Source: Pleurocapsa sp. PCC 7319
GTDB taxonomy: Bacteria > Cyanobacteriota > Cyanobacteriia > Cyanobacteriales > Xenococcaceae
Length of the DNA stretch: 58,190 nt
Direction: 5' to 3'
Assembly (NCBI RefSeq): GCF_000332195.1
Contig: NZ_KB235917.1
Span: forward strand, 1 to 58,190
Part shown: piece after piece, positions 1 through 58,190 of the stretch
Numbering within the stretch: the stretch's first letter is position 1
How the letters are laid out: the number at the start of each line of letters is the position of its first letter
Position numbers and translations under genes: made by a program
Notes under the pieces: model-generated
The model's input: only the letters and a program-made list of their open reading frames with translations
Told to the model about the DNA's origin: nothing
Databases searched by the model: none

Positions 1-6
1 GTTTAA

Positions 7-336
7 TTAACTTTCTACCACAGTAATTTTAGCCATGGAACGATTCTCAGGTTTGGGCTTGACTACAATTTCAATATCATTACCCAAAGCATTTAAAAAA
101 CGAAATAAGCGTGTGGTCGAAAAGCCGTCCAGTTTTCCTCTGGTTAAAGCTGACACCTTTGGCTGATCTATATCTAATAGCTCGGCAGCTTCGATTTGAG
201 TTAAACCTTTTTGACTGATAATTCCACTAATTCTTCGCGCTAATTCAGCCTTAATTAGTCTTTCTTCAGGATTTGCTAAATTCAAGTCCGCAAATACATT
301 ACCGCTACTAGGTTGTACTCTTATGTCATCACTCAT
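7..336 (-). CDS. HigA-like XRE antitoxin
   Basis: A 109-residue protein with a central helix-turn-helix of the XRE type (about residues 38-75; the segment QIEAAELLDIDQPKVSAL is the HTH). It is the short HigA-like architecture that pairs with Gp49/HigB-type toxins: it should bind and neutralise the toxin and repress the shared promoter. The gene lies immediately downstream of the toxin gene (9 bp gap), the usual HigBA toxin-first order. A clear paralogue sits at 40691-41014; both share an SSGNVFADLN N-terminal signature. Family assignment is confident; partner specificity is inferred from position. Confidence 0.88.
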   Translation of the reverse strand: MSDDIRVQPSSGNVFADLNLANPEERLIKAELARRISGIISQKGLTQIEAAELLDIDQPKVSALTRGKLDGFSTTRLFRFLNALGNDIEIVVKPKPENRSMAKITVVES

Positions 337-345
337 TTTTTTACC

Positions 346-699
346 TTATCTTTGGTTTGCTTGATGGGTTTCAATAGCTAACTTTAGTCTTTTCTTGATT
401 AACTCCATATCCTTTGGAGGGGTGGCAATACCTTTTTTTGACTTCTTTTGAAAGGCATGGAGTACATAAACTACACCTGCCAACTTCACCGTGTAAACAG
501 TTCTATAAGTATCCCCATTAAAATTATCAACTATCTCTAAAACTCCCGCACCTTTAAAACCCCTTAGAGGCTTTGAGTTCTGGTGTTTATCACCCATTTG
601 TGCCAAATATAGAGCATAGCCCATTTCATCTCGCACATGATCAGGAAATTTCCGCAGCTCATCAAGGGAGTTTCCCAGCCAAACTACAGGTTTTTTCAC
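346..699 (-). CDS. HigB/Gp49-like RelE-superfamily toxin
   Basis: A 117-residue basic protein with the phage-derived Gp49-like pattern: N-terminal helical pair, central strands around GVLEIVDNFNGDTYRTVYTV, then VYVLHAFQKKSKKG and a C-terminal helix with basic residues. Family members are ribosome-dependent mRNA interferases of the RelE fold; the strand-borne Arg/Lys residues and the FQKKS segment fit that role. It is first in a two-gene operon with the HigA-like gene. Upstream (about 700-745) there are imperfect TTAGTA-type repeats that could be the operator. Confidence 0.87.
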   Translation of the reverse strand: MKKPVVWLGNSLDELRKFPDHVRDEMGYALYLAQMGDKHQNSKPLRGFKGAGVLEIVDNFNGDTYRTVYTVKLAGVVYVLHAFQKKSKKGIATPPKDMELIKKRLKLAIETHQANQR

Positions 700-829
700 T
701 TCATTAGTACTTATTTTATTAGTATGCTAATTATGGCATGAATAAGCAAAAGGTCAACAAAAAGAACGGGAATTGGTATTATTAGCTATAACGAAAAGAG
801 ATACTTAATTAATCGCGCTCCGATTTCTC

Positions 830-1126
830 ATGAGCAAAAGCAAACAATTTTCTCGAAAGCAGGTTGAAAAAATATACGCTCAATACATCAAAGAATGGGT
901 AACAACCACTTCTGGCGATGTGGCTATCATGACTGATAACAGTGAGGTATTTCTCTCTTCACAAGAGATTTTGAGCAGTAGAGGCTGGCATCCTCTTACT
1001 CCAAAGAACATCCAGCAGCATCAAGCAAGGATTGAGAATAATTTAAGCAGAAAGCATCAAGGTTTCAGTAGAGAAGAACTTCTAGCTCAGTTGGCTGAGA
1101 ATGGTTACAACATAACAGTTTTGTAA
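830..1126 (+). CDS. Hypothetical 98-residue protein
   Basis: An ORF with ordinary amino-acid composition; I do not recognise a family. The sequence is hydrophilic, mainly helical, with a tryptophan-rich middle (EWVTTTS, SRGWHPLTP) and no signal peptide or membrane segment. It is divergent from the toxin-antitoxin operon and convergent with the primase-helicase gene. No good Shine-Dalgarno sequence precedes the ATG. Real gene likely but not certain. Confidence 0.55.
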   Translation: MSKSKQFSRKQVEKIYAQYIKEWVTTTSGDVAIMTDNSEVFLSSQEILSSRGWHPLTPKNIQQHQARIENNLSRKHQGFSREELLAQLAENGYNITVL

Positions 1127-1197
1127 GATTAAACCTGCTTTACCTAGAAAATTATCTCCTTCTTGATTTAATCCAATTCATCTTTCGTGATTCAAGA

Positions 1198-3810
1198 TTA
1201 ACTCGACATTAGAGCAAGACAATCTTTCATCTCCCTCAGTTGAGCGATGCTCATCTCAACTCTATTACTGACCCCATATCTTTCTTGAATATAGGCGATC
1301 GCTTTTTGCTTGCTCCAGCCAAGTCTTCTAACCTGCTTCGTAATCTGCTGTTTCAGGTGTAAAAATCCGTCCTGTTTAAATATATTTCCCTGTTCTGTAT
1401 TCTCTATCTGATTAAGGCGTTCGCATTGAGCCGAAGTCAGATAATTTTCTCTCAACCATTTCACTTCTGCTGCCGTAATTTGACCACAGGCGTATAAATT
1501 GATTAGTTCCGCCCTGGTGCTACAGTCAAAAATTCTTTCTACTACTTTTCTCGCTCTGTTTTTAATTGTGTATTCGTCTTTGCTCGGATGAGGGTAATCT
1601 GACCATTTTTTAGCGCGATCTATACCTTCACCAACAGGTATAGCAGCAGGTATAGATTCCTCACCCTGTATGGGTTTAACCCCTTCTGAGAAATCTTTTC
1701 TTTCAGAGTTTATATTTTCACTATCTACTACTTCTCTTAACTCTGAATTAAAAGTTTGAGAATTAGGTGTAGTAGGTATAGTAGGTATAGACAAGCCTTG
1801 CTGTGACTGGCTTTCGGGCTGCAACACCTCTGCTATACCTACAGAAGGTATAGTCGAAGCCTCCTGCCAAACTACTTGTCTTTTTCCTCGATGTAATTTT
1901 TGTCCCACTTTGCGCCAATTTAACATCTGGAGAATATTCGCTACCCGCATTTGTTCTCTACGACCGATCTTATTCAGCTCAAAATCAAATACATCCAGCA
2001 GTACTTGTGATATTGATACCCCTGTTCTATTCCGAATATAATCAGCAACGAAACCTGCCCATTCATCTATTATTTGGAAACGAGAATTATTGTTGAGATT
2101 TCTTTTTTCCTCTTCTTTTGACAACCACCATGTCTCTCCTTCCCGATATGCTGCCACAGCAGAAGCCCAAATAGCATCTCTTTCTTTTTTCAATCGTTTG
2201 ATATCTATTTCCTTTTTCTCTACGGGAATCACCCAATAACGCCTATTTCCTGTCGAATCTACCAAGAAACTTGAATCGTTAACCGAACCTACTATTATTG
2301 AGTGTCGAGGATAGTCTTTTGTAGTGCGTGCATATGGCTCTCGAAATGTATCTTTTCGGCAGCTCAGGAATGCCTTTAAATCTCCTGCCTGTCTCTTGGA
2401 GAAGATTTTGTCAAGCTCCCCCCATTCTTGAATCCAAGACCTGCGTAGCACCAAAAGATCGTCCTTATCTTTTCCTGACTTCATCGAATCGCCAAACCAA
2501 TCTCCCGCCAACACATCAAAAAATGTTGATTTGCCTATTCCTTGTTCTCCTTGCAGTACCAATGTATTGTCATGCTTACATCCAGGGGCATACACTCTCG
2601 CTACTGCTGCAATTAAAGTCTTTTTCAGAAAAATATCGTAAATAGGATCTGATGTCCCGAAAAACTTAGTTGATAAAGAATCTATATCCGCAAGTTCACT
2701 ATTACGGGCAACTTGGTTTAGATACTCCGCTACTGGATTGTAGGTGTTTTCTTCTGCTACTTGTGTACATACATCGATCGCTTTTGTCTTATTTACCTCC
2801 AGGCGATCGTGTTCTGCCAAATGTAGATAAAACCGCTCTAGATTAAACGGCTTTCCATCTAATTCAATCTGCATTTCTAGTTCGTTTAACCGTAAGCGAT
2901 CGCTATATTTGTCTCTCACGTAATCTAACAGGGCTGCGGTCGCTGTATTTCTTGACTGCATTTTTGAAGCGTTGGTGTTGGCAGATGAGATAGATTTGAG
3001 CCATTCTTTGTATGGCTGGATGTTTTCGATTACTTCTTCCAACGCTTCGACTCCTTGATTTACTACCAAATCGTCTAGTCCTTTCGTGGCTTCTGAATAT
3101 TCCCAAGTTCCAACTCCCACTATACATCCCGCTCTCTGGGCAAGATATCCAATTGTTTTGAGTGCTTCTTGTACTTGAGGCTTAACTGCCACATCCGAAT
3201 CAAACAGTAGATGAATTCCCCTACCGTTAGCCAAAAATGGGGCTAGAGTCGGAATCGCTTTTAGCGAGCGCTTAACCTTCCCGTTCCATACCCCCGTTAA
3301 ACATAAGCCCACCAATCCATTCGCCAACAAACAACCCGCTTTCTTCGCTCCCTCTGTTACTTCGATGGGTATTTGGGAGTTATTATGTATCCATTTCCAA
3401 AACCCTTTGTCCAGTCTTGATTCGTCGATATCTTCTGGCAGAATTGGCACATTGTATCTTTTGGCTATCTTTGACCATGCCGTTTGGTCGGGAATCAACA
3501 GAATTACTTCATTTTCCCGTCCTTTAGGAAACGTAAAATACTTTACTGGCTTCTCGCCATCTGGAAACTGGATTGCTTTATTTGGCTTGAATTGTCCAAA
3601 TTCTCTTAGTTGTCCCGTTTCTAAATCTACCGAATTGACGTACCATCCTGGACTCCCTAGATAATTACTCCAGTTCAGTAACTTGGCAATTTCTTTTTTC
3701 TCGCTAATACTCTTGGGATTCAGCTTGACCATCTCTTCTGAAACCCCACTCCCAGCAACCCATTCGCTAGCGTGCTTAGAATTGATGTTTGGTGCAAATG
3801 TATTACTCAT
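1198..3810 (-). CDS. Plasmid primase-helicase, DUF3854 plus VapE-type P-loop domain
   Basis: An 870-residue protein. The N-terminal part (to about residue 290) resembles DUF3854/TOPRIM-like domains, with HLLFDSDV near residue 203 and an ITEGAKK-like EVTEGAKKAG motif before it. The central part is a VapE/VirE-type helicase with Walker A GEQGIGKST near residue 422, then SWIQEWGELDK and GSVNDSSFLVDSTGNRRYW, typical of this family. Such proteins act in plasmid, phage or satellite replication. The frame stays open 150 bases upstream, but I chose the ATG at 3810 because GGAGG lies 6 bases before it and the upstream part overlaps a conserved mini-gene in another frame. It differs in type from the second primase (15550-18543) but shares its leader. 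Confidence 0.85.
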   Translation of the reverse strand: MSNTFAPNINSKHASEWVAGSGVSEEMVKLNPKSISEKKEIAKLLNWSNYLGSPGWYVNSVDLETGQLREFGQFKPNKAIQFPDGEKPVKYFTFPKGRENEVILLIPDQTAWSKIAKRYNVPILPEDIDESRLDKGFWKWIHNNSQIPIEVTEGAKKAGCLLANGLVGLCLTGVWNGKVKRSLKAIPTLAPFLANGRGIHLLFDSDVAVKPQVQEALKTIGYLAQRAGCIVGVGTWEYSEATKGLDDLVVNQGVEALEEVIENIQPYKEWLKSISSANTNASKMQSRNTATAALLDYVRDKYSDRLRLNELEMQIELDGKPFNLERFYLHLAEHDRLEVNKTKAIDVCTQVAEENTYNPVAEYLNQVARNSELADIDSLSTKFFGTSDPIYDIFLKKTLIAAVARVYAPGCKHDNTLVLQGEQGIGKSTFFDVLAGDWFGDSMKSGKDKDDLLVLRRSWIQEWGELDKIFSKRQAGDLKAFLSCRKDTFREPYARTTKDYPRHSIIVGSVNDSSFLVDSTGNRRYWVIPVEKKEIDIKRLKKERDAIWASAVAAYREGETWWLSKEEEKRNLNNNSRFQIIDEWAGFVADYIRNRTGVSISQVLLDVFDFELNKIGRREQMRVANILQMLNWRKVGQKLHRGKRQVVWQEASTIPSVGIAEVLQPESQSQQGLSIPTIPTTPNSQTFNSELREVVDSENINSERKDFSEGVKPIQGEESIPAAIPVGEGIDRAKKWSDYPHPSKDEYTIKNRARKVVERIFDCSTRAELINLYACGQITAAEVKWLRENYLTSAQCERLNQIENTEQGNIFKQDGFLHLKQQITKQVRRLGWSKQKAIAYIQERYGVSNRVEMSIAQLREMKDCLALMSS

Positions 3811-3905
3811 TCTGCACCTCCTATTCCATTCAAGCGATTTCCTTGCTGCTGCGCGAATGTAGAGATGCACTTTTGCTGCACCTCTTTTACAATAGAAGTA
3901 ATCAT
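3807..3905 (-). CDS. Conserved 32-residue leader mini-protein overlapping the primase start
   Basis: A mini-gene of 33 codons starting at an ATG with AGGAGG 6 bases upstream and ending in a TGA that overlaps the primase ATG (ATGA). Its product shares KCIS, QQQ, LN and GGA, in the same order and at nearly the same spacing, with the mini-gene in front of the second primase (18540-18632). That two different primase genes keep the same upstream coding pattern suggests the peptide is translated, either as a coupling leader or as a small functional protein. Family unknown to me. Confidence 0.72.
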   Translation of the reverse strand: MITSIVKEVQQKCISTFAQQQGNRLNGIGGAE

Positions 3906-3975
3906 TTATTCCCTCCTTATGGGATTTGGTTATATAAAGCGATCGCCCAAAGGCTACCAACCAATGCGATCGCTA
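3906..3975 (-). promoter_or_regulatory. Conserved leader DNA with paired HIP1 sites
   Basis: Upstream of the leader peptide, two GCGATCGC palindromes (3939-3946 and 3966-3973) flank a short spacer, followed on the minus strand by TTTATATAA, an AATCCC word and the strong ribosome binding site. The same order recurs upstream of the second leader at 18633-18706. TTATATAA may be a -10 region. Function is inferred from conservation between the two copies. Confidence 0.5.
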
Positions 3976-4109
3976 TTCCCAAACAAGAAAATTATAACCT
4001 GCGTATACGTCGGTTTCAAGCTGTTGTCTAGTTTGGATTATTGTCTAATTTGCTTGACTAAGCAAAGAAGAAAAGATTAACATCCTTTCTTAAGGAAGTT
4101 GTTTGTTAT

Positions 4110-4310
4110 ATGGCTCAGAAATATCTAAGAGACTCTAAAAACGGCAAATATGTAGAAAGTGGACAAGCAGAAATGGCATCTAGACCCATTTCCGTACGTT
4201 TACCATTAGACGTTGATGAAAAAGTTCGAGCCATACCAAATAGAACTGAGTTTTTACGAAAAGCAATTGCTAAAGCTTTACAAGAATTAGAAAATCCTCA
4301 ATCAGCTTGA
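4110..4310 (+). CDS. Small putative ribbon-helix-helix DNA-binding protein
   Basis: A 66-residue protein whose C-terminal half (RPISVRLPLDVDEKVR then an amphipathic helix with FLRKAIAKAL) fits a strand-helix-helix CopG/Arc-type fold. AAGGAAG lies about 11 bases before the ATG. Its position next to a primase gene and an XRE repressor gene suggests control of replication or copy number. Upstream, two TTGTCTA words (around 4023-4047) may be an operator. Function is inferred only from the fold-like pattern. Confidence 0.6.
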   Translation: MAQKYLRDSKNGKYVESGQAEMASRPISVRLPLDVDEKVRAIPNRTEFLRKAIAKALQELENPQSA

Positions 4311-4365
4311 ATTCGATAAAAACTATCAAATTCTTGAGAATAGTTGCTCAAGCTGACTAAACTAA

Positions 4366-4599
4366 CTACTCTTCTACTGATACCTCTCCTCGAAAGCCTT
4401 TAGCTAAATCTTCAAGATTAATTTTTAGTATTGAGCAGAGTTTTAATGTCTGCTCTGGATTTAAGCTGGGCTGAGATACTCCTTTTTCCCAGTTACTAAC
4501 AGTTTGGGGTCTAACATCTAGTGCTTTTGCAATTTGAGCTTGAGTTACGTCAACTAAATTCCTACGCAACTTAAACCACTGAGCAAAAGAAAGTTTCAT
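4366..4599 (-). CDS. XRE-family transcriptional repressor
   Basis: A compact protein of 77 residues that is nearly all one XRE helix-turn-helix domain (WFKLRRNLVDVTQAQIAK, then VRPQTVSNWEKG and LKLCSILKINLEDL). The open frame extends to 4632, but the ATG at 4599 gives the normal family N-terminus. It is divergent from the rightward operon beginning at 4884; the region between carries repeated CCAATT words, some inside a promoter, so it likely represses that operon and itself. Confidence 0.8.
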   Translation of the reverse strand: MKLSFAQWFKLRRNLVDVTQAQIAKALDVRPQTVSNWEKGVSQPSLNPEQTLKLCSILKINLEDLAKGFRGEVSVEE

Positions 4600-4648
4600 G
4601 ATAGACGACTTAATTAGGGTCGTTACCATCATATTCTTACTTGGGTTT

Positions 4649-4742
4649 TTCCAATTGATTGTATATCCAATTATATTTGATTATTCCAAATATAGCATAT
4701 ATATCCAATTAATTTGACAATAACCAAATAATTGGATAAGAT
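4649..4742 (+). promoter_or_regulatory. Operator cluster with rightward promoter
   Basis: The word TATCCAATTA occurs at 4664 and 4702 (plus strand) and inverted at 4724-4738, with a further CCAATT at 4651. A rightward promoter TTGACA (4714-4719), 17-bp spacer, TAAGAT (4737-4742) overlaps the inverted copy, so a bound repressor would block RNA polymerase. The divergent XRE gene (4366-4599) is the natural candidate regulator. Promoter boxes are read directly; binding is inferred. Confidence 0.6.
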
Positions 4743-4883
4743 GATTCTATTCAAGCAGCACTGCCAGATCAGCTAATAATGGTTTTGCTTTTGATAGAGA
4801 CTAATGAAGATTTCATAAGAAGAGTAGCCACTTTGGACGGTTACTACTCTTCTGAACCTTAATCAATTCAAGGTATTTTTATC

Positions 4884-5336
4884 ATGCCACAACAAATAAT
4901 AGTCAAGCCAGTATCGAAGACTAAAACTTGTTCACAATGCCCTCATTTCAATGACTATTCCGAACCTAATAGAAGGGGCTGGTGCGAACTTTTTGGGCAA
5001 CAAGCCAGGAAGCACCACCAGAGAACCAATGACTGCGATCTCTTTGCTGATACCGATCCTCTCGATGCTCCTCATCCTGAGTTGGCCATTGACAGCACCG
5101 TTAAAGTGATTGACGCTGATGAACACCATACAGAGTGGGCAAGCTTCATCGTCATCGGTCGCAAGTATAACTCCGAACTTTACCGCAGCACTGAGGCTTA
5201 TCTCTCTGAACCTAGCTGGTATTACGAATTAGTTGGCAGTAATTACCAACCTAACTTTAAGTCGATTTGGATAGCTGAGAATGACATCTGCGAGGCTAAT
5301 CAATCTCATCTTATCCGCACTGAAGAAATCTTTTAA
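4884..5336 (+). CDS. Hypothetical Cys-containing protein
   Basis: A 150-residue protein, first gene of the rightward operon. The N-terminal third has cysteines in CSQCPHF, GWCELFG and NDCDLF, a spacing that could hold a metal ion. The C-terminal part is mixed alpha/beta with aromatic residues (PSWYYELVG). No membrane segment. I do not recognise a named family. Codon usage and ATG context are normal for the window. Confidence 0.7.
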   Translation: MPQQIIVKPVSKTKTCSQCPHFNDYSEPNRRGWCELFGQQARKHHQRTNDCDLFADTDPLDAPHPELAIDSTVKVIDADEHHTEWASFIVIGRKYNSELYRSTEAYLSEPSWYYELVGSNYQPNFKSIWIAENDICEANQSHLIRTEEIF

Positions 5337-5406
5337 CTAAATATCAAGACGATCAAAGCAATCGCCTTTCAAACCCTTTCTCTCACTTATCTTTTCAGGA
5401 CAAAAT

Positions 5407-5793
5407 ATGATATTTCAACCATCAGACCTCATTCACTCTTATACTCACCAGCAAGCTATTGAGGACGGGTTTCAAGTTTGCGTTAGCGATCAATTTCCCA
5501 ACGATACTAGAATGTTTCGATTCCCCGTTTACTTTACTGCTGAAGTCTGGAAACTCTCTCAGGGAAAAGGTGCGATTGTCTGGGACATCTGCTATATGGC
5601 TGCTTTAGCTTCTAAGAGCCAACAAAATGATAGCTCATTCATCCAATTTTCCGTCATTGTTAATGGAGCAGAAAGAAAACCTGATGCCAAAGAAGATACA
5701 CTACCTTGCTATCGTCTCTCTGCTCAAATTGGACCACAAGATATCGATGATCCTGCACCCGTAATCACCATCATGTTTCCCGACGAAACATAA
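5407..5793 (+). CDS. DUF6573-like protein
   Basis: A 128-residue protein beginning with IHSYTHQQAIEDGFQV, which resembles the IHSYTR-x-AIEDG signature I associate with DUF6573 proteins of plasmids and phages; function unknown. The rest is a beta-rich domain with VYFTAEVW and VITIMFPDE. It is the second gene of the operon, 70 bp after the first. The family call rests on memory of the N-terminal motif. Confidence 0.65.
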   Translation: MIFQPSDLIHSYTHQQAIEDGFQVCVSDQFPNDTRMFRFPVYFTAEVWKLSQGKGAIVWDICYMAALASKSQQNDSSFIQFSVIVNGAERKPDAKEDTLPCYRLSAQIGPQDIDDPAPVITIMFPDET

Positions 5794-5816
5794 TTCTTTA
5801 CTTAATTGAACCCATC

Positions 5817-6668
5817 ATGACTTGTTTAACCAGAGAACTGAAAAATTCTGATAGTCCTCTATATCAATGGTTTCAGTCGAAACAATCTCTTTGTGCTAAT
5901 CGCTTAATCAGTAATCACAATGCAGAAATGAACAGAAACCAGATCATCAAACCGTCTGGGGAAATTAGAGATTTTGCCCTTCTTGGAACTGCTTTTGTCT
6001 ATGCTTTTCGATGGCACTTGGGTTTTTTCGAGTCCAGTTTTGACCAAACAATAGCCAGTAATCATCTGACTGCGACCACTGCCAATCAACTATTATCAGC
6101 AAAAACTGTTGAAGAAAAAGCTGTTGCCTGTCTTATATTTGCTGCTTTTGAAGCCGAATTCCGTTCTGGAACAGTACATGAAATAGCCTCTGTTTTGATG
6201 AATCAGGACAACAACAAACTCAAGCCTGAGCTGAGTTACATCCACAACTTGATTAATGATTTAGTTAACTTGATTCAATCTATATCATCAGTTTGGGATG
6301 CTACCGACAGTAATTTAACCAGACATAAATACTTTTTGAATCCTACTTTTATCGGTAGCTCATTTATCAATGCCGATGCCCAGCAAATTGTAAATGGCTC
6401 TCTTATCAAGTGTTTTACCACTCTCAAAAAACATCCTTTAACTAGGCAACACCTCTGGCAGCAAATAGCCTATGTTCTCTTAGACTGGGACAATCAATAT
6501 CAAATCAATCAAGTTTGTTGGTACTACTCTAGACAAAAAGCCTTATTTATCTATTCCACAAAGTCTTTATTCAAGGATTTACCAGGATTGAGAACCGAGT
6601 TTCACGATTTTCTGACAGCAAGTTATTCCCATGACCACGACTTCTGCCACAGCCTCGTAGATTTCTAG
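5817..6668 (+). CDS. Hypothetical 283-residue helical protein
   Basis: A mostly helical, soluble protein with aromatic and histidine-rich stretches (FAFRWHLGFFESS, QVCWYYSRQ) and no clear motif. It starts 23 bp after the DUF6573-like gene, so the two are probably co-transcribed. It has no counterpart in the second module (15.4-20.8 kb). I do not recognise its family. Confidence 0.68.
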   Translation: MTCLTRELKNSDSPLYQWFQSKQSLCANRLISNHNAEMNRNQIIKPSGEIRDFALLGTAFVYAFRWHLGFFESSFDQTIASNHLTATTANQLLSAKTVEEKAVACLIFAAFEAEFRSGTVHEIASVLMNQDNNKLKPELSYIHNLINDLVNLIQSISSVWDATDSNLTRHKYFLNPTFIGSSFINADAQQIVNGSLIKCFTTLKKHPLTRQHLWQQIAYVLLDWDNQYQINQVCWYYSRQKALFIYSTKSLFKDLPGLRTEFHDFLTASYSHDHDFCHSLVDF

Positions 6669-6688
6669 TGGAATTAATTTCATCAACA

Positions 6689-6722
6689 GCGATTGCCCGA
6701 AGGGCAGTGGCAGAGCCAATCG
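6689..6722. repeat. Dispersed palindromic repeat (GCGATTG...CAATCGC)
   Basis: A 34-bp imperfect hairpin with outer arms GCGATTG and CAATCGC and inner GCCC/GGGC pairing. Related copies, containing GGCAGTGGCAAAGCCAATCG or close variants, occur at 15221-15330 and inside a coding region at 16134-16170. It lies between the 283-residue gene and the next small gene. It looks like a cyanobacterial REP-type repeat. Confidence 0.6.
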
Positions 6723-6773
6723 CTCTTTAGAGATCTCCCACCCATCTTAAATCTTTATTACTCGGCTTTTATC

Positions 6774-7070
6774 ATGACTTCAGCTCCTCTTCTCTCAATT
6801 GAAATCAGAGCCTCTGAACCTCTCGAATCTTCTGACCCTGAATTTGACCAGCTTCCTACCATCACTATCTTTAAAGACGAGAATAATAACTATTTCTTGG
6901 CTTCTGGTTTTAAAGAAATTGAAACCGTTATCTTAGCTATGATTTCTTACTTTAATGCTACTAGCCATCTTTATTCTCCTCTCTTTCGTATCCAAATTCT
7001 TCCTGGTAGCGAACTTGATGCTTTTCTTTACAAGGTTCGTCATGAAAGTTCCTCCAGAGGAAGACTTTAA
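6774..7070 (+). CDS. Small conserved module protein, copy 1
   Basis: A 98-residue protein. The start at 6774 is fixed by comparison with the paralogue at 19247-19549: both align from the first residues and share PTITIF, NNYFLASG, YIQILPG-like RIQILPG and a C-terminal YESP/HESS segment, and the 20 bp before each ATG are nearly identical (ACTCGGCT, then TTAT). Composition is mixed alpha/beta with no membrane segment. Function unknown; conservation in both modules argues it is a core component. Confidence 0.75.
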   Translation: MTSAPLLSIEIRASEPLESSDPEFDQLPTITIFKDENNNYFLASGFKEIETVILAMISYFNATSHLYSPLFRIQILPGSELDAFLYKVRHESSSRGRL

Positions 7071-7106
7071 GCCTCAATTACTTCTTTTATACTACATATT
7101 TCTCTT

Positions 7107-7556
7107 ATGACTCACATTAAATCTGGTACAGTTAAGTACCCTGCTGGTAAGACTTTTCCCAACAAGTTTAATCCTGAGCAACAACAGCAAACTATTGTCC
7201 TCTCTATGAATGATGGTAGTGAAGAACGTCTTTACTTTGCTGCTGGTCGCACTCCTCACTCCACCTTAAGTAAAGGCTCACCTATACAGCTTATCTATAG
7301 CGAACGTGATGGTAAAACTACTCGACAGCTTGCTATTCCTCAATCTGCTCCTTCTTCTACACCTCAATCTACCCCTGAGTTATCTCCTGAGCTGAAAAAG
7401 GAGATTGCTTCCTATGTTGAATCTCAAGCTGATCTTCTCTCTTTCTGTCTTGATACTGCCAACAAGAAATTTACCGACAAAGTTCAAACTGAAGACTCTA
7501 TTCGTACTTTAGCTATAACTCTCTACATCAATACCCAACGCCAATTTAATCTCTAG
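7107..7556 (+). CDS. Hypothetical protein, beta-barrel-like N-terminus
   Basis: A 149-residue protein with a beta-rich N-terminal half (GTVKYPAGKTF, QTIVLSMNDGSEERLYFAAG, GSPIQLIYSERDGKT), then a Ser/Pro/Thr-rich linker near residues 73-90 and a helical C-terminus. The strand pattern and linker recall small OB-fold proteins that bind single-stranded nucleic acid, which would suit a replication module, but I cannot prove that from sequence alone. Confidence 0.66.
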   Translation: MTHIKSGTVKYPAGKTFPNKFNPEQQQQTIVLSMNDGSEERLYFAAGRTPHSTLSKGSPIQLIYSERDGKTTRQLAIPQSAPSSTPQSTPELSPELKKEIASYVESQADLLSFCLDTANKKFTDKVQTEDSIRTLAITLYINTQRQFNL

Positions 7557-7566
7557 TTCAATAAAA

Positions 7567-7590
7567 GGGGAAGCTTTTCTTGATTTCCCC
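7567..7590 (+). terminator. Weak hairpin after the 149-residue gene
   Basis: GGGGAA (7567-7572) pairs with TTCCCC (7585-7590) just after the stop codon. No T-run follows, so it may be an attenuator or mRNA-stabilising stem rather than a true terminator. Confidence 0.3.
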
Positions 7591-7637
7591 TGCAACTTAA
7601 TCTTTCTTCCCATATCTTAATTTCTTTATCAAAAACA

Positions 7638-7868
7638 ATGGAATCTTTACCAATTGAATACAAATTCGAGTCTGAGCGTTTCCGACGCTTTCTTCACGAT
7701 CATCCACAACAAGCACACGAGTATGCTGTTTCCCACTTTGAAGACTATCTCGCTATTCTTCACGAGTACCGACTACTCCAAGCTAAACATGACCAATTAC
7801 AGAATGAGCTAATTAAACTTCGTTGCCGTAAATCTCCTTCACTTCCTTCTTTTCTCTCTCGTTCTTGA
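7638..7868 (+). CDS. Small conserved module protein with weak NblA-like pattern, copy 1
   Basis: A 76-residue protein closely similar to the product of 19752-19988 (common core SLPIEYKFESERFRR and EYRLLQAKHDQLQNELIKL). It is two amphipathic helices with a basic Pro/Ser tail. The order PIE, Phe/Arg-rich helix, PQQA, then a long helix ending in Leu/Lys recalls NblA, the small phycobilisome-degradation adaptor carried by cyanobacteria and some of their phages, but the match is loose. An alternative is a small coiled-coil DNA-binding accessory protein. Confidence 0.72.
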   Translation: MESLPIEYKFESERFRRFLHDHPQQAHEYAVSHFEDYLAILHEYRLLQAKHDQLQNELIKLRCRKSPSLPSFLSRS

Positions 7869-7881
7869 GATTTTGCGACTT

Positions 7882-7911
7882 GAGAATTATAGACAATCGT
7901 CCATAATTCTC
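7882..7911. terminator. Hairpin between convergent genes
   Basis: GAGAATTAT (7882-7890) and ATAATTCTC (7903-7911) form perfect 9-bp arms with a 12-base loop. It lies just after the rightward operon and before the end of the leftward gene at 7971, the right place for a bidirectional terminator. No long T-run follows. Confidence 0.5.
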
Positions 7912-7970
7912 CAACGAAATAGACTATGCAGATTATTTACCAAGAACTCGTTCTCCTCAGAGCTGGTCAA

Positions 7971-8354
7971 TTATTTAAAGATATTGATCAATGCCCCTGT
8001 GGCAGCTCCTGTTACCGCATTTTCTCCTACACTACTATCATCATTAATGATTTCTCCTGTCACCACGTTGGTCGCAGCTCCAATCCCCGCGTCTTGAATC
8101 GTACCACCGACTGAATTATTGTTTCGATCATGAGTCGCACTTACCGCAGCTCCCGTAGCCGCCCCTTTAACTGCATTACCGACTGTAGAACCATTATTGA
8201 GCACTTCTCCCGTTACCACATTGGTTGCAGCACCAATCCCAATATCACGGAGTAAATCACCAGCAGCAGCAGATTGGGTCGGAACCAAAACCACCGCCAA
8301 TAAACTCGTCATGATCATCCTGGGATATAGTTGGCTGACAAGTTGTTTTTTCAT
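7971..8354 (-). CDS. Secreted glycine-zipper-like repeat protein
   Basis: A 127-residue protein with an N-terminal signal peptide (MKKQ then a hydrophobic stretch ending in ...TQSAAAG). The mature part consists of two copies of a roughly 35-residue unit, each with IGAATNVVTGE, a polar Asn/Asp turn, a VG and a final GAATGA. The small-residue pattern resembles glycine-zipper proteins that associate with membranes. Possible roles are a surface or outer-membrane-associated protein; nothing more specific can be said. It is transcribed against the preceding operon. Confidence 0.72.
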   Translation of the reverse strand: MKKQLVSQLYPRMIMTSLLAVVLVPTQSAAAGDLLRDIGIGAATNVVTGEVLNNGSTVGNAVKGAATGAAVSATHDRNNNSVGGTIQDAGIGAATNVVTGEIINDDSSVGENAVTGAATGALINIFK

Positions 8355-8826
8355 AACTAATCAATTACTTACTCCAAGTTATTTTATTATTCGAGTTAAA
8401 TACAATTCTAGACCTCAAAAGAAGAAAAAAAGGATCATTGATATAGACCCCCAATTCTGCACCGTCTCTAAAATTTAGAACACTCTCAATCTCATTAGAC
8501 TCTCCCCACAGATTTTTGTTTCACTTTCTAATTTCATCACTCTTGATCCTGACAGAGATTAATTGCCAAGCCACTGCATCCAGAGCAATCTTTACCAAGT
8601 CTTTCTCCGTTGTTTGGGGAATTAAGAATTTTCACAACTAAAAGTACTAAATATAGTAGTACAAAGTCTATTCAGATGGACGTTAGAGTGAACAAAAAAA
8701 CTATTTGTAATTTTAGAATTATTTGACGCATGGCAATTGAAAGGTGAATTTTTTATTGGTATTTAATTGTTTTTCTTGGTCGCAAAATGTAATCTTGCAG
8801 AGCGGTGGATATAAAATAAGATAATT
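8355..8826. other. Intergenic region without clear gene
   Basis: A 472-bp AT-rich stretch between the glycine-zipper gene and the end of the PLD-family gene. The only structure I see is a small inverted repeat GTACTA (8644-8649) / TAGTAC (8657-8662). It should contain the promoter for the leftward glycine-zipper gene. No coding frame here looks real. Confidence 0.5.
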
Positions 8827-10521
8827 TTAAACTTTGTCAAATTTTTCTGGGGGATATTGACCACTTAATTGCTCTAGCTCTTTTAATTGTTGAAAACAAG
8901 CTGAATCAGGTAGTATTTTCTGCGCTCTTATTCCTTGTCTGACTAGAGAAATCCATACGGAATAAAGTTCTTCCCAGTCATTTGCTTTTATTTGAATTAA
9001 TGCCATTTCTTCCATCCCCAATGCTCCACACAAACAGAGAGCTTGTGTAGCTAATTCAATATTTTTGTTTTCCAGAGAAATGTTCCACAATTCTTCTGCT
9101 AAGGCTTGAAAACGTCGGGCATAAAATTCGTAAGCTTGTTGAACTTGTTCTGGTATTGTTACTTTATATACTGATTCATCCCACAAGCCAGAACTAGCGC
9201 GAAAAGAAAGAAGGTTATTAGAACCTAAAAGATGAATTCTTCGGTCAACAATTAATTCTTTGGCATGAGAACCACCCAGCCAGAAAACTTGTACCGCAGG
9301 TATTCCTTCTTTGGTTAAAATACCTTGTAATTGTTCCCTAACTTGTTCTGGAATTGGTCTTTCTTCCTCTTTTTCACTCTGGGCAATTCCGTATCCAATT
9401 AAAATCCAAACTCCTTTGTTAGCCAACTTTTGGAGACGTTTAATAAATCTGTCGTTGACAACTCTTGCACTTATCCAAGGAGAATAAATAAGAACTTGAT
9501 GTTTAGCAGAATCTAAAATGTTTGCTAGTTCCTGAGAAATTTTACCACCACGTAACTGTTCTACAGTACCAGACTTAGTATTTGTTGGTTCAGAACTAGA
9601 TTCCTGTTGTTGGCGGAGATTATCTAATGCCTTCTGTCTAACTATTTCAACTCTCTTTTCAACTTCAGCATTTTTGCGTTCGGCAACTTTTTGACATTGA
9701 TAGTTAATTTCTTCATTTGTCAATTGGCACAAATCATTTAAAGCTATCTTCTCTTCTATCAATAAGTTATTTAGCCAAATAGAAGCATCCTCTAAAACCT
9801 TTCCCCCTTCTCTAGCTTGAATCCTAAAATTATCTTCTAAGACATCAAAAATAACAATTACTGATAAAGTTCTCCAGATTATCTTGGCAATATCTTTTAC
9901 TTCAAAATCAATAACAAATTTATCCTTTTCAAAAGAGTGCAACCCTAAATTTAAATTTTGAATTAGTTTTCGTAATTCGGAAAGTGATAAGCTGGCATAG
10001 CTTTCAATCCTATCATCAATCGATATATAGATATAGTTAGTTAGATAGTCTATTGCTTCATTTTCATTTTCAATAGGAGAAGATTCTACAATTTTGCTAA
10101 ATGGTTTTGATATTGCATAAATAATTTGAGTTTCTGGAGATTCTGGGACGGAATGATCGCGATAAAATTCCTGTCCAACAGGGGTAAGTTTAATAACAGA
10201 TTCTGGTTCTGTTTCCAAAGTATGTACATTCCGCAGAGTTGCTGTAGTGTTTTTAATAAATATCGGGTCTAACCCTAGCACAGTGGCTAATTCATCTTCA
10301 GTTGCTGGAGGGTCAAATTCGACACCTGCGCGGAAAATAAAATCTTCTAATATATTCAACTGGCGCGATTTAGCAATTTCAATTTTAATAGGAGTTTGAG
10401 ATACATAGTAGCCTAACTGACGAGCAGCCAAAACGGATAAGCTGGGGCTTTTCCGTTCAATTTCTTCTACTATGTGCTTTAATTCTGGGTCAATTGGTCT
10501 ATCAGAGGATGTCAGAAACAT
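8827..10521 (-). CDS. PLD-family nuclease-like protein, partner of SF1 helicase
   Basis: A 564-residue protein. The C-terminal half holds a phospholipase-D-like domain: LIYSPWISARVV, then the HKD motif HAKELIVD near residue 417 followed by GSNNLLSF. Only one HKD motif is visible, so the active form would be a dimer, as for bacterial PLD nucleases. The N-terminal half is helical with a wHTH-like region (TEDELATVLGLDP) and a coiled-coil stretch around residue 290-305. Its start lies inside the helicase gene (20 bp overlap), implying translational coupling. Role inferred: effector of a two-gene defence pair. Confidence 0.84.
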   Translation of the reverse strand: MFLTSSDRPIDPELKHIVEEIERKSPSLSVLAARQLGYYVSQTPIKIEIAKSRQLNILEDFIFRAGVEFDPPATEDELATVLGLDPIFIKNTTATLRNVHTLETEPESVIKLTPVGQEFYRDHSVPESPETQIIYAISKPFSKIVESSPIENENEAIDYLTNYIYISIDDRIESYASLSLSELRKLIQNLNLGLHSFEKDKFVIDFEVKDIAKIIWRTLSVIVIFDVLEDNFRIQAREGGKVLEDASIWLNNLLIEEKIALNDLCQLTNEEINYQCQKVAERKNAEVEKRVEIVRQKALDNLRQQQESSSEPTNTKSGTVEQLRGGKISQELANILDSAKHQVLIYSPWISARVVNDRFIKRLQKLANKGVWILIGYGIAQSEKEEERPIPEQVREQLQGILTKEGIPAVQVFWLGGSHAKELIVDRRIHLLGSNNLLSFRASSGLWDESVYKVTIPEQVQQAYEFYARRFQALAEELWNISLENKNIELATQALCLCGALGMEEMALIQIKANDWEELYSVWISLVRQGIRAQKILPDSACFQQLKELEQLSGQYPPEKFDKV

Positions 10522-13500
10522 CGATTAAACCTCCATATAGGCGAATAACATCTGAAACTTTGGAGTATATCGGGAACTGAGTAAACAGTTCATGACAACC
10601 GATAATCACCAGCAATTCTTGAGCGCGAGAAAAAGCAACATTCACCCGTTCTGGTTTTTTGGCAAATCCAACATTTTTCTGATTGTTGTTTCGTACCATG
10701 CTGACAATGATGACTTGTCTTTCCATTCCTTGAAATCTGTCAACTGTACCAGTACGAATATGCAGAGAAGGAAACTTTTTGGGGTCTATTGTTGATTCAA
10801 TTAACTTTAATTGGCGACCATAGAAAGTAATTATTCCTATTTCTTTTCTGGGTTGTCCTTGGTTCACTCGAACCGACCAAGTTTGCTCGAATTGTTGGCA
10901 AATTTTTTCAATGAGTTTAATTTCTTTCTCGTTAATCGATGAAGTTCCATCTTGTTGTTCTCTAAATTCTCGATTTTGAGGAGTTTTTACCCAAACTATA
11001 TGGTTATTATCTTGGATATTATAATTAGCTAGATTATGACTGCGTTGCTCGTCTGGATTAGTCAAACCACATTCAAGATTATCTTCATAAAACTGATTGA
11101 TTGCTCCCATAATTTGAGGGTGCATTCGATACTGAATGGTCAGCATCTTTTTAATACTCTCTGGAGCAGATTCAAATAAATTTTTGAATAGAGACTCTTT
11201 TAAGTAATTAAGCTCTTCTGTTGTAGTACCTAATTCTTCAGCAATTTCTTCTATAGTGTCATTGTTGAGCATAGGTGGTAACTGTCGATGGTCGCCCACT
11301 AGCACTAATTTTTTGGCTTTTAAAGCAGGAATTAACAACTCAGGAGGAGTGCATTTACTGACCTCATCAATAATGACTACATCAAAAGATTCAAACTCTT
11401 TAGAAAAATCTCCCTTAGCTGATTGACTACAAGTAATGCCGATGACATTGGCGTTATCCAAATAAATTCTTCTTAGTTCGTGACGATTTTGCTCAGAAGG
11501 ATTTTTTAGTCCCTCAATCCAGTCGGACATTAAATTTTGATATCGGTTGAGATAAGCCTCTATTACCCCTAATTGTTGTTGCCAAACCTCGAACTGAAGT
11601 TTAAATCTGCGTAAGAAAGTTAGCTCGAATAACTCTGTAAATTCTTCTTCTGGTTTGAGAGAGTCAGGAATAGTTTGCCAATATTCCTGCCACCAATACC
11701 GTTTCTGCTCTCTATTGTCTAGATGCTGCTGTAGTTGAGCTTTAATTTGCTTGATTTGCTGCTCGAATTGCTGTAATTCTCTGTTGGATTCAAGAATAAT
11801 TTGGTTTTGAGTTTCTATCTCGTCATTAATTTTAGTTTTTGTACTTGAAAGTATTTCTGAAGGGTTAAATGATTCAGTCAACGCTTCAAGCCGAACAACA
11901 CAATTTTGCCAATAATTTATTTGGGCTGATAATCGAGATGCTTCAATCGTTATTTTGGCTGGGTTTTGAAGATACTCAGAGGCTAAATCTTTAAGTTGGA
12001 CTGGAATCTGTGGTATTTGCGACAGATTATGTAAAAGTTTATTGACAGAATCGGTACTAATCTCAACGTCTTGACTGACAGTTGTTAATTCTTTTTGAGT
12101 TTTGAATATTTGTTGTTGAATTTCTGACAACCATCCTTCGAGGTTACTTAGTTCCTTTTCCAGTAATTGAAGCTGTTGTTTTGTCTGAATATCTAATTCG
12201 TTAAGCCAGCGATCGACATTGGTAACAATACTATTAACAATCTTAGGAGTAACAGACTCAATAATAATTCTGGAATTGTTTGGTTCTGAACCTCGAACAA
12301 TCTGATGTCCCTGTCTTCTAATTGCTTCCAATGTGGCAACTGCTTTCACTCTACGACTTGGTTGACACCATCCCAGACTCGAAGCAACTGCTAATATTCC
12401 TTCGATCGCCCGTTTCCAAAAACTCAGTGGCTTTTTTATTTCGGCAATATTAAGTCGAGTAATTTGCTTTAGTTGATGAATCGCTGAGACAACATCTAAA
12501 TTCTTAACAGGCAGCATTTTAGTTGCCGAAGCAATAGTTTCTTCACTAGGTAAATGGATGGTTGTCTTATCGAAAGCATCTGTAATTTGCCTGTCTAATT
12601 CATTAGCGATTGCATAAGCTTTATCCCATTGACTGTACTGCTCGATTAAGCTATCAAAGCCAGTTAAAGATTCTGGTAATTGTTTATGCCATGATGAATC
12701 TGGAATTGTAGAGATAAAATTTTGTAGTTGTTTAGGAAAAGTCATCAGATTTTCGCTAAAGTTTTTGCGCTTTTCTAAACAATTTTTGAGTGTTGTCTTT
12801 ATTTGTGTCGAAGCACTCGACGACCACTGCTTTAATTCAATTTGGGCTGAACTAATGCTAGATTGATGGCTTTGAATTTTAACTAGCTCTTGTTGTTGAT
12901 TCTGTTGAGAAATAAAGTTTTGTTGTTGATTCTGTTGCAGCTTTTTAAAAGAGTCATTGTTTTGTGTAAACAATTGTTGCTTAGAATTAAGTGTGGAAAT
13001 TGCTTGAGCAACTTTGTCTGCATACTCCAAAGTGTGCTGAGTTTTTTTGACTATATTTTCCAACATCCCATCTTTAAAGCATTTTGCCATAGCTAAAAAA
13101 TGTATGTCAGGACAGGAAAAGCTCAGTTCAGCAACAATATCTTTTGCCGAGCGAACATTTTCTGCTAACTGTTTAGCTGAATCGTTTTTCTTTAAATAAG
13201 GATCGAGATTCTTTAACCAAGGTCGATCCCAATCTGCTGTCGATTGAGAATCAAGTAAATCTTCTAAATTGGCAAATAAAGATTCAACTTCCTGTTTTTT
13301 ATTTTGGGCAATCTTATGAATGTCTAGTTTGTTTTGATAATCTGCCTCTAGAATTTCTTGATGAGCTATTAGTTGTTTTTGCTTTGGCTCAAATTGCTCT
13401 TCGGTTATGAGATAAGCACTAAATTGTTCTGCTGATGCTAATAACTGACGCAAAATTTTAGCAAGTTCGAGTTTAGCATTAAGCCTTTGTTCGCAGTCTG

Positions 13501-14881
13501 CGGAGGTATTTTGCAGCCAAGTCTTAATTACATTCTCTTCTAGAAATGGCATTCCTTCTAGTCCAACAGTGCTTTTATTTCCTTTCCTGACAGCACGGAT
13601 TGCTGGATTGTGTTGTAATCGTGACAGAGCATTATCTACGGCTAAATTAGCTTGAGAAGCGATTAAGGTACGTCCACCTCGTAAAGCAACTTGATAGCAA
13701 ATTTCTGCGATTACCGTAGTTTTACCTGTTCCTGGTGGTCCTTGAATTAATGCCAAATCTGGTGCAGACAGCACCGTCTCTACGGCAGCTTTTTGAGAGG
13801 AATTGGTAGTTTTTAATAATAAATCTTGTGACTGAATTTGGACTATTTCTCTGGGTTCTCTAGCTTGAGAAGCATCAAACAAAAACTGACCTAAATAGGG
13901 ATTTTGAGTTCTTCCCTTTTCTAAGTTCTTTAAAGCTTTTTTCTTACGGTTAACTTGAGTCAGATCGCCAACTGCCTCGAAAGATAGCAGTCCTTCTTGT
14001 GGTAACGCATAATGTCCTTCAGCAAGGGAATCAAATATCTCAGAATCTAAACTAATTTTGAGAAAGCTGTTTTCAGAATCTATTGATTCAATCGTTCCTA
14101 ATTCTCTTCCATCGCTATTACTCGAACTATTTTCTAACAGCTTGATGTTTTGATTACGCGCCCGTTTAGCTCTTCTCCAAAAATCATCTAGTGTGATGCT
14201 ATTTTCAGCTTGACTATCTACAGTTGCTGATTCAGCATCAATACCAAAGGTAATATTTCTGGTAGCTTCACCGTAATTGTGACTGACAAAAGGTACGCAG
14301 AATTGTTTCTCCTTAGCTATACGTTCTTCAACTTCAGCGAAGACTTTCCAAGCTTCTAGCTGTTGTTCTGTCGGGATACAATCCTGTTTAAATGGCGTAT
14401 CTGCCATTCGTTCTATTGCTTGGAGTGGCACTCCAATACGATATTGATGATTGGAGCGAAGACGTAGATAAAAAGACTTGGCAAAACTATCTTTTGTCCC
14501 CTCACGCTTGGGGCGCAACCGAGCATAAATAATTCTTATACCACCATATCCATCACGATCGACAATAGCTATTAACTTTAAAGTTGACCCGTGCTCTTCA
14601 AGCTGTATTGGTAATTCGAGATTGTCGAAGCCTGTTGCTAAAGTTAGTTCCCATTTTTGCTCCCCTAAATTATGTCCTTGTTCGATGCGACGTACATAAA
14701 ATAAATAGGGGGTTTGACCAAAGAGGTCGAACATTAATTGTTCGGCACGATTACGGCGATCTTGAAATTCTGGATAGTTTTCTAAAGCTGCTTCGCCTTC
14801 AATATCCCGAATGAAACTATCAATTGCTTTCCCTGTAAATTTATAACCCCAATCTTCATAAGGATTGTATATAGTTGCCAT
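10502..14881 (-). CDS. Large SF1 (Upf1/DNA2-like) helicase of a two-gene defence candidate
   Basis: A 1,459-residue protein. Helicase motifs of the COG1112 type are all present: GPPGTGKTTVIAE (about residue 382), VIIDEVSKCTPPELL (about 1171), VGDHRQLPPML, IQYRMHP (about 1250), DRFQGMERQVIIVS (about 1387) and NVAFSRA. Between motifs I and II lies a long Gln-rich coiled-coil insertion (roughly residues 440-1130). The N-terminal 350 residues are a beta-rich domain, probably nucleic-acid binding. Helicase plus PLD protein is the core of Mokosh systems; here the two are separate genes and I see no kinase gene. First gene of the operon. Confidence 0.88.
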   Translation of the reverse strand: MATIYNPYEDWGYKFTGKAIDSFIRDIEGEAALENYPEFQDRRNRAEQLMFDLFGQTPYLFYVRRIEQGHNLGEQKWELTLATGFDNLELPIQLEEHGSTLKLIAIVDRDGYGGIRIIYARLRPKREGTKDSFAKSFYLRLRSNHQYRIGVPLQAIERMADTPFKQDCIPTEQQLEAWKVFAEVEERIAKEKQFCVPFVSHNYGEATRNITFGIDAESATVDSQAENSITLDDFWRRAKRARNQNIKLLENSSSNSDGRELGTIESIDSENSFLKISLDSEIFDSLAEGHYALPQEGLLSFEAVGDLTQVNRKKKALKNLEKGRTQNPYLGQFLFDASQAREPREIVQIQSQDLLLKTTNSSQKAAVETVLSAPDLALIQGPPGTGKTTVIAEICYQVALRGGRTLIASQANLAVDNALSRLQHNPAIRAVRKGNKSTVGLEGMPFLEENVIKTWLQNTSADCEQRLNAKLELAKILRQLLASAEQFSAYLITEEQFEPKQKQLIAHQEILEADYQNKLDIHKIAQNKKQEVESLFANLEDLLDSQSTADWDRPWLKNLDPYLKKNDSAKQLAENVRSAKDIVAELSFSCPDIHFLAMAKCFKDGMLENIVKKTQHTLEYADKVAQAISTLNSKQQLFTQNNDSFKKLQQNQQQNFISQQNQQQELVKIQSHQSSISSAQIELKQWSSSASTQIKTTLKNCLEKRKNFSENLMTFPKQLQNFISTIPDSSWHKQLPESLTGFDSLIEQYSQWDKAYAIANELDRQITDAFDKTTIHLPSEETIASATKMLPVKNLDVVSAIHQLKQITRLNIAEIKKPLSFWKRAIEGILAVASSLGWCQPSRRVKAVATLEAIRRQGHQIVRGSEPNNSRIIIESVTPKIVNSIVTNVDRWLNELDIQTKQQLQLLEKELSNLEGWLSEIQQQIFKTQKELTTVSQDVEISTDSVNKLLHNLSQIPQIPVQLKDLASEYLQNPAKITIEASRLSAQINYWQNCVVRLEALTESFNPSEILSSTKTKINDEIETQNQIILESNRELQQFEQQIKQIKAQLQQHLDNREQKRYWWQEYWQTIPDSLKPEEEFTELFELTFLRRFKLQFEVWQQQLGVIEAYLNRYQNLMSDWIEGLKNPSEQNRHELRRIYLDNANVIGITCSQSAKGDFSKEFESFDVVIIDEVSKCTPPELLIPALKAKKLVLVGDHRQLPPMLNNDTIEEIAEELGTTTEELNYLKESLFKNLFESAPESIKKMLTIQYRMHPQIMGAINQFYEDNLECGLTNPDEQRSHNLANYNIQDNNHIVWVKTPQNREFREQQDGTSSINEKEIKLIEKICQQFEQTWSVRVNQGQPRKEIGIITFYGRQLKLIESTIDPKKFPSLHIRTGTVDRFQGMERQVIIVSMVRNNNQKNVGFAKKPERVNVAFSRAQELLVIIGCHELFTQFPIYSKVSDVIRLYGGLIDVSDIL

Positions 14882-15367
14882 TTGATGCTCGATCGCTACA
14901 CTATGTTTAGTGTTCCCATTCTCATCAAAAAAAAATCGACTTGTACGGGGTATGAATCATGGCAACAAGCTTGTCCAAAAGAATCAACTTTTTGCAAATG
15001 CTTCAGATTATTTTGTAGGTTTTATATTAGCCTCGGCTCAAATTCCCCGTAATTCACTTTACAACCAGCTTCATTCAGAATTACGGTCTGGCTGTCTAAA
15101 TTTTGGTCATTTGTACTAACGCAAGCATACCGATTTTCAACCTTAGCCTCTCCATCCTGGAAAAGTGTCGCCCTAAAGGACTAGCTTCGCGTCGCAAAAG
15201 TTAGTAGTTTTGCATCAACAAGGCGATCGCCTAAAAGGCGGTGGCAAAGCCAATCGCAAGACTGCGGTGAGCTTTGCTCAATCGCGCTCCGCGCAGTGGC
15301 AAAGCCAATCGCCAAAAGGGCAGTGGCAAAACGCTGGCGACAGCTTCAATTTTCAAATTACTCTCAT
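14882..15367. other. Intergenic region with hairpin and repeats
   Basis: A 486-bp region between the helicase start and the small leftward gene at 15368. It contains an inverted repeat CCGTAATTC (15047-15055) / GAATTACGG (15078-15086), and the dispersed repeat cluster described separately. The open frame at 14910-15119 lacks a ribosome binding site and any recognisable pattern. The promoter of the helicase operon should lie near 14890-14950. Confidence 0.45.
15221..15330. repeat. Cluster of dispersed palindromic repeats
   Basis: At least two units ending in GGCAAAGCCAATCGC (one near 15257, one near 15312) plus a partial third, each preceded by GCGATCGC- or GCGCTCCGCGC-type palindromes. They match the single copies at 6689-6722 and 16134-16170. 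Tandem clustering suggests local amplification of a REP-like element. Confidence 0.6.
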
Positions 15368-15562
15368 TTATCGAGACACCGTTCTGATTACTGATTTTCC
15401 TTTTTCCTTTGCCGATTCTGAAGTATAAAAAATCTCAGACGACTCGATCACTTCTCCTCTCTCATCCACTATCGAAAACTGATAGCACTTTCCTGGAGAA
15501 TAGTACACCGCTAGAATACAGCCTTGGATTACTAGTACTTCTTTGATTCTTATTTTGACCAT
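15368..15562 (-). CDS. Small hypothetical protein downstream of primase 2
   Basis: A 64-residue protein with a beta-rich N-terminus (VKIRIKEVLVIQGCILAVYYSPG) and a short helical C-terminus (SESAKEKGKSVIRTV). Its ATG overlaps the last codons of the primase gene by 13 bp, so it is probably translated by coupling. Family not recognised; it could also be the fortuitous continuation of the open region. Confidence 0.5.
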   Translation of the reverse strand: MVKIRIKEVLVIQGCILAVYYSPGKCYQFSIVDERGEVIESSEIFYTSESAKEKGKSVIRTVSR

Positions 15563-18543
15563 TTCTCCAAAAGACTCATTTCCACCAATTCTTCTATCAT
15601 TTCTAGCTTCACCATCTCACCCTCAATCCTCTCTACAGTAAATGGCGATGCCCATGACCAGTGACCTGGACAGTCAGAAATTGTGACCTTATCTCCTACT
15701 GTGATGGGTGATTTTATGGCTGATGATGGATGAGCTAAAGTATCCGTCACATCTAGAACCGTCTGACTTTGAGACTTCTCTTGTGACGACGGTGACGGCA
15801 AAATCGAAAACTCTTCTACTGAATTGTTTTTCTCCAGTTGAACCTCATCTGGCATATTACATTTAACTTTGATTTCTCTACCATTATTATTTTCAGATAA
15901 CTTTTTATTTTTACCATCACTGTCGTCACATCTATCACCAGCAATACTTTCAGCCATCACATATTCTATAACATCCGTCACCTTATCCATCACCATCGTC
16001 CACAGCTTGTTGATGACATTCGTATTACTTGCCACTGGACTAGTCTTGATTTCTAGAGATGGATTTCCCGTGATCATCGGCGGCTGTTTATCTATTTCAC
16101 TGCGTATCTTCAAACCCTCAAAATAAGAACCAAAGCGATTGGCTCTGCCACTGCGCGGAGCGCAATCGCGTTTCTTATTAATATCTAAACTCAATTGGTT
16201 CTTAACCAAATCCGATAACAAATTCACAAATCGGCGTAAGCTAACAGGATGAGTCCCACTGTTCTGGCAATATTCCTTGTAATTGGCATACAGCCATATA
16301 TCGGTATTCAGATACCAAGTTGCTGAATTACTATCTTTATCACGCTTGGCTACACCTATATTTGTTTTTGCTGACGCATCATAAACCACAAAGTTATCCA
16401 GCCAATCAGCGATCGGATTTGTTTCCACCAACGTACTCGCTTTCATTGCCGCTAATGATGGTACAGCCGTCTCGTAATTCTTTACTATTCGAGTCGCTTC
16501 CTCTCCATCCATCTCCAGCACCCAATTGAGTAAGCCTGGTATATAAGGCACAAATTCACCATATATCTCCCCATTCCGATGCTCTATCAAGTTCCTTTGG
16601 CGATCGCTCCTAATTCGATTAAACATTGGAATAGAAATTCTTCTTCTTTCCAATCCACTTGTATAATCGCTACTTTGGATTACTTCATTAGTGGTTACAA
16701 TCACCAAGGCATTAGGATTAAACCCTCCTGATGACTGTTTAAACTTAACTTCAAATGGAAGAGTATCTTGACCCGTTAAGGCCTTTAGAGTACTAACAGA
16801 AGCAGCAAACCTTTCTGAATCGTTAATCAACAACATCCGCTTGCCAGCTATTGATGCTGTTTCAAATCTCTCTCCTTCCAGTTTTTTCAAGGTAGTAGTG
16901 TGAGTATTATTTGCTCCCACTAAAGCGATCGCCAGACGAGTAAAGGTACTTTTACCTGTTCCTCCCGCACCAACTAACTCTAAAAACTTCTGCCAATCTG
17001 TTCTACCTGTAACTACTCCCAATAAATACGCCCTCATTAGTTGGACCAAATTTTGGTCGCCATTACACATCTCCAACAACCATTCTTTGATCGGGTCACA
17101 AGTGGCTAGCATTTCGTAGTTGTAAGGCAGACACCACCTCAATCTATTTCCTGGAGCATGAGGTGTTAGCTTTTTTGTCTTTAGATCTAACACTCCATTG
17201 AGCAACGGGACACATCCTTCTGCTTCATCCCACTTTCGCACGGCTAAATCCATCTTCAACAGTGCCATTACACCATTAACAAAGCTAACCGTGAAACTCG
17301 GCTTCTTCTTACTCGATTGGGCAATTGAATCAGCTAGTCTTTCTACTTCTGACTTTACTAATTGACCCACAAATTCAACAGGTTCAACGCTCCAGATTCC
17401 TTCTATCACGGAACTATAGCGATACCATTCCTGTAACTCAGTGTTCCATGCTAACTGCGATCGATAACGCTCCGCTAACCAAAACCCGATATCTGATTGT
17501 GACCAGTTTGGAAGATTAGCTAGTCTTTCTGACTCTTCCTTGTTAATCTTTTCTTTCTTCTGTCTAGCAGCAGCTTTAAAGATGGCTGATTCTAATTTCT
17601 CGACTAATTCATTAGTACTAAATTGAGGGTGTGCCTCCACCCAGTCAGTTATATCTCCCTTCTCTGGCATCTTTGACCATACTTCTGTAGGAGACAAAAC
17701 TAGACATGACAAGTTGACTTCCTGACAAGCTCGTTTGACTAGCTCAGCTTTTTTCTCCCCTGCTTCGTCATGGTCAGGAAAATAGACTAATCCTTTTGCT
17801 CCCGACTCCTTAAGTTTTGTTAAGTCAGAAGCTATACTTTTCTCTTCCCAGTTAGATCCTTGCCAGGTGATTGCTGATAGGGCTTTCTTTCTTGCAGTCT
17901 CAACACACTCTTCCCCTTCAACTCCTAGAACCCATTGGTTATGGCAGTGTTTAACTGCTTCGGATAATCTGTATGCTCTCCATTCTTTTGAACCCTTCTT
18001 CCACTGAACTAGACCATTCGATTTAACATGACCTTGCCTAATGGTTTTCTCCTTAATGCCATCACTGTTTATCCACTCAAAGCGACTTACCCATTGAGTT
18101 TTAGAGTACCAGTAACGGGTTTCTATCGCTTCTTGGGGTACTCCTTGTTTCTGTAGCCAATTTGGTATCGCTTTTGATTCTTGTACGGGACTATCACAAG
18201 CCGCTACATTCAGTCGGGCTAATTTTATCTCAGACTTGGGTTTGATTGACTTCTTACGACAGTCCCCTGCGGAGGGAATACCGTCCGCAGGGCTGTCGCG
18301 CTTTTTATTAGAATTTGGAGACTGACTTTCTTTTACTTCGCTCCAGGGACGTATCGCTTCTCTTATTTCTTTAGTACTACAATCGCATTTGAAAGCTTGA
18401 TATTTACCGTTCTTTTTGTTGACCTTGAAGCCACCGTCACCGCAGACTGGACAGGTGCAGTGGTATTCAATTGATGTTTCTCTGACTATATTCAGACGAT
18501 CTAGATGGTCTAATATTTGGAATGGTGCAATCAATCCAATCAT
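15550..18543 (-). CDS. Multidomain primase-helicase (Zn finger, TOPRIM, SF3 helicase)
   Basis: A 997-residue protein. N-terminus: CHC2-like zinc binding (CTCPVCGDGG then FKCDC, residues about 29-58). Middle: TOPRIM-like segment with VEGEECVE and FPDHDEAG (about 205-270). C-terminal half: D5/P4-type helicase with LVGAGGTGKSTFTR near residue 525, MLLINDSERF and VIVTTNEV. This is the P4-alpha-like layout of autonomous plasmid or satellite replication proteins. The ATG at 18543 has GGAGG 7 bases upstream and overlaps the stop of a conserved mini-gene. Two palindromic repeats are embedded in the coding sequence, at 16134-16170 and 18257-18298. Confidence 0.88.
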   Translation of the reverse strand: MIGLIAPFQILDHLDRLNIVRETSIEYHCTCPVCGDGGFKVNKKNGKYQAFKCDCSTKEIREAIRPWSEVKESQSPNSNKKRDSPADGIPSAGDCRKKSIKPKSEIKLARLNVAACDSPVQESKAIPNWLQKQGVPQEAIETRYWYSKTQWVSRFEWINSDGIKEKTIRQGHVKSNGLVQWKKGSKEWRAYRLSEAVKHCHNQWVLGVEGEECVETARKKALSAITWQGSNWEEKSIASDLTKLKESGAKGLVYFPDHDEAGEKKAELVKRACQEVNLSCLVLSPTEVWSKMPEKGDITDWVEAHPQFSTNELVEKLESAIFKAAARQKKEKINKEESERLANLPNWSQSDIGFWLAERYRSQLAWNTELQEWYRYSSVIEGIWSVEPVEFVGQLVKSEVERLADSIAQSSKKKPSFTVSFVNGVMALLKMDLAVRKWDEAEGCVPLLNGVLDLKTKKLTPHAPGNRLRWCLPYNYEMLATCDPIKEWLLEMCNGDQNLVQLMRAYLLGVVTGRTDWQKFLELVGAGGTGKSTFTRLAIALVGANNTHTTTLKKLEGERFETASIAGKRMLLINDSERFAASVSTLKALTGQDTLPFEVKFKQSSGGFNPNALVIVTTNEVIQSSDYTSGLERRRISIPMFNRIRSDRQRNLIEHRNGEIYGEFVPYIPGLLNWVLEMDGEEATRIVKNYETAVPSLAAMKASTLVETNPIADWLDNFVVYDASAKTNIGVAKRDKDSNSATWYLNTDIWLYANYKEYCQNSGTHPVSLRRFVNLLSDLVKNQLSLDINKKRDCAPRSGRANRFGSYFEGLKIRSEIDKQPPMITGNPSLEIKTSPVASNTNVINKLWTMVMDKVTDVIEYVMAESIAGDRCDDSDGKNKKLSENNNGREIKVKCNMPDEVQLEKNNSVEEFSILPSPSSQEKSQSQTVLDVTDTLAHPSSAIKSPITVGDKVTISDCPGHWSWASPFTVERIEGEMVKLEMIEELVEMSLLEKWSK
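16134..16170. repeat. Dispersed palindromic repeat inside primase CDS
   Basis: An in-frame copy of the repeat family seen at 6689-6722 and 15221-15330, here inverted (GCGATTGGCTCTGCCACTGC followed by GCGGAGCGC). It codes for the arginine-rich stretch DCAPRSGRANR between the helicase core and the C-terminal region. It likely arrived as a mobile REP-type insertion tolerated in a linker. Confidence 0.55.
18257..18298. repeat. Hairpin repeat inside primase CDS
   Basis: A long inverted repeat with arms containing CCCTGCGGA and TCCGCAGGG and outer CGACAG/CTGTCG, separated by about 10 bases. It encodes RDSPADGIPSAGDCR in the linker after the zinc finger. It is a second, different palindromic family inserted in frame into the same gene. 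Confidence 0.55.
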
Positions 18544-18632
18544 GCTGCACCTCCATCTTTATTCAAGTGGTCTACTTGCTGCTGTGACAAACCAGAGATG
18601 CACTTTTTCACTACATCAAATAAAATATACAT
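18540..18632 (-). CDS. Conserved 30-residue leader mini-protein before primase 2
   Basis: A 31-codon mini-gene whose TGA overlaps the ATG of the primase gene. The product contains KKCISGLSQQQVDHLN and ends in GGAA, matching in order and spacing the leader at 3807-3905 (KCIS, QQQ, LN, GGA). AGGAGG lies 12 bases before the ATG, a slightly long spacing. Role inferred: leader for coupled translation, or a small protein regulating the primase. Confidence 0.7.
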   Translation of the reverse strand: MYILFDVVKKCISGLSQQQVDHLNKDGGAA

Positions 18633-18706
18633 AACAATTCTTTCCCTCCTTTTAGGGAATTGGGTTTATATAAAGCGATCGCACGTTTTCTCAGGACAGC
18701 GATCGC
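18633..18706 (-). promoter_or_regulatory. Conserved leader DNA of primase 2
   Basis: Same arrangement as 3906-3975: two GCGATCGC palindromes (18675-18682 and 18699-18706), then TTTATATAAACCC and AATTCCC on the minus strand, then the AGGAGG ribosome binding site. Conservation between non-orthologous primase genes points to a shared control element rather than chance. Confidence 0.5.
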
Positions 18707-18775
18707 TTTTCAATAGATAAGCTACTAACAGCTTTTCCCACATTCAAAGATTCAGAAAAAATGAATAGACTATAA

Positions 18776-19003
18776 TCATGCTTCACATTTCCCGATTTTG
18801 GGATTGAAGCATCTTGCTTTGTCCATTCCACCGCATCTTGCTGCTCTTTCCACCACCTCAGATCTACTAATACCTAATTCTTTCGCTAACTTGTCTATTG
18901 CAGTTGAGGCAGTATCGGTCAGCATAAATTGCTTGGCAGATTTTTTTTCGTTATAAATCCATTCTTCTGGTCTTTCTTGTTTTGGCACTATTGATGTCAA
19001 CAT
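18776..19003 (-). CDS. Small ribbon-helix-helix regulator
   Basis: A 75-residue protein: strand-like KQFMLTDTASTAIDKLAKEL then GISRSEVVERAARCGG fits a CopG/Arc ribbon-helix-helix fold. The extra C-terminal tail has two cysteines (KARCFNPKIGKCEA). It is divergent from the rightward operon at 19247 and separated from it by palindromes, so it is the likely repressor of that operon, taking the place the XRE gene holds in the first module. Confidence 0.7.
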   Translation of the reverse strand: MLTSIVPKQERPEEWIYNEKKSAKQFMLTDTASTAIDKLAKELGISRSEVVERAARCGGMDKARCFNPKIGKCEA

Positions 19004-19047
19004 ATCTACACCTCAAATTTAACTTACCAGAGGAACTACTTACAATA

Positions 19048-19104
19048 TATCATGATAACTCGATAAAGTGATATGTTGACATCTACATATCATGATGATA
19101 CTAT
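19048..19104 (+). promoter_or_regulatory. Operator-promoter of module 2 rightward operon
   Basis: A consensus-like promoter, TTGACA (19076-19081), 17-bp spacer, TACTAT (19099-19104). The spacer contains TATCATGAT (19088-19096); a near-identical TATCATGATA is at 19048-19057; GATATGT (19070-19076) and ACATATC (19085-19091) form an inverted repeat astride the -35 box. This is a compact repressor-controlled promoter. Binding by the RHH protein is inferred. Confidence 0.65.
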
Positions 19105-19182
19105 TATAACTGTAGATTAAAACCGCACTCCGAAAACTCAATTTCCTTTTCACTTTCGTCAGACATCTTTTAACTAATCATC

Positions 19183-19209
19183 GGGCAATTGCACCCATCG
19201 CAGTTGCCC
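19183..19209 (+). other. Hairpin in the 5' untranslated region
   Basis: GGGCAATTGC (19183-19192) and GCAGTTGCCC (19200-19209) form a 10-bp stem with one G-T pair and a 7-base loop, located between the promoter (-10 at 19099) and the first gene at 19247. It may attenuate or stabilise the transcript. Confidence 0.45.
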
Positions 19210-19246
19210 TACTAGCTTTTGCTCACTTCATTACTCGGCTGTTATT

Positions 19247-19549
19247 ATGACCCAACCAACTCAACATTTGATTTCTCTTGAAGTTCGCACTCTTCAACCT
19301 CTCGACCCGAACGATCCCGAACCTCAATATTTTCCCACCATCACTATCTTTCAAGACGAGGAAAACAACTACTTTTTAGCTTCTGGTATTAATGAAATTA
19401 AGACCGCCATCCTTAACTCCATTCCTCATCTTTACTCAGATCATCTCTATCCTCTCTTCTTCTATATTCAAATCCTTCCTGGTACTGAATTTCAGGCTTA
19501 TCTTTACTCAGCTCGTTATGAAAGTCCCACTAGAAATTTTCAGCCTTAA
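19247..19549 (+). CDS. Small conserved module protein, copy 2
   Basis: A 100-residue protein, paralogue of the product of 6774-7070: shared blocks PTITIF, NNYFLASG, IQILPG, and similar N-termini. The DNA just before the ATG (ATTACTCGGCT, then TTAT) is also shared. It is the first gene after the operator-promoter. Function unknown. Confidence 0.75.
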   Translation: MTQPTQHLISLEVRTLQPLDPNDPEPQYFPTITIFQDEENNYFLASGINEIKTAILNSIPHLYSDHLYPLFFYIQILPGTEFQAYLYSARYESPTRNFQP

Positions 19550-19724
19550 TCGTCAACGTAATCAGATTACACAATTTAAGCCCCGTCCTCTGAAAGACTT
19601 GACCTCTTTTTGTAACGCTTGGACTAGTAATATTAAGGCTCAAGGTTGGTATGCCAAAGAGGTTAAACCCAGTTCCACTGTTACTTGCATTTCCAATTTA
19701 GACCAGCCCGCAATCTTTCTCTAA
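19518..19724 (+). CDS. Overlapping small hypothetical protein
   Basis: A 68-residue frame starting with ATG inside the end of the preceding gene (32 bp overlap) and ending just before the next. The product (MKVPLEIFSLNRQRN then FCNAWTSNIKAQGWYAKEV) looks protein-like and fills the gap between the two conserved genes. In module 1 the same ATG exists but the frame closes after 22 codons, so the gene is either unique here or decayed there. Confidence 0.5.
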   Translation: MKVPLEIFSLNRQRNQITQFKPRPLKDLTSFCNAWTSNIKAQGWYAKEVKPSSTVTCISNLDQPAIFL

Positions 19725-19751
19725 ACTACTCTACTCCCAAGCTTCATCATC

Positions 19752-19988
19752 ATGAAATCTTTACCAATAGAATACAAATTTGAGTCTGAACGTTTCCGAC
19801 GCTACATCCAAGATAATCCTCAACAAGCACATGAATATGCTATTTCCCACTTTGAAGACTATCTCGCCGTTCTTCACGAGTACCGACTACTCCAAGCTAA
19901 ACATGACCAATTACAAAATGAGTTGATTAAACTTAATTCTCGTAAATCTCCTCAACTTCCGTCCTTCCTTTCGAGTAAGAGAAAGTAA
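19752..19988 (+). CDS. Small conserved module protein with weak NblA-like pattern, copy 2
   Basis: A 78-residue protein almost identical through its first 60 residues to the product of 7638-7868; differences cluster in the tail (PQLPSFLSSKRK). The strong protein conservation shows that the gene is under selection in both modules. See copy 1 for the tentative NblA comparison. Confidence 0.74.
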   Translation: MKSLPIEYKFESERFRRYIQDNPQQAHEYAISHFEDYLAVLHEYRLLQAKHDQLQNELIKLNSRKSPQLPSFLSSKRK

Positions 19989-20097
19989 TAAAGCGAAGTG
20001 ACAAGCAATTACAATGATTAGAGAAGCTTCCCGACTTCCACATCAAACAAGCTTCTCTTGTGACCAACTTTTTCTTCAATATCTCCAGTCTACCAAA

Positions 20098-20436
20098 ATG
20101 AGTAATATCCAAATCGAATCTGATCTCAAAGAGATTCTTAATAAGCTCGACAGCAAGCTTGATAAACTCTCTGATGACTTTGACCACAAATTAGACAAGC
20201 TTGATAACAAAATCGACAAGCTTTCTGATGACGTTACGGATATCAATCTGAGATTAACCAAGGTCGAAACTAAATTAGATGAAGGTGTTATGCCTCGACT
20301 CGATGCACTCAGCACTGAAATTAAAGACATCAAAGGCTCCCAAAAAGCGCAAATTTGGACACTCATTGGCATTTTGATTACTGCTGTCGGTGGTTTTATC
20401 GTCGCTGTTGGCAAGGTCGTCTTTTTCAGTCCTTAG
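20098..20436 (+). CDS. Coiled-coil membrane-anchored protein (XhlA-like layout)
   Basis: A 112-residue protein. The start at 20098 is preferred over an upstream in-frame ATG because the coiled coil begins at once. Residues about 10-75 are heptad repeats (LDSKLDKLSDD, LDKLDNKIDKLSDDV, LTKVETKLDEGV); a single C-terminal transmembrane helix follows (IGILITAVGGFIVAVGKVVF). This layout is like XhlA/BhlA-type phage-associated proteins and other small tail-anchored coiled coils. Function cannot be fixed. Confidence 0.72.
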   Translation: MSNIQIESDLKEILNKLDSKLDKLSDDFDHKLDKLDNKIDKLSDDVTDINLRLTKVETKLDEGVMPRLDALSTEIKDIKGSQKAQIWTLIGILITAVGGFIVAVGKVVFFSP

Positions 20437-20585
20437 TTAATCTTTTTGATTTCACTGAGACTCAGTTGACCTTCAAAACTTACTTAAGTTACATTTATGC
20501 TACTTAGTGTAGATTGCCCTATTTTCTACTGTGCATCCGCTTCACTATTGTGTACAATTTGTTGAACAATTTTCTGCTCAATTTT

Positions 20586-20774
20586 ATGAATCGTACTGTA
20601 CTTTTAAATAGTATCAATTTACTAATTCATCACCACAATTTTGATCGTCATCGAGTCAATCAATGGGTTTCTCAACAGTTTGGCGTTCCCCACTATAATC
20701 AATTACCTTTGACTCAAATGCAATCATTCCATGATTCTTTGCTCAGAGCTTCTAAAGAGTTAACTACACGTTGA
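20586..20774 (+). CDS. Small hypothetical protein
   Basis: A 62-residue protein starting at an internal ATG (MNRTVLLNSINLLIHHH). His- and Gln-rich, predicted as two to three helices. No recognised family. Upstream sequence lacks a clear ribosome binding site, so confidence is limited. Confidence 0.45.
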   Translation: MNRTVLLNSINLLIHHHNFDRHRVNQWVSQQFGVPHYNQLPLTQMQSFHDSLLRASKELTTR

Positions 20775-21029
20775 AAACCGCCAGTCAAATCCATTAATTA
20801 CTCAACTGTTGTCATAGGATTTTACCAAAACCTCATTAATACAAACTATTTTAATTGATCAGTAAATTTAACATACTATTACATTGGTAATATCACTTAG
20901 CTTTTAGCTGTTTAGAGATTACTTTAAAATAGTTTAGATGATAATAACTAAATACATATATTCTTGTAACTTTAACGATTAAATCTGGGCATATTTAAAG
21001 CATATAGATATTTTAAATAGATATTTAAT

Positions 21030-21455
21030 ATGCTTAGTTCTGCTGCACTTGCGCCAGGAGCTAGGATTATTTTACGCGATTGTGAATGGTTGATACGTAA
21101 AACTCTCAAGGCTTCAGCAGGAAGTAGAGTAGTCATAGAACTCGATATAAAAAAATGCTTCGACAGAATAAGCCACTCCTGTATCATGGAAAACCTAATC
21201 GCCCCAAAAGGGCTTAAGCTGGGCATCTTCCGATGCCTTAAAGCGGGAACAAATGTAGGATTTCCAGATCAAGGCTGCCCACAGGGCGGGGTTTGTTCGC
21301 CTTTACTAGCAAACATAGCACTCAATGGGATAGAAAACATACATCATTCAATCCGCTATGCGGACGATATGCTGTTTATCTTAAAACCCAAAAATAACGC
21401 TGAAGCAATACTAAACAGTATCCAAGAATTGGTGATGCAACTTATGTGTGTTTAA
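21030..21455 (+). pseudogene. Group II intron-type reverse transcriptase fragment
   Basis: An internal piece of a group II intron RT: VIELDIKKCFDRISH (RT2-3), GCPQGGVCSPLLANIALNGIE (RT4) and SIRYADDMLFIL with the catalytic YADD (RT5). The N-terminal RT0-1 blocks and everything after RT6 (thumb, maturase, endonuclease) are missing, and I see no group II ribozyme domains at the edges. A dead remnant. Confidence 0.82.
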
Positions 21456-21514
21456 AATAATGATAGAATTAGAAATTGAATCTAATAGCTTAGAAATTAA
21501 TTAACTCACAAGAG

Positions 21515-21717
21515 ATGGCAGTTTTTATTCCCGTACTTTGCCCTGATTGTCAGTCAGATAATATCTTTAAACATGGATTTTCCAGAGGAAAACAAAGATA
21601 TCGTTGTGAGAATCCTGAATGTAAGCGTCGGACTTTTATTCTTAATCATGCTCATCCAGGCAGAACCAAAGAAGTACAACAGAAAATAGTCGAAATGGCT
21701 CACAATGGAAGCGGGGT
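21515..21717 (+). pseudogene. IS1-type InsA zinc-finger fragment
   Basis: About 67 codons resembling the N-terminus of IS1-family InsA: CPDCQSDNIFKHGFSRGKQR, then CENPECKRRTF, i.e. a Cys4 zinc finger. It ends where the IS66 terminal inverted repeat begins, so the rest was lost through that insertion or a later deletion. Confidence 0.72.
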
Positions 21718-23380
21718 GTAACCGTTCATTTCCCCCCAGTCAAAAATAAGCCAACTCCACCTTTGTGGTGTATGTTAAAAACATGGCTCAATTAGATAAA
21801 AATGACTTGGTACAGATGAACGAAGACTACTTCAAGTCTCTCGAAAAAGAGAGATTGGTAGAAGTAGCCAAAAATCTACATCAATTAGCCACAGATTTAT
21901 GGGAAAAGCAACAGCAGAGTTCAGAAAATAGTTCTCAGCCACCATCAAAAGATAATCCTTACGGTTTAAAAGTAACCACAGAAGAATCAAACCCAGGTTC
22001 AGAATCTGAAACCGAGTTGGGACAAACTGAGTTGGATAAAAGAGATGAATCTTCAGAACCAGAAAAGAAGCAAAAATCAAAGAGGAAGCCAGGAAAACAA
22101 CCAGGAGGAAAAGGTTTTGGTCGTCAGCAACCTCTGAAGGCGGAAGTAATCATTCCACACTATCCCCATAAATGTACCGCTTGTAATCATGATTTAAGCG
22201 AATCTGAGTCCTTTAGGTATATGGGATATTATGTCCTGGAACTAGAACCAGAATTATTTGGGTTGAGGATCGTCACTCAATTACATCACTACTATCGGAC
22301 AACTTGCAGTTGTGGTCATTGCACCCATGCCCAACCAGGAACAGGGTTGGTTTCTGTAGTAGAAGGAAGAAGCAAAGATTTACAACTGACAGAGTATGTT
22401 TTAGTAGGAGCATTCCTCGCAACTTTCATCGCTTCCTTGAGCGTTCGCTACCGAATGAGTCGTACGAAAATTCAAGAGTTTTTAAATGATTGGACCAATA
22501 CTAAATTGAGTATCGGAACAATAGATCGATGTATCCGAGAGACTGGAATTGCTTGTGTGCCAGTAGTCGAGGAGTTAGTTGAACAACTGCAACAAGCAGA
22601 TATTCTACATTTAGACGAAACTCATTGGTATGAGAGTGGAAAACTGCATTGGTTATGGGTTGCTGTGACCACCAAAACCGCCGTATTTCATATCGGCTCT
22701 CGTCGGAAAGAAGAATTATCCTATCTAGTCACAGAAGCTTTTATCGGGTGGCTCATCAGTGATGGTTATGCTGCCTATCGTTCTTATCCAAAAAGACAAA
22801 GGTGTTTAGCTCACTTGATTCGTAAAGCCATTGCCATAACAGGAGCAATTAATCAAAAAGCTGCTCAAATCGGACAATGGATTTTAGATGACCTCAAAGA
22901 ATTGATTGAATTGATTGCGCAAGGAAGTGAAGATAATCGTCTGATTCGTAAACGAATCGCTGGCCTCAGAAGAGTTTGTCATCTAGGAAAAAAGGCTGAC
23001 CATACTAAGTTACAAGCCTTAGCCAAAGAGATTTTCAATGATTGGGATGCCGTAATCGCTTTGGTTCATCATCCTGAATTACCACCCACCAATAATGAGG
23101 CTGAAAGGGCATTACGTCATGCTGTGATTGCCCGACAGATTGGATTTGGCACTCGCACCCGCGAGGGAAGTTTGGCTTACAGTTCTTTGTTGAGCGTGAT
23201 TGAAACCTGTCGTCTGAGAGATATTAATCCTTGGATAACAATCGCGGAGGTTTTGGCTTTGGCTAGACAAGGAATTGGTCCACCACCATTTCCTGTTGGC
23301 AATTAATTAATGGACAGTGGTAGGAATCTCCAGTGTCCTAAATTTCCCTTGCTTTTTTGGAGGGGGAATGAACGGTTACT
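21718..23380 (+). mobile_element. IS66-family insertion sequence
   Basis: A 1,663-bp element bounded by inverted repeats GTAACCGTTCATTTCCCC (left, from 21718) and GGGGGAATGAACGGTTAC (right, ending 23380), with a single intact transposase gene. No direct repeat flanks it: the left flank is the IS1 fragment and the right flank is the tail of another IS66 copy. It therefore arrived by, or was followed by, a rearrangement. Confidence 0.85.
21765..23306 (+). CDS. IS66-family transposase
   Basis: A 513-residue DDE transposase. N-terminal helical and charged region, a zinc-binding segment with CTACNHDL and CSCGHCTH (about residues 137-186), the catalytic core with LHLDETHWYESGKLHWLW and SDGYAAY, and the C-terminal NNEAERALRHAVIARQ block typical of IS66. 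Full length for the family; no frameshift visible. No accessory IS66 orf is present. Confidence 0.92.
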   Translation: MVYVKNMAQLDKNDLVQMNEDYFKSLEKERLVEVAKNLHQLATDLWEKQQQSSENSSQPPSKDNPYGLKVTTEESNPGSESETELGQTELDKRDESSEPEKKQKSKRKPGKQPGGKGFGRQQPLKAEVIIPHYPHKCTACNHDLSESESFRYMGYYVLELEPELFGLRIVTQLHHYYRTTCSCGHCTHAQPGTGLVSVVEGRSKDLQLTEYVLVGAFLATFIASLSVRYRMSRTKIQEFLNDWTNTKLSIGTIDRCIRETGIACVPVVEELVEQLQQADILHLDETHWYESGKLHWLWVAVTTKTAVFHIGSRRKEELSYLVTEAFIGWLISDGYAAYRSYPKRQRCLAHLIRKAIAITGAINQKAAQIGQWILDDLKELIELIAQGSEDNRLIRKRIAGLRRVCHLGKKADHTKLQALAKEIFNDWDAVIALVHHPELPPTNNEAERALRHAVIARQIGFGTRTREGSLAYSSLLSVIETCRLRDINPWITIAEVLALARQGIGPPPFPVGN

Positions 23381-23578
23381 TCCTTGTTAAGTGTCATCGA
23401 AACCTGCCGTCTGAGAGAGATTAATCCTTGGACTTACATAGCTGAAGTTTTAGCTCTGGCTCGAAAAGGTCTTTCTCCTCCACCATTTCCTGTTGGCAGT
23501 TAATTAATGGACATAGCGATCGCATCGCCAGTGTCCTAATTTTTCCTTGCTTTTTTGGAGGGGGGAATGAACGGTTAC
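23381..23578 (+). pseudogene. 3' remnant of a second IS66 element
   Basis: Sequence encoding the last 40 or so residues of a second IS66 transposase (LLSVIETCRLREINPW, then PPPFPVGS) followed by its own right inverted repeat ending GAACGGTTAC at 23578. It abuts the end of the intact element directly. It differs from the intact copy by many bases, so it is a separate, older copy, and its right end sits in the 3' end of the kinase gene. Confidence 0.78.
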
Positions 23579-24896
23579 ACCTACTTCCTTTGCCAATTTC
23601 GCTTTGTACTTCCAGACTACCGTTGTGAGCCAGAGCGATCGCCTTGGCAATAGCTAGCCCCAATCCAGAACCACCCTTACTCCTAGAGCGAGCCTTATCT
23701 ACGCGATAAAAACGGTCAAAGATACGCTCTCGATCGCCTTTAGCAATGCCGATGCCTGTGTCGTGGATACTAATTACAACATCATTGTGTTCTTCTATCA
23801 TACTTAAGGTTACTTTTCCCCCTGCTGGGGTGTATTGAATCGCGTTAGTTACTAAATTAGTAATTAAACGATATAGCTGAGTGCGATCGCCAAATATCTC
23901 TACAGGTTGAGATACTTTGATTTGGGAACTAAGCTCGATTTCTGAAGCCATCGCTAGGGCTGCTAAATCTTCTTCCACTTCAATAATTAAGTTTGCCAGA
24001 GCAATTTTTTCTCTTTTTTTATGGGAGGTCTTACTATTTATCTCACCATCAATACGACACAGAATTAATAGATCTGCTACCAAATAAGACAATCGCTTGT
24101 TCTGACGCACGATACTTTTTAGGGTATCTTTCGCTTTATCCTCAGATAGATTAGGTAGCATCAGATCCGATTGAGCAGTAGCTTGAATGGCTGCTAGGGG
24201 CGTTCTCAGTTCGTGGGCAGCATCGGCGGTAAACTGCTGCATCTGTTGATAGGATTGGTAAATTGGGCGGATGGCTAATCCCGACAACCACCAGCTAGCT
24301 ACTGCTACCAGCAATACTATAAAAGGTATTCCTAGCAAAAGAGTTAATTTGACATTAGCAAGATAATTATCGAAATCTTCTAAACTTCGCCCGACTTGGA
24401 GATATCCCCAATTTTGACCCTGTTGAGTGTGTAAAAGAAAGGAAATTGCCAGGTAGCGAACCCCTTCAGGATCGGTTAGGGTTTCCCACTCTTGTTGATT
24501 AGACACCTGTGGTAATTCTGGCTGCATTCCTGCCACTGCGATCAGATCTTCCGATAGATCGAAGAGACGTAAATAATATTTATCTTGCCCGATTACCCCC
24601 AATCGTAACGATTGAAAGCGATCTGGATTATAGCAGCCTGTTTCTACAAGGCAGGTATTTGGCAATAGTTCTTTTACTTCAGGCTCTATTTTTCCTGGCT
24701 GTTCGAGAACGGGTAACAGACTGTCGTGGAGAGTTCCCGCGACCGATCTTAATTCTTGGTTAATAGTAATGCGATGGGCGTGGGCAACTGCTTCATAGAA
24801 GCCCAAAGCACAGACAAATAGGACTATACTCAGAATTGCTGCATACCAGCTAGCTAGTCGCCAGCGCGATCGCTCAAAAAGTCGGTTTTGCTTCAC
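23421..24896 (-). CDS. rppB: RppB-like sensor histidine kinase, C-terminus replaced by IS sequence
   Basis: A membrane sensor kinase: transmembrane helix 1 (about residues 14-34), periplasmic domain, helix 2 (about 183-205), then the H-box FTADAAHELRTPLAAIQ, N-box NLVTNAIQYTPAGG, and G-boxes DTGIGI and GGSGLGLAIAKA. The native sequence stops at GKGS; the following 50 or so residues read through the inverted repeat of the IS66 remnant (junction at 23578/23579). Only the last few kinase residues are lost, so activity may survive. It is 34 bp after the regulator gene. The symbol reflects similarity to cyanobacterial RppB; I cannot confirm orthology. Confidence 0.82.
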   Translation of the reverse strand: MKQNRLFERSRWRLASWYAAILSIVLFVCALGFYEAVAHAHRITINQELRSVAGTLHDSLLPVLEQPGKIEPEVKELLPNTCLVETGCYNPDRFQSLRLGVIGQDKYYLRLFDLSEDLIAVAGMQPELPQVSNQQEWETLTDPEGVRYLAISFLLHTQQGQNWGYLQVGRSLEDFDNYLANVKLTLLLGIPFIVLLVAVASWWLSGLAIRPIYQSYQQMQQFTADAAHELRTPLAAIQATAQSDLMLPNLSEDKAKDTLKSIVRQNKRLSYLVADLLILCRIDGEINSKTSHKKREKIALANLIIEVEEDLAALAMASEIELSSQIKVSQPVEIFGDRTQLYRLITNLVTNAIQYTPAGGKVTLSMIEEHNDVVISIHDTGIGIAKGDRERIFDRFYRVDKARSRSKGGSGLGLAIAKAIALAHNGSLEVQSEIGKGSRCNRSFPPPKKQGKIRTLAMRSLCPLINCQQEMVEEKDLFEPELKLQLCKSKD

Positions 24897-24930
24897 ATCA
24901 AAAGGTTAATTCAAAGATTTCTTATTATGC

Positions 24931-25620
24931 TTAAGACTTGAAACGATAACCCAGTCCGTAAACGGTTTCTAACATCTCATCGCAGCCATACTTAGCTAAT
25001 TTACGTCTTAGCAAATATACCTGGGCTGCCACTACATTACTGGGTGGTTCTGCCCCAAATTCCCATAAGCGATTCAACAATTGGTCGCTGGTAACGATTT
25101 GCTCGGAATGCTGCATGAAATACTCTAGTAACTGGAATTCCTTTTTTGTCAGCAATACCTGCTTTTCCCCCGACTCCTCTTGCAGCCAAAAGGTATTAGT
25201 AGCGTAATCTAGGCTAAGATTGCCCACCTGTAATCTTTTAGGTTGTAGTTGAGGAGTTCTTCTTTGTAAAGCCCTCATTCTTGCTAGCAGTTCGGGCATA
25301 TCAAAAGGTTTAACCAAATAATCATCTGCTCCCGCGTCTAAGCCAGTTATTTTGTCCTCCATACTGTCTTTTGCCGTCAACATCAGTATGGGTAAAGGCT
25401 TTTGCTGCTGCCGAATTCGCTTGGTTAATTCTATTCCCGATATTCCAGGTAATAGCCAGTCAAAAATTCCCAGATGGTATTCCTTGAGCTTGAAGTAATC
25501 CCAGGCATCCAGTCCATCCACAGCCCAATCTACAACGTGATTGCTGCGGTCTAAACTCTGCTTGATAGCTGCCCCTAGGTCTGGCTCATCTTCAACTAGC
25601 AATATTCGCATACAGGACAT
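24931..25620 (-). CDS. rppA: RppA-like OmpR-family response regulator
   Basis: A 229-residue regulator: receiver domain with LLVEDEPDLG, the phosphoacceptor Asp in FDWLLPG and Lys in LVKPF, then an OmpR winged helix ending in VYLLRRKLAKYG and VYGLGYRF. In cyanobacteria RppA/RppB-type pairs sit beside metal-efflux genes and respond to metals or redox, as in the nickel-responsive nrs locus of Synechocystis. It is first in the operon with the kinase. Its promoter carries one copy of the 25-bp motif found before the efflux genes. ATG at 25611 is an alternative start. Confidence 0.86.
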   Translation of the reverse strand: MSCMRILLVEDEPDLGAAIKQSLDRSNHVVDWAVDGLDAWDYFKLKEYHLGIFDWLLPGISGIELTKRIRQQQKPLPILMLTAKDSMEDKITGLDAGADDYLVKPFDMPELLARMRALQRRTPQLQPKRLQVGNLSLDYATNTFWLQEESGEKQVLLTKKEFQLLEYFMQHSEQIVTSDQLLNRLWEFGAEPPSNVVAAQVYLLRRKLAKYGCDEMLETVYGLGYRFKS

Positions 25621-25687
25621 TGGTTTTAGATTATCAATAGTGTTCGAGACAGACCTAGCTGCTCAAACCCATAAATATTTATTCTGG

Positions 25688-25712
25688 CACGAAGTTATTA
25701 AATAAGGATGAA
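25688..25712 (-). promoter_or_regulatory. RppA-type box upstream of the regulator gene
   Basis: On the minus strand: TTCAT, 4 bases, ATTTAAT, 2 bases, CTTCGTG. This matches in order and spacing the three plus-strand copies at 25743, 26557 and 31847. Suggests autoregulation. Confidence 0.55.
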
Positions 25713-25742
25713 AAAAACTTTTTTGGCTAACAAATATTTAAT

Positions 25743-25767
25743 TTCATAGCGATTTAATTATCGTATG
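25743..25767 (+). promoter_or_regulatory. RppA-type box upstream of the DUF2808 gene
   Basis: TTCATAGCGATTTAAT followed by TATCGTATG. The half-site words TTCAT and TTTAAT repeat at 10-bp spacing, as expected for tandem OmpR-family binding. Confidence 0.6.
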
Positions 25768-25947
25768 TAAAAGTTGCAATTAATCGATTATTACTTCTGT
25801 CACTCTACAAGCGAGAGATCGATTTACACCTCGTTTAACTAAAAGATCGATATTTTTTTGGTGTAAACAATTGCCAAAAACTAAATCTTCTTGTAGGTCT
25901 GCTCTAGTAAAAACGATCGATTGTAGTTAATTGTTGCAAGTAATATC

Positions 25948-26496
25948 ATGTCTAAAAAAATATTTATCTCTTCGGTAATGGCTATTTCTACTATAGTTTT
26001 TGGAGCTAATTATTTAATTTTCAAACCTGTAAATGCAGTGGAACTACTCGACGGTAAAAAAGCTTTTGAAAGCGGGCTTCGTCTCACCCGCGCTGCTGCC
26101 ACTTTTAGCAGTCGCAATAGTTCCTCAGCCAAATATCAATTTACGATTGAAGTTCCCGAAGACGCGGGAGAAGCTTTAAAGTCCGTCAAGATTACTCAGA
26201 AAGAAAACTCCGATACTGTGGTTTTCAAAGCAGATAAATCAAAAGCTTCATTGGGCAACAGTTTGGCAGGGGATAATATTCCTCTAGCTGCGGTAGGAGG
26301 AGAGTCTCAGCCTGGAGAAACCACCGTTGTTTTCGACACTCCTGTAGAGCCAGGAAATACAGTCACAATATCTGTCAAACCCAAGCAGAATCCTTCTATT
26401 GATGGAGTATATCTATTTGGCGTTACTGCCTATCCCACTGGCGAAAATAGCCCAGGTTTATATCTTGGTTCTGGTCGAATTCACATTACCGAATAG
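25948..26496 (+). CDS. DUF2808 secreted protein
   Basis: A 182-residue protein with an N-terminal signal sequence (hydrophobic to about residue 30, ending ...KPVNA) and a DUF2808-type domain: YQFTIEVPEDAGEALKSVKI and a C-terminal VYLFGVTAYPTG, LYLGSGRIHI. DUF2808 proteins are common in cyanobacteria and of unknown function, probably periplasmic. It lies between two RppA-type boxes and so is likely induced with the efflux system. Confidence 0.85.
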   Translation: MSKKIFISSVMAISTIVFGANYLIFKPVNAVELLDGKKAFESGLRLTRAAATFSSRNSSSAKYQFTIEVPEDAGEALKSVKITQKENSDTVVFKADKSKASLGNSLAGDNIPLAAVGGESQPGETTVVFDTPVEPGNTVTISVKPKQNPSIDGVYLFGVTAYPTGENSPGLYLGSGRIHITE

Positions 26497-26556
26497 TTTT
26501 TCAAAAGAACGAGAGCGATCGCTTATTCATTACAATCTACAGCCAACTCAAGAGAT

Positions 26557-26581
26557 TTCATACTGATTTAATAGTCTTGTG
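26557..26581 (+). promoter_or_regulatory. RppA-type box upstream of the efflux adaptor gene
   Basis: TTCATACTGATTTAAT followed by AGTCTTGTG, ending 36 bp before the adaptor ATG. Third member of the motif set. Confidence 0.6.
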
Positions 26582-26617
26582 TAATCTTGTTTAAAGATAC
26601 GACTTTAGCTGAAAACT

Positions 26618-28411
26618 TTGCCCATGACCGCAAATACTACAAAGAATCAAGGGTCAACGTCTGATGATAATGAGAACTTACCAGAAGATTCTCTAAAATC
26701 AGATCCCGCAACCGAAGAAGTTACGCACCCTTCAACTGTCGAACCAGAGTCAGTAACAGAAACCGCTCCTCAGCAGGAATCAGCCTCAAATTTTAAATGG
26801 GGAAAAACCCTTTTGGGATTAGGCGTTTTCGCTCTGCTGACAGGAAACATCCTGGTATTAACCAACCACCTCAAACCTTCTAGCTCAATGGCAGGGATGG
26901 AAGGAATGGATCATGGGGATATGTCTCACGATGAGATGATGGCGGTGGATGGTTCATTTAATCCTAATCCCGTGCGGGTAGAAACCGTCAAACCCCAGGT
27001 ATTAGAAGCCAGCGTGAGCTATACGGGGACGATTAAACCCTATGAAGAAATTATGGTTTATCCTCGTGTAGCTGGACAATTGACCAACTACTCGGTTTAT
27101 CCAGGCGATCGCGTTACCGCAGGACAGCCCATAGCTACTCTAGATGCTTCGGAGTTAACTACGGGTGTCGCCGAAGCAGCAGCCGAGGTTAGCACGATGG
27201 AAACCGACCTGGAGATGAGCAAGATTGAGGTAGACGAACAAAAAAGCGCGATCGCTCAGATTGAAGCAGATTTGGACTATCTTAACCTTAAAAAAGACCG
27301 TTTTGCTCGTCTGGTAAAGGATGGAGTTATTTCCCAAGATGAGTTTGATGTAGTCGATAGCGAAGTCAGAAGTAAAGAAGCTGCCCTCAAGCAAGCACGG
27401 GTAAAATTGGCGAGGATGGAAGCGATGGTAACTAATAACCGCGCCAAAATTAATCAAGCCAAAGCTAAAGTCGATACTGCCAAAGTGATGCAGGGTTACA
27501 CCACTATTAATTCTCCTATTTCTGGTATCGTGCAGGAACGAAACGTCGATCCTGGGGTAGTAGTTCAACCCAGTATGGGCATCGTTAAAATCGGCAACTA
27601 CAATCGGGTACGCCTACAGGCTAACGTCGCTCAAAGCGATGCCGTTAAGATTAATCCAGGGGCTACAGTAGTTGCTACTGTTCCTGGCAGTAACATGACC
27701 CCCATTAAAGGAAAAATTACCAGCATCTTTCCCCAAGCTAACAGTCAAACTCGCACGGTAACGGTAGAGGCAGTTATCGACAATCCCGACGGGCAATTAC
27801 TTTCTGGTAAGTTCCTTGAAATGAAGATTGTTACCGCCCGTAAACCCAATGCCATTACTGTTCCTCAAGCTGCGGTGGTGGAATTTCAAGACCAGCCCTC
27901 AGTGTGGGTAGTCCAAGGAGATACGGTAACAGCCCAACCCGTAACCTTGGGAATGTCTACGGGAGACAGGGTGGAAGTAACCAGTGGTTTAGAGTCGGCA
28001 CAGGCGGTAGTAACTTCGGGTCAAAATCGCTTGGTAGAAAATGCCCCCGTAGCGGTGATTAACCAATCCGAACAACCCATCGCATCTAATCAAGCTGCGA
28101 CTCAAGATATTCAAATCCAGTTAGTCAGTCCCGATAATAACGAGGTAGCAATGGGTGATGCCCAACTGGTAATCGAAGTTAAAGATGCTCAAGGTCAACC
28201 GCTCGATGTTACAAACCTAGAGATGAGCGCGTCCATGCCGATGAAAAACATGGCACCGATGTCTGCCCCCGTAGAAGTCCAGCCCGCAGGTGAACCAGGT
28301 AAATTTAAAGCCGATACCTATCTCAGCATGAAAGGAGACTGGACGATTACCGCTCAAGTCAAAGACTCGAAAAATAAAGGCAAGCAAGAGTTTACCGTCA
28401 AAGTTCAGTAG
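26618..28411 (+). CDS. RND efflux periplasmic adaptor with Met/His-rich segment and YtkA-like tail
   Basis: A 597-residue membrane-fusion protein. A 60-residue acidic cytoplasmic N-terminus precedes one transmembrane helix (LLGLGVFALLTGNILVL), then a metal-ligand-rich stretch GMEGMDHGDMSHDEMM. The HlyD/CusB-type core follows with lipoyl halves (YPRVAGQL, GYTTINSPISGIVQERNVDPG) around a coiled-coil hairpin. The last 100 residues are a separate beta domain with SMPMKNMAPM, like YtkA/FixH-type domains and similar to the free lipoprotein encoded next. The Met/His motifs point to copper, silver or a similar metal. Confidence 0.86.
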   Translation: MPMTANTTKNQGSTSDDNENLPEDSLKSDPATEEVTHPSTVEPESVTETAPQQESASNFKWGKTLLGLGVFALLTGNILVLTNHLKPSSSMAGMEGMDHGDMSHDEMMAVDGSFNPNPVRVETVKPQVLEASVSYTGTIKPYEEIMVYPRVAGQLTNYSVYPGDRVTAGQPIATLDASELTTGVAEAAAEVSTMETDLEMSKIEVDEQKSAIAQIEADLDYLNLKKDRFARLVKDGVISQDEFDVVDSEVRSKEAALKQARVKLARMEAMVTNNRAKINQAKAKVDTAKVMQGYTTINSPISGIVQERNVDPGVVVQPSMGIVKIGNYNRVRLQANVAQSDAVKINPGATVVATVPGSNMTPIKGKITSIFPQANSQTRTVTVEAVIDNPDGQLLSGKFLEMKIVTARKPNAITVPQAAVVEFQDQPSVWVVQGDTVTAQPVTLGMSTGDRVEVTSGLESAQAVVTSGQNRLVENAPVAVINQSEQPIASNQAATQDIQIQLVSPDNNEVAMGDAQLVIEVKDAQGQPLDVTNLEMSASMPMKNMAPMSAPVEVQPAGEPGKFKADTYLSMKGDWTITAQVKDSKNKGKQEFTVKVQ

Positions 28412-28515
28412 CGACTCAAAGCCGATCGAGTTTTCCCCCAAGTCCATAACATCAACTATCCCAGCAGGGACAGTTTACCCATACAAATTTTTATCTACTA
28501 ACTGAAATACCAACC

Positions 28516-28950
28516 ATGAAAAAACTAATCTTAATTTTACTTCCCTTAAGTTTCTTAGCTTTCGCCTGTAGTCCTGCCCAAAGCGATACCAATGTTACTT
28601 CTACTGCCCCTACTGAAAAAGCACAAAATAAACAAGCCAATACCGCTACTGTAAATTTAGTCAGTCCCGAACCCCAAACAGAAATTCCTATGGGTGCAGC
28701 CGAGATGATTCTAGAAGTGGTAGATAGCAATGGCAATCCCGTAAAAGTAGAAAGCTTGGATGTCAGCGCAACTATGCCAATGGACGGAATGGAAGACATG
28801 ATGGGCAAGGTAGAAGTTACCCCCGCAGAAGAACCAGGACGTTTTAAAGCTACTACTTATTTTGGAATGCAGGGTACTTGGAATGTAGTTGCCAGCGTGC
28901 AAGATCCTCAATATCAAGCGAACCAAGAATTTTCTTTTGAAGTCAAGTAG
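28516..28950 (+). CDS. Met-rich lipoprotein, YtkA-like domain
   Basis: A 144-residue lipoprotein: signal peptide with lipobox LAFAC (Cys 18), a Thr/Ala/Gln linker, then a beta domain with VNLVSPEPQTEIPMG, ATMPMDGMEDMMGK, and GRFKATTYFGMQGTWNV. The domain is clearly homologous to the C-terminal domain of the adaptor encoded 105 bp upstream. The Met cluster could bind Cu(I) or another soft metal, making it a metal relay to the efflux complex. Function inferred. Confidence 0.82.
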   Translation: MKKLILILLPLSFLAFACSPAQSDTNVTSTAPTEKAQNKQANTATVNLVSPEPQTEIPMGAAEMILEVVDSNGNPVKVESLDVSATMPMDGMEDMMGKVEVTPAEEPGRFKATTYFGMQGTWNVVASVQDPQYQANQEFSFEVK

Positions 28951-28986
28951 AAGATTAAGATCGGTAGCAGTAATTAATTTTCAATT

Positions 28987-29061
28987 AGCAGAGATTGTAA
29001 TATAAATTCATTCTAGATTCGGATACTGAATCAGAAACAGATCTTATATCTCTGCTTTTTT
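28987..29061 (+). terminator. Branched terminator-like structure
   Basis: AGCAGAGAT (28987-28995) pairs with ATCTCTGCT (29048-29056), followed by a run of six T. Within the 52-base interval GATTC/GAATC forms an inner hairpin. It would end rightward transcripts of the adaptor-lipoprotein genes before the convergent nuclease gene. Confidence 0.5.
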
Positions 29062-29067
29062 GTTGCT

Positions 29068-31731
29068 TCAGAAATTGTCGAAATAATCAAAGTTATCGGT
29101 CAATAAACGAGTGTGTTGTCTTTGAACATAATTCTCGCAGTTTGCACTACAAAATTGGCAATCATCTTTTGGACAGATTAGCCTACCACAAGCGGAGCAA
29201 TTGTTGTGTCTGCCGACAATTAAAGGTCTATGTCCACACTTACCTTTTTTCTCAACCCACCCACCACAGTAGGCAAGTATAGTAGTAAGAAATTTATCAC
29301 TATGCTCTTTTTTACCCTGAAGTAAACCTTGTCCATTGAATTTAAACATTGTGAACTGGTCTAAATTGGCTATTTCTCTGTTTTCCCACAGAATTTGTAA
29401 AGTGTCACAAAAATTCCTGATAATATTCAGATGATCGTAGATTTTTAAAGGATGTATCTCTGACGAGTTTGCATAGATTAGATCTTTGTAATCTCTTGGA
29501 GAGTAAGTTTTGTCTTCTTTACTTAGATTCTTCAGAAAATGCTTTAAAAGTCCTAAGAAAAGATACGGTAACGAAATATTCTCTACAGGCACGTTAATAA
29601 AATTATTTATAAAATCTGATTTCCAAACAGGTACATGACTCTGCCATTTCTTCGGTATTCTTATTTTTGCAGCGATGAACAAAGGAAATACTTTTGCTTT
29701 TGTAATTCTTATATCCTCCCAATCAGGAATATCTGAATCTGACAGTGCTTTAAATTTAGATATTATTTTATGCTGTTCTACATAAAAACTATCATCATAA
29801 TCAAACATCCAAGGTGGAAGGTATCTATTACTAGTTGAATTTCTTGATATATCAATTGATAATAATCTATCGCTAAAAACATCTTCTAAAGTTATTAGTG
29901 TTTTGTTATTTAGACTTCCTAGTACTACTGGATTGGTTACAGGAAAGTTAATATCACCAGCATCTTTCATGAACCTTGTTTGAAGATACGGAGATAAAAC
30001 TGCTGTTATCAAGACATTACTACCTCTATTTTGCTTGAAAGCAGGTACACAAAATTCTGAATAGGTATCAGAATTAATTGTAGTGCGGGCATTCTTAACA
30101 TCTATCAATAGATCTGAATTTAGTCTTATATCTCCTTTTATCCAAGTATTACTTTCTTGAGTTACTTGATGAGCAGCAGTATCTTCTACTGAATATCCTA
30201 GAGCTTTATAAAAACTAAATACAAGCTTTTCTGCACCACGAGCAGACATCATTCTTGCTAATTCAAATTCATTTATATTTCCATTTTGTTTTGGACACCA
30301 AATATCTATTAGACTCCAATCTAAATCATCAAACTGATATAACTCTTTGAATAAAATAGTTAATTCTTTTGAATATGGATATTCAGACTTTTCAAATTGA
30401 AAAATCAAATCAAAAAATGTTTGATAGTGTTCCTTTATTAACTTGATTTTGAGATCTTCTGGCGCGAAATCCCAAAAATCCCCCTTGTATTGTATATTTT
30501 TCTTGAGAAAATCTATTTTGCTCCAATACTGCGATCTTAATGAACTGTGTCCTTTTTCAATCCTATGGCTTAAATCATTCAGCAGTTCATGTTTTAAATT
30601 TTTATCTACTATCTCAATATATGTATTGATAAAATGGCAATACTTTGAAATATCGTAACTGTAAATTAAAAGTTTACATAACTCAGATGAGCTTATAAAT
30701 AAATCTTCTGCTTCTTCAAATAAACTATCAATTACTTGAGGCTTATATTTATCATCTATCTCTTTGATTTTATTTATAAGAAAAGCAATCGATTCTTTTT
30801 TAGGTAAAGCTAGGGCGAGATTAGCAAATTTTTGATAGCGTTTTTTTATTAGCTCAATCTTGACATTTTCTGATGCGATATCCCAAAGATATCCTTCATA
30901 TTCAATGTTCTGCTTGAGAAAATCTATTCTATTCCAATATTTTGACTTTTCGTCATTGCTTTCTTCTTTAATTTGACAAATTAACTCTTTCAACAATTCT
31001 TGTCGCAAATCTGCTGAGACTATAGAAAGATTATTGTTAATGAAGTCACAGTAAATTAAAGAATCGGTTATAGCCAGTTGATATCGTAGTTCTGCTGATA
31101 AACAAAATAGATTTTCCGACTTAGCTATTAAGCTTTTCAGTATTGGATACTTAATTGTATATTTAGATAGATTGTCAAGTTTTTTAAGCTTACTTAAAAT
31201 AAATTCTACAGTCTCACATTCAGGTAGTTTTAAAGCATAATCAACAATAAATAGTTTATATATAGTAGATACTTGACTATTGGCACATTTTTCAATAATC
31301 GTCTCATCTTCATTTGTTATTTCAACTTTTTTTAGTGAGATAGCTTCATCTTTTTTATATACCAGATTGCGTTTACGGAAAAAGAATACTATATCTCCCG
31401 ATTTCAAACTCTGTGAGGTTTCAATTCTTACATCTGGTATGTTTTCGGAATTAATGTACCCTCTACCATTTTTAAACCAATCAACTATTCCAACATGAGA
31501 GATGGGTTTTACATTATTTGCTTTTTTCCGACCATTGTTGCTTACGATAATTTCAAATTGGATATATACTCCAGACTCCAAAAGATGTTGTTCTTCAGTT
31601 AATACGCTTTTTTGATTGAAATATAATTCTTCTCCATATTCTGGCTCTATAGTAGTGAGAAAACCAAAATCATTCGCCTTTCCAGTTTTTTTATTTACGC
31701 CACCAAACCAGTTAACGATACCAACATTCAT
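29068..31731 (-). CDS. Cold-shock-domain plus PD-(D/E)XK-like nuclease fusion
   Basis: An 887-residue protein. Residues 1-75 read as a cold-shock-like OB domain (GIVNWFGG, DFGFLTTIE, ELYFNQKSV, QFEIIVSNNGRKKANNV); a second, degenerate copy follows (GIVDWFKNGRGYINSEN). The middle is helical with two similar repeats (each with Y-KPQVIDSLFEEAE or KYPILKSLIAKSE-type helices and WDIASENVKIELIKK / WDFAPEDLKIKLIKE). Near residues 505-600 lies a nuclease-like region: ARMMSARGAEKLVFSFYKAL, then GDIRLNSDLLIDVKNAR (candidate D...D-V-K). The C-terminus has a Cys-rich finger (CSACGRLICPKDDCQFC). Probably a nucleic-acid-targeting defence or conflict protein. It lies leftward inside a rightward metal-efflux locus. 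Confidence 0.72.
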   Translation of the reverse strand: MNVGIVNWFGGVNKKTGKANDFGFLTTIEPEYGEELYFNQKSVLTEEQHLLESGVYIQFEIIVSNNGRKKANNVKPISHVGIVDWFKNGRGYINSENIPDVRIETSQSLKSGDIVFFFRKRNLVYKKDEAISLKKVEITNEDETIIEKCANSQVSTIYKLFIVDYALKLPECETVEFILSKLKKLDNLSKYTIKYPILKSLIAKSENLFCLSAELRYQLAITDSLIYCDFINNNLSIVSADLRQELLKELICQIKEESNDEKSKYWNRIDFLKQNIEYEGYLWDIASENVKIELIKKRYQKFANLALALPKKESIAFLINKIKEIDDKYKPQVIDSLFEEAEDLFISSSELCKLLIYSYDISKYCHFINTYIEIVDKNLKHELLNDLSHRIEKGHSSLRSQYWSKIDFLKKNIQYKGDFWDFAPEDLKIKLIKEHYQTFFDLIFQFEKSEYPYSKELTILFKELYQFDDLDWSLIDIWCPKQNGNINEFELARMMSARGAEKLVFSFYKALGYSVEDTAAHQVTQESNTWIKGDIRLNSDLLIDVKNARTTINSDTYSEFCVPAFKQNRGSNVLITAVLSPYLQTRFMKDAGDINFPVTNPVVLGSLNNKTLITLEDVFSDRLLSIDISRNSTSNRYLPPWMFDYDDSFYVEQHKIISKFKALSDSDIPDWEDIRITKAKVFPLFIAAKIRIPKKWQSHVPVWKSDFINNFINVPVENISLPYLFLGLLKHFLKNLSKEDKTYSPRDYKDLIYANSSEIHPLKIYDHLNIIRNFCDTLQILWENREIANLDQFTMFKFNGQGLLQGKKEHSDKFLTTILAYCGGWVEKKGKCGHRPLIVGRHNNCSACGRLICPKDDCQFCSANCENYVQRQHTRLLTDNFDYFDNF

Positions 31732-31846
31732 GAAATAGAATCCCCAAAAGTAGACTTGATATATTATTATTTAGCCCATTAAGCATGGAAAAATTACACT
31801 GCTATCTCTATTTTTAAGGCGATCGCCCCTCCAACAAAACCAATAT

Positions 31847-31871
31847 TTCATAGTGATTTAATTTTCATGTG
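31847..31871 (+). promoter_or_regulatory. RppA-type box upstream of the RND pump gene
   Basis: TTCATAGTGATTTAAT followed by TTTCATGTG, 50 bp before the pump ATG. Fourth member of the set; shows that the pump has its own promoter despite the nuclease gene lying between it and the adaptor gene. Confidence 0.6.
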
Positions 31872-31921
31872 TCATTGTGGGTGGAAGTCAAGCAATTCAA
31901 TCTGCCCAGAACTTCCACTTC

Positions 31922-34246
31922 ATGAAAACCTTTTTCACTCGCTGGTCAATCCGTAACCCCGTAATTACTGTCGCTCTTTACATCGGGGTGCTAATCCTTT
32001 CTGTGCTTACCTTAATTGTTATCCCAGTGCGGATGATGCCTTACGTGCAGAGTCCACTGGTAGCAGTGATTACCCGAACTCCTGGCTCGTCTCCAATGGA
32101 GGTAGAAACCTATATCAGTAAGCCTATCGAGCAACGTATGACCGTTTTGGATGGGGTGCGTTTTGTGCGCTCTAGTTCCCAGCAGGATTTATCCCTGGTA
32201 ACGGTGCAGTTTGCTTGGGGTGGAGATGTAGATAAAGCGGTTCGGGATGTCCAAAGCGTGATGAAATCGGCGGAAGGAGATTTGCCTATAGACGGAATCA
32301 ATACTCGTTCCTATTGGGTGCTGCCCATCGATCCTCTTAATCGTCCCGTGCTGACTCTGGCACTCAAGGCTGAGGGATGGGATCGGGTGAAGTTACGGGA
32401 GTTTGCGGATAATAGCTTAGTCGATCGCCTGACAAACGTACAAGACGTACAGTCGGTTTTTATTACGGGTGGTTATCGCCGACAGCTACAGGTAATCGTC
32501 GATCGCCAGAAGCTAGCAGCCTATGGACTATCGATTCTTCAGGTTAGAGATGCGATCGATAATAATAATGTCAGTAAGGGTGCGGGAGTTTTAACCCAAG
32601 GAGACGAAGAAATCTTAGTACGTGCCGACGATCGCGCTCTTAATGCCCAGGTAGTGAGGAATTACCCCATTTTGGAAAGGGATGGGCAGATCGTTTATGT
32701 CCGAGATGTGGCACAGGTAAAAGATACCTACGAAGAGCGTCGCAGTGCCTATCGTTATAATGGCGAATCTGCTTTGGCAGTTAACGTGATTCAGAAACCC
32801 GACTCTAGTTCCCCCCAGGTAATTGCCAGAGTGAGAAAGGAACTGGAAAAAATTGAGTCACAGTATCCAGGGTTAGAGTTTGAAGAGGCTTACGATAATT
32901 CCTTCCTAGTTGAGTTAATCAAAGATAGCACTACGGGAGAACTATTAATCAGTGTGGCATTAGCGGGGTTAGTTATCCTGCTATTTTTGGAAGATTTTCG
33001 GGCAACGGCGATCGTCATGATTTCCATCCCCACTACCCTTGCTCTTTCCATGCTGCCCTTTATTCCCTTTTCCATGTCCCTCAACTCCTCTACTTTGGTG
33101 GGAATGATGATGGCAATTGGGAAACTGGTGGATGATTCAATTATTGTGATCGACTCGATCGATCGCAAACTCAAAGAAGGCAAAACGCCCCGACAGGCAG
33201 CTATTCAGGGTACGGAAGAAGTATTTTTGGCTAGTGCTGCTGCAAGCTGTGTGATGATTGCAGCCTTAATCCCCACCATCCTTTCAGGAGGTTTGACGGG
33301 GTTAATGTTTGCAGGGTTAATATTACCGATGGTGTTTGCTTTTATCGCTTCGTTGGTGGTTTCGATTACTCTAATTCCCCTGCTGGCAGCCTTTTTCCTC
33401 AAGCCTATCGGACAGCGAGAAGGAAACCGTCGGACATGGTTGCAATGGTTGTTGTCTCCCTTCCGTTTGGGTTTTGAGGCATTAGAGAAAGGTTACGGTT
33501 GGTTATTGAATATCTGTTTGAACAATCGCGAAATTACTCTAGCGATCGCTGCTGCCACCATTGTTTTAGCTTTTGCTCTCTATCCCCTAGTTCCCCAGGA
33601 GATGATGCCTCTAGGAGATTCGGGACAGTTTACCGCTACTATTGAATTGGAAGCAGGAGCATCTTTTGAGCGTACAGATCGGGTGGCACAGCAATTTGAA
33701 GCGATCTTGTTAGAACAGCCCGAAGTAGAAAAAGTATCTTCTAATGTGGGTTTCGAGATTACCCGCAACAGTACCTACTTTAGCGGTTACAGCATGGGTA
33801 GCGTCAACACAGCTTCCTCTGTTGTCACTCTCAAGGATTTAAACGAACGCGATCGCGATATCTGGCAAATTATGGATGGGGTAGAAGAACAAGCCCGTCG
33901 CACTATCCCTGGTTTACGGCGCATTGCCATCAAAGAAATGGGTGTAGATGTCATGGCAACTTCGGCTGCACCGATTCAAATCGCTGTATACGGGGAAGAT
34001 TTAGATATACTTTATCCCCTAGCAGACAAGGTACTAGAGATTGCTAAAGACACTCCAGGGCTAGTTATGGCGCATACCAGTTCTTCTCTATCTCAACCCG
34101 AATATCGCTTGCAGATAGATCGCCGTCGCGCCCAGGAATTAGGCTTAAATATCGAAGAAGTAGCCGAACAAGCCCGTTATGCCCTCAATGGCGGTTTTAC
34201 TCGTAGATACTATAACCGTCCTAATCTCAGACAGAATGATATCTTA
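31922..34246 (+). pseudogene. RND efflux pump, N-terminal part (split by IS110)
   Basis: 775 codons of an AcrB/CusA-superfamily permease: N-terminal helix after MKTFFTRWSIRNPVITVALY, porter segments (TPGSSPMEVETYISKPIE), then the TM2-TM6 block (GLVILLFLEDF, MMMAIGKLVDDSIIVID) including the two acidic residues typical of the proton relay. It runs to NDIL, after which the frame enters the IS110 element and stops 24 bases later. The rest continues at 36018. Start at ATG 31922 is preferred over an upstream GTG. Confidence 0.85.
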
Positions 34247-34289
34247 TATCAAGTTCGGTTGAATACTTAAATTAAGAATGAGGTCAAGT

Positions 34290-34555
34290 AATAAGCTCCT
34301 GAAGGACGCTTTGCGCCCCAAAATAAAGATGAGAAACCAAATTGGTAGACCAAGTATCATGATACGTGGAAATGTTTTCATCACAAAAAAGCCGAAGTTA
34401 CAATGGTGCAACGAACGCCCGAGAATAAGCTTGGTTAGAGGAAAGTGGACAAATAAATTGGTGAAAGGAGAAAAAACCTTATCCCGTTGGAGAGAATGAC
34501 AAGAGAAAACCATTCCTCATCGAAAACATTTCCCTATCAAGAGTGAGGGCAAAAA
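34290..34555 (+). ncRNA. Candidate IS110 bridge RNA region
   Basis: The non-coding stretch between the left end and the transposase start. It is purine-rich, lacks a convincing ORF and can fold: GATGAGAAAC (near 34329) pairs with GTTTTCATC (near 34374) around a smaller CCAAATTGG/CCAAG-CGTGG structure. IS110 elements express an RNA from this position with loops that pair to target and donor DNA. Assignment rests on position and family knowledge; exact ends are unknown. Confidence 0.45.
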
Positions 34556-35929
34556 ATGAAGCCAATTGGTCGAAGCCAAAAATCCCAGAAAAAAAGTAGC
34601 AAAAGACAGGAGCCAGAAATAAAAGTCATCAATCCGCACTCGGCGGGAATTGATATTGGCTCAAGAGAGCATTGGGTTTGTGTACCTATAGCAGCAACAG
34701 AATCTAATGTTCGTTGTTTTGGGTGTAGTACACCAGATTTACTAGCTCTGGCAAATTGGTTAAGTGAATGCGGTGTGACGAGTATTGCCCTCGAATCGAC
34801 GGGAGTAGAATGGATACCTTTATTTAACATCTTAAGTCAGCATAACTTCCAAGTCTGTTTAGTCAATGCTCACAATGTAAAAACAGTACCAGGAAGAAAA
34901 AGCGATGTCCAAGATTGTCAATGGTTACAACAACTGCATAGTTATGGCTTACTTGCACCTTCCTTTATCCCCGAAGGAGAAATAACTGTACTGAGAAGCT
35001 ATTTAAGACAACGAGAAAATTTGATTCAAGCTAGTTCGACTCATGTGCAAAGAATGCAAAAAGCTTTAACACAGATGAATTTGCAGTTGCATAAAGTCAT
35101 TAGCGATCTTACAGGGGTGACAGGATTAAATATTCTGAGGGCCATTATTGCTGGGGAAAGAAATCCACAAACCTTAGCCAAATTAGCACACCGAAGAATT
35201 AAAAGTAGTCCACAACAAATTAGAGATGCCCTAACGGGTAATTATCGTCCAGAAATGGTTTTTATTTTGCATCAAGAATTATCTTGTTATCAATTTTATC
35301 AACAACAAATCGGATTATTAGAGGAACAAATCGAACAATGTCTCAGTAAATTGCCCTCCCAAACAAAAGAGACTCCGCCCCTAAATAGCCAGAAAAAGTG
35401 TCGTCGCTCAATCAAATCAGGGTTCGACTTACATTCTCATCTCTATCGTATTGCGGGAGTAGATTTTACCAGCATTGATGGTTTAAGTGTAGTCACAGTG
35501 CAAACCATCCTCAGTGAAGTAGGATTAGACCCGACTAAATTTAAGAGTGCTAAACATTTCAGCTCTTGGCTCGGATTATGTCCTGGTTGTCGGATTACAG
35601 GGGGCAAAGTTAAAAGTTCTCAGACTCGTCGAGTTAACAATCGAGCTGCAACAGCTTTTCGATTGGCAGCTCAAGCTGTTAGTCGTTCTCATTCAGCTTT
35701 GGGCGCATTTTATCGACGCATTCGCTCCCGTGCTGGCGCACCCAAGGCCATTACTGCTACAGCACACAAAATTGCTCGTCTATTCTATACTCTCTGGACA
35801 AAAAAAGAATCTTATCTCGATCGTGGAGCTGATTACTATGAACAAAAATATCAAGAAAGACTCATCAAAAATCTCAAGCAAAGAGCAAAATCCCTTGGTT
35901 TAGAAGTAGTTGAGGCATCTTCTACTTGA
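34556..35929 (+). CDS. IS110-family transposase (DEDD recombinase)
   Basis: A 457-residue protein. N-terminal RuvC-like domain: HSAGIDIGSREHWVCVP, IALESTGVEWIPLF, NAHNVKTVPGRKSDVQDCQW (acidic residues of the DEDD set), a coiled-coil middle, and the C-terminal Transposase_20 domain with IDGLSVVTVQTILSEVG, WLGLCPG and the serine-bearing GKVKSSQTRRVNN. Full length with no defect, so the element may be active. Confidence 0.92.
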   Translation: MKPIGRSQKSQKKSSKRQEPEIKVINPHSAGIDIGSREHWVCVPIAATESNVRCFGCSTPDLLALANWLSECGVTSIALESTGVEWIPLFNILSQHNFQVCLVNAHNVKTVPGRKSDVQDCQWLQQLHSYGLLAPSFIPEGEITVLRSYLRQRENLIQASSTHVQRMQKALTQMNLQLHKVISDLTGVTGLNILRAIIAGERNPQTLAKLAHRRIKSSPQQIRDALTGNYRPEMVFILHQELSCYQFYQQQIGLLEEQIEQCLSKLPSQTKETPPLNSQKKCRRSIKSGFDLHSHLYRIAGVDFTSIDGLSVVTVQTILSEVGLDPTKFKSAKHFSSWLGLCPGCRITGGKVKSSQTRRVNNRAATAFRLAAQAVSRSHSALGAFYRRIRSRAGAPKAITATAHKIARLFYTLWTKKESYLDRGADYYEQKYQERLIKNLKQRAKSLGLEVVEASST

Positions 35930-36017
35930 TTTTAGTTTCTGGAGAGTAACAAGTAATAAGTTTTTTAGGTCTGCAATAAGCCTGTTTATTTCAATTAATT
36001 ATCCGTACTTGATATTA

Positions 36018-36875
36018 GTCCGCTACCCCGAAAGCGATCGCGCTTACGGTCAGAATCTCGCTGCTACCTACATTACTACCCCCAACGGGCAGCAAGTACC
36101 CCTCAGTACCGTCGCTACTTTGAAGCGGGAATACGGGGCAACTCTAATCGAACACGTTAACGGCAAACGGGTAGTTTACGTTAATGGTTACTATCGTAAA
36201 TCCAGTCCTGCTTCGATGGATCTATCAATGGCGATCGCGATGCGTGCGGGAGAAGAGTTAGATTTTCCTCCAGGCTACGGTTTAGACTCTATGGGTGACA
36301 TGACCGATATGATGATTGAATTCGATCGCCTGCTTAAAGGTCTGATAGTTTCCATCATCTTGATTTACTTAATTCTAGTAATCCAATTTGGCTCGTTTAT
36401 TCAACCCCTAGTCATGATGCTTTCAATTCCCCTACAGTTAATTGGGGTATTTGGCGCATTATTACTGGCTCAACAAACCCTTTCATCCGTCTCTATTCTA
36501 GGAATTATTATTCTTTCTGGTATTTCCGTCTCTGCTGCCATTCTGTTACTAGAATTAATCCTTACCAAGCGAGAAGAAGGAGTACCCAGAGCCGAAGCCA
36601 TCCGCCAAGCTGCACCAGTACGACTTAAGGCAATCTCTATGACCACTTTGACAACTATGATTGTGATCGTGCGGTTGGCTTTTTATCCCGAAACTGGCAT
36701 GGATGCTTATTCTCCCATTGCCACAGTAGTTTTAGGCGGGCTGACTGTTTCCACCCTGCTGACTTTAATCGTAATTCCCATCGTTTATACCTTTGTTGAT
36801 GACATTACTCAGGGGTTGAAAGGGTTAGGTAGGAAGAAGAAACGTTCTTCTCGCAAACAACTTCCACAAGCATAG
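36018..36875 (+). pseudogene. RND efflux pump, C-terminal part (split by IS110)
   Basis: 286 codons continuing the pump from VRYPESDRAYGQ: second porter segment (QVPLSTVATLKREYG), then TM8-TM12 (IVSIILIYLILVIQFGSF, GALLLAQQ, ILGIIILSGISVSAAILL, VSTLLTLIVIPIVYTF). Joined to the N-terminal part it gives 1,060 residues, a normal RND length. The open frame also extends back into the IS110 element to 35910, but that part is not pump sequence. Confidence 0.84.
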
Positions 36876-36877
36876 TC

Positions 36878-36908
36878 TTGACTCTCTAGTTAGCTAGAGA
36901 GTTACAGT
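36878..36908 (+). promoter_or_regulatory. MerR-type promoter with 19-bp spacer and dyad operator
   Basis: TTGACT (36878-36883), exactly 19 bp, TACAGT (36903-36908). The spacer is filled by a perfect dyad, CTCTCTAG and CTAGAGAG around TTAG. An over-long spacer with a centred dyad is the hallmark of promoters that MerR-family proteins activate by DNA twisting; the sequence resembles operators of the PbrR/CadR/ZntR group. It precedes the MerR gene by 34 bp, so autoregulation is expected. Confidence 0.8.
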
Positions 36909-36941
36909 AAATAAAGATGGTTTAATGACATCCAGACAATC

Positions 36942-37376
36942 ATGAGCAAATCAACAAACCTTAAAATTGGCGAACTGGCAAAGCAAACAGGTCTAGCTGT
37001 GGGGACTTTACGCTACTATAGCGATATCGGACTTCTGCAACCAGTACAAAGAGGCGATAACGGCTATCGCTATTACAGTCAGAATGCCAGTAGGCAGGTA
37101 GAGTTTATTAAGAAAGCTCAGGCTATTGGCTTTACCCTCGAAGAAATCAAGACCATTCTCGATGTACGCGATCGCGGTGAGAAACCGTGTAATTTAGTGC
37201 AGGGCTTACTAGATAACAAGATCGAGCAGCTAGAGATTCAAATTAAGAAGATGAGCTTGTTCAAGCAGGAGTTAGAAGAATATCGCACAAGCTGGATTAA
37301 TAACCCCAATCGCGAATCTGACTCTCAAGAAGTATGTCCCCTAATTTCCAGCGTTACATTAGATACTACTGCTTAA
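36942..37376 (+). CDS. MerR-family heavy-metal-responsive regulator
   Basis: A 144-residue MerR protein: wHTH (KIGELAKQTGLAVGTLRYYS, GYRYYSQ), the FIKKAQAIGFTLEEIK helices, a long dimerisation helix, and cysteines in GEKPCNLVQ and EVCPLIS. The cysteine positions fit a divalent-metal sensor of the ZntR/CadR/PbrR type; I cannot say which metal. It lies directly after the broken pump gene behind a classic MerR promoter. Confidence 0.87.
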   Translation: MSKSTNLKIGELAKQTGLAVGTLRYYSDIGLLQPVQRGDNGYRYYSQNASRQVEFIKKAQAIGFTLEEIKTILDVRDRGEKPCNLVQGLLDNKIEQLEIQIKKMSLFKQELEEYRTSWINNPNRESDSQEVCPLISSVTLDTTA

Positions 37377-37425
37377 TCTTCAGTAAATTAATCGATATTT
37401 TGTAGTTATTAATTCAAGATAAATC

Positions 37426-37758
37426 ATGCGTTTTCAATCTTTAATTGCTCACAATGGAGTAGTCCATCAAAAATCTAATTCAGTCGAACAACCAAAACCA
37501 TCAACTACTGAAACAAAAACAGTTACAGAGCCAAACGCTGATTCTCAAAATGTCGCACCTGAAGACAATTCTTCATCTAAAAAGCAAATAGTCGAAACTC
37601 CTGAAAATAAAACAGAAAACTCAACCACGACAGAAATACAAACTACACAAAGTTTGACTTCTGCTACGTTGTTTCCAGGGTTTGGAGAATCTATTTTTAC
37701 TTTACTAATTGTTAGTCCATTTTTTCTATTTAGCTTTAAAAAATGGCTACATAGATAG
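37426..37758 (+). CDS. Thr/Glu-rich protein with C-terminal membrane helix
   Basis: A 110-residue protein: a low-complexity hydrophilic region (TETKTVTEP, TENSTTTEIQTTQS) and a final hydrophobic helix (FTLLIVSPFFLFSFKKW) followed by basic residues, resembling an extracytoplasmic segment with a C-terminal anchor or sorting signal (PGFGES then hydrophobic then KKW). No signal peptide is obvious. Function unknown. Confidence 0.6.
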   Translation: MRFQSLIAHNGVVHQKSNSVEQPKPSTTETKTVTEPNADSQNVAPEDNSSSKKQIVETPENKTENSTTTEIQTTQSLTSATLFPGFGESIFTLLIVSPFFLFSFKKWLHR

Positions 37759-37793
37759 GTTTCCCAAATTAAAACTTTGTCTATTTATTAAAA

Positions 37794-38354
37794 ATGAATA
37801 AAAGCATAATTAAATATCTTTTTATAGGAATTGCTATTTATCTAATCAGCGTCAACTCAGTTTCTGCTCAACAACACCAACATAGCGAACAACATAACAA
37901 TTTTCGTTCCCCTTACGTAGAGCAGTTAGACTCTCCCGTGCGTGGTTTGAGTTCTGAAGAAGTCGATAATCTGCTTAACGGCAGAGGTTCTGGCTATGCT
38001 CGGATGGCTGAACTTAACGGCTATCCTGGGCTGCGTCATGTTTTAGACTTAAGTTCTGAACTAAAGCTGTCTGCTCAACAGGAAACAGACATACAAGTAG
38101 CCTTCGAGCAGATGCAGTCTCAAGCCAAAACTATCGGCAAAACTATAGTCAGTAAAGAACAAGAACTTGGCAAGTCATTTGCTTCGGGAAAAATTACCAA
38201 TACCGAACTAGAAAAACAAACTGAGGAATTGGCAACACTCTACGGAGAACTAAGAAATACTCACTTACAAGCGCACTTGAAAATCAACCCGATTTTATCT
38301 ACCGAGCAGATTAAAAAATACAATCAACTGCGAGGATATGAAATAGCAAACTGA
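37794..38354 (+). CDS. Periplasmic CpxP/Spy-like protein
   Basis: A 186-residue protein with a signal peptide (ending SVSAQQ), a His/Gln-rich mature start (QHQHSEQHN) and a helical body with LSSELKLSAQQETDIQVAFEQM, matching the LTxxQ-like pattern of Spy/CpxP/ZraP-type metal-binding chaperones. The His-rich start could bind metal. Placed in the metal-resistance locus after the MerR gene. Confidence 0.72.
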   Translation: MNKSIIKYLFIGIAIYLISVNSVSAQQHQHSEQHNNFRSPYVEQLDSPVRGLSSEEVDNLLNGRGSGYARMAELNGYPGLRHVLDLSSELKLSAQQETDIQVAFEQMQSQAKTIGKTIVSKEQELGKSFASGKITNTELEKQTEELATLYGELRNTHLQAHLKINPILSTEQIKKYNQLRGYEIAN

Positions 38355-38384
38355 GACTAACTGACAATAGGTAAATATTTTCTT

Positions 38385-38681
38385 ATGGCAATTAATAAAG
38401 CTCGTTTGCGTCACCTACATTATATTTTCGCCCCAATTATGTTTTTGCCAATATTCTTAACGGCAATTACAGGTTTGCTATTTCAAGTAGCAGTAATTAC
38501 AGGTAAAGGAGAAGACTTTCTCTGGCTTTTGGAATTACATCGAGGCAAATTTGGCATTATCGATCTAGAGCTTATTTATCCTCTAATTAACGCTTTTGGT
38601 GTTCTATTTATAGCTATTACTGGAATCATAATGTGGCTGCAAATTAACAAGAAAGTCAAAAGACTGCACAAACAACAATAA
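38385..38681 (+). CDS. Small two-helix membrane protein, PepSY-TM-like
   Basis: A 98-residue protein with two transmembrane segments (IFAPIMFLPIFLTAITGLLFQV and LINAFGVLFIAITGIIMWL), a LRHLHYIFAP start and basic C-terminus. The pattern with His near the first helix and a TGLLF/TGIIMW pair resembles the ends of PepSY-associated TM proteins. It follows the CpxP-like gene by 30 bp. Confidence 0.65.
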   Translation: MAINKARLRHLHYIFAPIMFLPIFLTAITGLLFQVAVITGKGEDFLWLLELHRGKFGIIDLELIYPLINAFGVLFIAITGIIMWLQINKKVKRLHKQQ

Positions 38682-38936
38682 ATTTTGTTTGTTGAAGTAG
38701 CTTTTTTGTTGCTTAACTACTATATATTTCGATCTTGATAAGTGTTCAACAAAACGTCCGTATTAATAGACTCTGTACTAGCTGTTGCAGTACAATAATA
38801 AGCAGACTCTAAAACTGCGATCGTTTCTAACATTTCTAATTTTTCATTTTTCAGATTTTGTTCATTATTGTGGTTTAGGCAATCAAAGTCTAAAATACTG
38901 TCTTGTAGATGAGATAAATAAACTAAACCGAAAATA

Positions 38937-39530
38937 ATGCTGCTTGGCTATGCCCGTGTTAGTACAAATGACCAAAATTTAGATTTACAACTCGACGCTC
39001 TGCGTTCGCATGGATGCGAACGTTTTTTTTCGGATGTTGTTAGCGGAGCAAAAGCAAATCGTCCTGGTTTGGATGAAATGTTAAAAAATGCTCGCGAAGA
39101 TGATGTGATTGTAATTTGGAAATTAGATCGTCTGGGGCGATCGCTCAAGCATCTGGTTGAATTGGTAGCTGAGTTAAATGAACGTAAGATTGGGTTACAA
39201 AGTCTGAATGACCCCATTGATACTACTACCGCTCAAGGCAGACTGGTGTTCAATATCTTTGCATCCCTGGCAGAATTCGAGCGGGAGATAATTAGAGAGC
39301 GGACTAATGCGGGATTAGCTGCTGCTAGAGCTAGGGGTAGAAAAGGAGGCAGAAAACCAGGACTATCGGAGGAAGCACAAAGGAAAGCAAGAATTGCCGA
39401 GTCATATTACAAAGAGGGAATGCCAGTTAACCAGATTTCTAAGGACTTGAATATTTCCAAAGCCACTCTCTATAAATATTTGCGGTATCGTAAGGTGGAG
39501 ATTAGCCAGTATCAAAAACAAACGTCTTAA
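38937..39530 (+). CDS. Serine recombinase of the resolvase/invertase family
   Basis: A 197-residue small serine recombinase: catalytic Ser in GYARVSTNDQ, LDRLGRSLKHL, and FNIFASLAEFEREIIRERTNAGL, then a C-terminal HTH (AESYYKEGMPVNQISKDLNIS). Full length, so functional in principle. Such enzymes resolve plasmid multimers or Tn3-type cointegrates. I did not find an evident res site; the 255 bp upstream (38682-38936) would be the place. Confidence 0.9.
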   Translation: MLLGYARVSTNDQNLDLQLDALRSHGCERFFSDVVSGAKANRPGLDEMLKNAREDDVIVIWKLDRLGRSLKHLVELVAELNERKIGLQSLNDPIDTTTAQGRLVFNIFASLAEFEREIIRERTNAGLAAARARGRKGGRKPGLSEEAQRKARIAESYYKEGMPVNQISKDLNISKATLYKYLRYRKVEISQYQKQTS

Positions 39531-39544
39531 GGTACTGACTAAAT

Positions 39545-39567
39545 TTGTGCAACAAGCTGCTGCACAA
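39545..39567. promoter_or_regulatory. Palindrome upstream of the DUF1016 nuclease gene
   Basis: TTGTGCA (39545-39551) and TGCACAA (39561-39567) flank an AGCT centre. A closely related palindrome with perfect 8-bp arms, GTGCAACA and TGTTGCAC, occurs inside the nuclease gene at 39918-39936. Candidate operator for the XRE protein encoded downstream. Confidence 0.45.
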
Positions 39568-39623
39568 TTAGAATAAAACGCTTAGAGCTATGATTTTACA
39601 ACTAACCAAGGGCTAACCAGTAC

Positions 39624-40679
39624 GTGACTAATACACCAGTTCCCGATAATTACGATAACTTTCTGCGCTCCCTTAAAGAGCGTATCCGCACCGCTCAGGT
39701 TCGGGCAGCTTTAGCAGTTAACAAAGAACTGGTGCTGCTCTACTGGCAGATTGGCAAGGAAATTTTAGAAAGACAATCGCAAGAGGGATGGGGAGCTAAA
39801 GTTATTGGTAGGCTGGCAAAAGACCTCAAAGCTGAATTTCCTGAGATGAAGGGGTTTTCTAGCCGTAATATCAATTATATGCGAGCATTTGCCGATACTT
39901 ATCCCGACGAGCAAATAGTGCAACAGCTTGTTGCACAAATTCCTTGGGGTCATAATGTCCGCATATTGGACTCGGTTAAGAGTCAAGATGAGCGGATCTG
40001 GTATATCCAACAAACTATTGAGAATGGCTGGAGTCGGGCAGTCATGGAACATCAAATTGAAACTAAACTATATCAGCGACAAGGAAAAGCAATTACCAAC
40101 TTCGACCAAGCTTTACCTCAACCCCAGTCAGAGTTAGCACAACAAATCCTCAAGTCTCCGTACAACTTTGATTTCTTGAGTTTGGGCAAAGAAGCACAAG
40201 AGAGAGATTTAGAACGTGCCTTGATTGCTCATATGCGAGATTTTCTTCTGGAGTTAGGGGTTGGGTTTTCCTTTGTCGGCAGTCAGTATGCACTGAAGGT
40301 AGCGGAACAGGAATTTAGAATTGACCTGTTGTTCTATCATCTCAAACTCAGGTGTTTTATCGTTATCGATCTGAAGATGGGCAAGTTTGAACCAGCTTAT
40401 TCAGGACAGATTAACTTTTACGTCAATGCAGTAGATGACTTGTTGAGACATCCTGATGACCAGCCGACAATTGGTCTAGTGCTTTGTAAGTCAAAAGAAA
40501 ATACTATTGTTGAATACTCTCTACGCGGTATTAGTACCCCAATAGGGGTTTCTACTCACAGTATCGAACAGCTTCCAGAGCAGTTACAGGAGAGTTTACC
40601 AACGGTGGAACGGTTACAGCAGGAATTGAACGAAGCAGCAGCAGAGATTGAAGCCAAGTCATCAAATTCCGAAGAATAG
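39624..40679 (+). CDS. YhcG/DUF1016 PD-(D/E)XK nuclease
   Basis: A 351-residue protein with GTG start. N-terminal DUF1016_N domain (NKELVLLYWQIGKEI, GFSSRNINYMRAF, QIPWGHNV) and C-terminal PD-(D/E)XK domain: EFRIDLLFYHLKLRCFIVIDLK, QINFYVNAVDDL, IGLVLCKSKEN. The family is widespread on mobile elements and in defence neighbourhoods and has been proposed to cut or process DNA. The next gene (XRE) follows after 11 bp, so the two form an operon. Confidence 0.88.
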   Translation: MTNTPVPDNYDNFLRSLKERIRTAQVRAALAVNKELVLLYWQIGKEILERQSQEGWGAKVIGRLAKDLKAEFPEMKGFSSRNINYMRAFADTYPDEQIVQQLVAQIPWGHNVRILDSVKSQDERIWYIQQTIENGWSRAVMEHQIETKLYQRQGKAITNFDQALPQPQSELAQQILKSPYNFDFLSLGKEAQERDLERALIAHMRDFLLELGVGFSFVGSQYALKVAEQEFRIDLLFYHLKLRCFIVIDLKMGKFEPAYSGQINFYVNAVDDLLRHPDDQPTIGLVLCKSKENTIVEYSLRGISTPIGVSTHSIEQLPEQLQESLPTVERLQQELNEAAAEIEAKSSNSEE

Positions 40680-40690
40680 GAGGTAGCAGC

Positions 40691-41014
40691 ATGATAGAGG
40701 TCAATCAAAGAGAAGAAAGCAGTGGTAATGTTTTTGCCGATTTAAACATTCCAAAGCCATCGCTTTATCTGGCTAAAGCACAATTAGCCCATCAGATTTG
40801 TGAGATAGTTCGGGAGCGAAACTTATCTCAAGTTGAAACTGCTGAGATACTAGGCATCGATCGCGCTCAAGTGTTAGCTCTGACTAAAGGTAATCTAGAT
40901 GGGTTTAACTGCGATCGCCTGTTTATGTTTTTAAATTTGTTAGGTCTCGATATTAAAATTACAGTCCGTCCCCACACTGACTCAAATCGAGAAGCAGAGA
41001 TTAGAGTTTGCTAA
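40691..41014 (+). CDS. HigA-like XRE protein paired with DUF1016 nuclease
   Basis: A 107-residue XRE protein, paralogue of the antitoxin at 7-336 (shared SSGNVFADLN, an SQVETAEILGIDRAQVLALT-type helix-turn-helix, and a final FLNLLGLDIKI segment). A strong ribosome binding site (AGGAGG) precedes the ATG. No HigB/Gp49 toxin gene is adjacent; instead its partner is the DUF1016 nuclease, which it may restrain or regulate. Confidence 0.82.
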   Translation: MIEVNQREESSGNVFADLNIPKPSLYLAKAQLAHQICEIVRERNLSQVETAEILGIDRAQVLALTKGNLDGFNCDRLFMFLNLLGLDIKITVRPHTDSNREAEIRVC

Positions 41015-41115
41015 GGAATGGTTATTGCTAAATCAAAAAGCACTTTTGGAAAAAATAAATTATAATCTTCAGTTTAGAAAGATATTGAGTGTTTGACTGA
41101 AAATTATCGATATTT

Positions 41116-41883
41116 ATGGAAGATATCACTGGTATTGGAAAACTAGCAGAGCAGCTACCAGAGTTAACAAAAGAATTGAGAGAAATAATTGTCAAAATTG
41201 TAGAACCAGGAGCAGAAGAATTAGGCTTAATATTCGGTGACTATTTTAGAAGAGTTAGAACTATAAATTTAATCAAAGGTCTGAAAAAGACGCAAAGAAT
41301 ATTAGGCAGATCTAATCTACCAGCGCAATCGTTTCAAACTAAAGTTGTACTCCCCATTTTGGAGGGTATGTCTCAAGAAAACAATGAAAATTTACAGGAT
41401 AAATGGGCTAGATTACTTGCTTCTGAGATATCTGGTGTTAGCATTCGTCCGAGATATGTTCAGATTTTATCAGCATTGACACCCTTAGATGCAAGTGTAT
41501 TAGACACCATTTATCATAATGATTCTGAAGCTATTGTTCATCGAACAGAACCAGTGGCAGAGTTCTATAAATTAGAAATTTTAGAAAGAGACATTGAAGA
41601 AGATTCAATAGCAGTTCCTTATATCAGAAAAAGAGGAGCGAAGAAGTTTAGGAAAGTAAGTAAAATATATAATGCTAGTCAGGTTTTTTCTGTATGCAAA
41701 TCTGTTCATATATCTGAATGTATAGATGCTCTTTTAGAGCAGTCTTTGTGTACAAAGGCGGAGTCAATTTTTTGTGCAGAGATGATTAATGGAAAACCAC
41801 ACGTTACAGAATATTCGGCATATTTAGTTACTTTGAGAACCTTAACCCGTAATTTTATGCGTGCTGTGAATTTCTCCTCTTAA
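41116..41883 (+). CDS. DUF4393 (Abi-alpha) abortive-infection-like protein
   Basis: A 255-residue protein. The segment LPAQSFQTKVVLPILEGMSQ then NLQDKWARLLASEIS, preceded by a GAEELGLIFGDYFRRVR helix, matches the DUF4393/Abi-alpha pattern as I remember it. Family members are annotated as abortive-infection proteins in Lactococcus and are common on mobile elements. It follows the nuclease-XRE operon by 101 bp. Confidence 0.76.
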   Translation: MEDITGIGKLAEQLPELTKELREIIVKIVEPGAEELGLIFGDYFRRVRTINLIKGLKKTQRILGRSNLPAQSFQTKVVLPILEGMSQENNENLQDKWARLLASEISGVSIRPRYVQILSALTPLDASVLDTIYHNDSEAIVHRTEPVAEFYKLEILERDIEEDSIAVPYIRKRGAKKFRKVSKIYNASQVFSVCKSVHISECIDALLEQSLCTKAESIFCAEMINGKPHVTEYSAYLVTLRTLTRNFMRAVNFSS

Positions 41884-41923
41884 TTTTATATTTAATAGTT
41901 GATGTCAGGTTTTTCTGATGTAT

Positions 41924-42149
41924 TTACTGAGGGCGATTTGCAAGATCATTAGCTATATTTTCACACAAAGTATTAGCTCCTTCAACATCTTTAGAGTGTA
42001 AATATTCTAATATTCTTTTTAAATCATTTAATCTTGATTGTTTGCCGAAAAACCATGAGCGTTCTGACTCCCATGAATTGGCTAAAGTTTTAACTAAAAG
42101 TATCCCCTCTCCAGACCATAATTTATCCAAAATAGTTAAATCTTTGGAT
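41924..42149 (-). pseudogene. C-terminal fragment of the giant NTPase
   Basis: About 72 codons, including LDKLWSGEGILLVKTLANSW and a final NIANDLANRPQ before a natural stop. It starts at the right border of the 9-bp direct repeat left of the ISAs1-like element. An apparent start codon at 42130 is not a gene start; the frame continues that of the middle fragment. Confidence 0.7.
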
Positions 42150-42207
42150 CAGGGCTATTTCATTCTAGGTGATATTGTAATTGTGGTAGTGTAAATAAAC
42201 TAGAAAA

Positions 42208-42759
42208 GTGAGTGAAATAGCGATAATAGAAGCATTCTCTCGAATGCCAGATCGTAGAAGAAAACAGGGAACAAGGCATTCATTACAATTATGTTTGGCT
42301 CTGTTTACACTGGGGGTGACAGCAGGCAACCAAGGCTTTCTTGCGCTCGGAGATTGGCTAAAATCGTACAGTGAAGAATTAAAAGAGTTATTTGAAGTCA
42401 GAAGAATCCCTTCTTACAGCACAATTAGGAGAGCATTATTAAATTTGGATTACGAGGAGTATTCAGCTAGATTAGCAAGTTTTTTTGAAATCAAACCGTT
42501 AGCAGGTGAGACTTTGGCATTGGACGGAAAAGTGTTAAAAGGCTCATACTTACTTTCGTCAGACAACCCTCATTGTGAGCCACACAAGGCAATCACATTA
42601 GTTACGGCTTACCTAGTTGAAAGAGGACTAATCCTAAGACCAGAAAAAGTTAAAAACAAGAGTAATGAAATTACCGCAATACCCAAATTTATTGAGGCTT
42701 TAGCCGTTGAAGGGGTAGTTTTTGCATTTGATGCAATCAATACACAAAAAAACTATTGA
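42208..42759 (+). pseudogene. ISAs1-family transposase, N-terminal part
   Basis: 183 codons of an ISAs1/H-repeat-type transposase: MPDRRRKQGTRHSLQL, IPSYSTIRRALLNLD, ALDGKVLKGSY and FAFDAINTQK. The frame closes just after a run of A; the rest continues in the +1 frame at 42722-43291. Family members are normally one ORF, so one extra A in the run is the likely cause. Confidence 0.78.
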
Positions 42760-43291
42760 AACAATTATCAATAGCGGAAATCACTATCTTGCTGCTGTCA
42801 AAGGAAATCAACCCAAACTAGATCAAGCTGTAAAAACGAAATTTGTCGAACATGACAGTTTTTACAATATTTTTAAAGGTCACGGAAGAATCGAAAAACG
42901 CAGAGTTAGTACTGCTTACTTAGATTTGAAGTTGCCTAAATGGTCGAGTATTAAAACGCTCATTAAAGTAGAATCAGAACGCCAACTCAAGTATAAAACG
43001 GAGTTTAGTACCAGATACTATATCTCTGATTTGACCGAATCAGCCTTCGAGTTTTATCAAAGAATTCGTGGTTATTGGGGTGTAGAAAATAAAGTTCACT
43101 ATGTTCGCGATGTTACTCAAGGAGAAGACAAATCTAGAATTCGTACCTTACCATTACCTCAGATTTTAGCGATCGCACGTAACTTAGCTCTCAATTTATA
43201 TCGAGATTCTGGATTTGACAATATGGCTCAGGCACAACGTAAATGCCAATTCAGTTTAAAACAGATTGCTTCTCTTTTTAGAATGAAATAG
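42722..43291 (+). pseudogene. ISAs1-family transposase, C-terminal part
   Basis: Continues the transposase: TIETIINSGNHYLAAVKGNQ, YYISDLTESAFEFYQRIRGY, WGVENKVHYVRDVTQGEDKS, and a C-terminal ARNLALNLYR. The overlap with the first frame is the A-run near 42750. Together the two parts cover the full family length of about 360 residues. Confidence 0.78.
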
Positions 43292-43296
43292 CCCTG

Positions 43297-45121
43297 TCTT
43301 TGGATAGCTTTTTAAATAAAGTTTTTCTGAAAGATTCATACCCTAGACTACTTCCTATTGAAAACACTTTTCTTCTTGAAGCATGATAAGAAAGTATTGA
43401 AGCATCAAAACGATTAAAAAACTTAGTTAATAGCTGGTCTACTCGATTATTATCTTCGACTTTTATCTGAAAAACTCTAGTTAAAAGTTCTATTAACTCT
43501 TCCCAGCTTCGCTCTATGTCTCCCAATATAGTAAGCTCTGATTCACTATAACTGCGATAACTAGAAAGGAAATCACCAATGGTATATGCTATATCCTTTA
43601 TATGTTTATCTATATCTGTTTCTATTACATCGATCTTAAGCACTCCTATTCGGAGTTTATATATGATGTTATCAACTAGAATAAAATCTCTTAGATTTAG
43701 TTTGTCAATTTGAGAAAATATCCGATTAATTCGAGAAGACATTATTTGAGTTGATGACCCAATAAGCAAAGATATTAAAGTTTCTTGTGCTGGGTAAATT
43801 ATTTTGTTTCCATAGTCATATTCCCTGTCTTTTTCTTCTCGTAAATATTTGCAATGTTCGTATAATCTAACTCGTTCATATAACAAAGCTGACAAGACAT
43901 TTTCTCTAGCTTCAATAATTATATCTGGTGAGTTTTTGTTGCTAGATTCAGCATTTATCACGGGAGCATATGCTGCGATCGCAAAACTCCAATCAATATT
44001 GTTTTTCAAATATTTGGGAAGTTCTTGGTAAAAAGGTTCAAGATTATCAGGAGTCCAACTGAAGATATCTGTAATATGTATTTCTGGAAGTAAATCGTCA
44101 GTAAATTGCTGCTCTAATGTATCCCAGGCTCTGTTAATTTCCATATCGCAGTTAGCATCGGACAAAGAACGAGTTAGACAGATCAATCGTGAGATGAGTG
44201 GAATAGCCTGAATTATTCTTTGACAAATTAGACTAGAAACTTCCCACTCCTCAAGCAAAGAAGCCATAAAAATACTAGTATTTTTATCTCTTACTCCAAT
44301 CAGACAGCGAAAAATAGTATTAGAATTGCTATTTATATTTTCAGTTTTTATCAGCAGCCTTGGTGCTGCATTAGCCATAAATGCAGAAGCATCTAAATCA
44401 TAATTTTGACAGCGTTCATGGTAGTGTAAAGACACTGGAAAATCTAATAGAGTTTCGGTTACAACTTTGTATATTTCGTCTAAATTCTCATTTTCAACAT
44501 CAGAATAAAACTTCAAAACCAGAGCTAATGCTGCCCAAAGAGTATCGAAAAACTTTTCCTCATCTAAGTTTTCTTTCAACTCGCTAAGTTCTTTTTCATT
44601 TGTCAGAAAGTTGACTAGTTCTTCTTTTGGGATTTCTTCTATAGATAATTTTCCTTCTAAAATCTGCCTACACTTAACGGCAAAGCCCATTTGAAATAGT
44701 TGATACCGTGCTGCTTTCGCTTCTGCTTCTGCTTTTGGATCTTCAGGCAAAGTTCCAATAAAGCGAAAATAAGTATGTCCTTTCTTGTTTTGCTCTTCTT
44801 GCCAGTTAGTTAGCTCAAATTGTTGCCTAAATTTGCGAGCATAATATTGATTACATTCGGGAATGAGATTTAGCTGATAGTTATCCCAATCCTTTAGAAT
44901 TAAATCAATTATTTTAGTCTCAAATACTTCATTTAGAAGCAAGTGAAGTGCTATTGAGCTGAGAGAGGTGTTTCGATGAGGCATTCGATGAAAGTCAAGA
45001 AGCTCTTGATATTCTTTTTCAGGCAAGCAGCTATATGCTCTTACATCATCAAAACCAAAATTTTGACCATGATCTCTTTGCTCATATTCATACCAGGTTA
45101 ATAGCTGCAAAGACGATATTA
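43297..45121 (-). pseudogene. Middle fragment of the giant NTPase
   Basis: About 607 codons of helical repeat protein (for example LLTWYEYEQRDHGQNFGFDD, then repeated helices rich in Leu/Ile/Glu). It has no start codon with a ribosome binding site; the first possible start is a TTG at 45110. Its frame joins that of the N-terminal piece after removal of the IS630-like element with one copy of TATTA, and that of the C-terminal piece after removal of the ISAs1-like element. No catalytic motif is visible; in Avs-type proteins this region senses phage proteins. Confidence 0.7.
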
Positions 45122-45180
45122 TATGAAGTCCGCTTAATTAGTTCTAAAATTAATTGAAGCTATCAATATGACATAAATCA

Positions 45181-45717
45181 ATGCCCAGCTCCCTCAAATT
45201 AAAATCTCATCTGAGTTTAGAAGAACTAAAACAACGTTATCGAAACAGTTGTGACTCAGTAGAACGTTCTCATTATCAAATCATATGGCTTTTAGCTAGT
45301 GGCAAGACTGTAGCAGAAGTAAGTAGTATTACCAACTATAGTACAAAATGGATTTATAAGTTAGCTAGTCGCTATAACCATTTAGGAGAGGAAGGGTTAG
45401 GCGATCGCCGACATCAAAATCAGGGGAATAAACCTTTGCTAGATGATGTGCAGTTAGCTCATTTGTGGCAAAGATTACAAACCCCACCAGTAGATGGAGG
45501 TTTATGGAATAGTCGTAAAGTGGCAGACTGGATGTCGGAGCTTTTAGAACGTCCCGTGAGTAAACAAAGGGGATGGGAATATCTTAGAGGGTACGAACTC
45601 AGACTCAAACAACCGAGACCAGCTCATACTGAATCAGACCCTTTTGAGCAAGAAAAATGGAAAAAAAACTTCAAAACAGATATCAAAAACTATGCCGAGA
45701 TAATCCCCAGGCCATAG
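45181..45717 (+). CDS. IS630-family transposase, ORF A (helix-turn-helix part)
   Basis: 178 residues: N-terminal HTH (LASGKTVAEVSSITNYSTKWIYKL), a linker (LGDRRHQNQGN), and a second wHTH (DGGLWNSRKVADWMSELLERPV). It runs into a run of eight A near 45658-45670, where a -1 frameshift would fuse it to ORF B. Confidence 0.85.
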   Translation: MPSSLKLKSHLSLEELKQRYRNSCDSVERSHYQIIWLLASGKTVAEVSSITNYSTKWIYKLASRYNHLGEEGLGDRRHQNQGNKPLLDDVQLAHLWQRLQTPPVDGGLWNSRKVADWMSELLERPVSKQRGWEYLRGYELRLKQPRPAHTESDPFEQEKWKKNFKTDIKNYAEIIPRP

Positions 45718-46259
45718 TAGAACTATGGACTATGGATGAACACCGTTTGGGATTAAAACTAATTCCAAGACGAATTTGGGCAGAAATTGGCGAAAATCTG
45801 ACAGCAGATGTTAATTGGAAGTATCAATGGCTCTGGTTGTATGGTTTTGTAGCTCCCCAGTCAGGAGAAACTTACTTTTGGATTCTTCCCTATGTCAACA
45901 AAGAGTTGTTTTTACAAGTTTTAGAAGATTTTGCGCGAGAGTTTAATCTTGGTGAAAGTAAACAGATTCTGTTAGTTTTGGATGGGGCTGGCTGGCACGT
46001 CAGCAAAGAAATTACTCAAAATTTACCATTAGGTTTACATCTGGAATTTCTCCCTCCTTATTCCCCTGAATTACAGCCAGCCGAAAGACTGTGGCCGATA
46101 GTAGATGAGCCTCTGGCTAATCGTAGCTTTACTAATTTGGAGCAATTAGAAGAAATCTTGTACACCAGATGTCAAGTCATTTTGCAACAACCAGAATTGG
46201 TCAAAGGAATTACTAATTTCTCTTGGTGGCCACAGTCTAGTTTAGCAACAGCCGTTTAA
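45657..46259 (+). CDS. IS630-family transposase, ORF B (DDE part)
   Basis: 200 residues: LWTMDEHRLGLKLIPRR (first D), LLVLDGAGWHVSKEI (second D) and LPPYSPELQPAERLWPIVDE (E). It lacks its own ribosome binding site; overlap with ORF A at an A-rich slippery stretch supports programmed -1 frameshifting as known for this family. Confidence 0.86.
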   Translation: MEKKLQNRYQKLCRDNPQAIVELWTMDEHRLGLKLIPRRIWAEIGENLTADVNWKYQWLWLYGFVAPQSGETYFWILPYVNKELFLQVLEDFAREFNLGESKQILLVLDGAGWHVSKEITQNLPLGLHLEFLPPYSPELQPAERLWPIVDEPLANRSFTNLEQLEEILYTRCQVILQQPELVKGITNFSWWPQSSLATAV

Positions 46260-46280
46260 TTAGAACTAATCAAACGGACT

Positions 46281-49200
46281 TCATATTAGAGGTAGCAAAG
46301 AGCTAGTGAGAAGGTGCATCTCTTTTTTAGCGAGGGATACTAAAACACCTAACATTGCTACAGTATCAGCTTTATCGAAAACAAGCTCAATTGAACTTTT
46401 CAGCGATTCATCGTCAGGACGTTCGTATAGCCAGCCCTCTAAGGTCATTAAAAGACAGGCAAGAATGTCAGGCGACCATGTATATTTGCGATGCCAGTAA
46501 AGAGAATGCCGACCGCCCTGAAAACATTTTCTGTCGTTATTAATCAATAGCTCTACTTGATTGATATCAGTTTTGGGCATTCCTTCGGTTTCATCTTTAT
46601 CCCAGCGATTTTTTTGCCAATAATTGTTAGCTACCTGACATAAAGTAGAAACCACTTCAATACCTAATTCTTCATTGAGATTAAGAAGAGAGAGAAGAGG
46701 TAAAAACTTAAAAGTGCAAACATCAAGACATGAAGATCCTGCTGTTCCCAAATCATCATCAAAAATAGAAGAGCGTTCGGCTAGTGGAAAACGATATTCT
46801 GGCTCTGCAATGGTAAGAGCTAAAAGTATCTCCGCTCCGAGTTCTGGATTTACTCTGACAATGGCATTGAGATAAAGACCATTAGTTGAAAGCATAAATC
46901 TACGAAAATCGTTCTTAACTTCTCCCTTAGCCCCTTTGGGATGAGAAAACTCAAGTGTTCCCACAATGTCCTTATACATCCAATGCTGTCTTGTCGGTGG
47001 TAGCTGTGTTTTGGGTGTTAATTCACGACCTGCCAAAGCCTTTAGTAACCAAGCTGCATCATTGGGAAGATGAATTAGAGAAAATACAATACATTTATAT
47101 GTTGCTGAAGAATCTCCTAACCGTAATCGTTCTTCTCTATCTGTATCGGGAAATAAAATATATTTTGCTAACTTGAAAATGAACTTAGCAATTTCTGCAC
47201 GGTGCGGTAATCTTATTGCTGACTTTCCCCAATTCAACCAAGCTTCCGCTATTTTGAAAATTAAACGGTTTTCTGATGCTAGAATTTTCATCTCCAAAGA
47301 TAAAATCCACTGCCATGCTGGTATCCAAAGATGAGCGCGAGGAGTTCCAGGATTTTCCTCTAAGAAAGCTATTCTTGCTCCTGGGGAGAGACTTTTTGTA
47401 ATTTCTATATATTCTGAGTGTGGCAGAGTCGCAATAGCAATAAGACGCGAGCAAAGTTGTTCTAACAAAAAAGGAATTTGTTCCTCAGAAAAACTATTTA
47501 GCAGAATTTTTACCCGCCCACTTAAGATTGCACCATCTATCAGTAGCTTGATTAGTTGCTTATGTTCGCTCTCGATAGATTCCTGTAAAAATTCTTGCCA
47601 GATTTCTGTTTCGTCGGATTCTATTGCAATGTAAAGAGCAAACCATCTCATTGGCTGCGACCACAAAATGTTACTCTGCATTTCTGCTAAGTTTTCTGTC
47701 TCTAACTCACGTCTTTTTGACAAAAGATAATGAAATCTAGCGCAGTCGCCTACAAAACGGTGCGTTAAGGAGATCCGTTCTTCAGCAACTCGAAGACAAT
47801 CTCGACGAGCTAGAGTAGTTAAGGTTTTGGGATTGATATCGCTATCATATATTGCTACATCAGGCGCAAATCTCTCTGCCAACAACTGAGATATCTTGAT
47901 TAAGATATGATGGACTTCACTTGATTCTCGACCATTACCTACCTGATTGCGCCAAAACCAATTCAATAAATCTAGGTCGGTTTGAAAATTAGAAGTATCT
48001 ACTTCTTCTGTTTGAGCTTTGCGAACAAGCCAGTCAAGAAGTTTAAAATTCAAAGCTGAACCGAATTGTTCGGAACGCTTTATAAGCTCTGTAATGCTTT
48101 TAGGTAAATTATCTATAGAAGATATTTCTTCAAAGGGAAGTTGTGGTAACTCGACCATCCCAATAGATGGTTGTCTATCAAAACGGGCAGCGATTTGTTC
48201 TTGAATGTATTGTTCGGTATCAAGATGCGTGACGAAAACAAAACGAACATTAGCAGGTGCATCGCCAGAGATGGTATTTTGCAGTAGATTTAGTAAAGAA
48301 TCTAAGGATTGCTGATTAGCCTCATCGACATCATCAACAAATACTATTACGCGATCAATAATACGGGCTGCCAGTAACTCATCAAAACGTCTCAGATCCT
48401 TACTTAAGACCGCATTAGAATCATCTTCAAAAATCGCCACGTCATCAGGGCGTAAAAATAAGCAAGTATAGTCTTGAAAAGTTTCTTGGATGCCAATTTT
48501 ACAGAGAGCTGATTTCCCCGAACCAGAAGAACCACTCAATAAAGTTATATGATTTGATGATATTGAGTCTTGGAGCTGAGAAAGCTCGCTTGTTCTAGAT
48601 AATTTAAACCGATCTGCGATCGCATAGCGAATTGCCCTTAATCGATATCGCGAACGACTAAATATGCGTACGAGAGTAGTCTGAAATGCTTTTAAACTAG
48701 CATCATGTGTTAATTCTCTCCAGACGAGGGTACTTGCAGCTTCAGGAGATAATCCCGAACCTAATTGCAGCAGATAACCCAACCATCTGCTAATAACTGT
48801 ACTGGTATCTTCATCTCGTCCAAGAGCTTCTAATTCTGTTGTTAAATCCTCTTTTGGATTGGGAACTATTTCCCAGCGAACACGAGACTTAAACTCTTTA
48901 AGCAGTCGAGTTCGATCTTTATACTTTCTAGTTCCCCAACCATCAATAGCTTTGCCAGGATCATTTTCATCCGAATCTTCAAATTTCCCAGAAACTACAA
49001 AATGTAAATGTTCGACTAAATTGGGTGTATGTAGCAATGCTAGATTGAAAATTTCCCAGAGTTCTTCAAGTGCTTTTGCAATAGCAGGTTTAGAGAGAGT
49101 TTGTTTAACTTGTGTCAGAGTTACTACTAAACCAGATTCAGCAATATCAGAAATAGCTTCAGTTAAAACTGTTTGAATAACGTCGGGATTCCCTCTTTCA

Positions 49201-49415
49201 GCTTCGGAAACTTCTTGCCATCTACGGACTAATTTAAGTAATGTCAGAAGAAACTGGTGTTCAAAGCCACTTAAAGCAAGCAAACCCCCCTCTGCACGAG
49301 CAGTCTGTTGTTCTTCCCATACATTTTTCAACTCATCAAATTGAGAGACTAAAGCAGAAGTAGGAAGATTTAATGATGTTTGTTCTGGTATCTGCTCTTG
49401 AAATTCTTCTGACAA
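46281..49415 (-). CDS. N-terminal part of the giant NTPase: nuclease-like domain plus P-loop
   Basis: The frame now ends in a TGA supplied by the IS630-like element. Residues 1-165 resemble the Cap4/DUF4297-type nuclease: LLALSGFEHQFLLTLLKLV, then EAISDIAESG and VVTLTQVKQTL near residue 105 (the E-x-D-I and Q-V-K of a PD-(D/E)XK site), then LHFVVSGKFE. Walker A is LLSGSSGSGKSALCK near residue 302 and Walker B-like VIVFVDDVDEA near residue 360, followed by a winged-helix-type and helical region. A stand-alone truncated product of 1,044 residues could still be made, lacking the C-terminal sensor. Confidence 0.78.
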   Translation of the reverse strand: MSEEFQEQIPEQTSLNLPTSALVSQFDELKNVWEEQQTARAEGGLLALSGFEHQFLLTLLKLVRRWQEVSEAERGNPDVIQTVLTEAISDIAESGLVVTLTQVKQTLSKPAIAKALEELWEIFNLALLHTPNLVEHLHFVVSGKFEDSDENDPGKAIDGWGTRKYKDRTRLLKEFKSRVRWEIVPNPKEDLTTELEALGRDEDTSTVISRWLGYLLQLGSGLSPEAASTLVWRELTHDASLKAFQTTLVRIFSRSRYRLRAIRYAIADRFKLSRTSELSQLQDSISSNHITLLSGSSGSGKSALCKIGIQETFQDYTCLFLRPDDVAIFEDDSNAVLSKDLRRFDELLAARIIDRVIVFVDDVDEANQQSLDSLLNLLQNTISGDAPANVRFVFVTHLDTEQYIQEQIAARFDRQPSIGMVELPQLPFEEISSIDNLPKSITELIKRSEQFGSALNFKLLDWLVRKAQTEEVDTSNFQTDLDLLNWFWRNQVGNGRESSEVHHILIKISQLLAERFAPDVAIYDSDINPKTLTTLARRDCLRVAEERISLTHRFVGDCARFHYLLSKRRELETENLAEMQSNILWSQPMRWFALYIAIESDETEIWQEFLQESIESEHKQLIKLLIDGAILSGRVKILLNSFSEEQIPFLLEQLCSRLIAIATLPHSEYIEITKSLSPGARIAFLEENPGTPRAHLWIPAWQWILSLEMKILASENRLIFKIAEAWLNWGKSAIRLPHRAEIAKFIFKLAKYILFPDTDREERLRLGDSSATYKCIVFSLIHLPNDAAWLLKALAGRELTPKTQLPPTRQHWMYKDIVGTLEFSHPKGAKGEVKNDFRRFMLSTNGLYLNAIVRVNPELGAEILLALTIAEPEYRFPLAERSSIFDDDLGTAGSSCLDVCTFKFLPLLSLLNLNEELGIEVVSTLCQVANNYWQKNRWDKDETEGMPKTDINQVELLINNDRKCFQGGRHSLYWHRKYTWSPDILACLLMTLEGWLYERPDDESLKSSIELVFDKADTVAMLGVLVSLAKKEMHLLTSSLLPLI

Positions 49416-49489
49416 TAGAAAACTTAGTATATTATGTCTATATCTTCACAAGCATAACCGATAGAAATAGGAAATAGAAAGTTGGGATA

Positions 49490-49657
49490 GTGGGATGGAA
49501 ATTAATAGTAATCAATTACAGCACAACGCGAAAACGATTTAGATTTAATGGACAATATTTTTGGCGTTGGGTTGAGTCGATGGAAGATATGATTCTCCGC
49601 GATCACTTTGGTTCTCAAAAAAATAAAATCGCTCCCCCGAAATTTTTCGCTCTCTAA
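49490..49657 (+). CDS. Possible 55-residue ORF
   Basis: A short frame starting with GTG whose product (MGWKLIVINYSTTRKRFRFN, later DHFGSQKNKIAPPKFFAL) has a protein-like, basic and aromatic composition. It occupies the gap between the giant gene and the metallopeptidase-like gene. No ribosome binding site and no family recognised; could be a remnant. Confidence 0.25.
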   Translation: MGWKLIVINYSTTRKRFRFNGQYFWRWVESMEDMILRDHFGSQKNKIAPPKFFAL

Positions 49658-49690
49658 GAATCGGTACAATTGCTACTCAATACTTTTTAG

Positions 49691-50899
49691 CTACATCGCC
49701 AGTGCTAGAGATCTCTCTAACCATTGTTGTGCTTCTTGATAGTGTTGGAATTGACGCTCGCTGCGACGAAATTCAGGGGTATGCACCATCCTTTTTCCAT
49801 TTAACAATTTAGCACCATGATGTTTGTGCAGTAGTTCGTGATAGAGAACTAATTCCACAACTATTTGCGGTACGCGGTCGCTATCTAATGTCCGACTCAT
49901 AACTACCCTATCCCGCAAAGGCTCGTAGTGTCCTAGCTTACGATGGGTTAGAGTCTTATTCCAGGTTAAGCGGGGTTTTGCCATCTCCCCTGCAAAGTAT
50001 TCTTGGTTGATTAGGTGAAATAGGGCTTCTAAATCGTAATAGTTTCCTTGGGGTGTCTCGGCATCAAGATCTGCTATTAAATCTAGTTCGAGGATGATAT
50101 CGCTATATGCTTCTGTCGAACTAAAGTGACGAATTAATTGTTTATCTTGGGGATTATTTCCCTGTATTGCAGTGTTGATAATGGCTTCTAGAATCTTATC
50201 CTCTGCCTGGATAAAGCCTTCACTTAACTGTAGCTCGATAGTTCCTTGGCGATTATGTTTGTATTTGTACAAGCCATTGTAGTTAGTGATGGTGACTTGA
50301 ATCTCTGAGATATTTGACTTTTGGGCTTTAATGGCTCGATGGGCTAAAGTCTTTATTCTTTGCGTAGTCTGGATATGTAACTTGAGATTATCTCGGTCGG
50401 TCAGAAACTTCATCCAGGCATAGGCTTTACGGGAAGGCGTAGTTAAAGCAGCAGGAGTAAGCTGGTTTTGTTGGCAGATGCGATCGATTTCTCGGATGCA
50501 GTCGGTTAATGCTTGCCCGATTGATTCTAGCTGGGAATCGATGCGATCGGGTTTTAGTTGTCCTATCTGTTGTTGAATATTTTTTTGTTGTTTGACTATA
50601 TTCTTGATTCGCAGAGTTGGGGGTGGTGTCGATACTGACGTGGATGTAGGTTCTTCTTTAGATCGCTCGGTTAATGGTAAGTTATGCCAGTCTATACTCT
50701 TGAGGTAGTAGTAGGCTTTACGAGAGCGGGTAGTCAGGCTATCGGGGGTAGTCTTGGCTTCAGTGCAGATTTGTTCGATAGTATGCAGGGAATTAAGCAC
50801 AAAGGCTTTGAGGGAATCTACTTCTTGGGGATCGATCCCATGCTGTAGTTGGTTTTTTACTCGCTCTGCTGTTTTGACAATTCCCTTGATACGAACCAT
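49691..50899 (-). CDS. HExxH metallopeptidase-like protein (SprT/DUF45-like) with duplicated N-terminal unit
   Basis: A 402-residue protein. The C-terminal third has VELVLYHELLHKHHG (HExxH zinc motif) and a later HTPEFRRSERQFQHY, as in SprT/WLM/DUF45-type peptidases. The middle includes ITNYNGLYKYKHNRQGTIEL and a LFHLINQEYFAGEMAKPRL segment also typical of SprT-like folds. Two copies of a helical unit of about 80 residues precede it (each with RIKxIVK, CTEAKTTPDSLTTRSRKAYYY-type ending). Substrate unknown; SprT relatives act on DNA-protein crosslinks. Confidence 0.76.
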   Translation of the reverse strand: MVRIKGIVKTAERVKNQLQHGIDPQEVDSLKAFVLNSLHTIEQICTEAKTTPDSLTTRSRKAYYYLKSIDWHNLPLTERSKEEPTSTSVSTPPPTLRIKNIVKQQKNIQQQIGQLKPDRIDSQLESIGQALTDCIREIDRICQQNQLTPAALTTPSRKAYAWMKFLTDRDNLKLHIQTTQRIKTLAHRAIKAQKSNISEIQVTITNYNGLYKYKHNRQGTIELQLSEGFIQAEDKILEAIINTAIQGNNPQDKQLIRHFSSTEAYSDIILELDLIADLDAETPQGNYYDLEALFHLINQEYFAGEMAKPRLTWNKTLTHRKLGHYEPLRDRVVMSRTLDSDRVPQIVVELVLYHELLHKHHGAKLLNGKRMVHTPEFRRSERQFQHYQEAQQWLERSLALAM

Positions 50900-50978
50900 T
50901 TGAAAGATAGTTTAAGCGCGATCGATCTGTTATTAAGGCGATTTTATAACAAATACAGAACTACCTATGTATGGTTTA

Positions 50979-51251
50979 TTAATCCAGACAGCGCAGGAAC
51001 AAGGTGATTTTGTATTCTGATTTGGCAGCATGGCATCGGCGAATAAAGTCCTGGGGCGCATCTTCCGCTATAAAATATCGAACTGGTTGCCAGCTTTCAG
51101 TTTTAACTACTTTCCACTCTTCGAGCTTGGCAAGATGTTTTCTGACCGTAGTTTGGCAGAAGTCGATATTTTCAGCCAATTCCTTGACTGATTGGGAGGG
51201 CTTTTTGAGCAACTGTAAAACCAAGCATACTTGAATCAAGGGTACAAGCAT
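50979..51251 (-). CDS. Winged-helix regulator (ArsR-like)
   Basis: A 90-residue protein: helix, then SQSVKELAENIDFCQTTVRKHLAKLEEWKVV, a classic wHTH with recognition helix, and a wing with TESWQPVRYF. The start codon at 51251 arises within a 23-bp tandem duplication, so the ancestral start may have differed (a TTG lies in the other copy). A perfect palindrome 63 bp upstream of the ATG also occurs, in variant form, in front of the J-protein/VWA operon, making this protein the best candidate to bind it. Confidence 0.74.
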   Translation of the reverse strand: MLVPLIQVCLVLQLLKKPSQSVKELAENIDFCQTTVRKHLAKLEEWKVVKTESWQPVRYFIAEDAPQDFIRRCHAAKSEYKITLFLRCLD

Positions 51252-51267
51252 ACTTGAATCAAGGGTA
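51222..51267. repeat. 23-bp perfect tandem duplication at the regulator start
   Basis: 51222-51244 and 51245-51267 are identical. The second copy carries the start codon. Because 23 is not a multiple of three, the duplication shifts the frame between the copies and probably created the present ATG start. Confidence 0.85.
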
Positions 51268-51313
51268 ATTGTTTTTGATTTTGTGGTTGTAGCATGGGCT
51301 TGAGCTTGAATTT

Positions 51314-51331
51314 GTCGTAATGGATTACGAC
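51314..51331. promoter_or_regulatory. Perfect palindromic operator upstream of the wHTH gene
   Basis: GTCGTAAT and ATTACGAC around GG. Two near-copies lie at 53622-53639 and 53722-53739 upstream of the J-protein gene. Likely binding site of the wHTH protein, giving autoregulation. Confidence 0.65.
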
Positions 51332-51388
51332 TACTTAGGAATAAAACTAAAATAACTAAAATCTAAAATATTTTCTTTTCGATGCAAA

Positions 51389-51592
51389 CTATCGAAAGTC
51401 CTTTGGGTCAATATTAATAGGAGTATTAGCAGTTTCTATTAAGTCGAGCCATTGCTCCACTACGCGATCGTCAACTTCCAAAAAGAATCGTTTGTCGTCC
51501 GAACCACGATTGTCGTATAGCTTTGCCTTCTTATTAGCAATATTTCTAATTCTTTCAACCAGATCGGGACTACCCATAAATCGAATATTCAT
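51389..51592 (-). CDS. Small conserved-looking protein
   Basis: A 67-residue soluble protein: MNIRFMGSPDLVERIRNIAN then KLYDNRGSDDKRFFLEVDD and a final DPKDFR. The layout (beta, helix, beta, beta, helix) looks like a small alpha/beta domain. It lies between the wHTH gene and the VWA gene in the same orientation, so probably belongs to that operon. Confidence 0.65.
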   Translation of the reverse strand: MNIRFMGSPDLVERIRNIANKKAKLYDNRGSDDKRFFLEVDDRVVEQWLDLIETANTPINIDPKDFR

Positions 51593-51652
51593 CTTTCATA
51601 TCAGTAAAAGTTAATATTTTTTCCACAGTGTCTTCGGCTGCGGTTGCTGCTG

Positions 51653-52381
51653 CTATTCTCCAATAGCTTTGAGTAGTTTTTGGGCAGATTCGGATTTACT
51701 TTCTCTAAGAGCTTTAATTCCCCGTCCAGCGTAGATAGAAATGGCTTCAAGGAGTGCTTTGACTACCTCTGGGGAGTTCACATCAAAAGGAAATACCGCG
51801 CCCTTACTCCGTCGTGCTATTTCATGAAACACTTCACGGGCTGTATTGATGTCATATCCTTGTTCTTGGGAGCTAATGTCGTGGAAGATAAAAACTCTAA
51901 CACCCTTTAGTAGCAGTTGATTGGCGAGGAAATAGGCATGATCTTCATCTTCTTCAAAGCAGTCACCTATGTAGATTAGGGCTTTGAGGCGAGGTATGTT
52001 GACGGCTTTGTCGAGGATGGGGTTGAAAGCCGTACCACCAGCCCTACAGCTTACCTGTTGCAGTTTGCGCTTGAATCCTGTCTGTTTGGAGGTGAAGGGG
52101 GTAACATCCTGTAGAAATCCCCCACCATGATATGCCAAAGCTACATCTAGCTCTCCTGGGATGGCATCAAACATTGCTCCCGTTATTTCCTTGGCGATAT
52201 TCCAGGCTGCTTGGCGACTGGCGGTAGCATCCATACTGAATAGTAGTCTGGGATTCTTTCTCTCTAGGGCTTTGGCTAGTTTGGTGGAATCTGCTTTGGT
52301 AACGGATGCTTTGCTTTTTCTTACTTGAGCCAGAAAGTCTGATTTGCTGGTTGCTAGGGCGTTTTTTTTCTTTTTAGGCAT
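51653..52381 (-). CDS. VWA-domain protein
   Basis: A 242-residue von Willebrand A-type protein. The MIDAS-like start is RLLFSMDATASRQAAWN (D-x-T/S-x-S), followed by a second element FNPILDKAVNIPRLKALIYIGDCFEED with the conserved Asp. The N-terminal 40 residues are Lys-rich. VWA proteins of this type act as partners of chaperones or AAA ATPases. It follows the J-protein gene by 27 bp and is certainly co-transcribed. Confidence 0.8.
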   Translation of the reverse strand: MPKKKKNALATSKSDFLAQVRKSKASVTKADSTKLAKALERKNPRLLFSMDATASRQAAWNIAKEITGAMFDAIPGELDVALAYHGGGFLQDVTPFTSKQTGFKRKLQQVSCRAGGTAFNPILDKAVNIPRLKALIYIGDCFEEDEDHAYFLANQLLLKGVRVFIFHDISSQEQGYDINTAREVFHEIARRSKGAVFPFDVNSPEVVKALLEAISIYAGRGIKALRESKSESAQKLLKAIGE

Positions 52382-52408
52382 GGGTTTTGGTGAGTTGGGG
52401 TTAATCGA

Positions 52409-53593
52409 TTATTCTTCTTCTAATTCTTCGCAAAGCTGTTCGTAGGCTTGATTGATTTTTGCCGAAATCCAATCGGGAAGCTTACTGGAGTCGGGATGAA
52501 CCTTTCTCATGATGTCGCGATAGGCTGCTTTTACTTCTTTGAGGCTGGCGGAATCGTCTATTCCCAAGGTAGTCCAGGGGTCATCTACTTCGATGGTGTC
52601 TTTGCCGTAGACTTGGGCTGCTGCTTTGGCTTCCCATTCTTCATCAATGGCAAACAGGTAGGATTCTAGTAGTTCGGCATCATCAGCTAAGTCTTCTTCG
52701 TCTTTTAGGGCAGCCAGAAGGTTCACCAGACGCATCAGGGTTAGGGATGATAGTAATGTACCTGCTTCTAGGTTATCGAAGCTGACAAGTAGCCTACCGA
52801 TGGCTGTTCCTTCTTCTGTTAGCTCTAGTTCGATAATCGTGCCAGCCAGACGATTTTTTTCTTTGCGATGATGGTGTTTGCGGGGTTGCCCCATCTTTCT
52901 TTGAATGGGGGTATCGGGATCGACATCTAGCCAGTAGCAGCATTCTCTGAGAATGGCAGTCTCTACTTCCTGGGAGACGGTTGACCTAACAAAACAACTT
53001 TTGGGAATATCTATCTGGGATACTTGACCAGTTTTGGAGGCAACAATGATGTCGTAGAGGGATTTTGCTCTGACTAAATCCCGACTCCAGGCTGCTGCTG
53101 CTAGTTCGCCGATTCTACGGGAGGCGATCGCATAGTTTCCTGTCATGCCGACTGCTAGACGATAAACTAAAGAGCCGACGGAGACGGACGAGCGTTTTTC
53201 GACGCGGATGAAGTCATCTTCTAGGGAGACTATTGTACCCCCAGCACGAAATTTCTTTTTGATGATTTCTTCGCCCTCTTCTCGTTCTTTGAGGGTGGTA
53301 AAGAATTCGTTGGTGTCCCTTAGTTGCCAGATGACATCGGTAGTGGGTGGAGTAGTGGATTTATCGACTACTTTTACCCGCTCTAGGACATCGAGAATAT
53401 TTACTCCCTGGCATAATTCATTTTCTTCTAACTTGCCAATGGGTAAAGTTATTTCGCTGAACGTATGAGGATCGATTAGAGGTTTTTTGGAATGCCACAG
53501 TAAGTCTTCACGAATGAAGGTCACTGTTTGTCTGAGTCCGCCTGAAGGTTTTTTAGGGTCTTTGGGAATGATATAGCGATTGTGCCATGCCAT
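52409..53593 (-). CDS. J-domain protein with long N-terminal region
   Basis: A 394-residue protein whose last 55 residues are a J domain: DPWTTLGIDDSASLKEVKAAYRDIMRKVHPDSS with the HPD motif, so it should stimulate a DnaK-type Hsp70. The N-terminal 320 residues are unlike standard DnaJ (no Gly/Phe region or zinc finger), mixed alpha/beta with RKHHHRKEKNR in the middle. It is the first gene of the VWA operon, with two palindromes in front of it. Substrate unknown. Confidence 0.82.
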   Translation of the reverse strand: MAWHNRYIIPKDPKKPSGGLRQTVTFIREDLLWHSKKPLIDPHTFSEITLPIGKLEENELCQGVNILDVLERVKVVDKSTTPPTTDVIWQLRDTNEFFTTLKEREEGEEIIKKKFRAGGTIVSLEDDFIRVEKRSSVSVGSLVYRLAVGMTGNYAIASRRIGELAAAAWSRDLVRAKSLYDIIVASKTGQVSQIDIPKSCFVRSTVSQEVETAILRECCYWLDVDPDTPIQRKMGQPRKHHHRKEKNRLAGTIIELELTEEGTAIGRLLVSFDNLEAGTLLSSLTLMRLVNLLAALKDEEDLADDAELLESYLFAIDEEWEAKAAAQVYGKDTIEVDDPWTTLGIDDSASLKEVKAAYRDIMRKVHPDSSKLPDWISAKINQAYEQLCEELEEE

Positions 53594-53621
53594 GAGAGAG
53601 AGAAAAGCAGGCTTGCTTTTA

Positions 53622-53739
53622 GTAGTAATCCTTTATGACTAAATTTTATTACTCTCCATCAGAACCAATTCTGGTTTTTTCCTAAAAGAAATTTTGAGAG
53701 TGGGTGTGTTAATCTCAATTAGTCGTAAAGGATTACTAC
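53622..53739. promoter_or_regulatory. Paired operator-like palindromes before the J-protein gene
   Basis: GTAGTAATCCTTTATGAC (53622-53639) and GTCGTAAAGGATTACTAC (53722-53739) are inverted copies of one another (the flanking 22 bp agree at 21 positions) and match the perfect palindrome at 51314-51331. They lie about 82 bp apart, spacing that could allow looping. Confidence 0.62.
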
Positions 53740-53815
53740 TTGCTAGAACGCACCACAAAACCTATAAAAACACCCATATTTTGCTGTTAAAGAGAACAAG
53801 GAAAATCACTCGCCT

Positions 53816-55696
53816 TTATTCATCATGGCGATCGAGGCGAGACTTACGAGATTTTGATTTTTTCTTCAGAATTTCCTTAACCTCGGCAAATAGGGTCTTT
53901 ATTCCTTTCTGATATTCGGGATTTCGGCGTTCTTCGTCTAAAGACTTCCAATCGGGATGGCGAGCTAGGAATTTCTGGTAGTAGTTTTCCTGTGCCTCTG
54001 ATAAGTTTTTCTTATCTAGGTTTGAGCAATTTTCTTCGGATTCCTGCCCATAAGTTTTAGTTATATGTTCTGGATTGGATTTATTATTTTTCTCTTTTTT
54101 TTCAATTTCCAGATTATCATTTTCAGTCTCAATTACCTCGTGGGCATCCTCAGCCCATAGATCTTCGGCAAATTCAGCATCAGGTTCAAAACCCTTCATA
54201 TAGGGGGGGGTGTGATCCATTTCTTTGATTTGACTACTGGGTAAGGCTTTTGGAGGTTTTGCTTGGCTATTTGGCTGACACACTACATCGGGGGGTGTGA
54301 CCCAATCTTCAGATTCTTCTACTGGAGAAGTTTCTAGCTGTGTATCTTTTTGTATTATGTTTTTGGGTTTTTCGGAATCTAGTTTAGGTTGAATATCTGC
54401 GATCGCAGGTTCAGTTCGTTCTTCGTCAAACTTGGGATGCCAGAGAGGAAGATAGGCTAATTTTTTTAAGGTACGCTCGCTAAATGCTTTACCAAATAAC
54501 TTTTTACTAGTCTCACGCAGCAATTCAAGGCGTTCTCCTACTTTTTTGGGTAAAGCGATTGCCTGTTCGATTAGATGAGCTATAGTTTGTTTTAAACGCT
54601 CCTGACAGTCTCTAGCCCGTTCTAGGTTAAGTTGACTGTTTTTGACCGTTTGCTGCCCTTTATCGTTGATTTCTTGATAGGAGGTATGACGAGTAGGAGT
54701 AGTTCCTAATGCCCACCAAAATGGTTCGATGATTCTCGCCCAATGATGGCATCGCTTTTGGATTTCATGCTGGTGACGGCAGTATTGTTGGTATCCTGGC
54801 AGGTTGGTAACGGTTTCTACCATGTACTGCTGTAATTCTATGCCTTCTAAGGCTTTAAACACTCTTCCGTACTTACCTATTTCACGGATGAGGTCGTTGG
54901 TTTGTCCAAAATCGGTAAAACCTTCGTTAATTAGAAATTCGGTATCTTCTTGCCACTCTCTGACTTTGCTTTTACTACTAGTGCGAATGAAGCGATATTT
55001 TCTTTGATAGTACCAATCCCTTGAGATGGATAAAACATTTCTCAATCGCTCTATATCTTGACCCTGAGCAGCCCAGTTCATTTGGTCGAGGAAATCCCCT
55101 AATCCCTCAGAATAAGGGGCTAAATCGTCGTCTAATAGTCTCGAACCTGTATTTGGCTGTAAGGGCAAACGATGACCGTTAAAATGGCTAAAATCAGTCC
55201 CATTTTGATTCTCTTTGAATAGCTTGGTATTGGGGAATAATTCTAATTGCCCTCCTTTGATTTTAAACCCCGCTCCTTCTACTGCCATACGTAAGGCACA
55301 AGCTAAGTCAAAACTATTTACTTCATCGGGTAGAGGGAAGTAAATGTGCAATCCGCTACTCCAACTGGAGAAGAGAATTACAAAACGACATAAGCCAATA
55401 AGCTCGAAAGCAGCGCAGAGGTCGTTAAAGGCTTGAGGATTGTTGAAAAAATGCAGCAAGCTGGTGCGATCCAAATCGACCATGCCGTATTTTGTGTACT
55501 GTCCAAAGCGTACACCGAGGAGCTTTTGGCTATCTTGAAACCTACGCCACAATACACGGGGCTGTAGTTTGTAGTTTTTGATGGTTTGCCAGTCTTTTGT
55601 TCCCACAGGGGCGGTAATAAAGTCCCAATGATGGCAAAAGTATTGGAAGAATTCTTTGGCATTGGGATTAGCAGGGTAAAGAAAATCGTTGGGCAT
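53816..55696 (-). CDS. Archaeo-eukaryotic-type primase of plasmid
   Basis: A 626-residue protein. The first 200 residues look like an AEP/PrimPol catalytic domain: YGMVDLDRTSLLHFF (D-x-D), SSGLHIYFPLPDEV (S-x-H), and EGAGFKIKGGQLELFPN. A helical region follows, including a segment with KSKVREWQEDTEFLINEGF and Cys/His residues (YQQYCRHQHEIQKRCHHWARI). The last 170 residues are low-complexity and Lys-rich. Its position beside the iteron array suggests plasmid replication. The ATG overlaps no upstream gene but its ribosome binding site is in the end of the small upstream ORF. Confidence 0.72.
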   Translation of the reverse strand: MPNDFLYPANPNAKEFFQYFCHHWDFITAPVGTKDWQTIKNYKLQPRVLWRRFQDSQKLLGVRFGQYTKYGMVDLDRTSLLHFFNNPQAFNDLCAAFELIGLCRFVILFSSWSSGLHIYFPLPDEVNSFDLACALRMAVEGAGFKIKGGQLELFPNTKLFKENQNGTDFSHFNGHRLPLQPNTGSRLLDDDLAPYSEGLGDFLDQMNWAAQGQDIERLRNVLSISRDWYYQRKYRFIRTSSKSKVREWQEDTEFLINEGFTDFGQTNDLIREIGKYGRVFKALEGIELQQYMVETVTNLPGYQQYCRHQHEIQKRCHHWARIIEPFWWALGTTPTRHTSYQEINDKGQQTVKNSQLNLERARDCQERLKQTIAHLIEQAIALPKKVGERLELLRETSKKLFGKAFSERTLKKLAYLPLWHPKFDEERTEPAIADIQPKLDSEKPKNIIQKDTQLETSPVEESEDWVTPPDVVCQPNSQAKPPKALPSSQIKEMDHTPPYMKGFEPDAEFAEDLWAEDAHEVIETENDNLEIEKKEKNNKSNPEHITKTYGQESEENCSNLDKKNLSEAQENYYQKFLARHPDWKSLDEERRNPEYQKGIKTLFAEVKEILKKKSKSRKSRLDRHDE

Positions 55697-55702
55697 TTTT
55701 CT

Positions 55703-55897
55703 TTACCCCCAGCCTTTTGCAGAAAGTGGAGATTCACTTTCTGTCAGCACATCAATTCTGCGGTGGTTTAAAGCCTCATTTTGGGCGGTTAACCTATGAG
55801 GACGATGATTTCTTCGGATGGCAGAAAATAGTCCTTTAATTTGCCCGATTTTGAGGAAGCGATTGGTAATGGAATGTACTAACTGAAAAATAAGCAT
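55703..55897 (-). CDS. Small basic ORF upstream of the primase
   Basis: A 64-residue Arg/His-rich frame (IRRNHRPHRLTAQNEALNHR) ending 6 bases before the primase ATG; the sequence GGGGGTAAAG at its end supplies the primase ribosome binding site. Could be a small replication accessory protein or an upstream ORF used for coupling. No family recognised. Confidence 0.45.
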   Translation of the reverse strand: MLIFQLVHSITNRFLKIGQIKGLFSAIRRNHRPHRLTAQNEALNHRRIDVLTESESPLSAKGWG

Positions 55898-56670
55898 CCA
55901 ACATCACAAAGATTCAGAAACCCCGAAATAATGCCAGAAATCGAAAGTTCGTTTTTGGAGTTGGATCTATATTGATCAAATATATATATTTATCGGGTTT
56001 GTTTTAAAACGCTGAAATGCTTGCTGTATATGGATCTCAAAAATGAGTTTATGGCAGTACTCTAGAGTTGTTTATGGCAGTACTCTAGAGTGTTTATGGC
56101 AGTACTCTAGAGTGTTTGTTTTAAGACTCTAGGTCATATGCACCAAAGGTTTAAAGCCTATTTTTCAAGTTTTTTGTTTTAAAACAACTTTTCTTTTAAG
56201 AAACGTAAATTATTGCCCATACCCATCGCTATATATTGCGTCTAAATAGAATAGTGAAAAAGCCTATATCCCTTATTCCACAAGAGATTGATATAAAGCA
56301 AATTCGATATTTATTAGTAAATAGTACAGAAACAAGTTTGTGGCAGCATTCTAGAGTGCTTGTTTTAAGGCTCAAAATAACGTAGGGCAATACTTTGAGG
56401 GCTTTTATTTGCTAAATTTGTTTTAAAACTAAAACAAAAATCTTTTATGTTCGTACTTGCCGTTATTGAGTTTTAAAAGCTCTTAGTCCCGATTAAATAA
56501 GGGATTTACAGAAAAACGAGAAATACAAATTTATGACTTTGTTGCACCACCTAGACAAGTTTATGGCAGTATTAAGATGCTCTTGTTTTAAGACTTCAAG
56601 GTATATACAGCAATACTTTGAGGGCTATTTTTTGCCAAATTTATTTCTGTTTTAAAACAAAAATTTTGTT
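55898..56670. other. Putative plasmid replication origin (non-coding, iteron-rich)
   Basis: 773 bp without a gene, very AT-rich, filled with repeats: five copies of TTTATGGCAG...-type iterons (56047, 56070, 56092 in tandem; degenerate at 56336 and 56559), four palindromes GTTTTAAAAC (56001, 56176, 56420, 56649), and related TTGTTTTAAG words. This is the expected appearance of an iteron-regulated theta-type origin next to a replication protein gene. Confidence 0.7.
56047..56113 (+). repeat. Three tandem iterons
   Basis: Three perfect 22-bp copies with period 22-23 bp (56047-56068, 56070-56091, 56092-56113), each with TTTATGGCAG followed by the 10-bp palindrome ACTCTAGAGT. The short period is near two helical turns, as in iterons bound by Rep proteins side by side. 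Confidence 0.88.
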
Positions 56671-58086
56671 CTAAATTTCCAGAAGCTTACCTAACTTAGT
56701 TCTGAGCTTTCTATTGATCGAACGCTTATCTCGTTCAATTAGAGAAACCAAGTTTTGGGATATTCCCAGAAACCCAGCAAGCTGACCTTGACTCCAGCCT
56801 TTTGTTTTTCGGGCGTTCTTGATTTGAGTTCCTGTTACTAAAGTAGTTTTAGTTGCTGGCTCACTCACATTTCTTGCATTTTTTGGGGATGAAACACTTT
56901 GGGGTTTCACCAATTTTGGTTGAGTTTTAATAGCAATTAATTCTGGAATGGGTGCAGGTGGATGAATTGTTATCTTGGCAGCTAGTAATTGCTTAAAATA
57001 GCCTCGTGGTTTTCTATTTTTGCTGTTAGGGCGTAATACTTCTGGATAAGTACCTGGATCGAATTCAATTTGAAATGCTCTTTTTAATTCTGATAAAACT
57101 TCCAAAGCATGATTCCAACGATTAGTGAGTTTACGAGCTTTGTCAAAATTTTCTAAAGCTTCGTCAATATCAGTTTTTGGTAAAAGTGCTTCGAGTAAAG
57201 TTTGTACTCTATAAGTACCGCTTATGTGAAATCGACTTTCTACTGTCAGATGAAGACCCAATCTTAACGCCAAATCATCACGATAAGGATCGATTTTAAG
57301 AACATCTTGAGCCAAGTAACCAAATTGATATAAAGCATTTTTTGCTTCCCATCCAGCCTTATTTAAAAAGGCATCAGTCCAAAGTCCTGGTCTAACAGTA
57401 ATGTAAACTTCAGTAGGTTCATCTATTTTTTGTTCTAAATTAAGCTGTCCACTTCTAACATCAACATAGGTTTCCCAGATACGAGAAGTTTGCACACTGC
57501 ATGAAATCTTATTATTACCTCTTCCTTCAACCCAGGTAGCTTGAATAGTAAGACATCCTAAAGCAAATGCCAATTTAGCTATTTCTTTTAGTTTTTGAGT
57601 TTTCTTGATGTCTGTGCGCTTGTCCCAACCTAATTCCCTAATAAGATTGTCAGCAGAAAGAGTAAACTTACTCTCCCAAGGCTTCTCTTGGCGCATGGTG
57701 TGAGCAGCAAAAATGAGATGTAATTTGGCAGTATTTGTGCCAAATTTATCAATAATTTGTAAAGCTTCTTCCCAAGGCAAGAGAGATATATCGCCAGGAT
57801 TAGTAATGTAATGCTCGATAATGTTATTGGAATTACCTTTAGCCCGATGCAAAAAATAGGCGAGTCTTGAAGGGGCTTGATTCCATAAATCTTTTCTTAA
57901 TTGAGCGCGCAGACTAGACACCATTGGAGCAGAGGTAGCAGCAGGAGTAAAATACTCGTCTTTTTTGTATAAACTTGGTTCGATATTCGGTAAATCGGGA
58001 AGCTTACTCACTTCCATTATATTCGTAGGAGCAATGTTTGTTTTTGTCTTGCTCGTCCCAATGGAAGTAGTTTGTTTTCTTGCCAT
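56671..58086 (-). CDS. Putative plasmid replication protein with C-terminal XRE domain
   Basis: About 471 residues. The C-terminal 60 residues are an XRE HTH (IKNARKTKGWSQGQLAGFLGISQN then SLIERDKRSINRKLR). The main body is a two-part winged-helix-like region: FTLSADNLIRELGWDKRTDI, KLAFALGCLTIQATWV, YQFGYLAQDVLKIDPYRDD, ALRLGLHLTVE, consistent with Rep-type DNA-binding proteins. It lies beside the iterons and leftward. I chose the ATG at 58086 because the codon at 58095 is TTG. The exact initiator role is inferred from location. Confidence 0.68.
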   Translation of the reverse strand: MARKQTTSIGTSKTKTNIAPTNIMEVSKLPDLPNIEPSLYKKDEYFTPAATSAPMVSSLRAQLRKDLWNQAPSRLAYFLHRAKGNSNNIIEHYITNPGDISLLPWEEALQIIDKFGTNTAKLHLIFAAHTMRQEKPWESKFTLSADNLIRELGWDKRTDIKKTQKLKEIAKLAFALGCLTIQATWVEGRGNNKISCSVQTSRIWETYVDVRSGQLNLEQKIDEPTEVYITVRPGLWTDAFLNKAGWEAKNALYQFGYLAQDVLKIDPYRDDLALRLGLHLTVESRFHISGTYRVQTLLEALLPKTDIDEALENFDKARKLTNRWNHALEVLSELKRAFQIEFDPGTYPEVLRPNSKNRKPRGYFKQLLAAKITIHPPAPIPELIAIKTQPKLVKPQSVSSPKNARNVSEPATKTTLVTGTQIKNARKTKGWSQGQLAGFLGISQNLVSLIERDKRSINRKLRTKLGKLLEI

Positions 58087-58190
58087 CCTGCTCAATCTAA
58101 AATTGGAGTGTCACAGATCGTCTTGCTATTGGCTAAAAAAGCAGAGGTGTATTTCTTAGTTATTTTTTCCAGCCATCTCAGTTTGGGGGA

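Follow-up and report, generated by a model that had tools for sequence, protein, structure and literature searches.

Two primase-helicase genes of different families on one cyanobacterial contig are preceded by similar mini-genes, which raises the question of what such a leader does for the enzymes encoded behind it. In the window, the whole 58,190-nt stretch of Pleurocapsa sp. PCC 7319 analysed here (NZ_KB235917.1, positions 1 to 58,190), leader 1 (3807..3905, minus strand, 32 codons) precedes Rep gene 1 (1198..3810, minus strand), which encodes an 870-aa DUF3854-VapE primase-helicase. Leader 2 (18540..18632, minus strand, 30 codons) precedes Rep gene 2 (15550..18543, minus strand), which encodes a 997-aa D5_N-DUF5906 primase-helicase of the P4 family; its N-terminal zinc finger and TOPRIM part were named from reading of the sequence and matched no model. 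Each leader was matched in the covariance search and ends in a TGA that overlaps the ATG of its Rep gene (ATGA), and the coordinates, translations and overlaps agreed with those given in an earlier, sequence-only reading of this DNA. The two leaders are contained in one direct repeat (3807-3923 and 18540-18656; 117 nt, ungapped, 71% identity). The small genes adjoining the modules are also duplicated. AGGAGG stands before both leaders, as the sequence-only reading had it, at different spacings from the ATG: 6 nt at 3905 for leader 1 and 12 nt at 18632 for leader 2. A promoter-like TTGAAA-17-TATAAT (3991..4019, minus strand; 11 of 12 positions, a consensus match only) ends 85 nt before the start of leader 1. 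No Rfam family matched above its gathering score in the window, and NCBIfam gave no match for either leader.

The two Reps had been called unrelated. By sequence this holds: BLASTP at 0.01 did not match one to the other (best, a P-loop stretch, E 0.12). However, both contain SF3/VapE-like ATPase cores and each weakly matches the Pfam family of the other, below cut-off, which makes distant kinship of the motors likely. Neither Rep of the window (P0003, P0004) matched the NCBIfam CyRepA1 model (NF042913) at E up to 1; a CyRepA1 gene matching this model is present elsewhere on the same contig. No relative of P0004 was found in viral contigs.

We detected 25 copies of the module by covariance search, spread over 8 of 27 genomes from the family to which the window belongs; four of the copies are in the window's own genome. 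Draws of 388 genomes from the order and class gave no match outside the family under stricter filters, which may lose weak relatives. Among plasmid records, module 2 had three blastn matches, only that in Chondrocystis NIES-4102 being significant. Behind the 24 copies examined (L107 was left out, as its 5′ part is missing and its match starts at model position 51), we found 17 TOPRIM-D5/P4 primase-helicases, 3 DUF3854-VapE proteins and 4 DnaD/O-like proteins. The same control region thus precedes three Rep classes that have no BLASTP match with one another at 0.01, and stop and start overlap as ATGA or GTGA in 22 of the 24. The proposal that the leader is a functional unit common to different enzymes is supported and extends to a third Rep family. 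Upstream of related primase genes in other genomes, where the sequence-only reading had expected its peptide pattern, the exact pattern was lacking in most copies but the reading frame was kept within the family. Outside the family, no leader match was obtained for distant Rep relatives, and no upstream leader was recognised by eye among the listed loci of distant VapE relatives.

We consider it probable that the leader forms the coding portion of a replicon-control module that is portable and acts in cis, and that it serves as a translational coupler for Rep. Such a module would comprise a HIP1 stem-loop, the leader Shine–Dalgarno (SD) sequence, about 30 codons containing a hairpin (hairpin A), the Rep SD and the first 6–8 or so Rep codons. 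In a second predicted hairpin (hairpin B), an anti-SD within the opening codons of Rep pairs with the Rep SD. Ribosomes moving along the leader would melt hairpin B, halt at the UGA and reinitiate at the overlapping AUG or GUG, so that the amount of Rep would scale with translation of the leader. Control would then be exerted where leader translation starts, and hairpin A or the HIP1 stem-loop may mediate it. The suggestion that the leader is a translation coupler gains support from the start/stop overlap, the predicted masking of the Rep SD and a frame kept without strong residue conservation.

The residues themselves are weakly kept. KCIS, QQQ, LN and GGA do recur in the two leaders of the window, but among 19 aligned leaders KCIS was present in only 5 and QQQ in 3; GGA was found in 10 and LN at columns 25-26 in 11 (16 of 19 if an N-terminal LN is also counted). 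The KCI and GGA motifs coincide with RNA features, namely hairpin A and the Rep SD. Isoleucine 5 is invariant (19/19), C13 is conserved in 15 of 19 leaders, Y-I-[LV] is constrained and codons 4-6 have a pN/pS of about 0.3, so the N terminus of the peptide may have a role of its own. Outside codons 4-6, pN/pS was 0.55-0.8. The search for synonymous bias proposed in the sequence-only reading had a weak outcome, differences being spread over codon positions 1, 2 and 3 as 27/35/38%. In 11 chosen pairs, pN/pS ranged from 0.23 to 1.16 for leaders versus 0.15 to 0.31 for Reps. For leaders it was 0.67 over all 153 pairs (average pS 0.56, pN 0.37), 0.64 over 27 close pairs and, between the hairpins of close pairs, 0.55 (bootstrap 0.43-0.78). 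The frame nevertheless survived 179 estimated terminal-branch substitutions, with a log10 P of about −6.6 in a random-substitution simulation of the 19 leaders. The codon-position, frame, tree and approximately unbiased (AU) test sets comprised these 19 rows and left out G504a and G503f (identical rows), G482a (fused), G509b (frame-shifted) and G505b (insertion-bearing); the 153 pairs also left out G469b. Kinship among rows makes the P values approximate.

These data bear on whether the leader product is a small protein that regulates replication in trans. The open frame kept in 22 of 24 copies, the invariant I5 and the constrained Y-I-[LV] would fit such a protein, whereas the spread over codon positions and the pN/pS values outside codons 4-6 disfavour a conserved protein. 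Three copies also speak against it: in G482 leader and initiator form one in-frame fusion, the G505b leader has some 16 codons inserted in frame, and L107 was matched without its 5′ part. We regard a trans-acting protein as quite unlikely and, given the weak residue constraint, do not favour the small-regulator function that had been offered beside the coupler.

The predicted folds also bear on the coupler. Hairpin A (folded in 21 copies) lies at 3861..3885 (minus strand) in module 1, with a 9-bp stem within leader codons 7-15, and at 18597..18617 (minus strand) in module 2. In an alignment of 18 leaders its covariation score was 0.329, compared with 0.198 ± 0.027 for shuffles, and was reached in none of 500; stricter measures fell within the shuffles (both-sides-changed pairs, 136/500; further pair types, 180/500). 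Hairpin B (folded in 19 copies) is predicted at 3791..3818 (minus strand) in module 1, where the Rep SD pairs with early Rep codons and the start codon lies inside, and at 18518..18555 (minus strand) in module 2, where the Rep SD is likewise masked. Its covariation did not exceed what column composition gives (the five measures were reached by 78 to 204 of 500 shuffles), because one arm is the SD itself. An early anti-SD is predicted to fold onto the Rep SD in examples of all three Rep classes. Rep starts (n = 19) folded more stably than 34 ORF starts with an SD at the same loci (−13.4 versus −8.0 kcal/mol; P = 0.0003), a background that held 11 Rep starts; with these removed, it was −6.0 kcal/mol (n = 23; P = 8 × 10−6). 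For the same 19 Rep starts (G504a, G503f, G469b, G482a and G509b left out), the mean predicted unpaired probability was 0.17 for the Rep SD versus 0.54 for the leader SD, and the Rep SD was the less accessible in 18 of 19. Module 1 of the window is reversed in this respect (leader SD 0.24, Rep SD 0.38), and hairpin B is weak in G509c and own_C4. In most copies, part of the leader SD is predicted to lie in a small hairpin of the TCCC/GGGA type. Poor leader initiation is predicted by the 12-nt SD spacing of leader 2 and, for leaders of the 'MYILNG' type, by their weak SD.

The right arm of hairpin A can also pair with the Rep SD (paired in 81% of cells), and such exchangeable pairings could serve a ribosome-stalling attenuator, in which the leader peptide senses a metabolite, an ion or translation stress and switches the pairing. 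This alternative pairing, although frequent, showed no covariation, and 484 of 500 shuffles reached the percentage paired. The leaders contain no conserved run of a single amino acid, and their low residue conservation argues against nascent-peptide sensing. We hold an attenuator to be very improbable.

Exchange of the module between Reps is visible in the trees. AU tests rejected a single clade for the VapE leaders (P = 0.031) and for the TOPRIM leaders (P = 0.007); the DnaD-like leader pair as one clade was not rejected (P = 0.41). In G469a and G469b the leaders differ by 1% and the Reps by 29%. From the clade rejections and this discord, sequence comparison establishes exchange between at least two of the three Rep families. 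Leader and Rep distances still correlate over 66 TOPRIM pairs from 12 Reps (r = 0.68; Mantel P = 0.001), and the leader tree, with 5 of 24 rows left out, has low resolution, with good support for 3 of its 16 inner branches. Recently duplicated, non-functional DNA, the likeness being that of a copied promoter region, would account for the duplicated neighbouring small genes and the near-identical G469 leaders. However, many leader pairs differ at 30% or so of nucleotides at least and yet keep frame and overlaps, and we judge this explanation extremely unlikely.

The twin palindromes reported before both leaders were found as pairs of the cyanobacterial octamer HIP1 (GCGATCGC) forming stem-loops at 3939..3973 and 18675..18706, upstream of leaders 1 and 2. 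A HIP1 pair alone is not a special signal, as the 7.39-Mb genome contains 104 pairs 10-25 nt apart. A terminator scan limited to loops of 3-8 nt gave a single site (18642-18659, plus strand) over the leader-2 SD and none near leader 1. The HIP1 loops of different copies are homologous and occur in both orientations, that of own_C7 being roughly the reverse complement of those of G503c/d. With little confidence, we suggest that the module may be a self-contained, horizontally traded copy-number device whose specificity resides in the loop between the HIP1 arms, near the mRNA 5′ end, and that flipping the loop may alter compatibility. If so, a flip between the HIP1 arms could give an antisense RNA a different pairing partner in one step and set up a new compatibility group, and several replicons differing in Rep type could coexist in one cell or plasmid. 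Among the papers listed in our literature search, none contained the term 'loop inversion'.

Alternatively, the region may work chiefly as the target of an antisense RNA or as a primer RNA, on the pattern of pSYSA or ColE1, with the open frame secondary. Consistent with this are the stem-loops with variable loops and antisense promoter-like sites that recur within subgroups of the 22 modules scanned (near +126 in 5, near −3 in 4, at +194 in all 3 VapE modules and at +12 in 3 modules). REx-C incompatibility, too, has been mapped to a stem-loop that belongs to a putative antisense RNA (PMC5304414). On pSYSA of Synechocystis 6803, ssr7036 and an abundant asRNA1 adjoin slr7037 (CyRepA1). This system resembles the present case in that a small gene of a cyanobacterium precedes a primase-helicase Rep and control is RNA-based (PMC9978351). 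It differs in its 64-aa product, the spacer before rep and a ColE1-like model in which translation of the small gene is dispensable for the copy-number effect (PMC9978351). Against such an RNA here, none of the antisense promoter-like sites recurs throughout the 22 modules, the frequencies carry no chance expectation, sites inside Rep follow conserved codons, and frame conservation needs a coding reason. We therefore think a mainly antisense or primer role unlikely; antisense RNA and coupling can coexist.

Coupling of leader translation to Rep translation is familiar from the tap-repA and repY-repZ leaders of IncFII and IncI/B plasmids, and in pMV158 a small CopG-type gene (copG) adjoins repB; antisense RNA is established in these systems, with a pseudoknot for some. 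A close counterpart in organisation is REx-C of Pseudomonas plasmid replicons, which is a short stem-loop control region with a leader-peptide gene that seems to be coupled to rep, and with a Rep ribosome site, is joined to and exchanged between several non-homologous rep genes, and probably includes the first Rep codons (PMC5304414). No sequence relation to it is known; the present module is cyanobacterial, has a HIP1 stem-loop as well as a hairpin within the leader, and precedes different Rep families, including DnaD/O-like ones. For REx-C, replication, swaps and incompatibility were assayed, and replication continued when most of the leader gene repI was deleted (PMC5304414). S004-repA of SGI1 provides the precedent for the proposed mechanism: the leader overlaps repA, an inverted repeat masks the repA SD and start, and leader translation is needed in cis (PMC7826253). 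Its promoter is helper-activated, its overlap is longer (the last four codons) and the available text does not report a coupled leader common to three Rep types (PMC7826253). The remark that no description of the leader was known stands for this sequence, which our literature search did not find described, but not for its kind (PMC5304414, PMC7826253). As far as the literature surveyed goes, the cyanobacterial form is new, and exchangeable leader-bearing control modules and SD-masking couplers were already known.

In the literature surveyed, the setting of Rep levels has been described for few cyanobacterial plasmid systems. Here, three kinds of initiator are preceded by a leader whose frame is conserved and whose predicted RNA anatomy is defined, and the replicon modularity of Pseudomonas appears in cyanobacteria too. 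Seeming peptide motifs can be RNA signals. Coupling makes a simple prediction, that a leader left untranslated gives no Rep, and the module could yield control parts for vectors.

Both leaders of the window lie on the minus strand, at 3905-3807 (32 residues) and 18632-18540 (30 residues), and in both a terminal ATGA contains the start codon of the primase-helicase gene that follows; coordinates and translations agree with those of the sequence-only reading, which had described mini-genes with stops overlapping the primase start. The two leaders fall within one 117-nt direct repeat (71% identity, without gaps). Compared without gaps outward from the Rep ATG, the two modules are alike for about 125 nt upstream but only to about nt 24 downstream, where both have TTGCACCA; beyond that the likeness drops. 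The Rep behind leader 1 is a DUF3854-VapE protein of 870 aa and that behind leader 2 a D5_N-DUF5906/P4-type primase of 997 aa. These enzymes had been called unrelated, which fits the lack of a BLASTP match between them at 0.01 but is probably too strong for their ATPases, as each Rep weakly matches the ATPase family of the other.

The window belongs to contig C2 (103,222 bp) of a 7.39-Mb genome; a third leader copy, on the 6.39-Mb contig C7, precedes an 89% identical VapE gene. A leader is also present before all five near-full-length same-genus homologues listed for the second Rep (61–67% identical; four in G469, one in G198). A covariance model built from 8 leaders and searched against 27 genomes of the family gave 25 matches in 8 genomes and 2 of 8 genera: four each in the window's genome and G469, one each in G198 and G482, two each in G504 and G505, three in G509 and eight in G503. 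We ran a second model, from 18 leaders, on 388 genomes of the order and 388 of the class, with stricter filters that may miss weak relatives; it matched the same 8 genomes in the order and 2 in the class (G000 and G198). By contrast, 214 of the 388 class genomes contain a homologue of some kind of the VapE-type Rep. The PLSDB gene table, which is incomplete, holds neither leader of Chondrocystis sp. NIES-4102.

We examined 24 of the 25 copies, leaving out L107, which is without its 5′ part. The leader stop overlaps the Rep start in 22, with leaders of 27–32 codons and one exception of 46; in G482, leader and DnaD-like protein are joined in frame, and in G509b the shifted leader frame overlaps a Rep ORF of 149 residues by 35 nt. 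The chance of all frames surviving random substitution on the estimated terminal branches is low (log10 P about −6.6). Leader differences are spread over codon positions 1, 2 and 3 (27, 35 and 38%), and 11 chosen pairs give a pN/pS of 0.23–1.16 for leaders versus 0.15–0.31 for their Reps. Among close leader pairs, it is 0.32 at codons 4–6, 0.78 in hairpin A, 0.55 (0.43–0.78) in the middle and 0.70 in the Shine–Dalgarno (SD) codons. Because of these values, leader residues appear weakly constrained, most at Y-I-[LV], and nothing points to a strongly conserved protein. The shared peptide motif noticed earlier coincides with RNA features: K-C-I/T falls within the hairpin A right arm, and G-G-A corresponds to the Rep SD. 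At L118:4459-4599, a repeat-like stretch is inserted within a leader with the frame intact.

Hairpin A (alignment columns 51-60 with 66-75) is predicted inside the leader, with 73% of cells paired. Both sides have changed in 21 cells (11.2 ± 2.7 in shuffles), and covariation is 0.329 versus 0.198, a level that 0 of 500 shuffles reached; sliding the hairpin lowered both percentage pairing and covariation. Covariation support is moderate, since two stricter measures were not above shuffles (136 and 180 of 500) and kinship among rows is still in the data. Its right arm can often pair with the Rep SD, yet this pairing is unsupported. Hairpin B, predicted between the Rep SD and early Rep codons, has 77% of cells paired and no detected covariation; energetic and comparative evidence argues for it. 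Predicted folding at 19 Rep starts averages −13.4 kcal/mol, versus −8.0 at 34 SD-bearing ORF starts and −6.0 once the Rep starts in that background are removed (n = 23, p 8e-6). An anti-SD is predicted to fold onto the Rep SD in one example per Rep class, and in 18 of 19 copies predicted accessibility is lower for the Rep SD than for the leader SD, the exception being module 1 of the window. In most copies a small hairpin is predicted around the leader SD too; this TCCC/GGGA-type hairpin, at 18642-18659 in the window and at the same place elsewhere, has arms that seem to vary jointly (TTCC/GGAA, TTTC/GAAA). By eye, the Rep N-termini MIGLIA and MSNTF look like additions ahead of cores such as PFNILEHL in distant homologues.

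Upstream, all 24 copies carry two HIP1 octamers (at most one mismatch each), beginning at −66 to −76 and −39 to −50. HIP1 is described as plentiful in cyanobacteria and of unknown function (PMC3219970). The loops between them are homologous between many copies, yet in either orientation: the C7 loop scores 8 forward and 35 reversed against G503c/d (99.9% point of shuffles, 19). Examples of inverted loops upstream of leaders are window 3939-3973 and L039 3227-3262. Template switching at the hairpin could have caused such inversion, as could a flip favoured by selection. Two copies, own_C2a and G503g, have a common loop and a promoter-like site ending 85–90 nt before the leader, which would have the mRNA begin with the stem-loop; no such site is seen at that position in other copies.

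Classed from the protein start, the Reps behind the 24 leaders comprise 17 TOPRIM-D5, 3 VapE and 4 of a third type, some being short or cut by contig ends (34, 149, 209, 474 and 583 residues). The third-type protein G504b matches the PHROGs ‘DnaD-like helicase loader’, ‘replication initiation protein’ and ‘O-like’; the fused G482 protein gave no PHROG match, and by BLASTP it and the other two third-type Reps are related to G504b. Neither VapE-type (AU p 0.031) nor TOPRIM-type leaders (AU p 0.007) form one clade; a single clade is possible for the two DnaD-like leaders (AU p 0.41). G469a and G469b differ by 1% in leader nucleotides and 29% in Rep residues; G503a and G503e differ by 33% in leaders and 11% in Reps over the part available. 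Leader and Rep distances nevertheless correlate over 66 TOPRIM pairs (r 0.68), and exchange is therefore superimposed on common descent.

A PLD-domain protein and an AAA_11/AAA_12 helicase (window 8827-14881, minus strand) match the PADLOC Mokosh models MkoB and MkoA, so that a Mokosh-type anti-phage system likely lies between the window's two Rep genes. Next to both modules are plus-strand members of two small, duplicated gene families of unknown function, at 7638-7868 and 19752-19988, and at 6693-7070 and 19247-19549 (86% and 54% amino-acid identity, respectively); by eye, similar small ORFs adjoin the C7 VapE copy in L039. Ribbon-helix-helix (CopG-like) genes near modules, at window 18776-19003 (minus; above the model cut-off), window 4110-4310 (plus; below it) and L039:3289-3519 (minus; by eye), are reminiscent of copG-rep layouts. 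A reverse-transcriptase fragment at 21030-21455 (plus) is followed by an IS66 transposase. Beyond the window, C2 encodes a CyRepA1 (NF042913; L083:7820-11341, minus) and a DnaD/O-like initiator (L082:6991-8766, plus) with a different 47-codon mini-ORF upstream, GGAGG and a TAATG overlap, an identical design with another leader. The 103-kb contig thus holds at least four replication-type genes.

The anatomy of the module points to leader-coupled Rep translation. In SGI1, RepA is reportedly no longer made when S004 carries an early stop, supply in trans does not rescue this, and masking of the repA SD by a stem-loop has been proposed (PMC7826253). Pseudomonas REx-C modules are described as combining stem-loops, a leader gene and the Rep ribosome site, and as common to four Rep families and exchanged among them (PMC5304414). 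CyRepA1 of the cyanobacterial plasmid pSYSA is controlled by a small gene and an asRNA; unlike in the present module, a spacer is described before rep, and small-gene translation as unnecessary (PMC9978351). From these comparisons, we class the module with leader-coupled, exchangeable control modules, as one that would work like them, and claim no sequence kinship to those known. Copy-number control by the module, an antisense RNA within it and replication from these Reps are putative.
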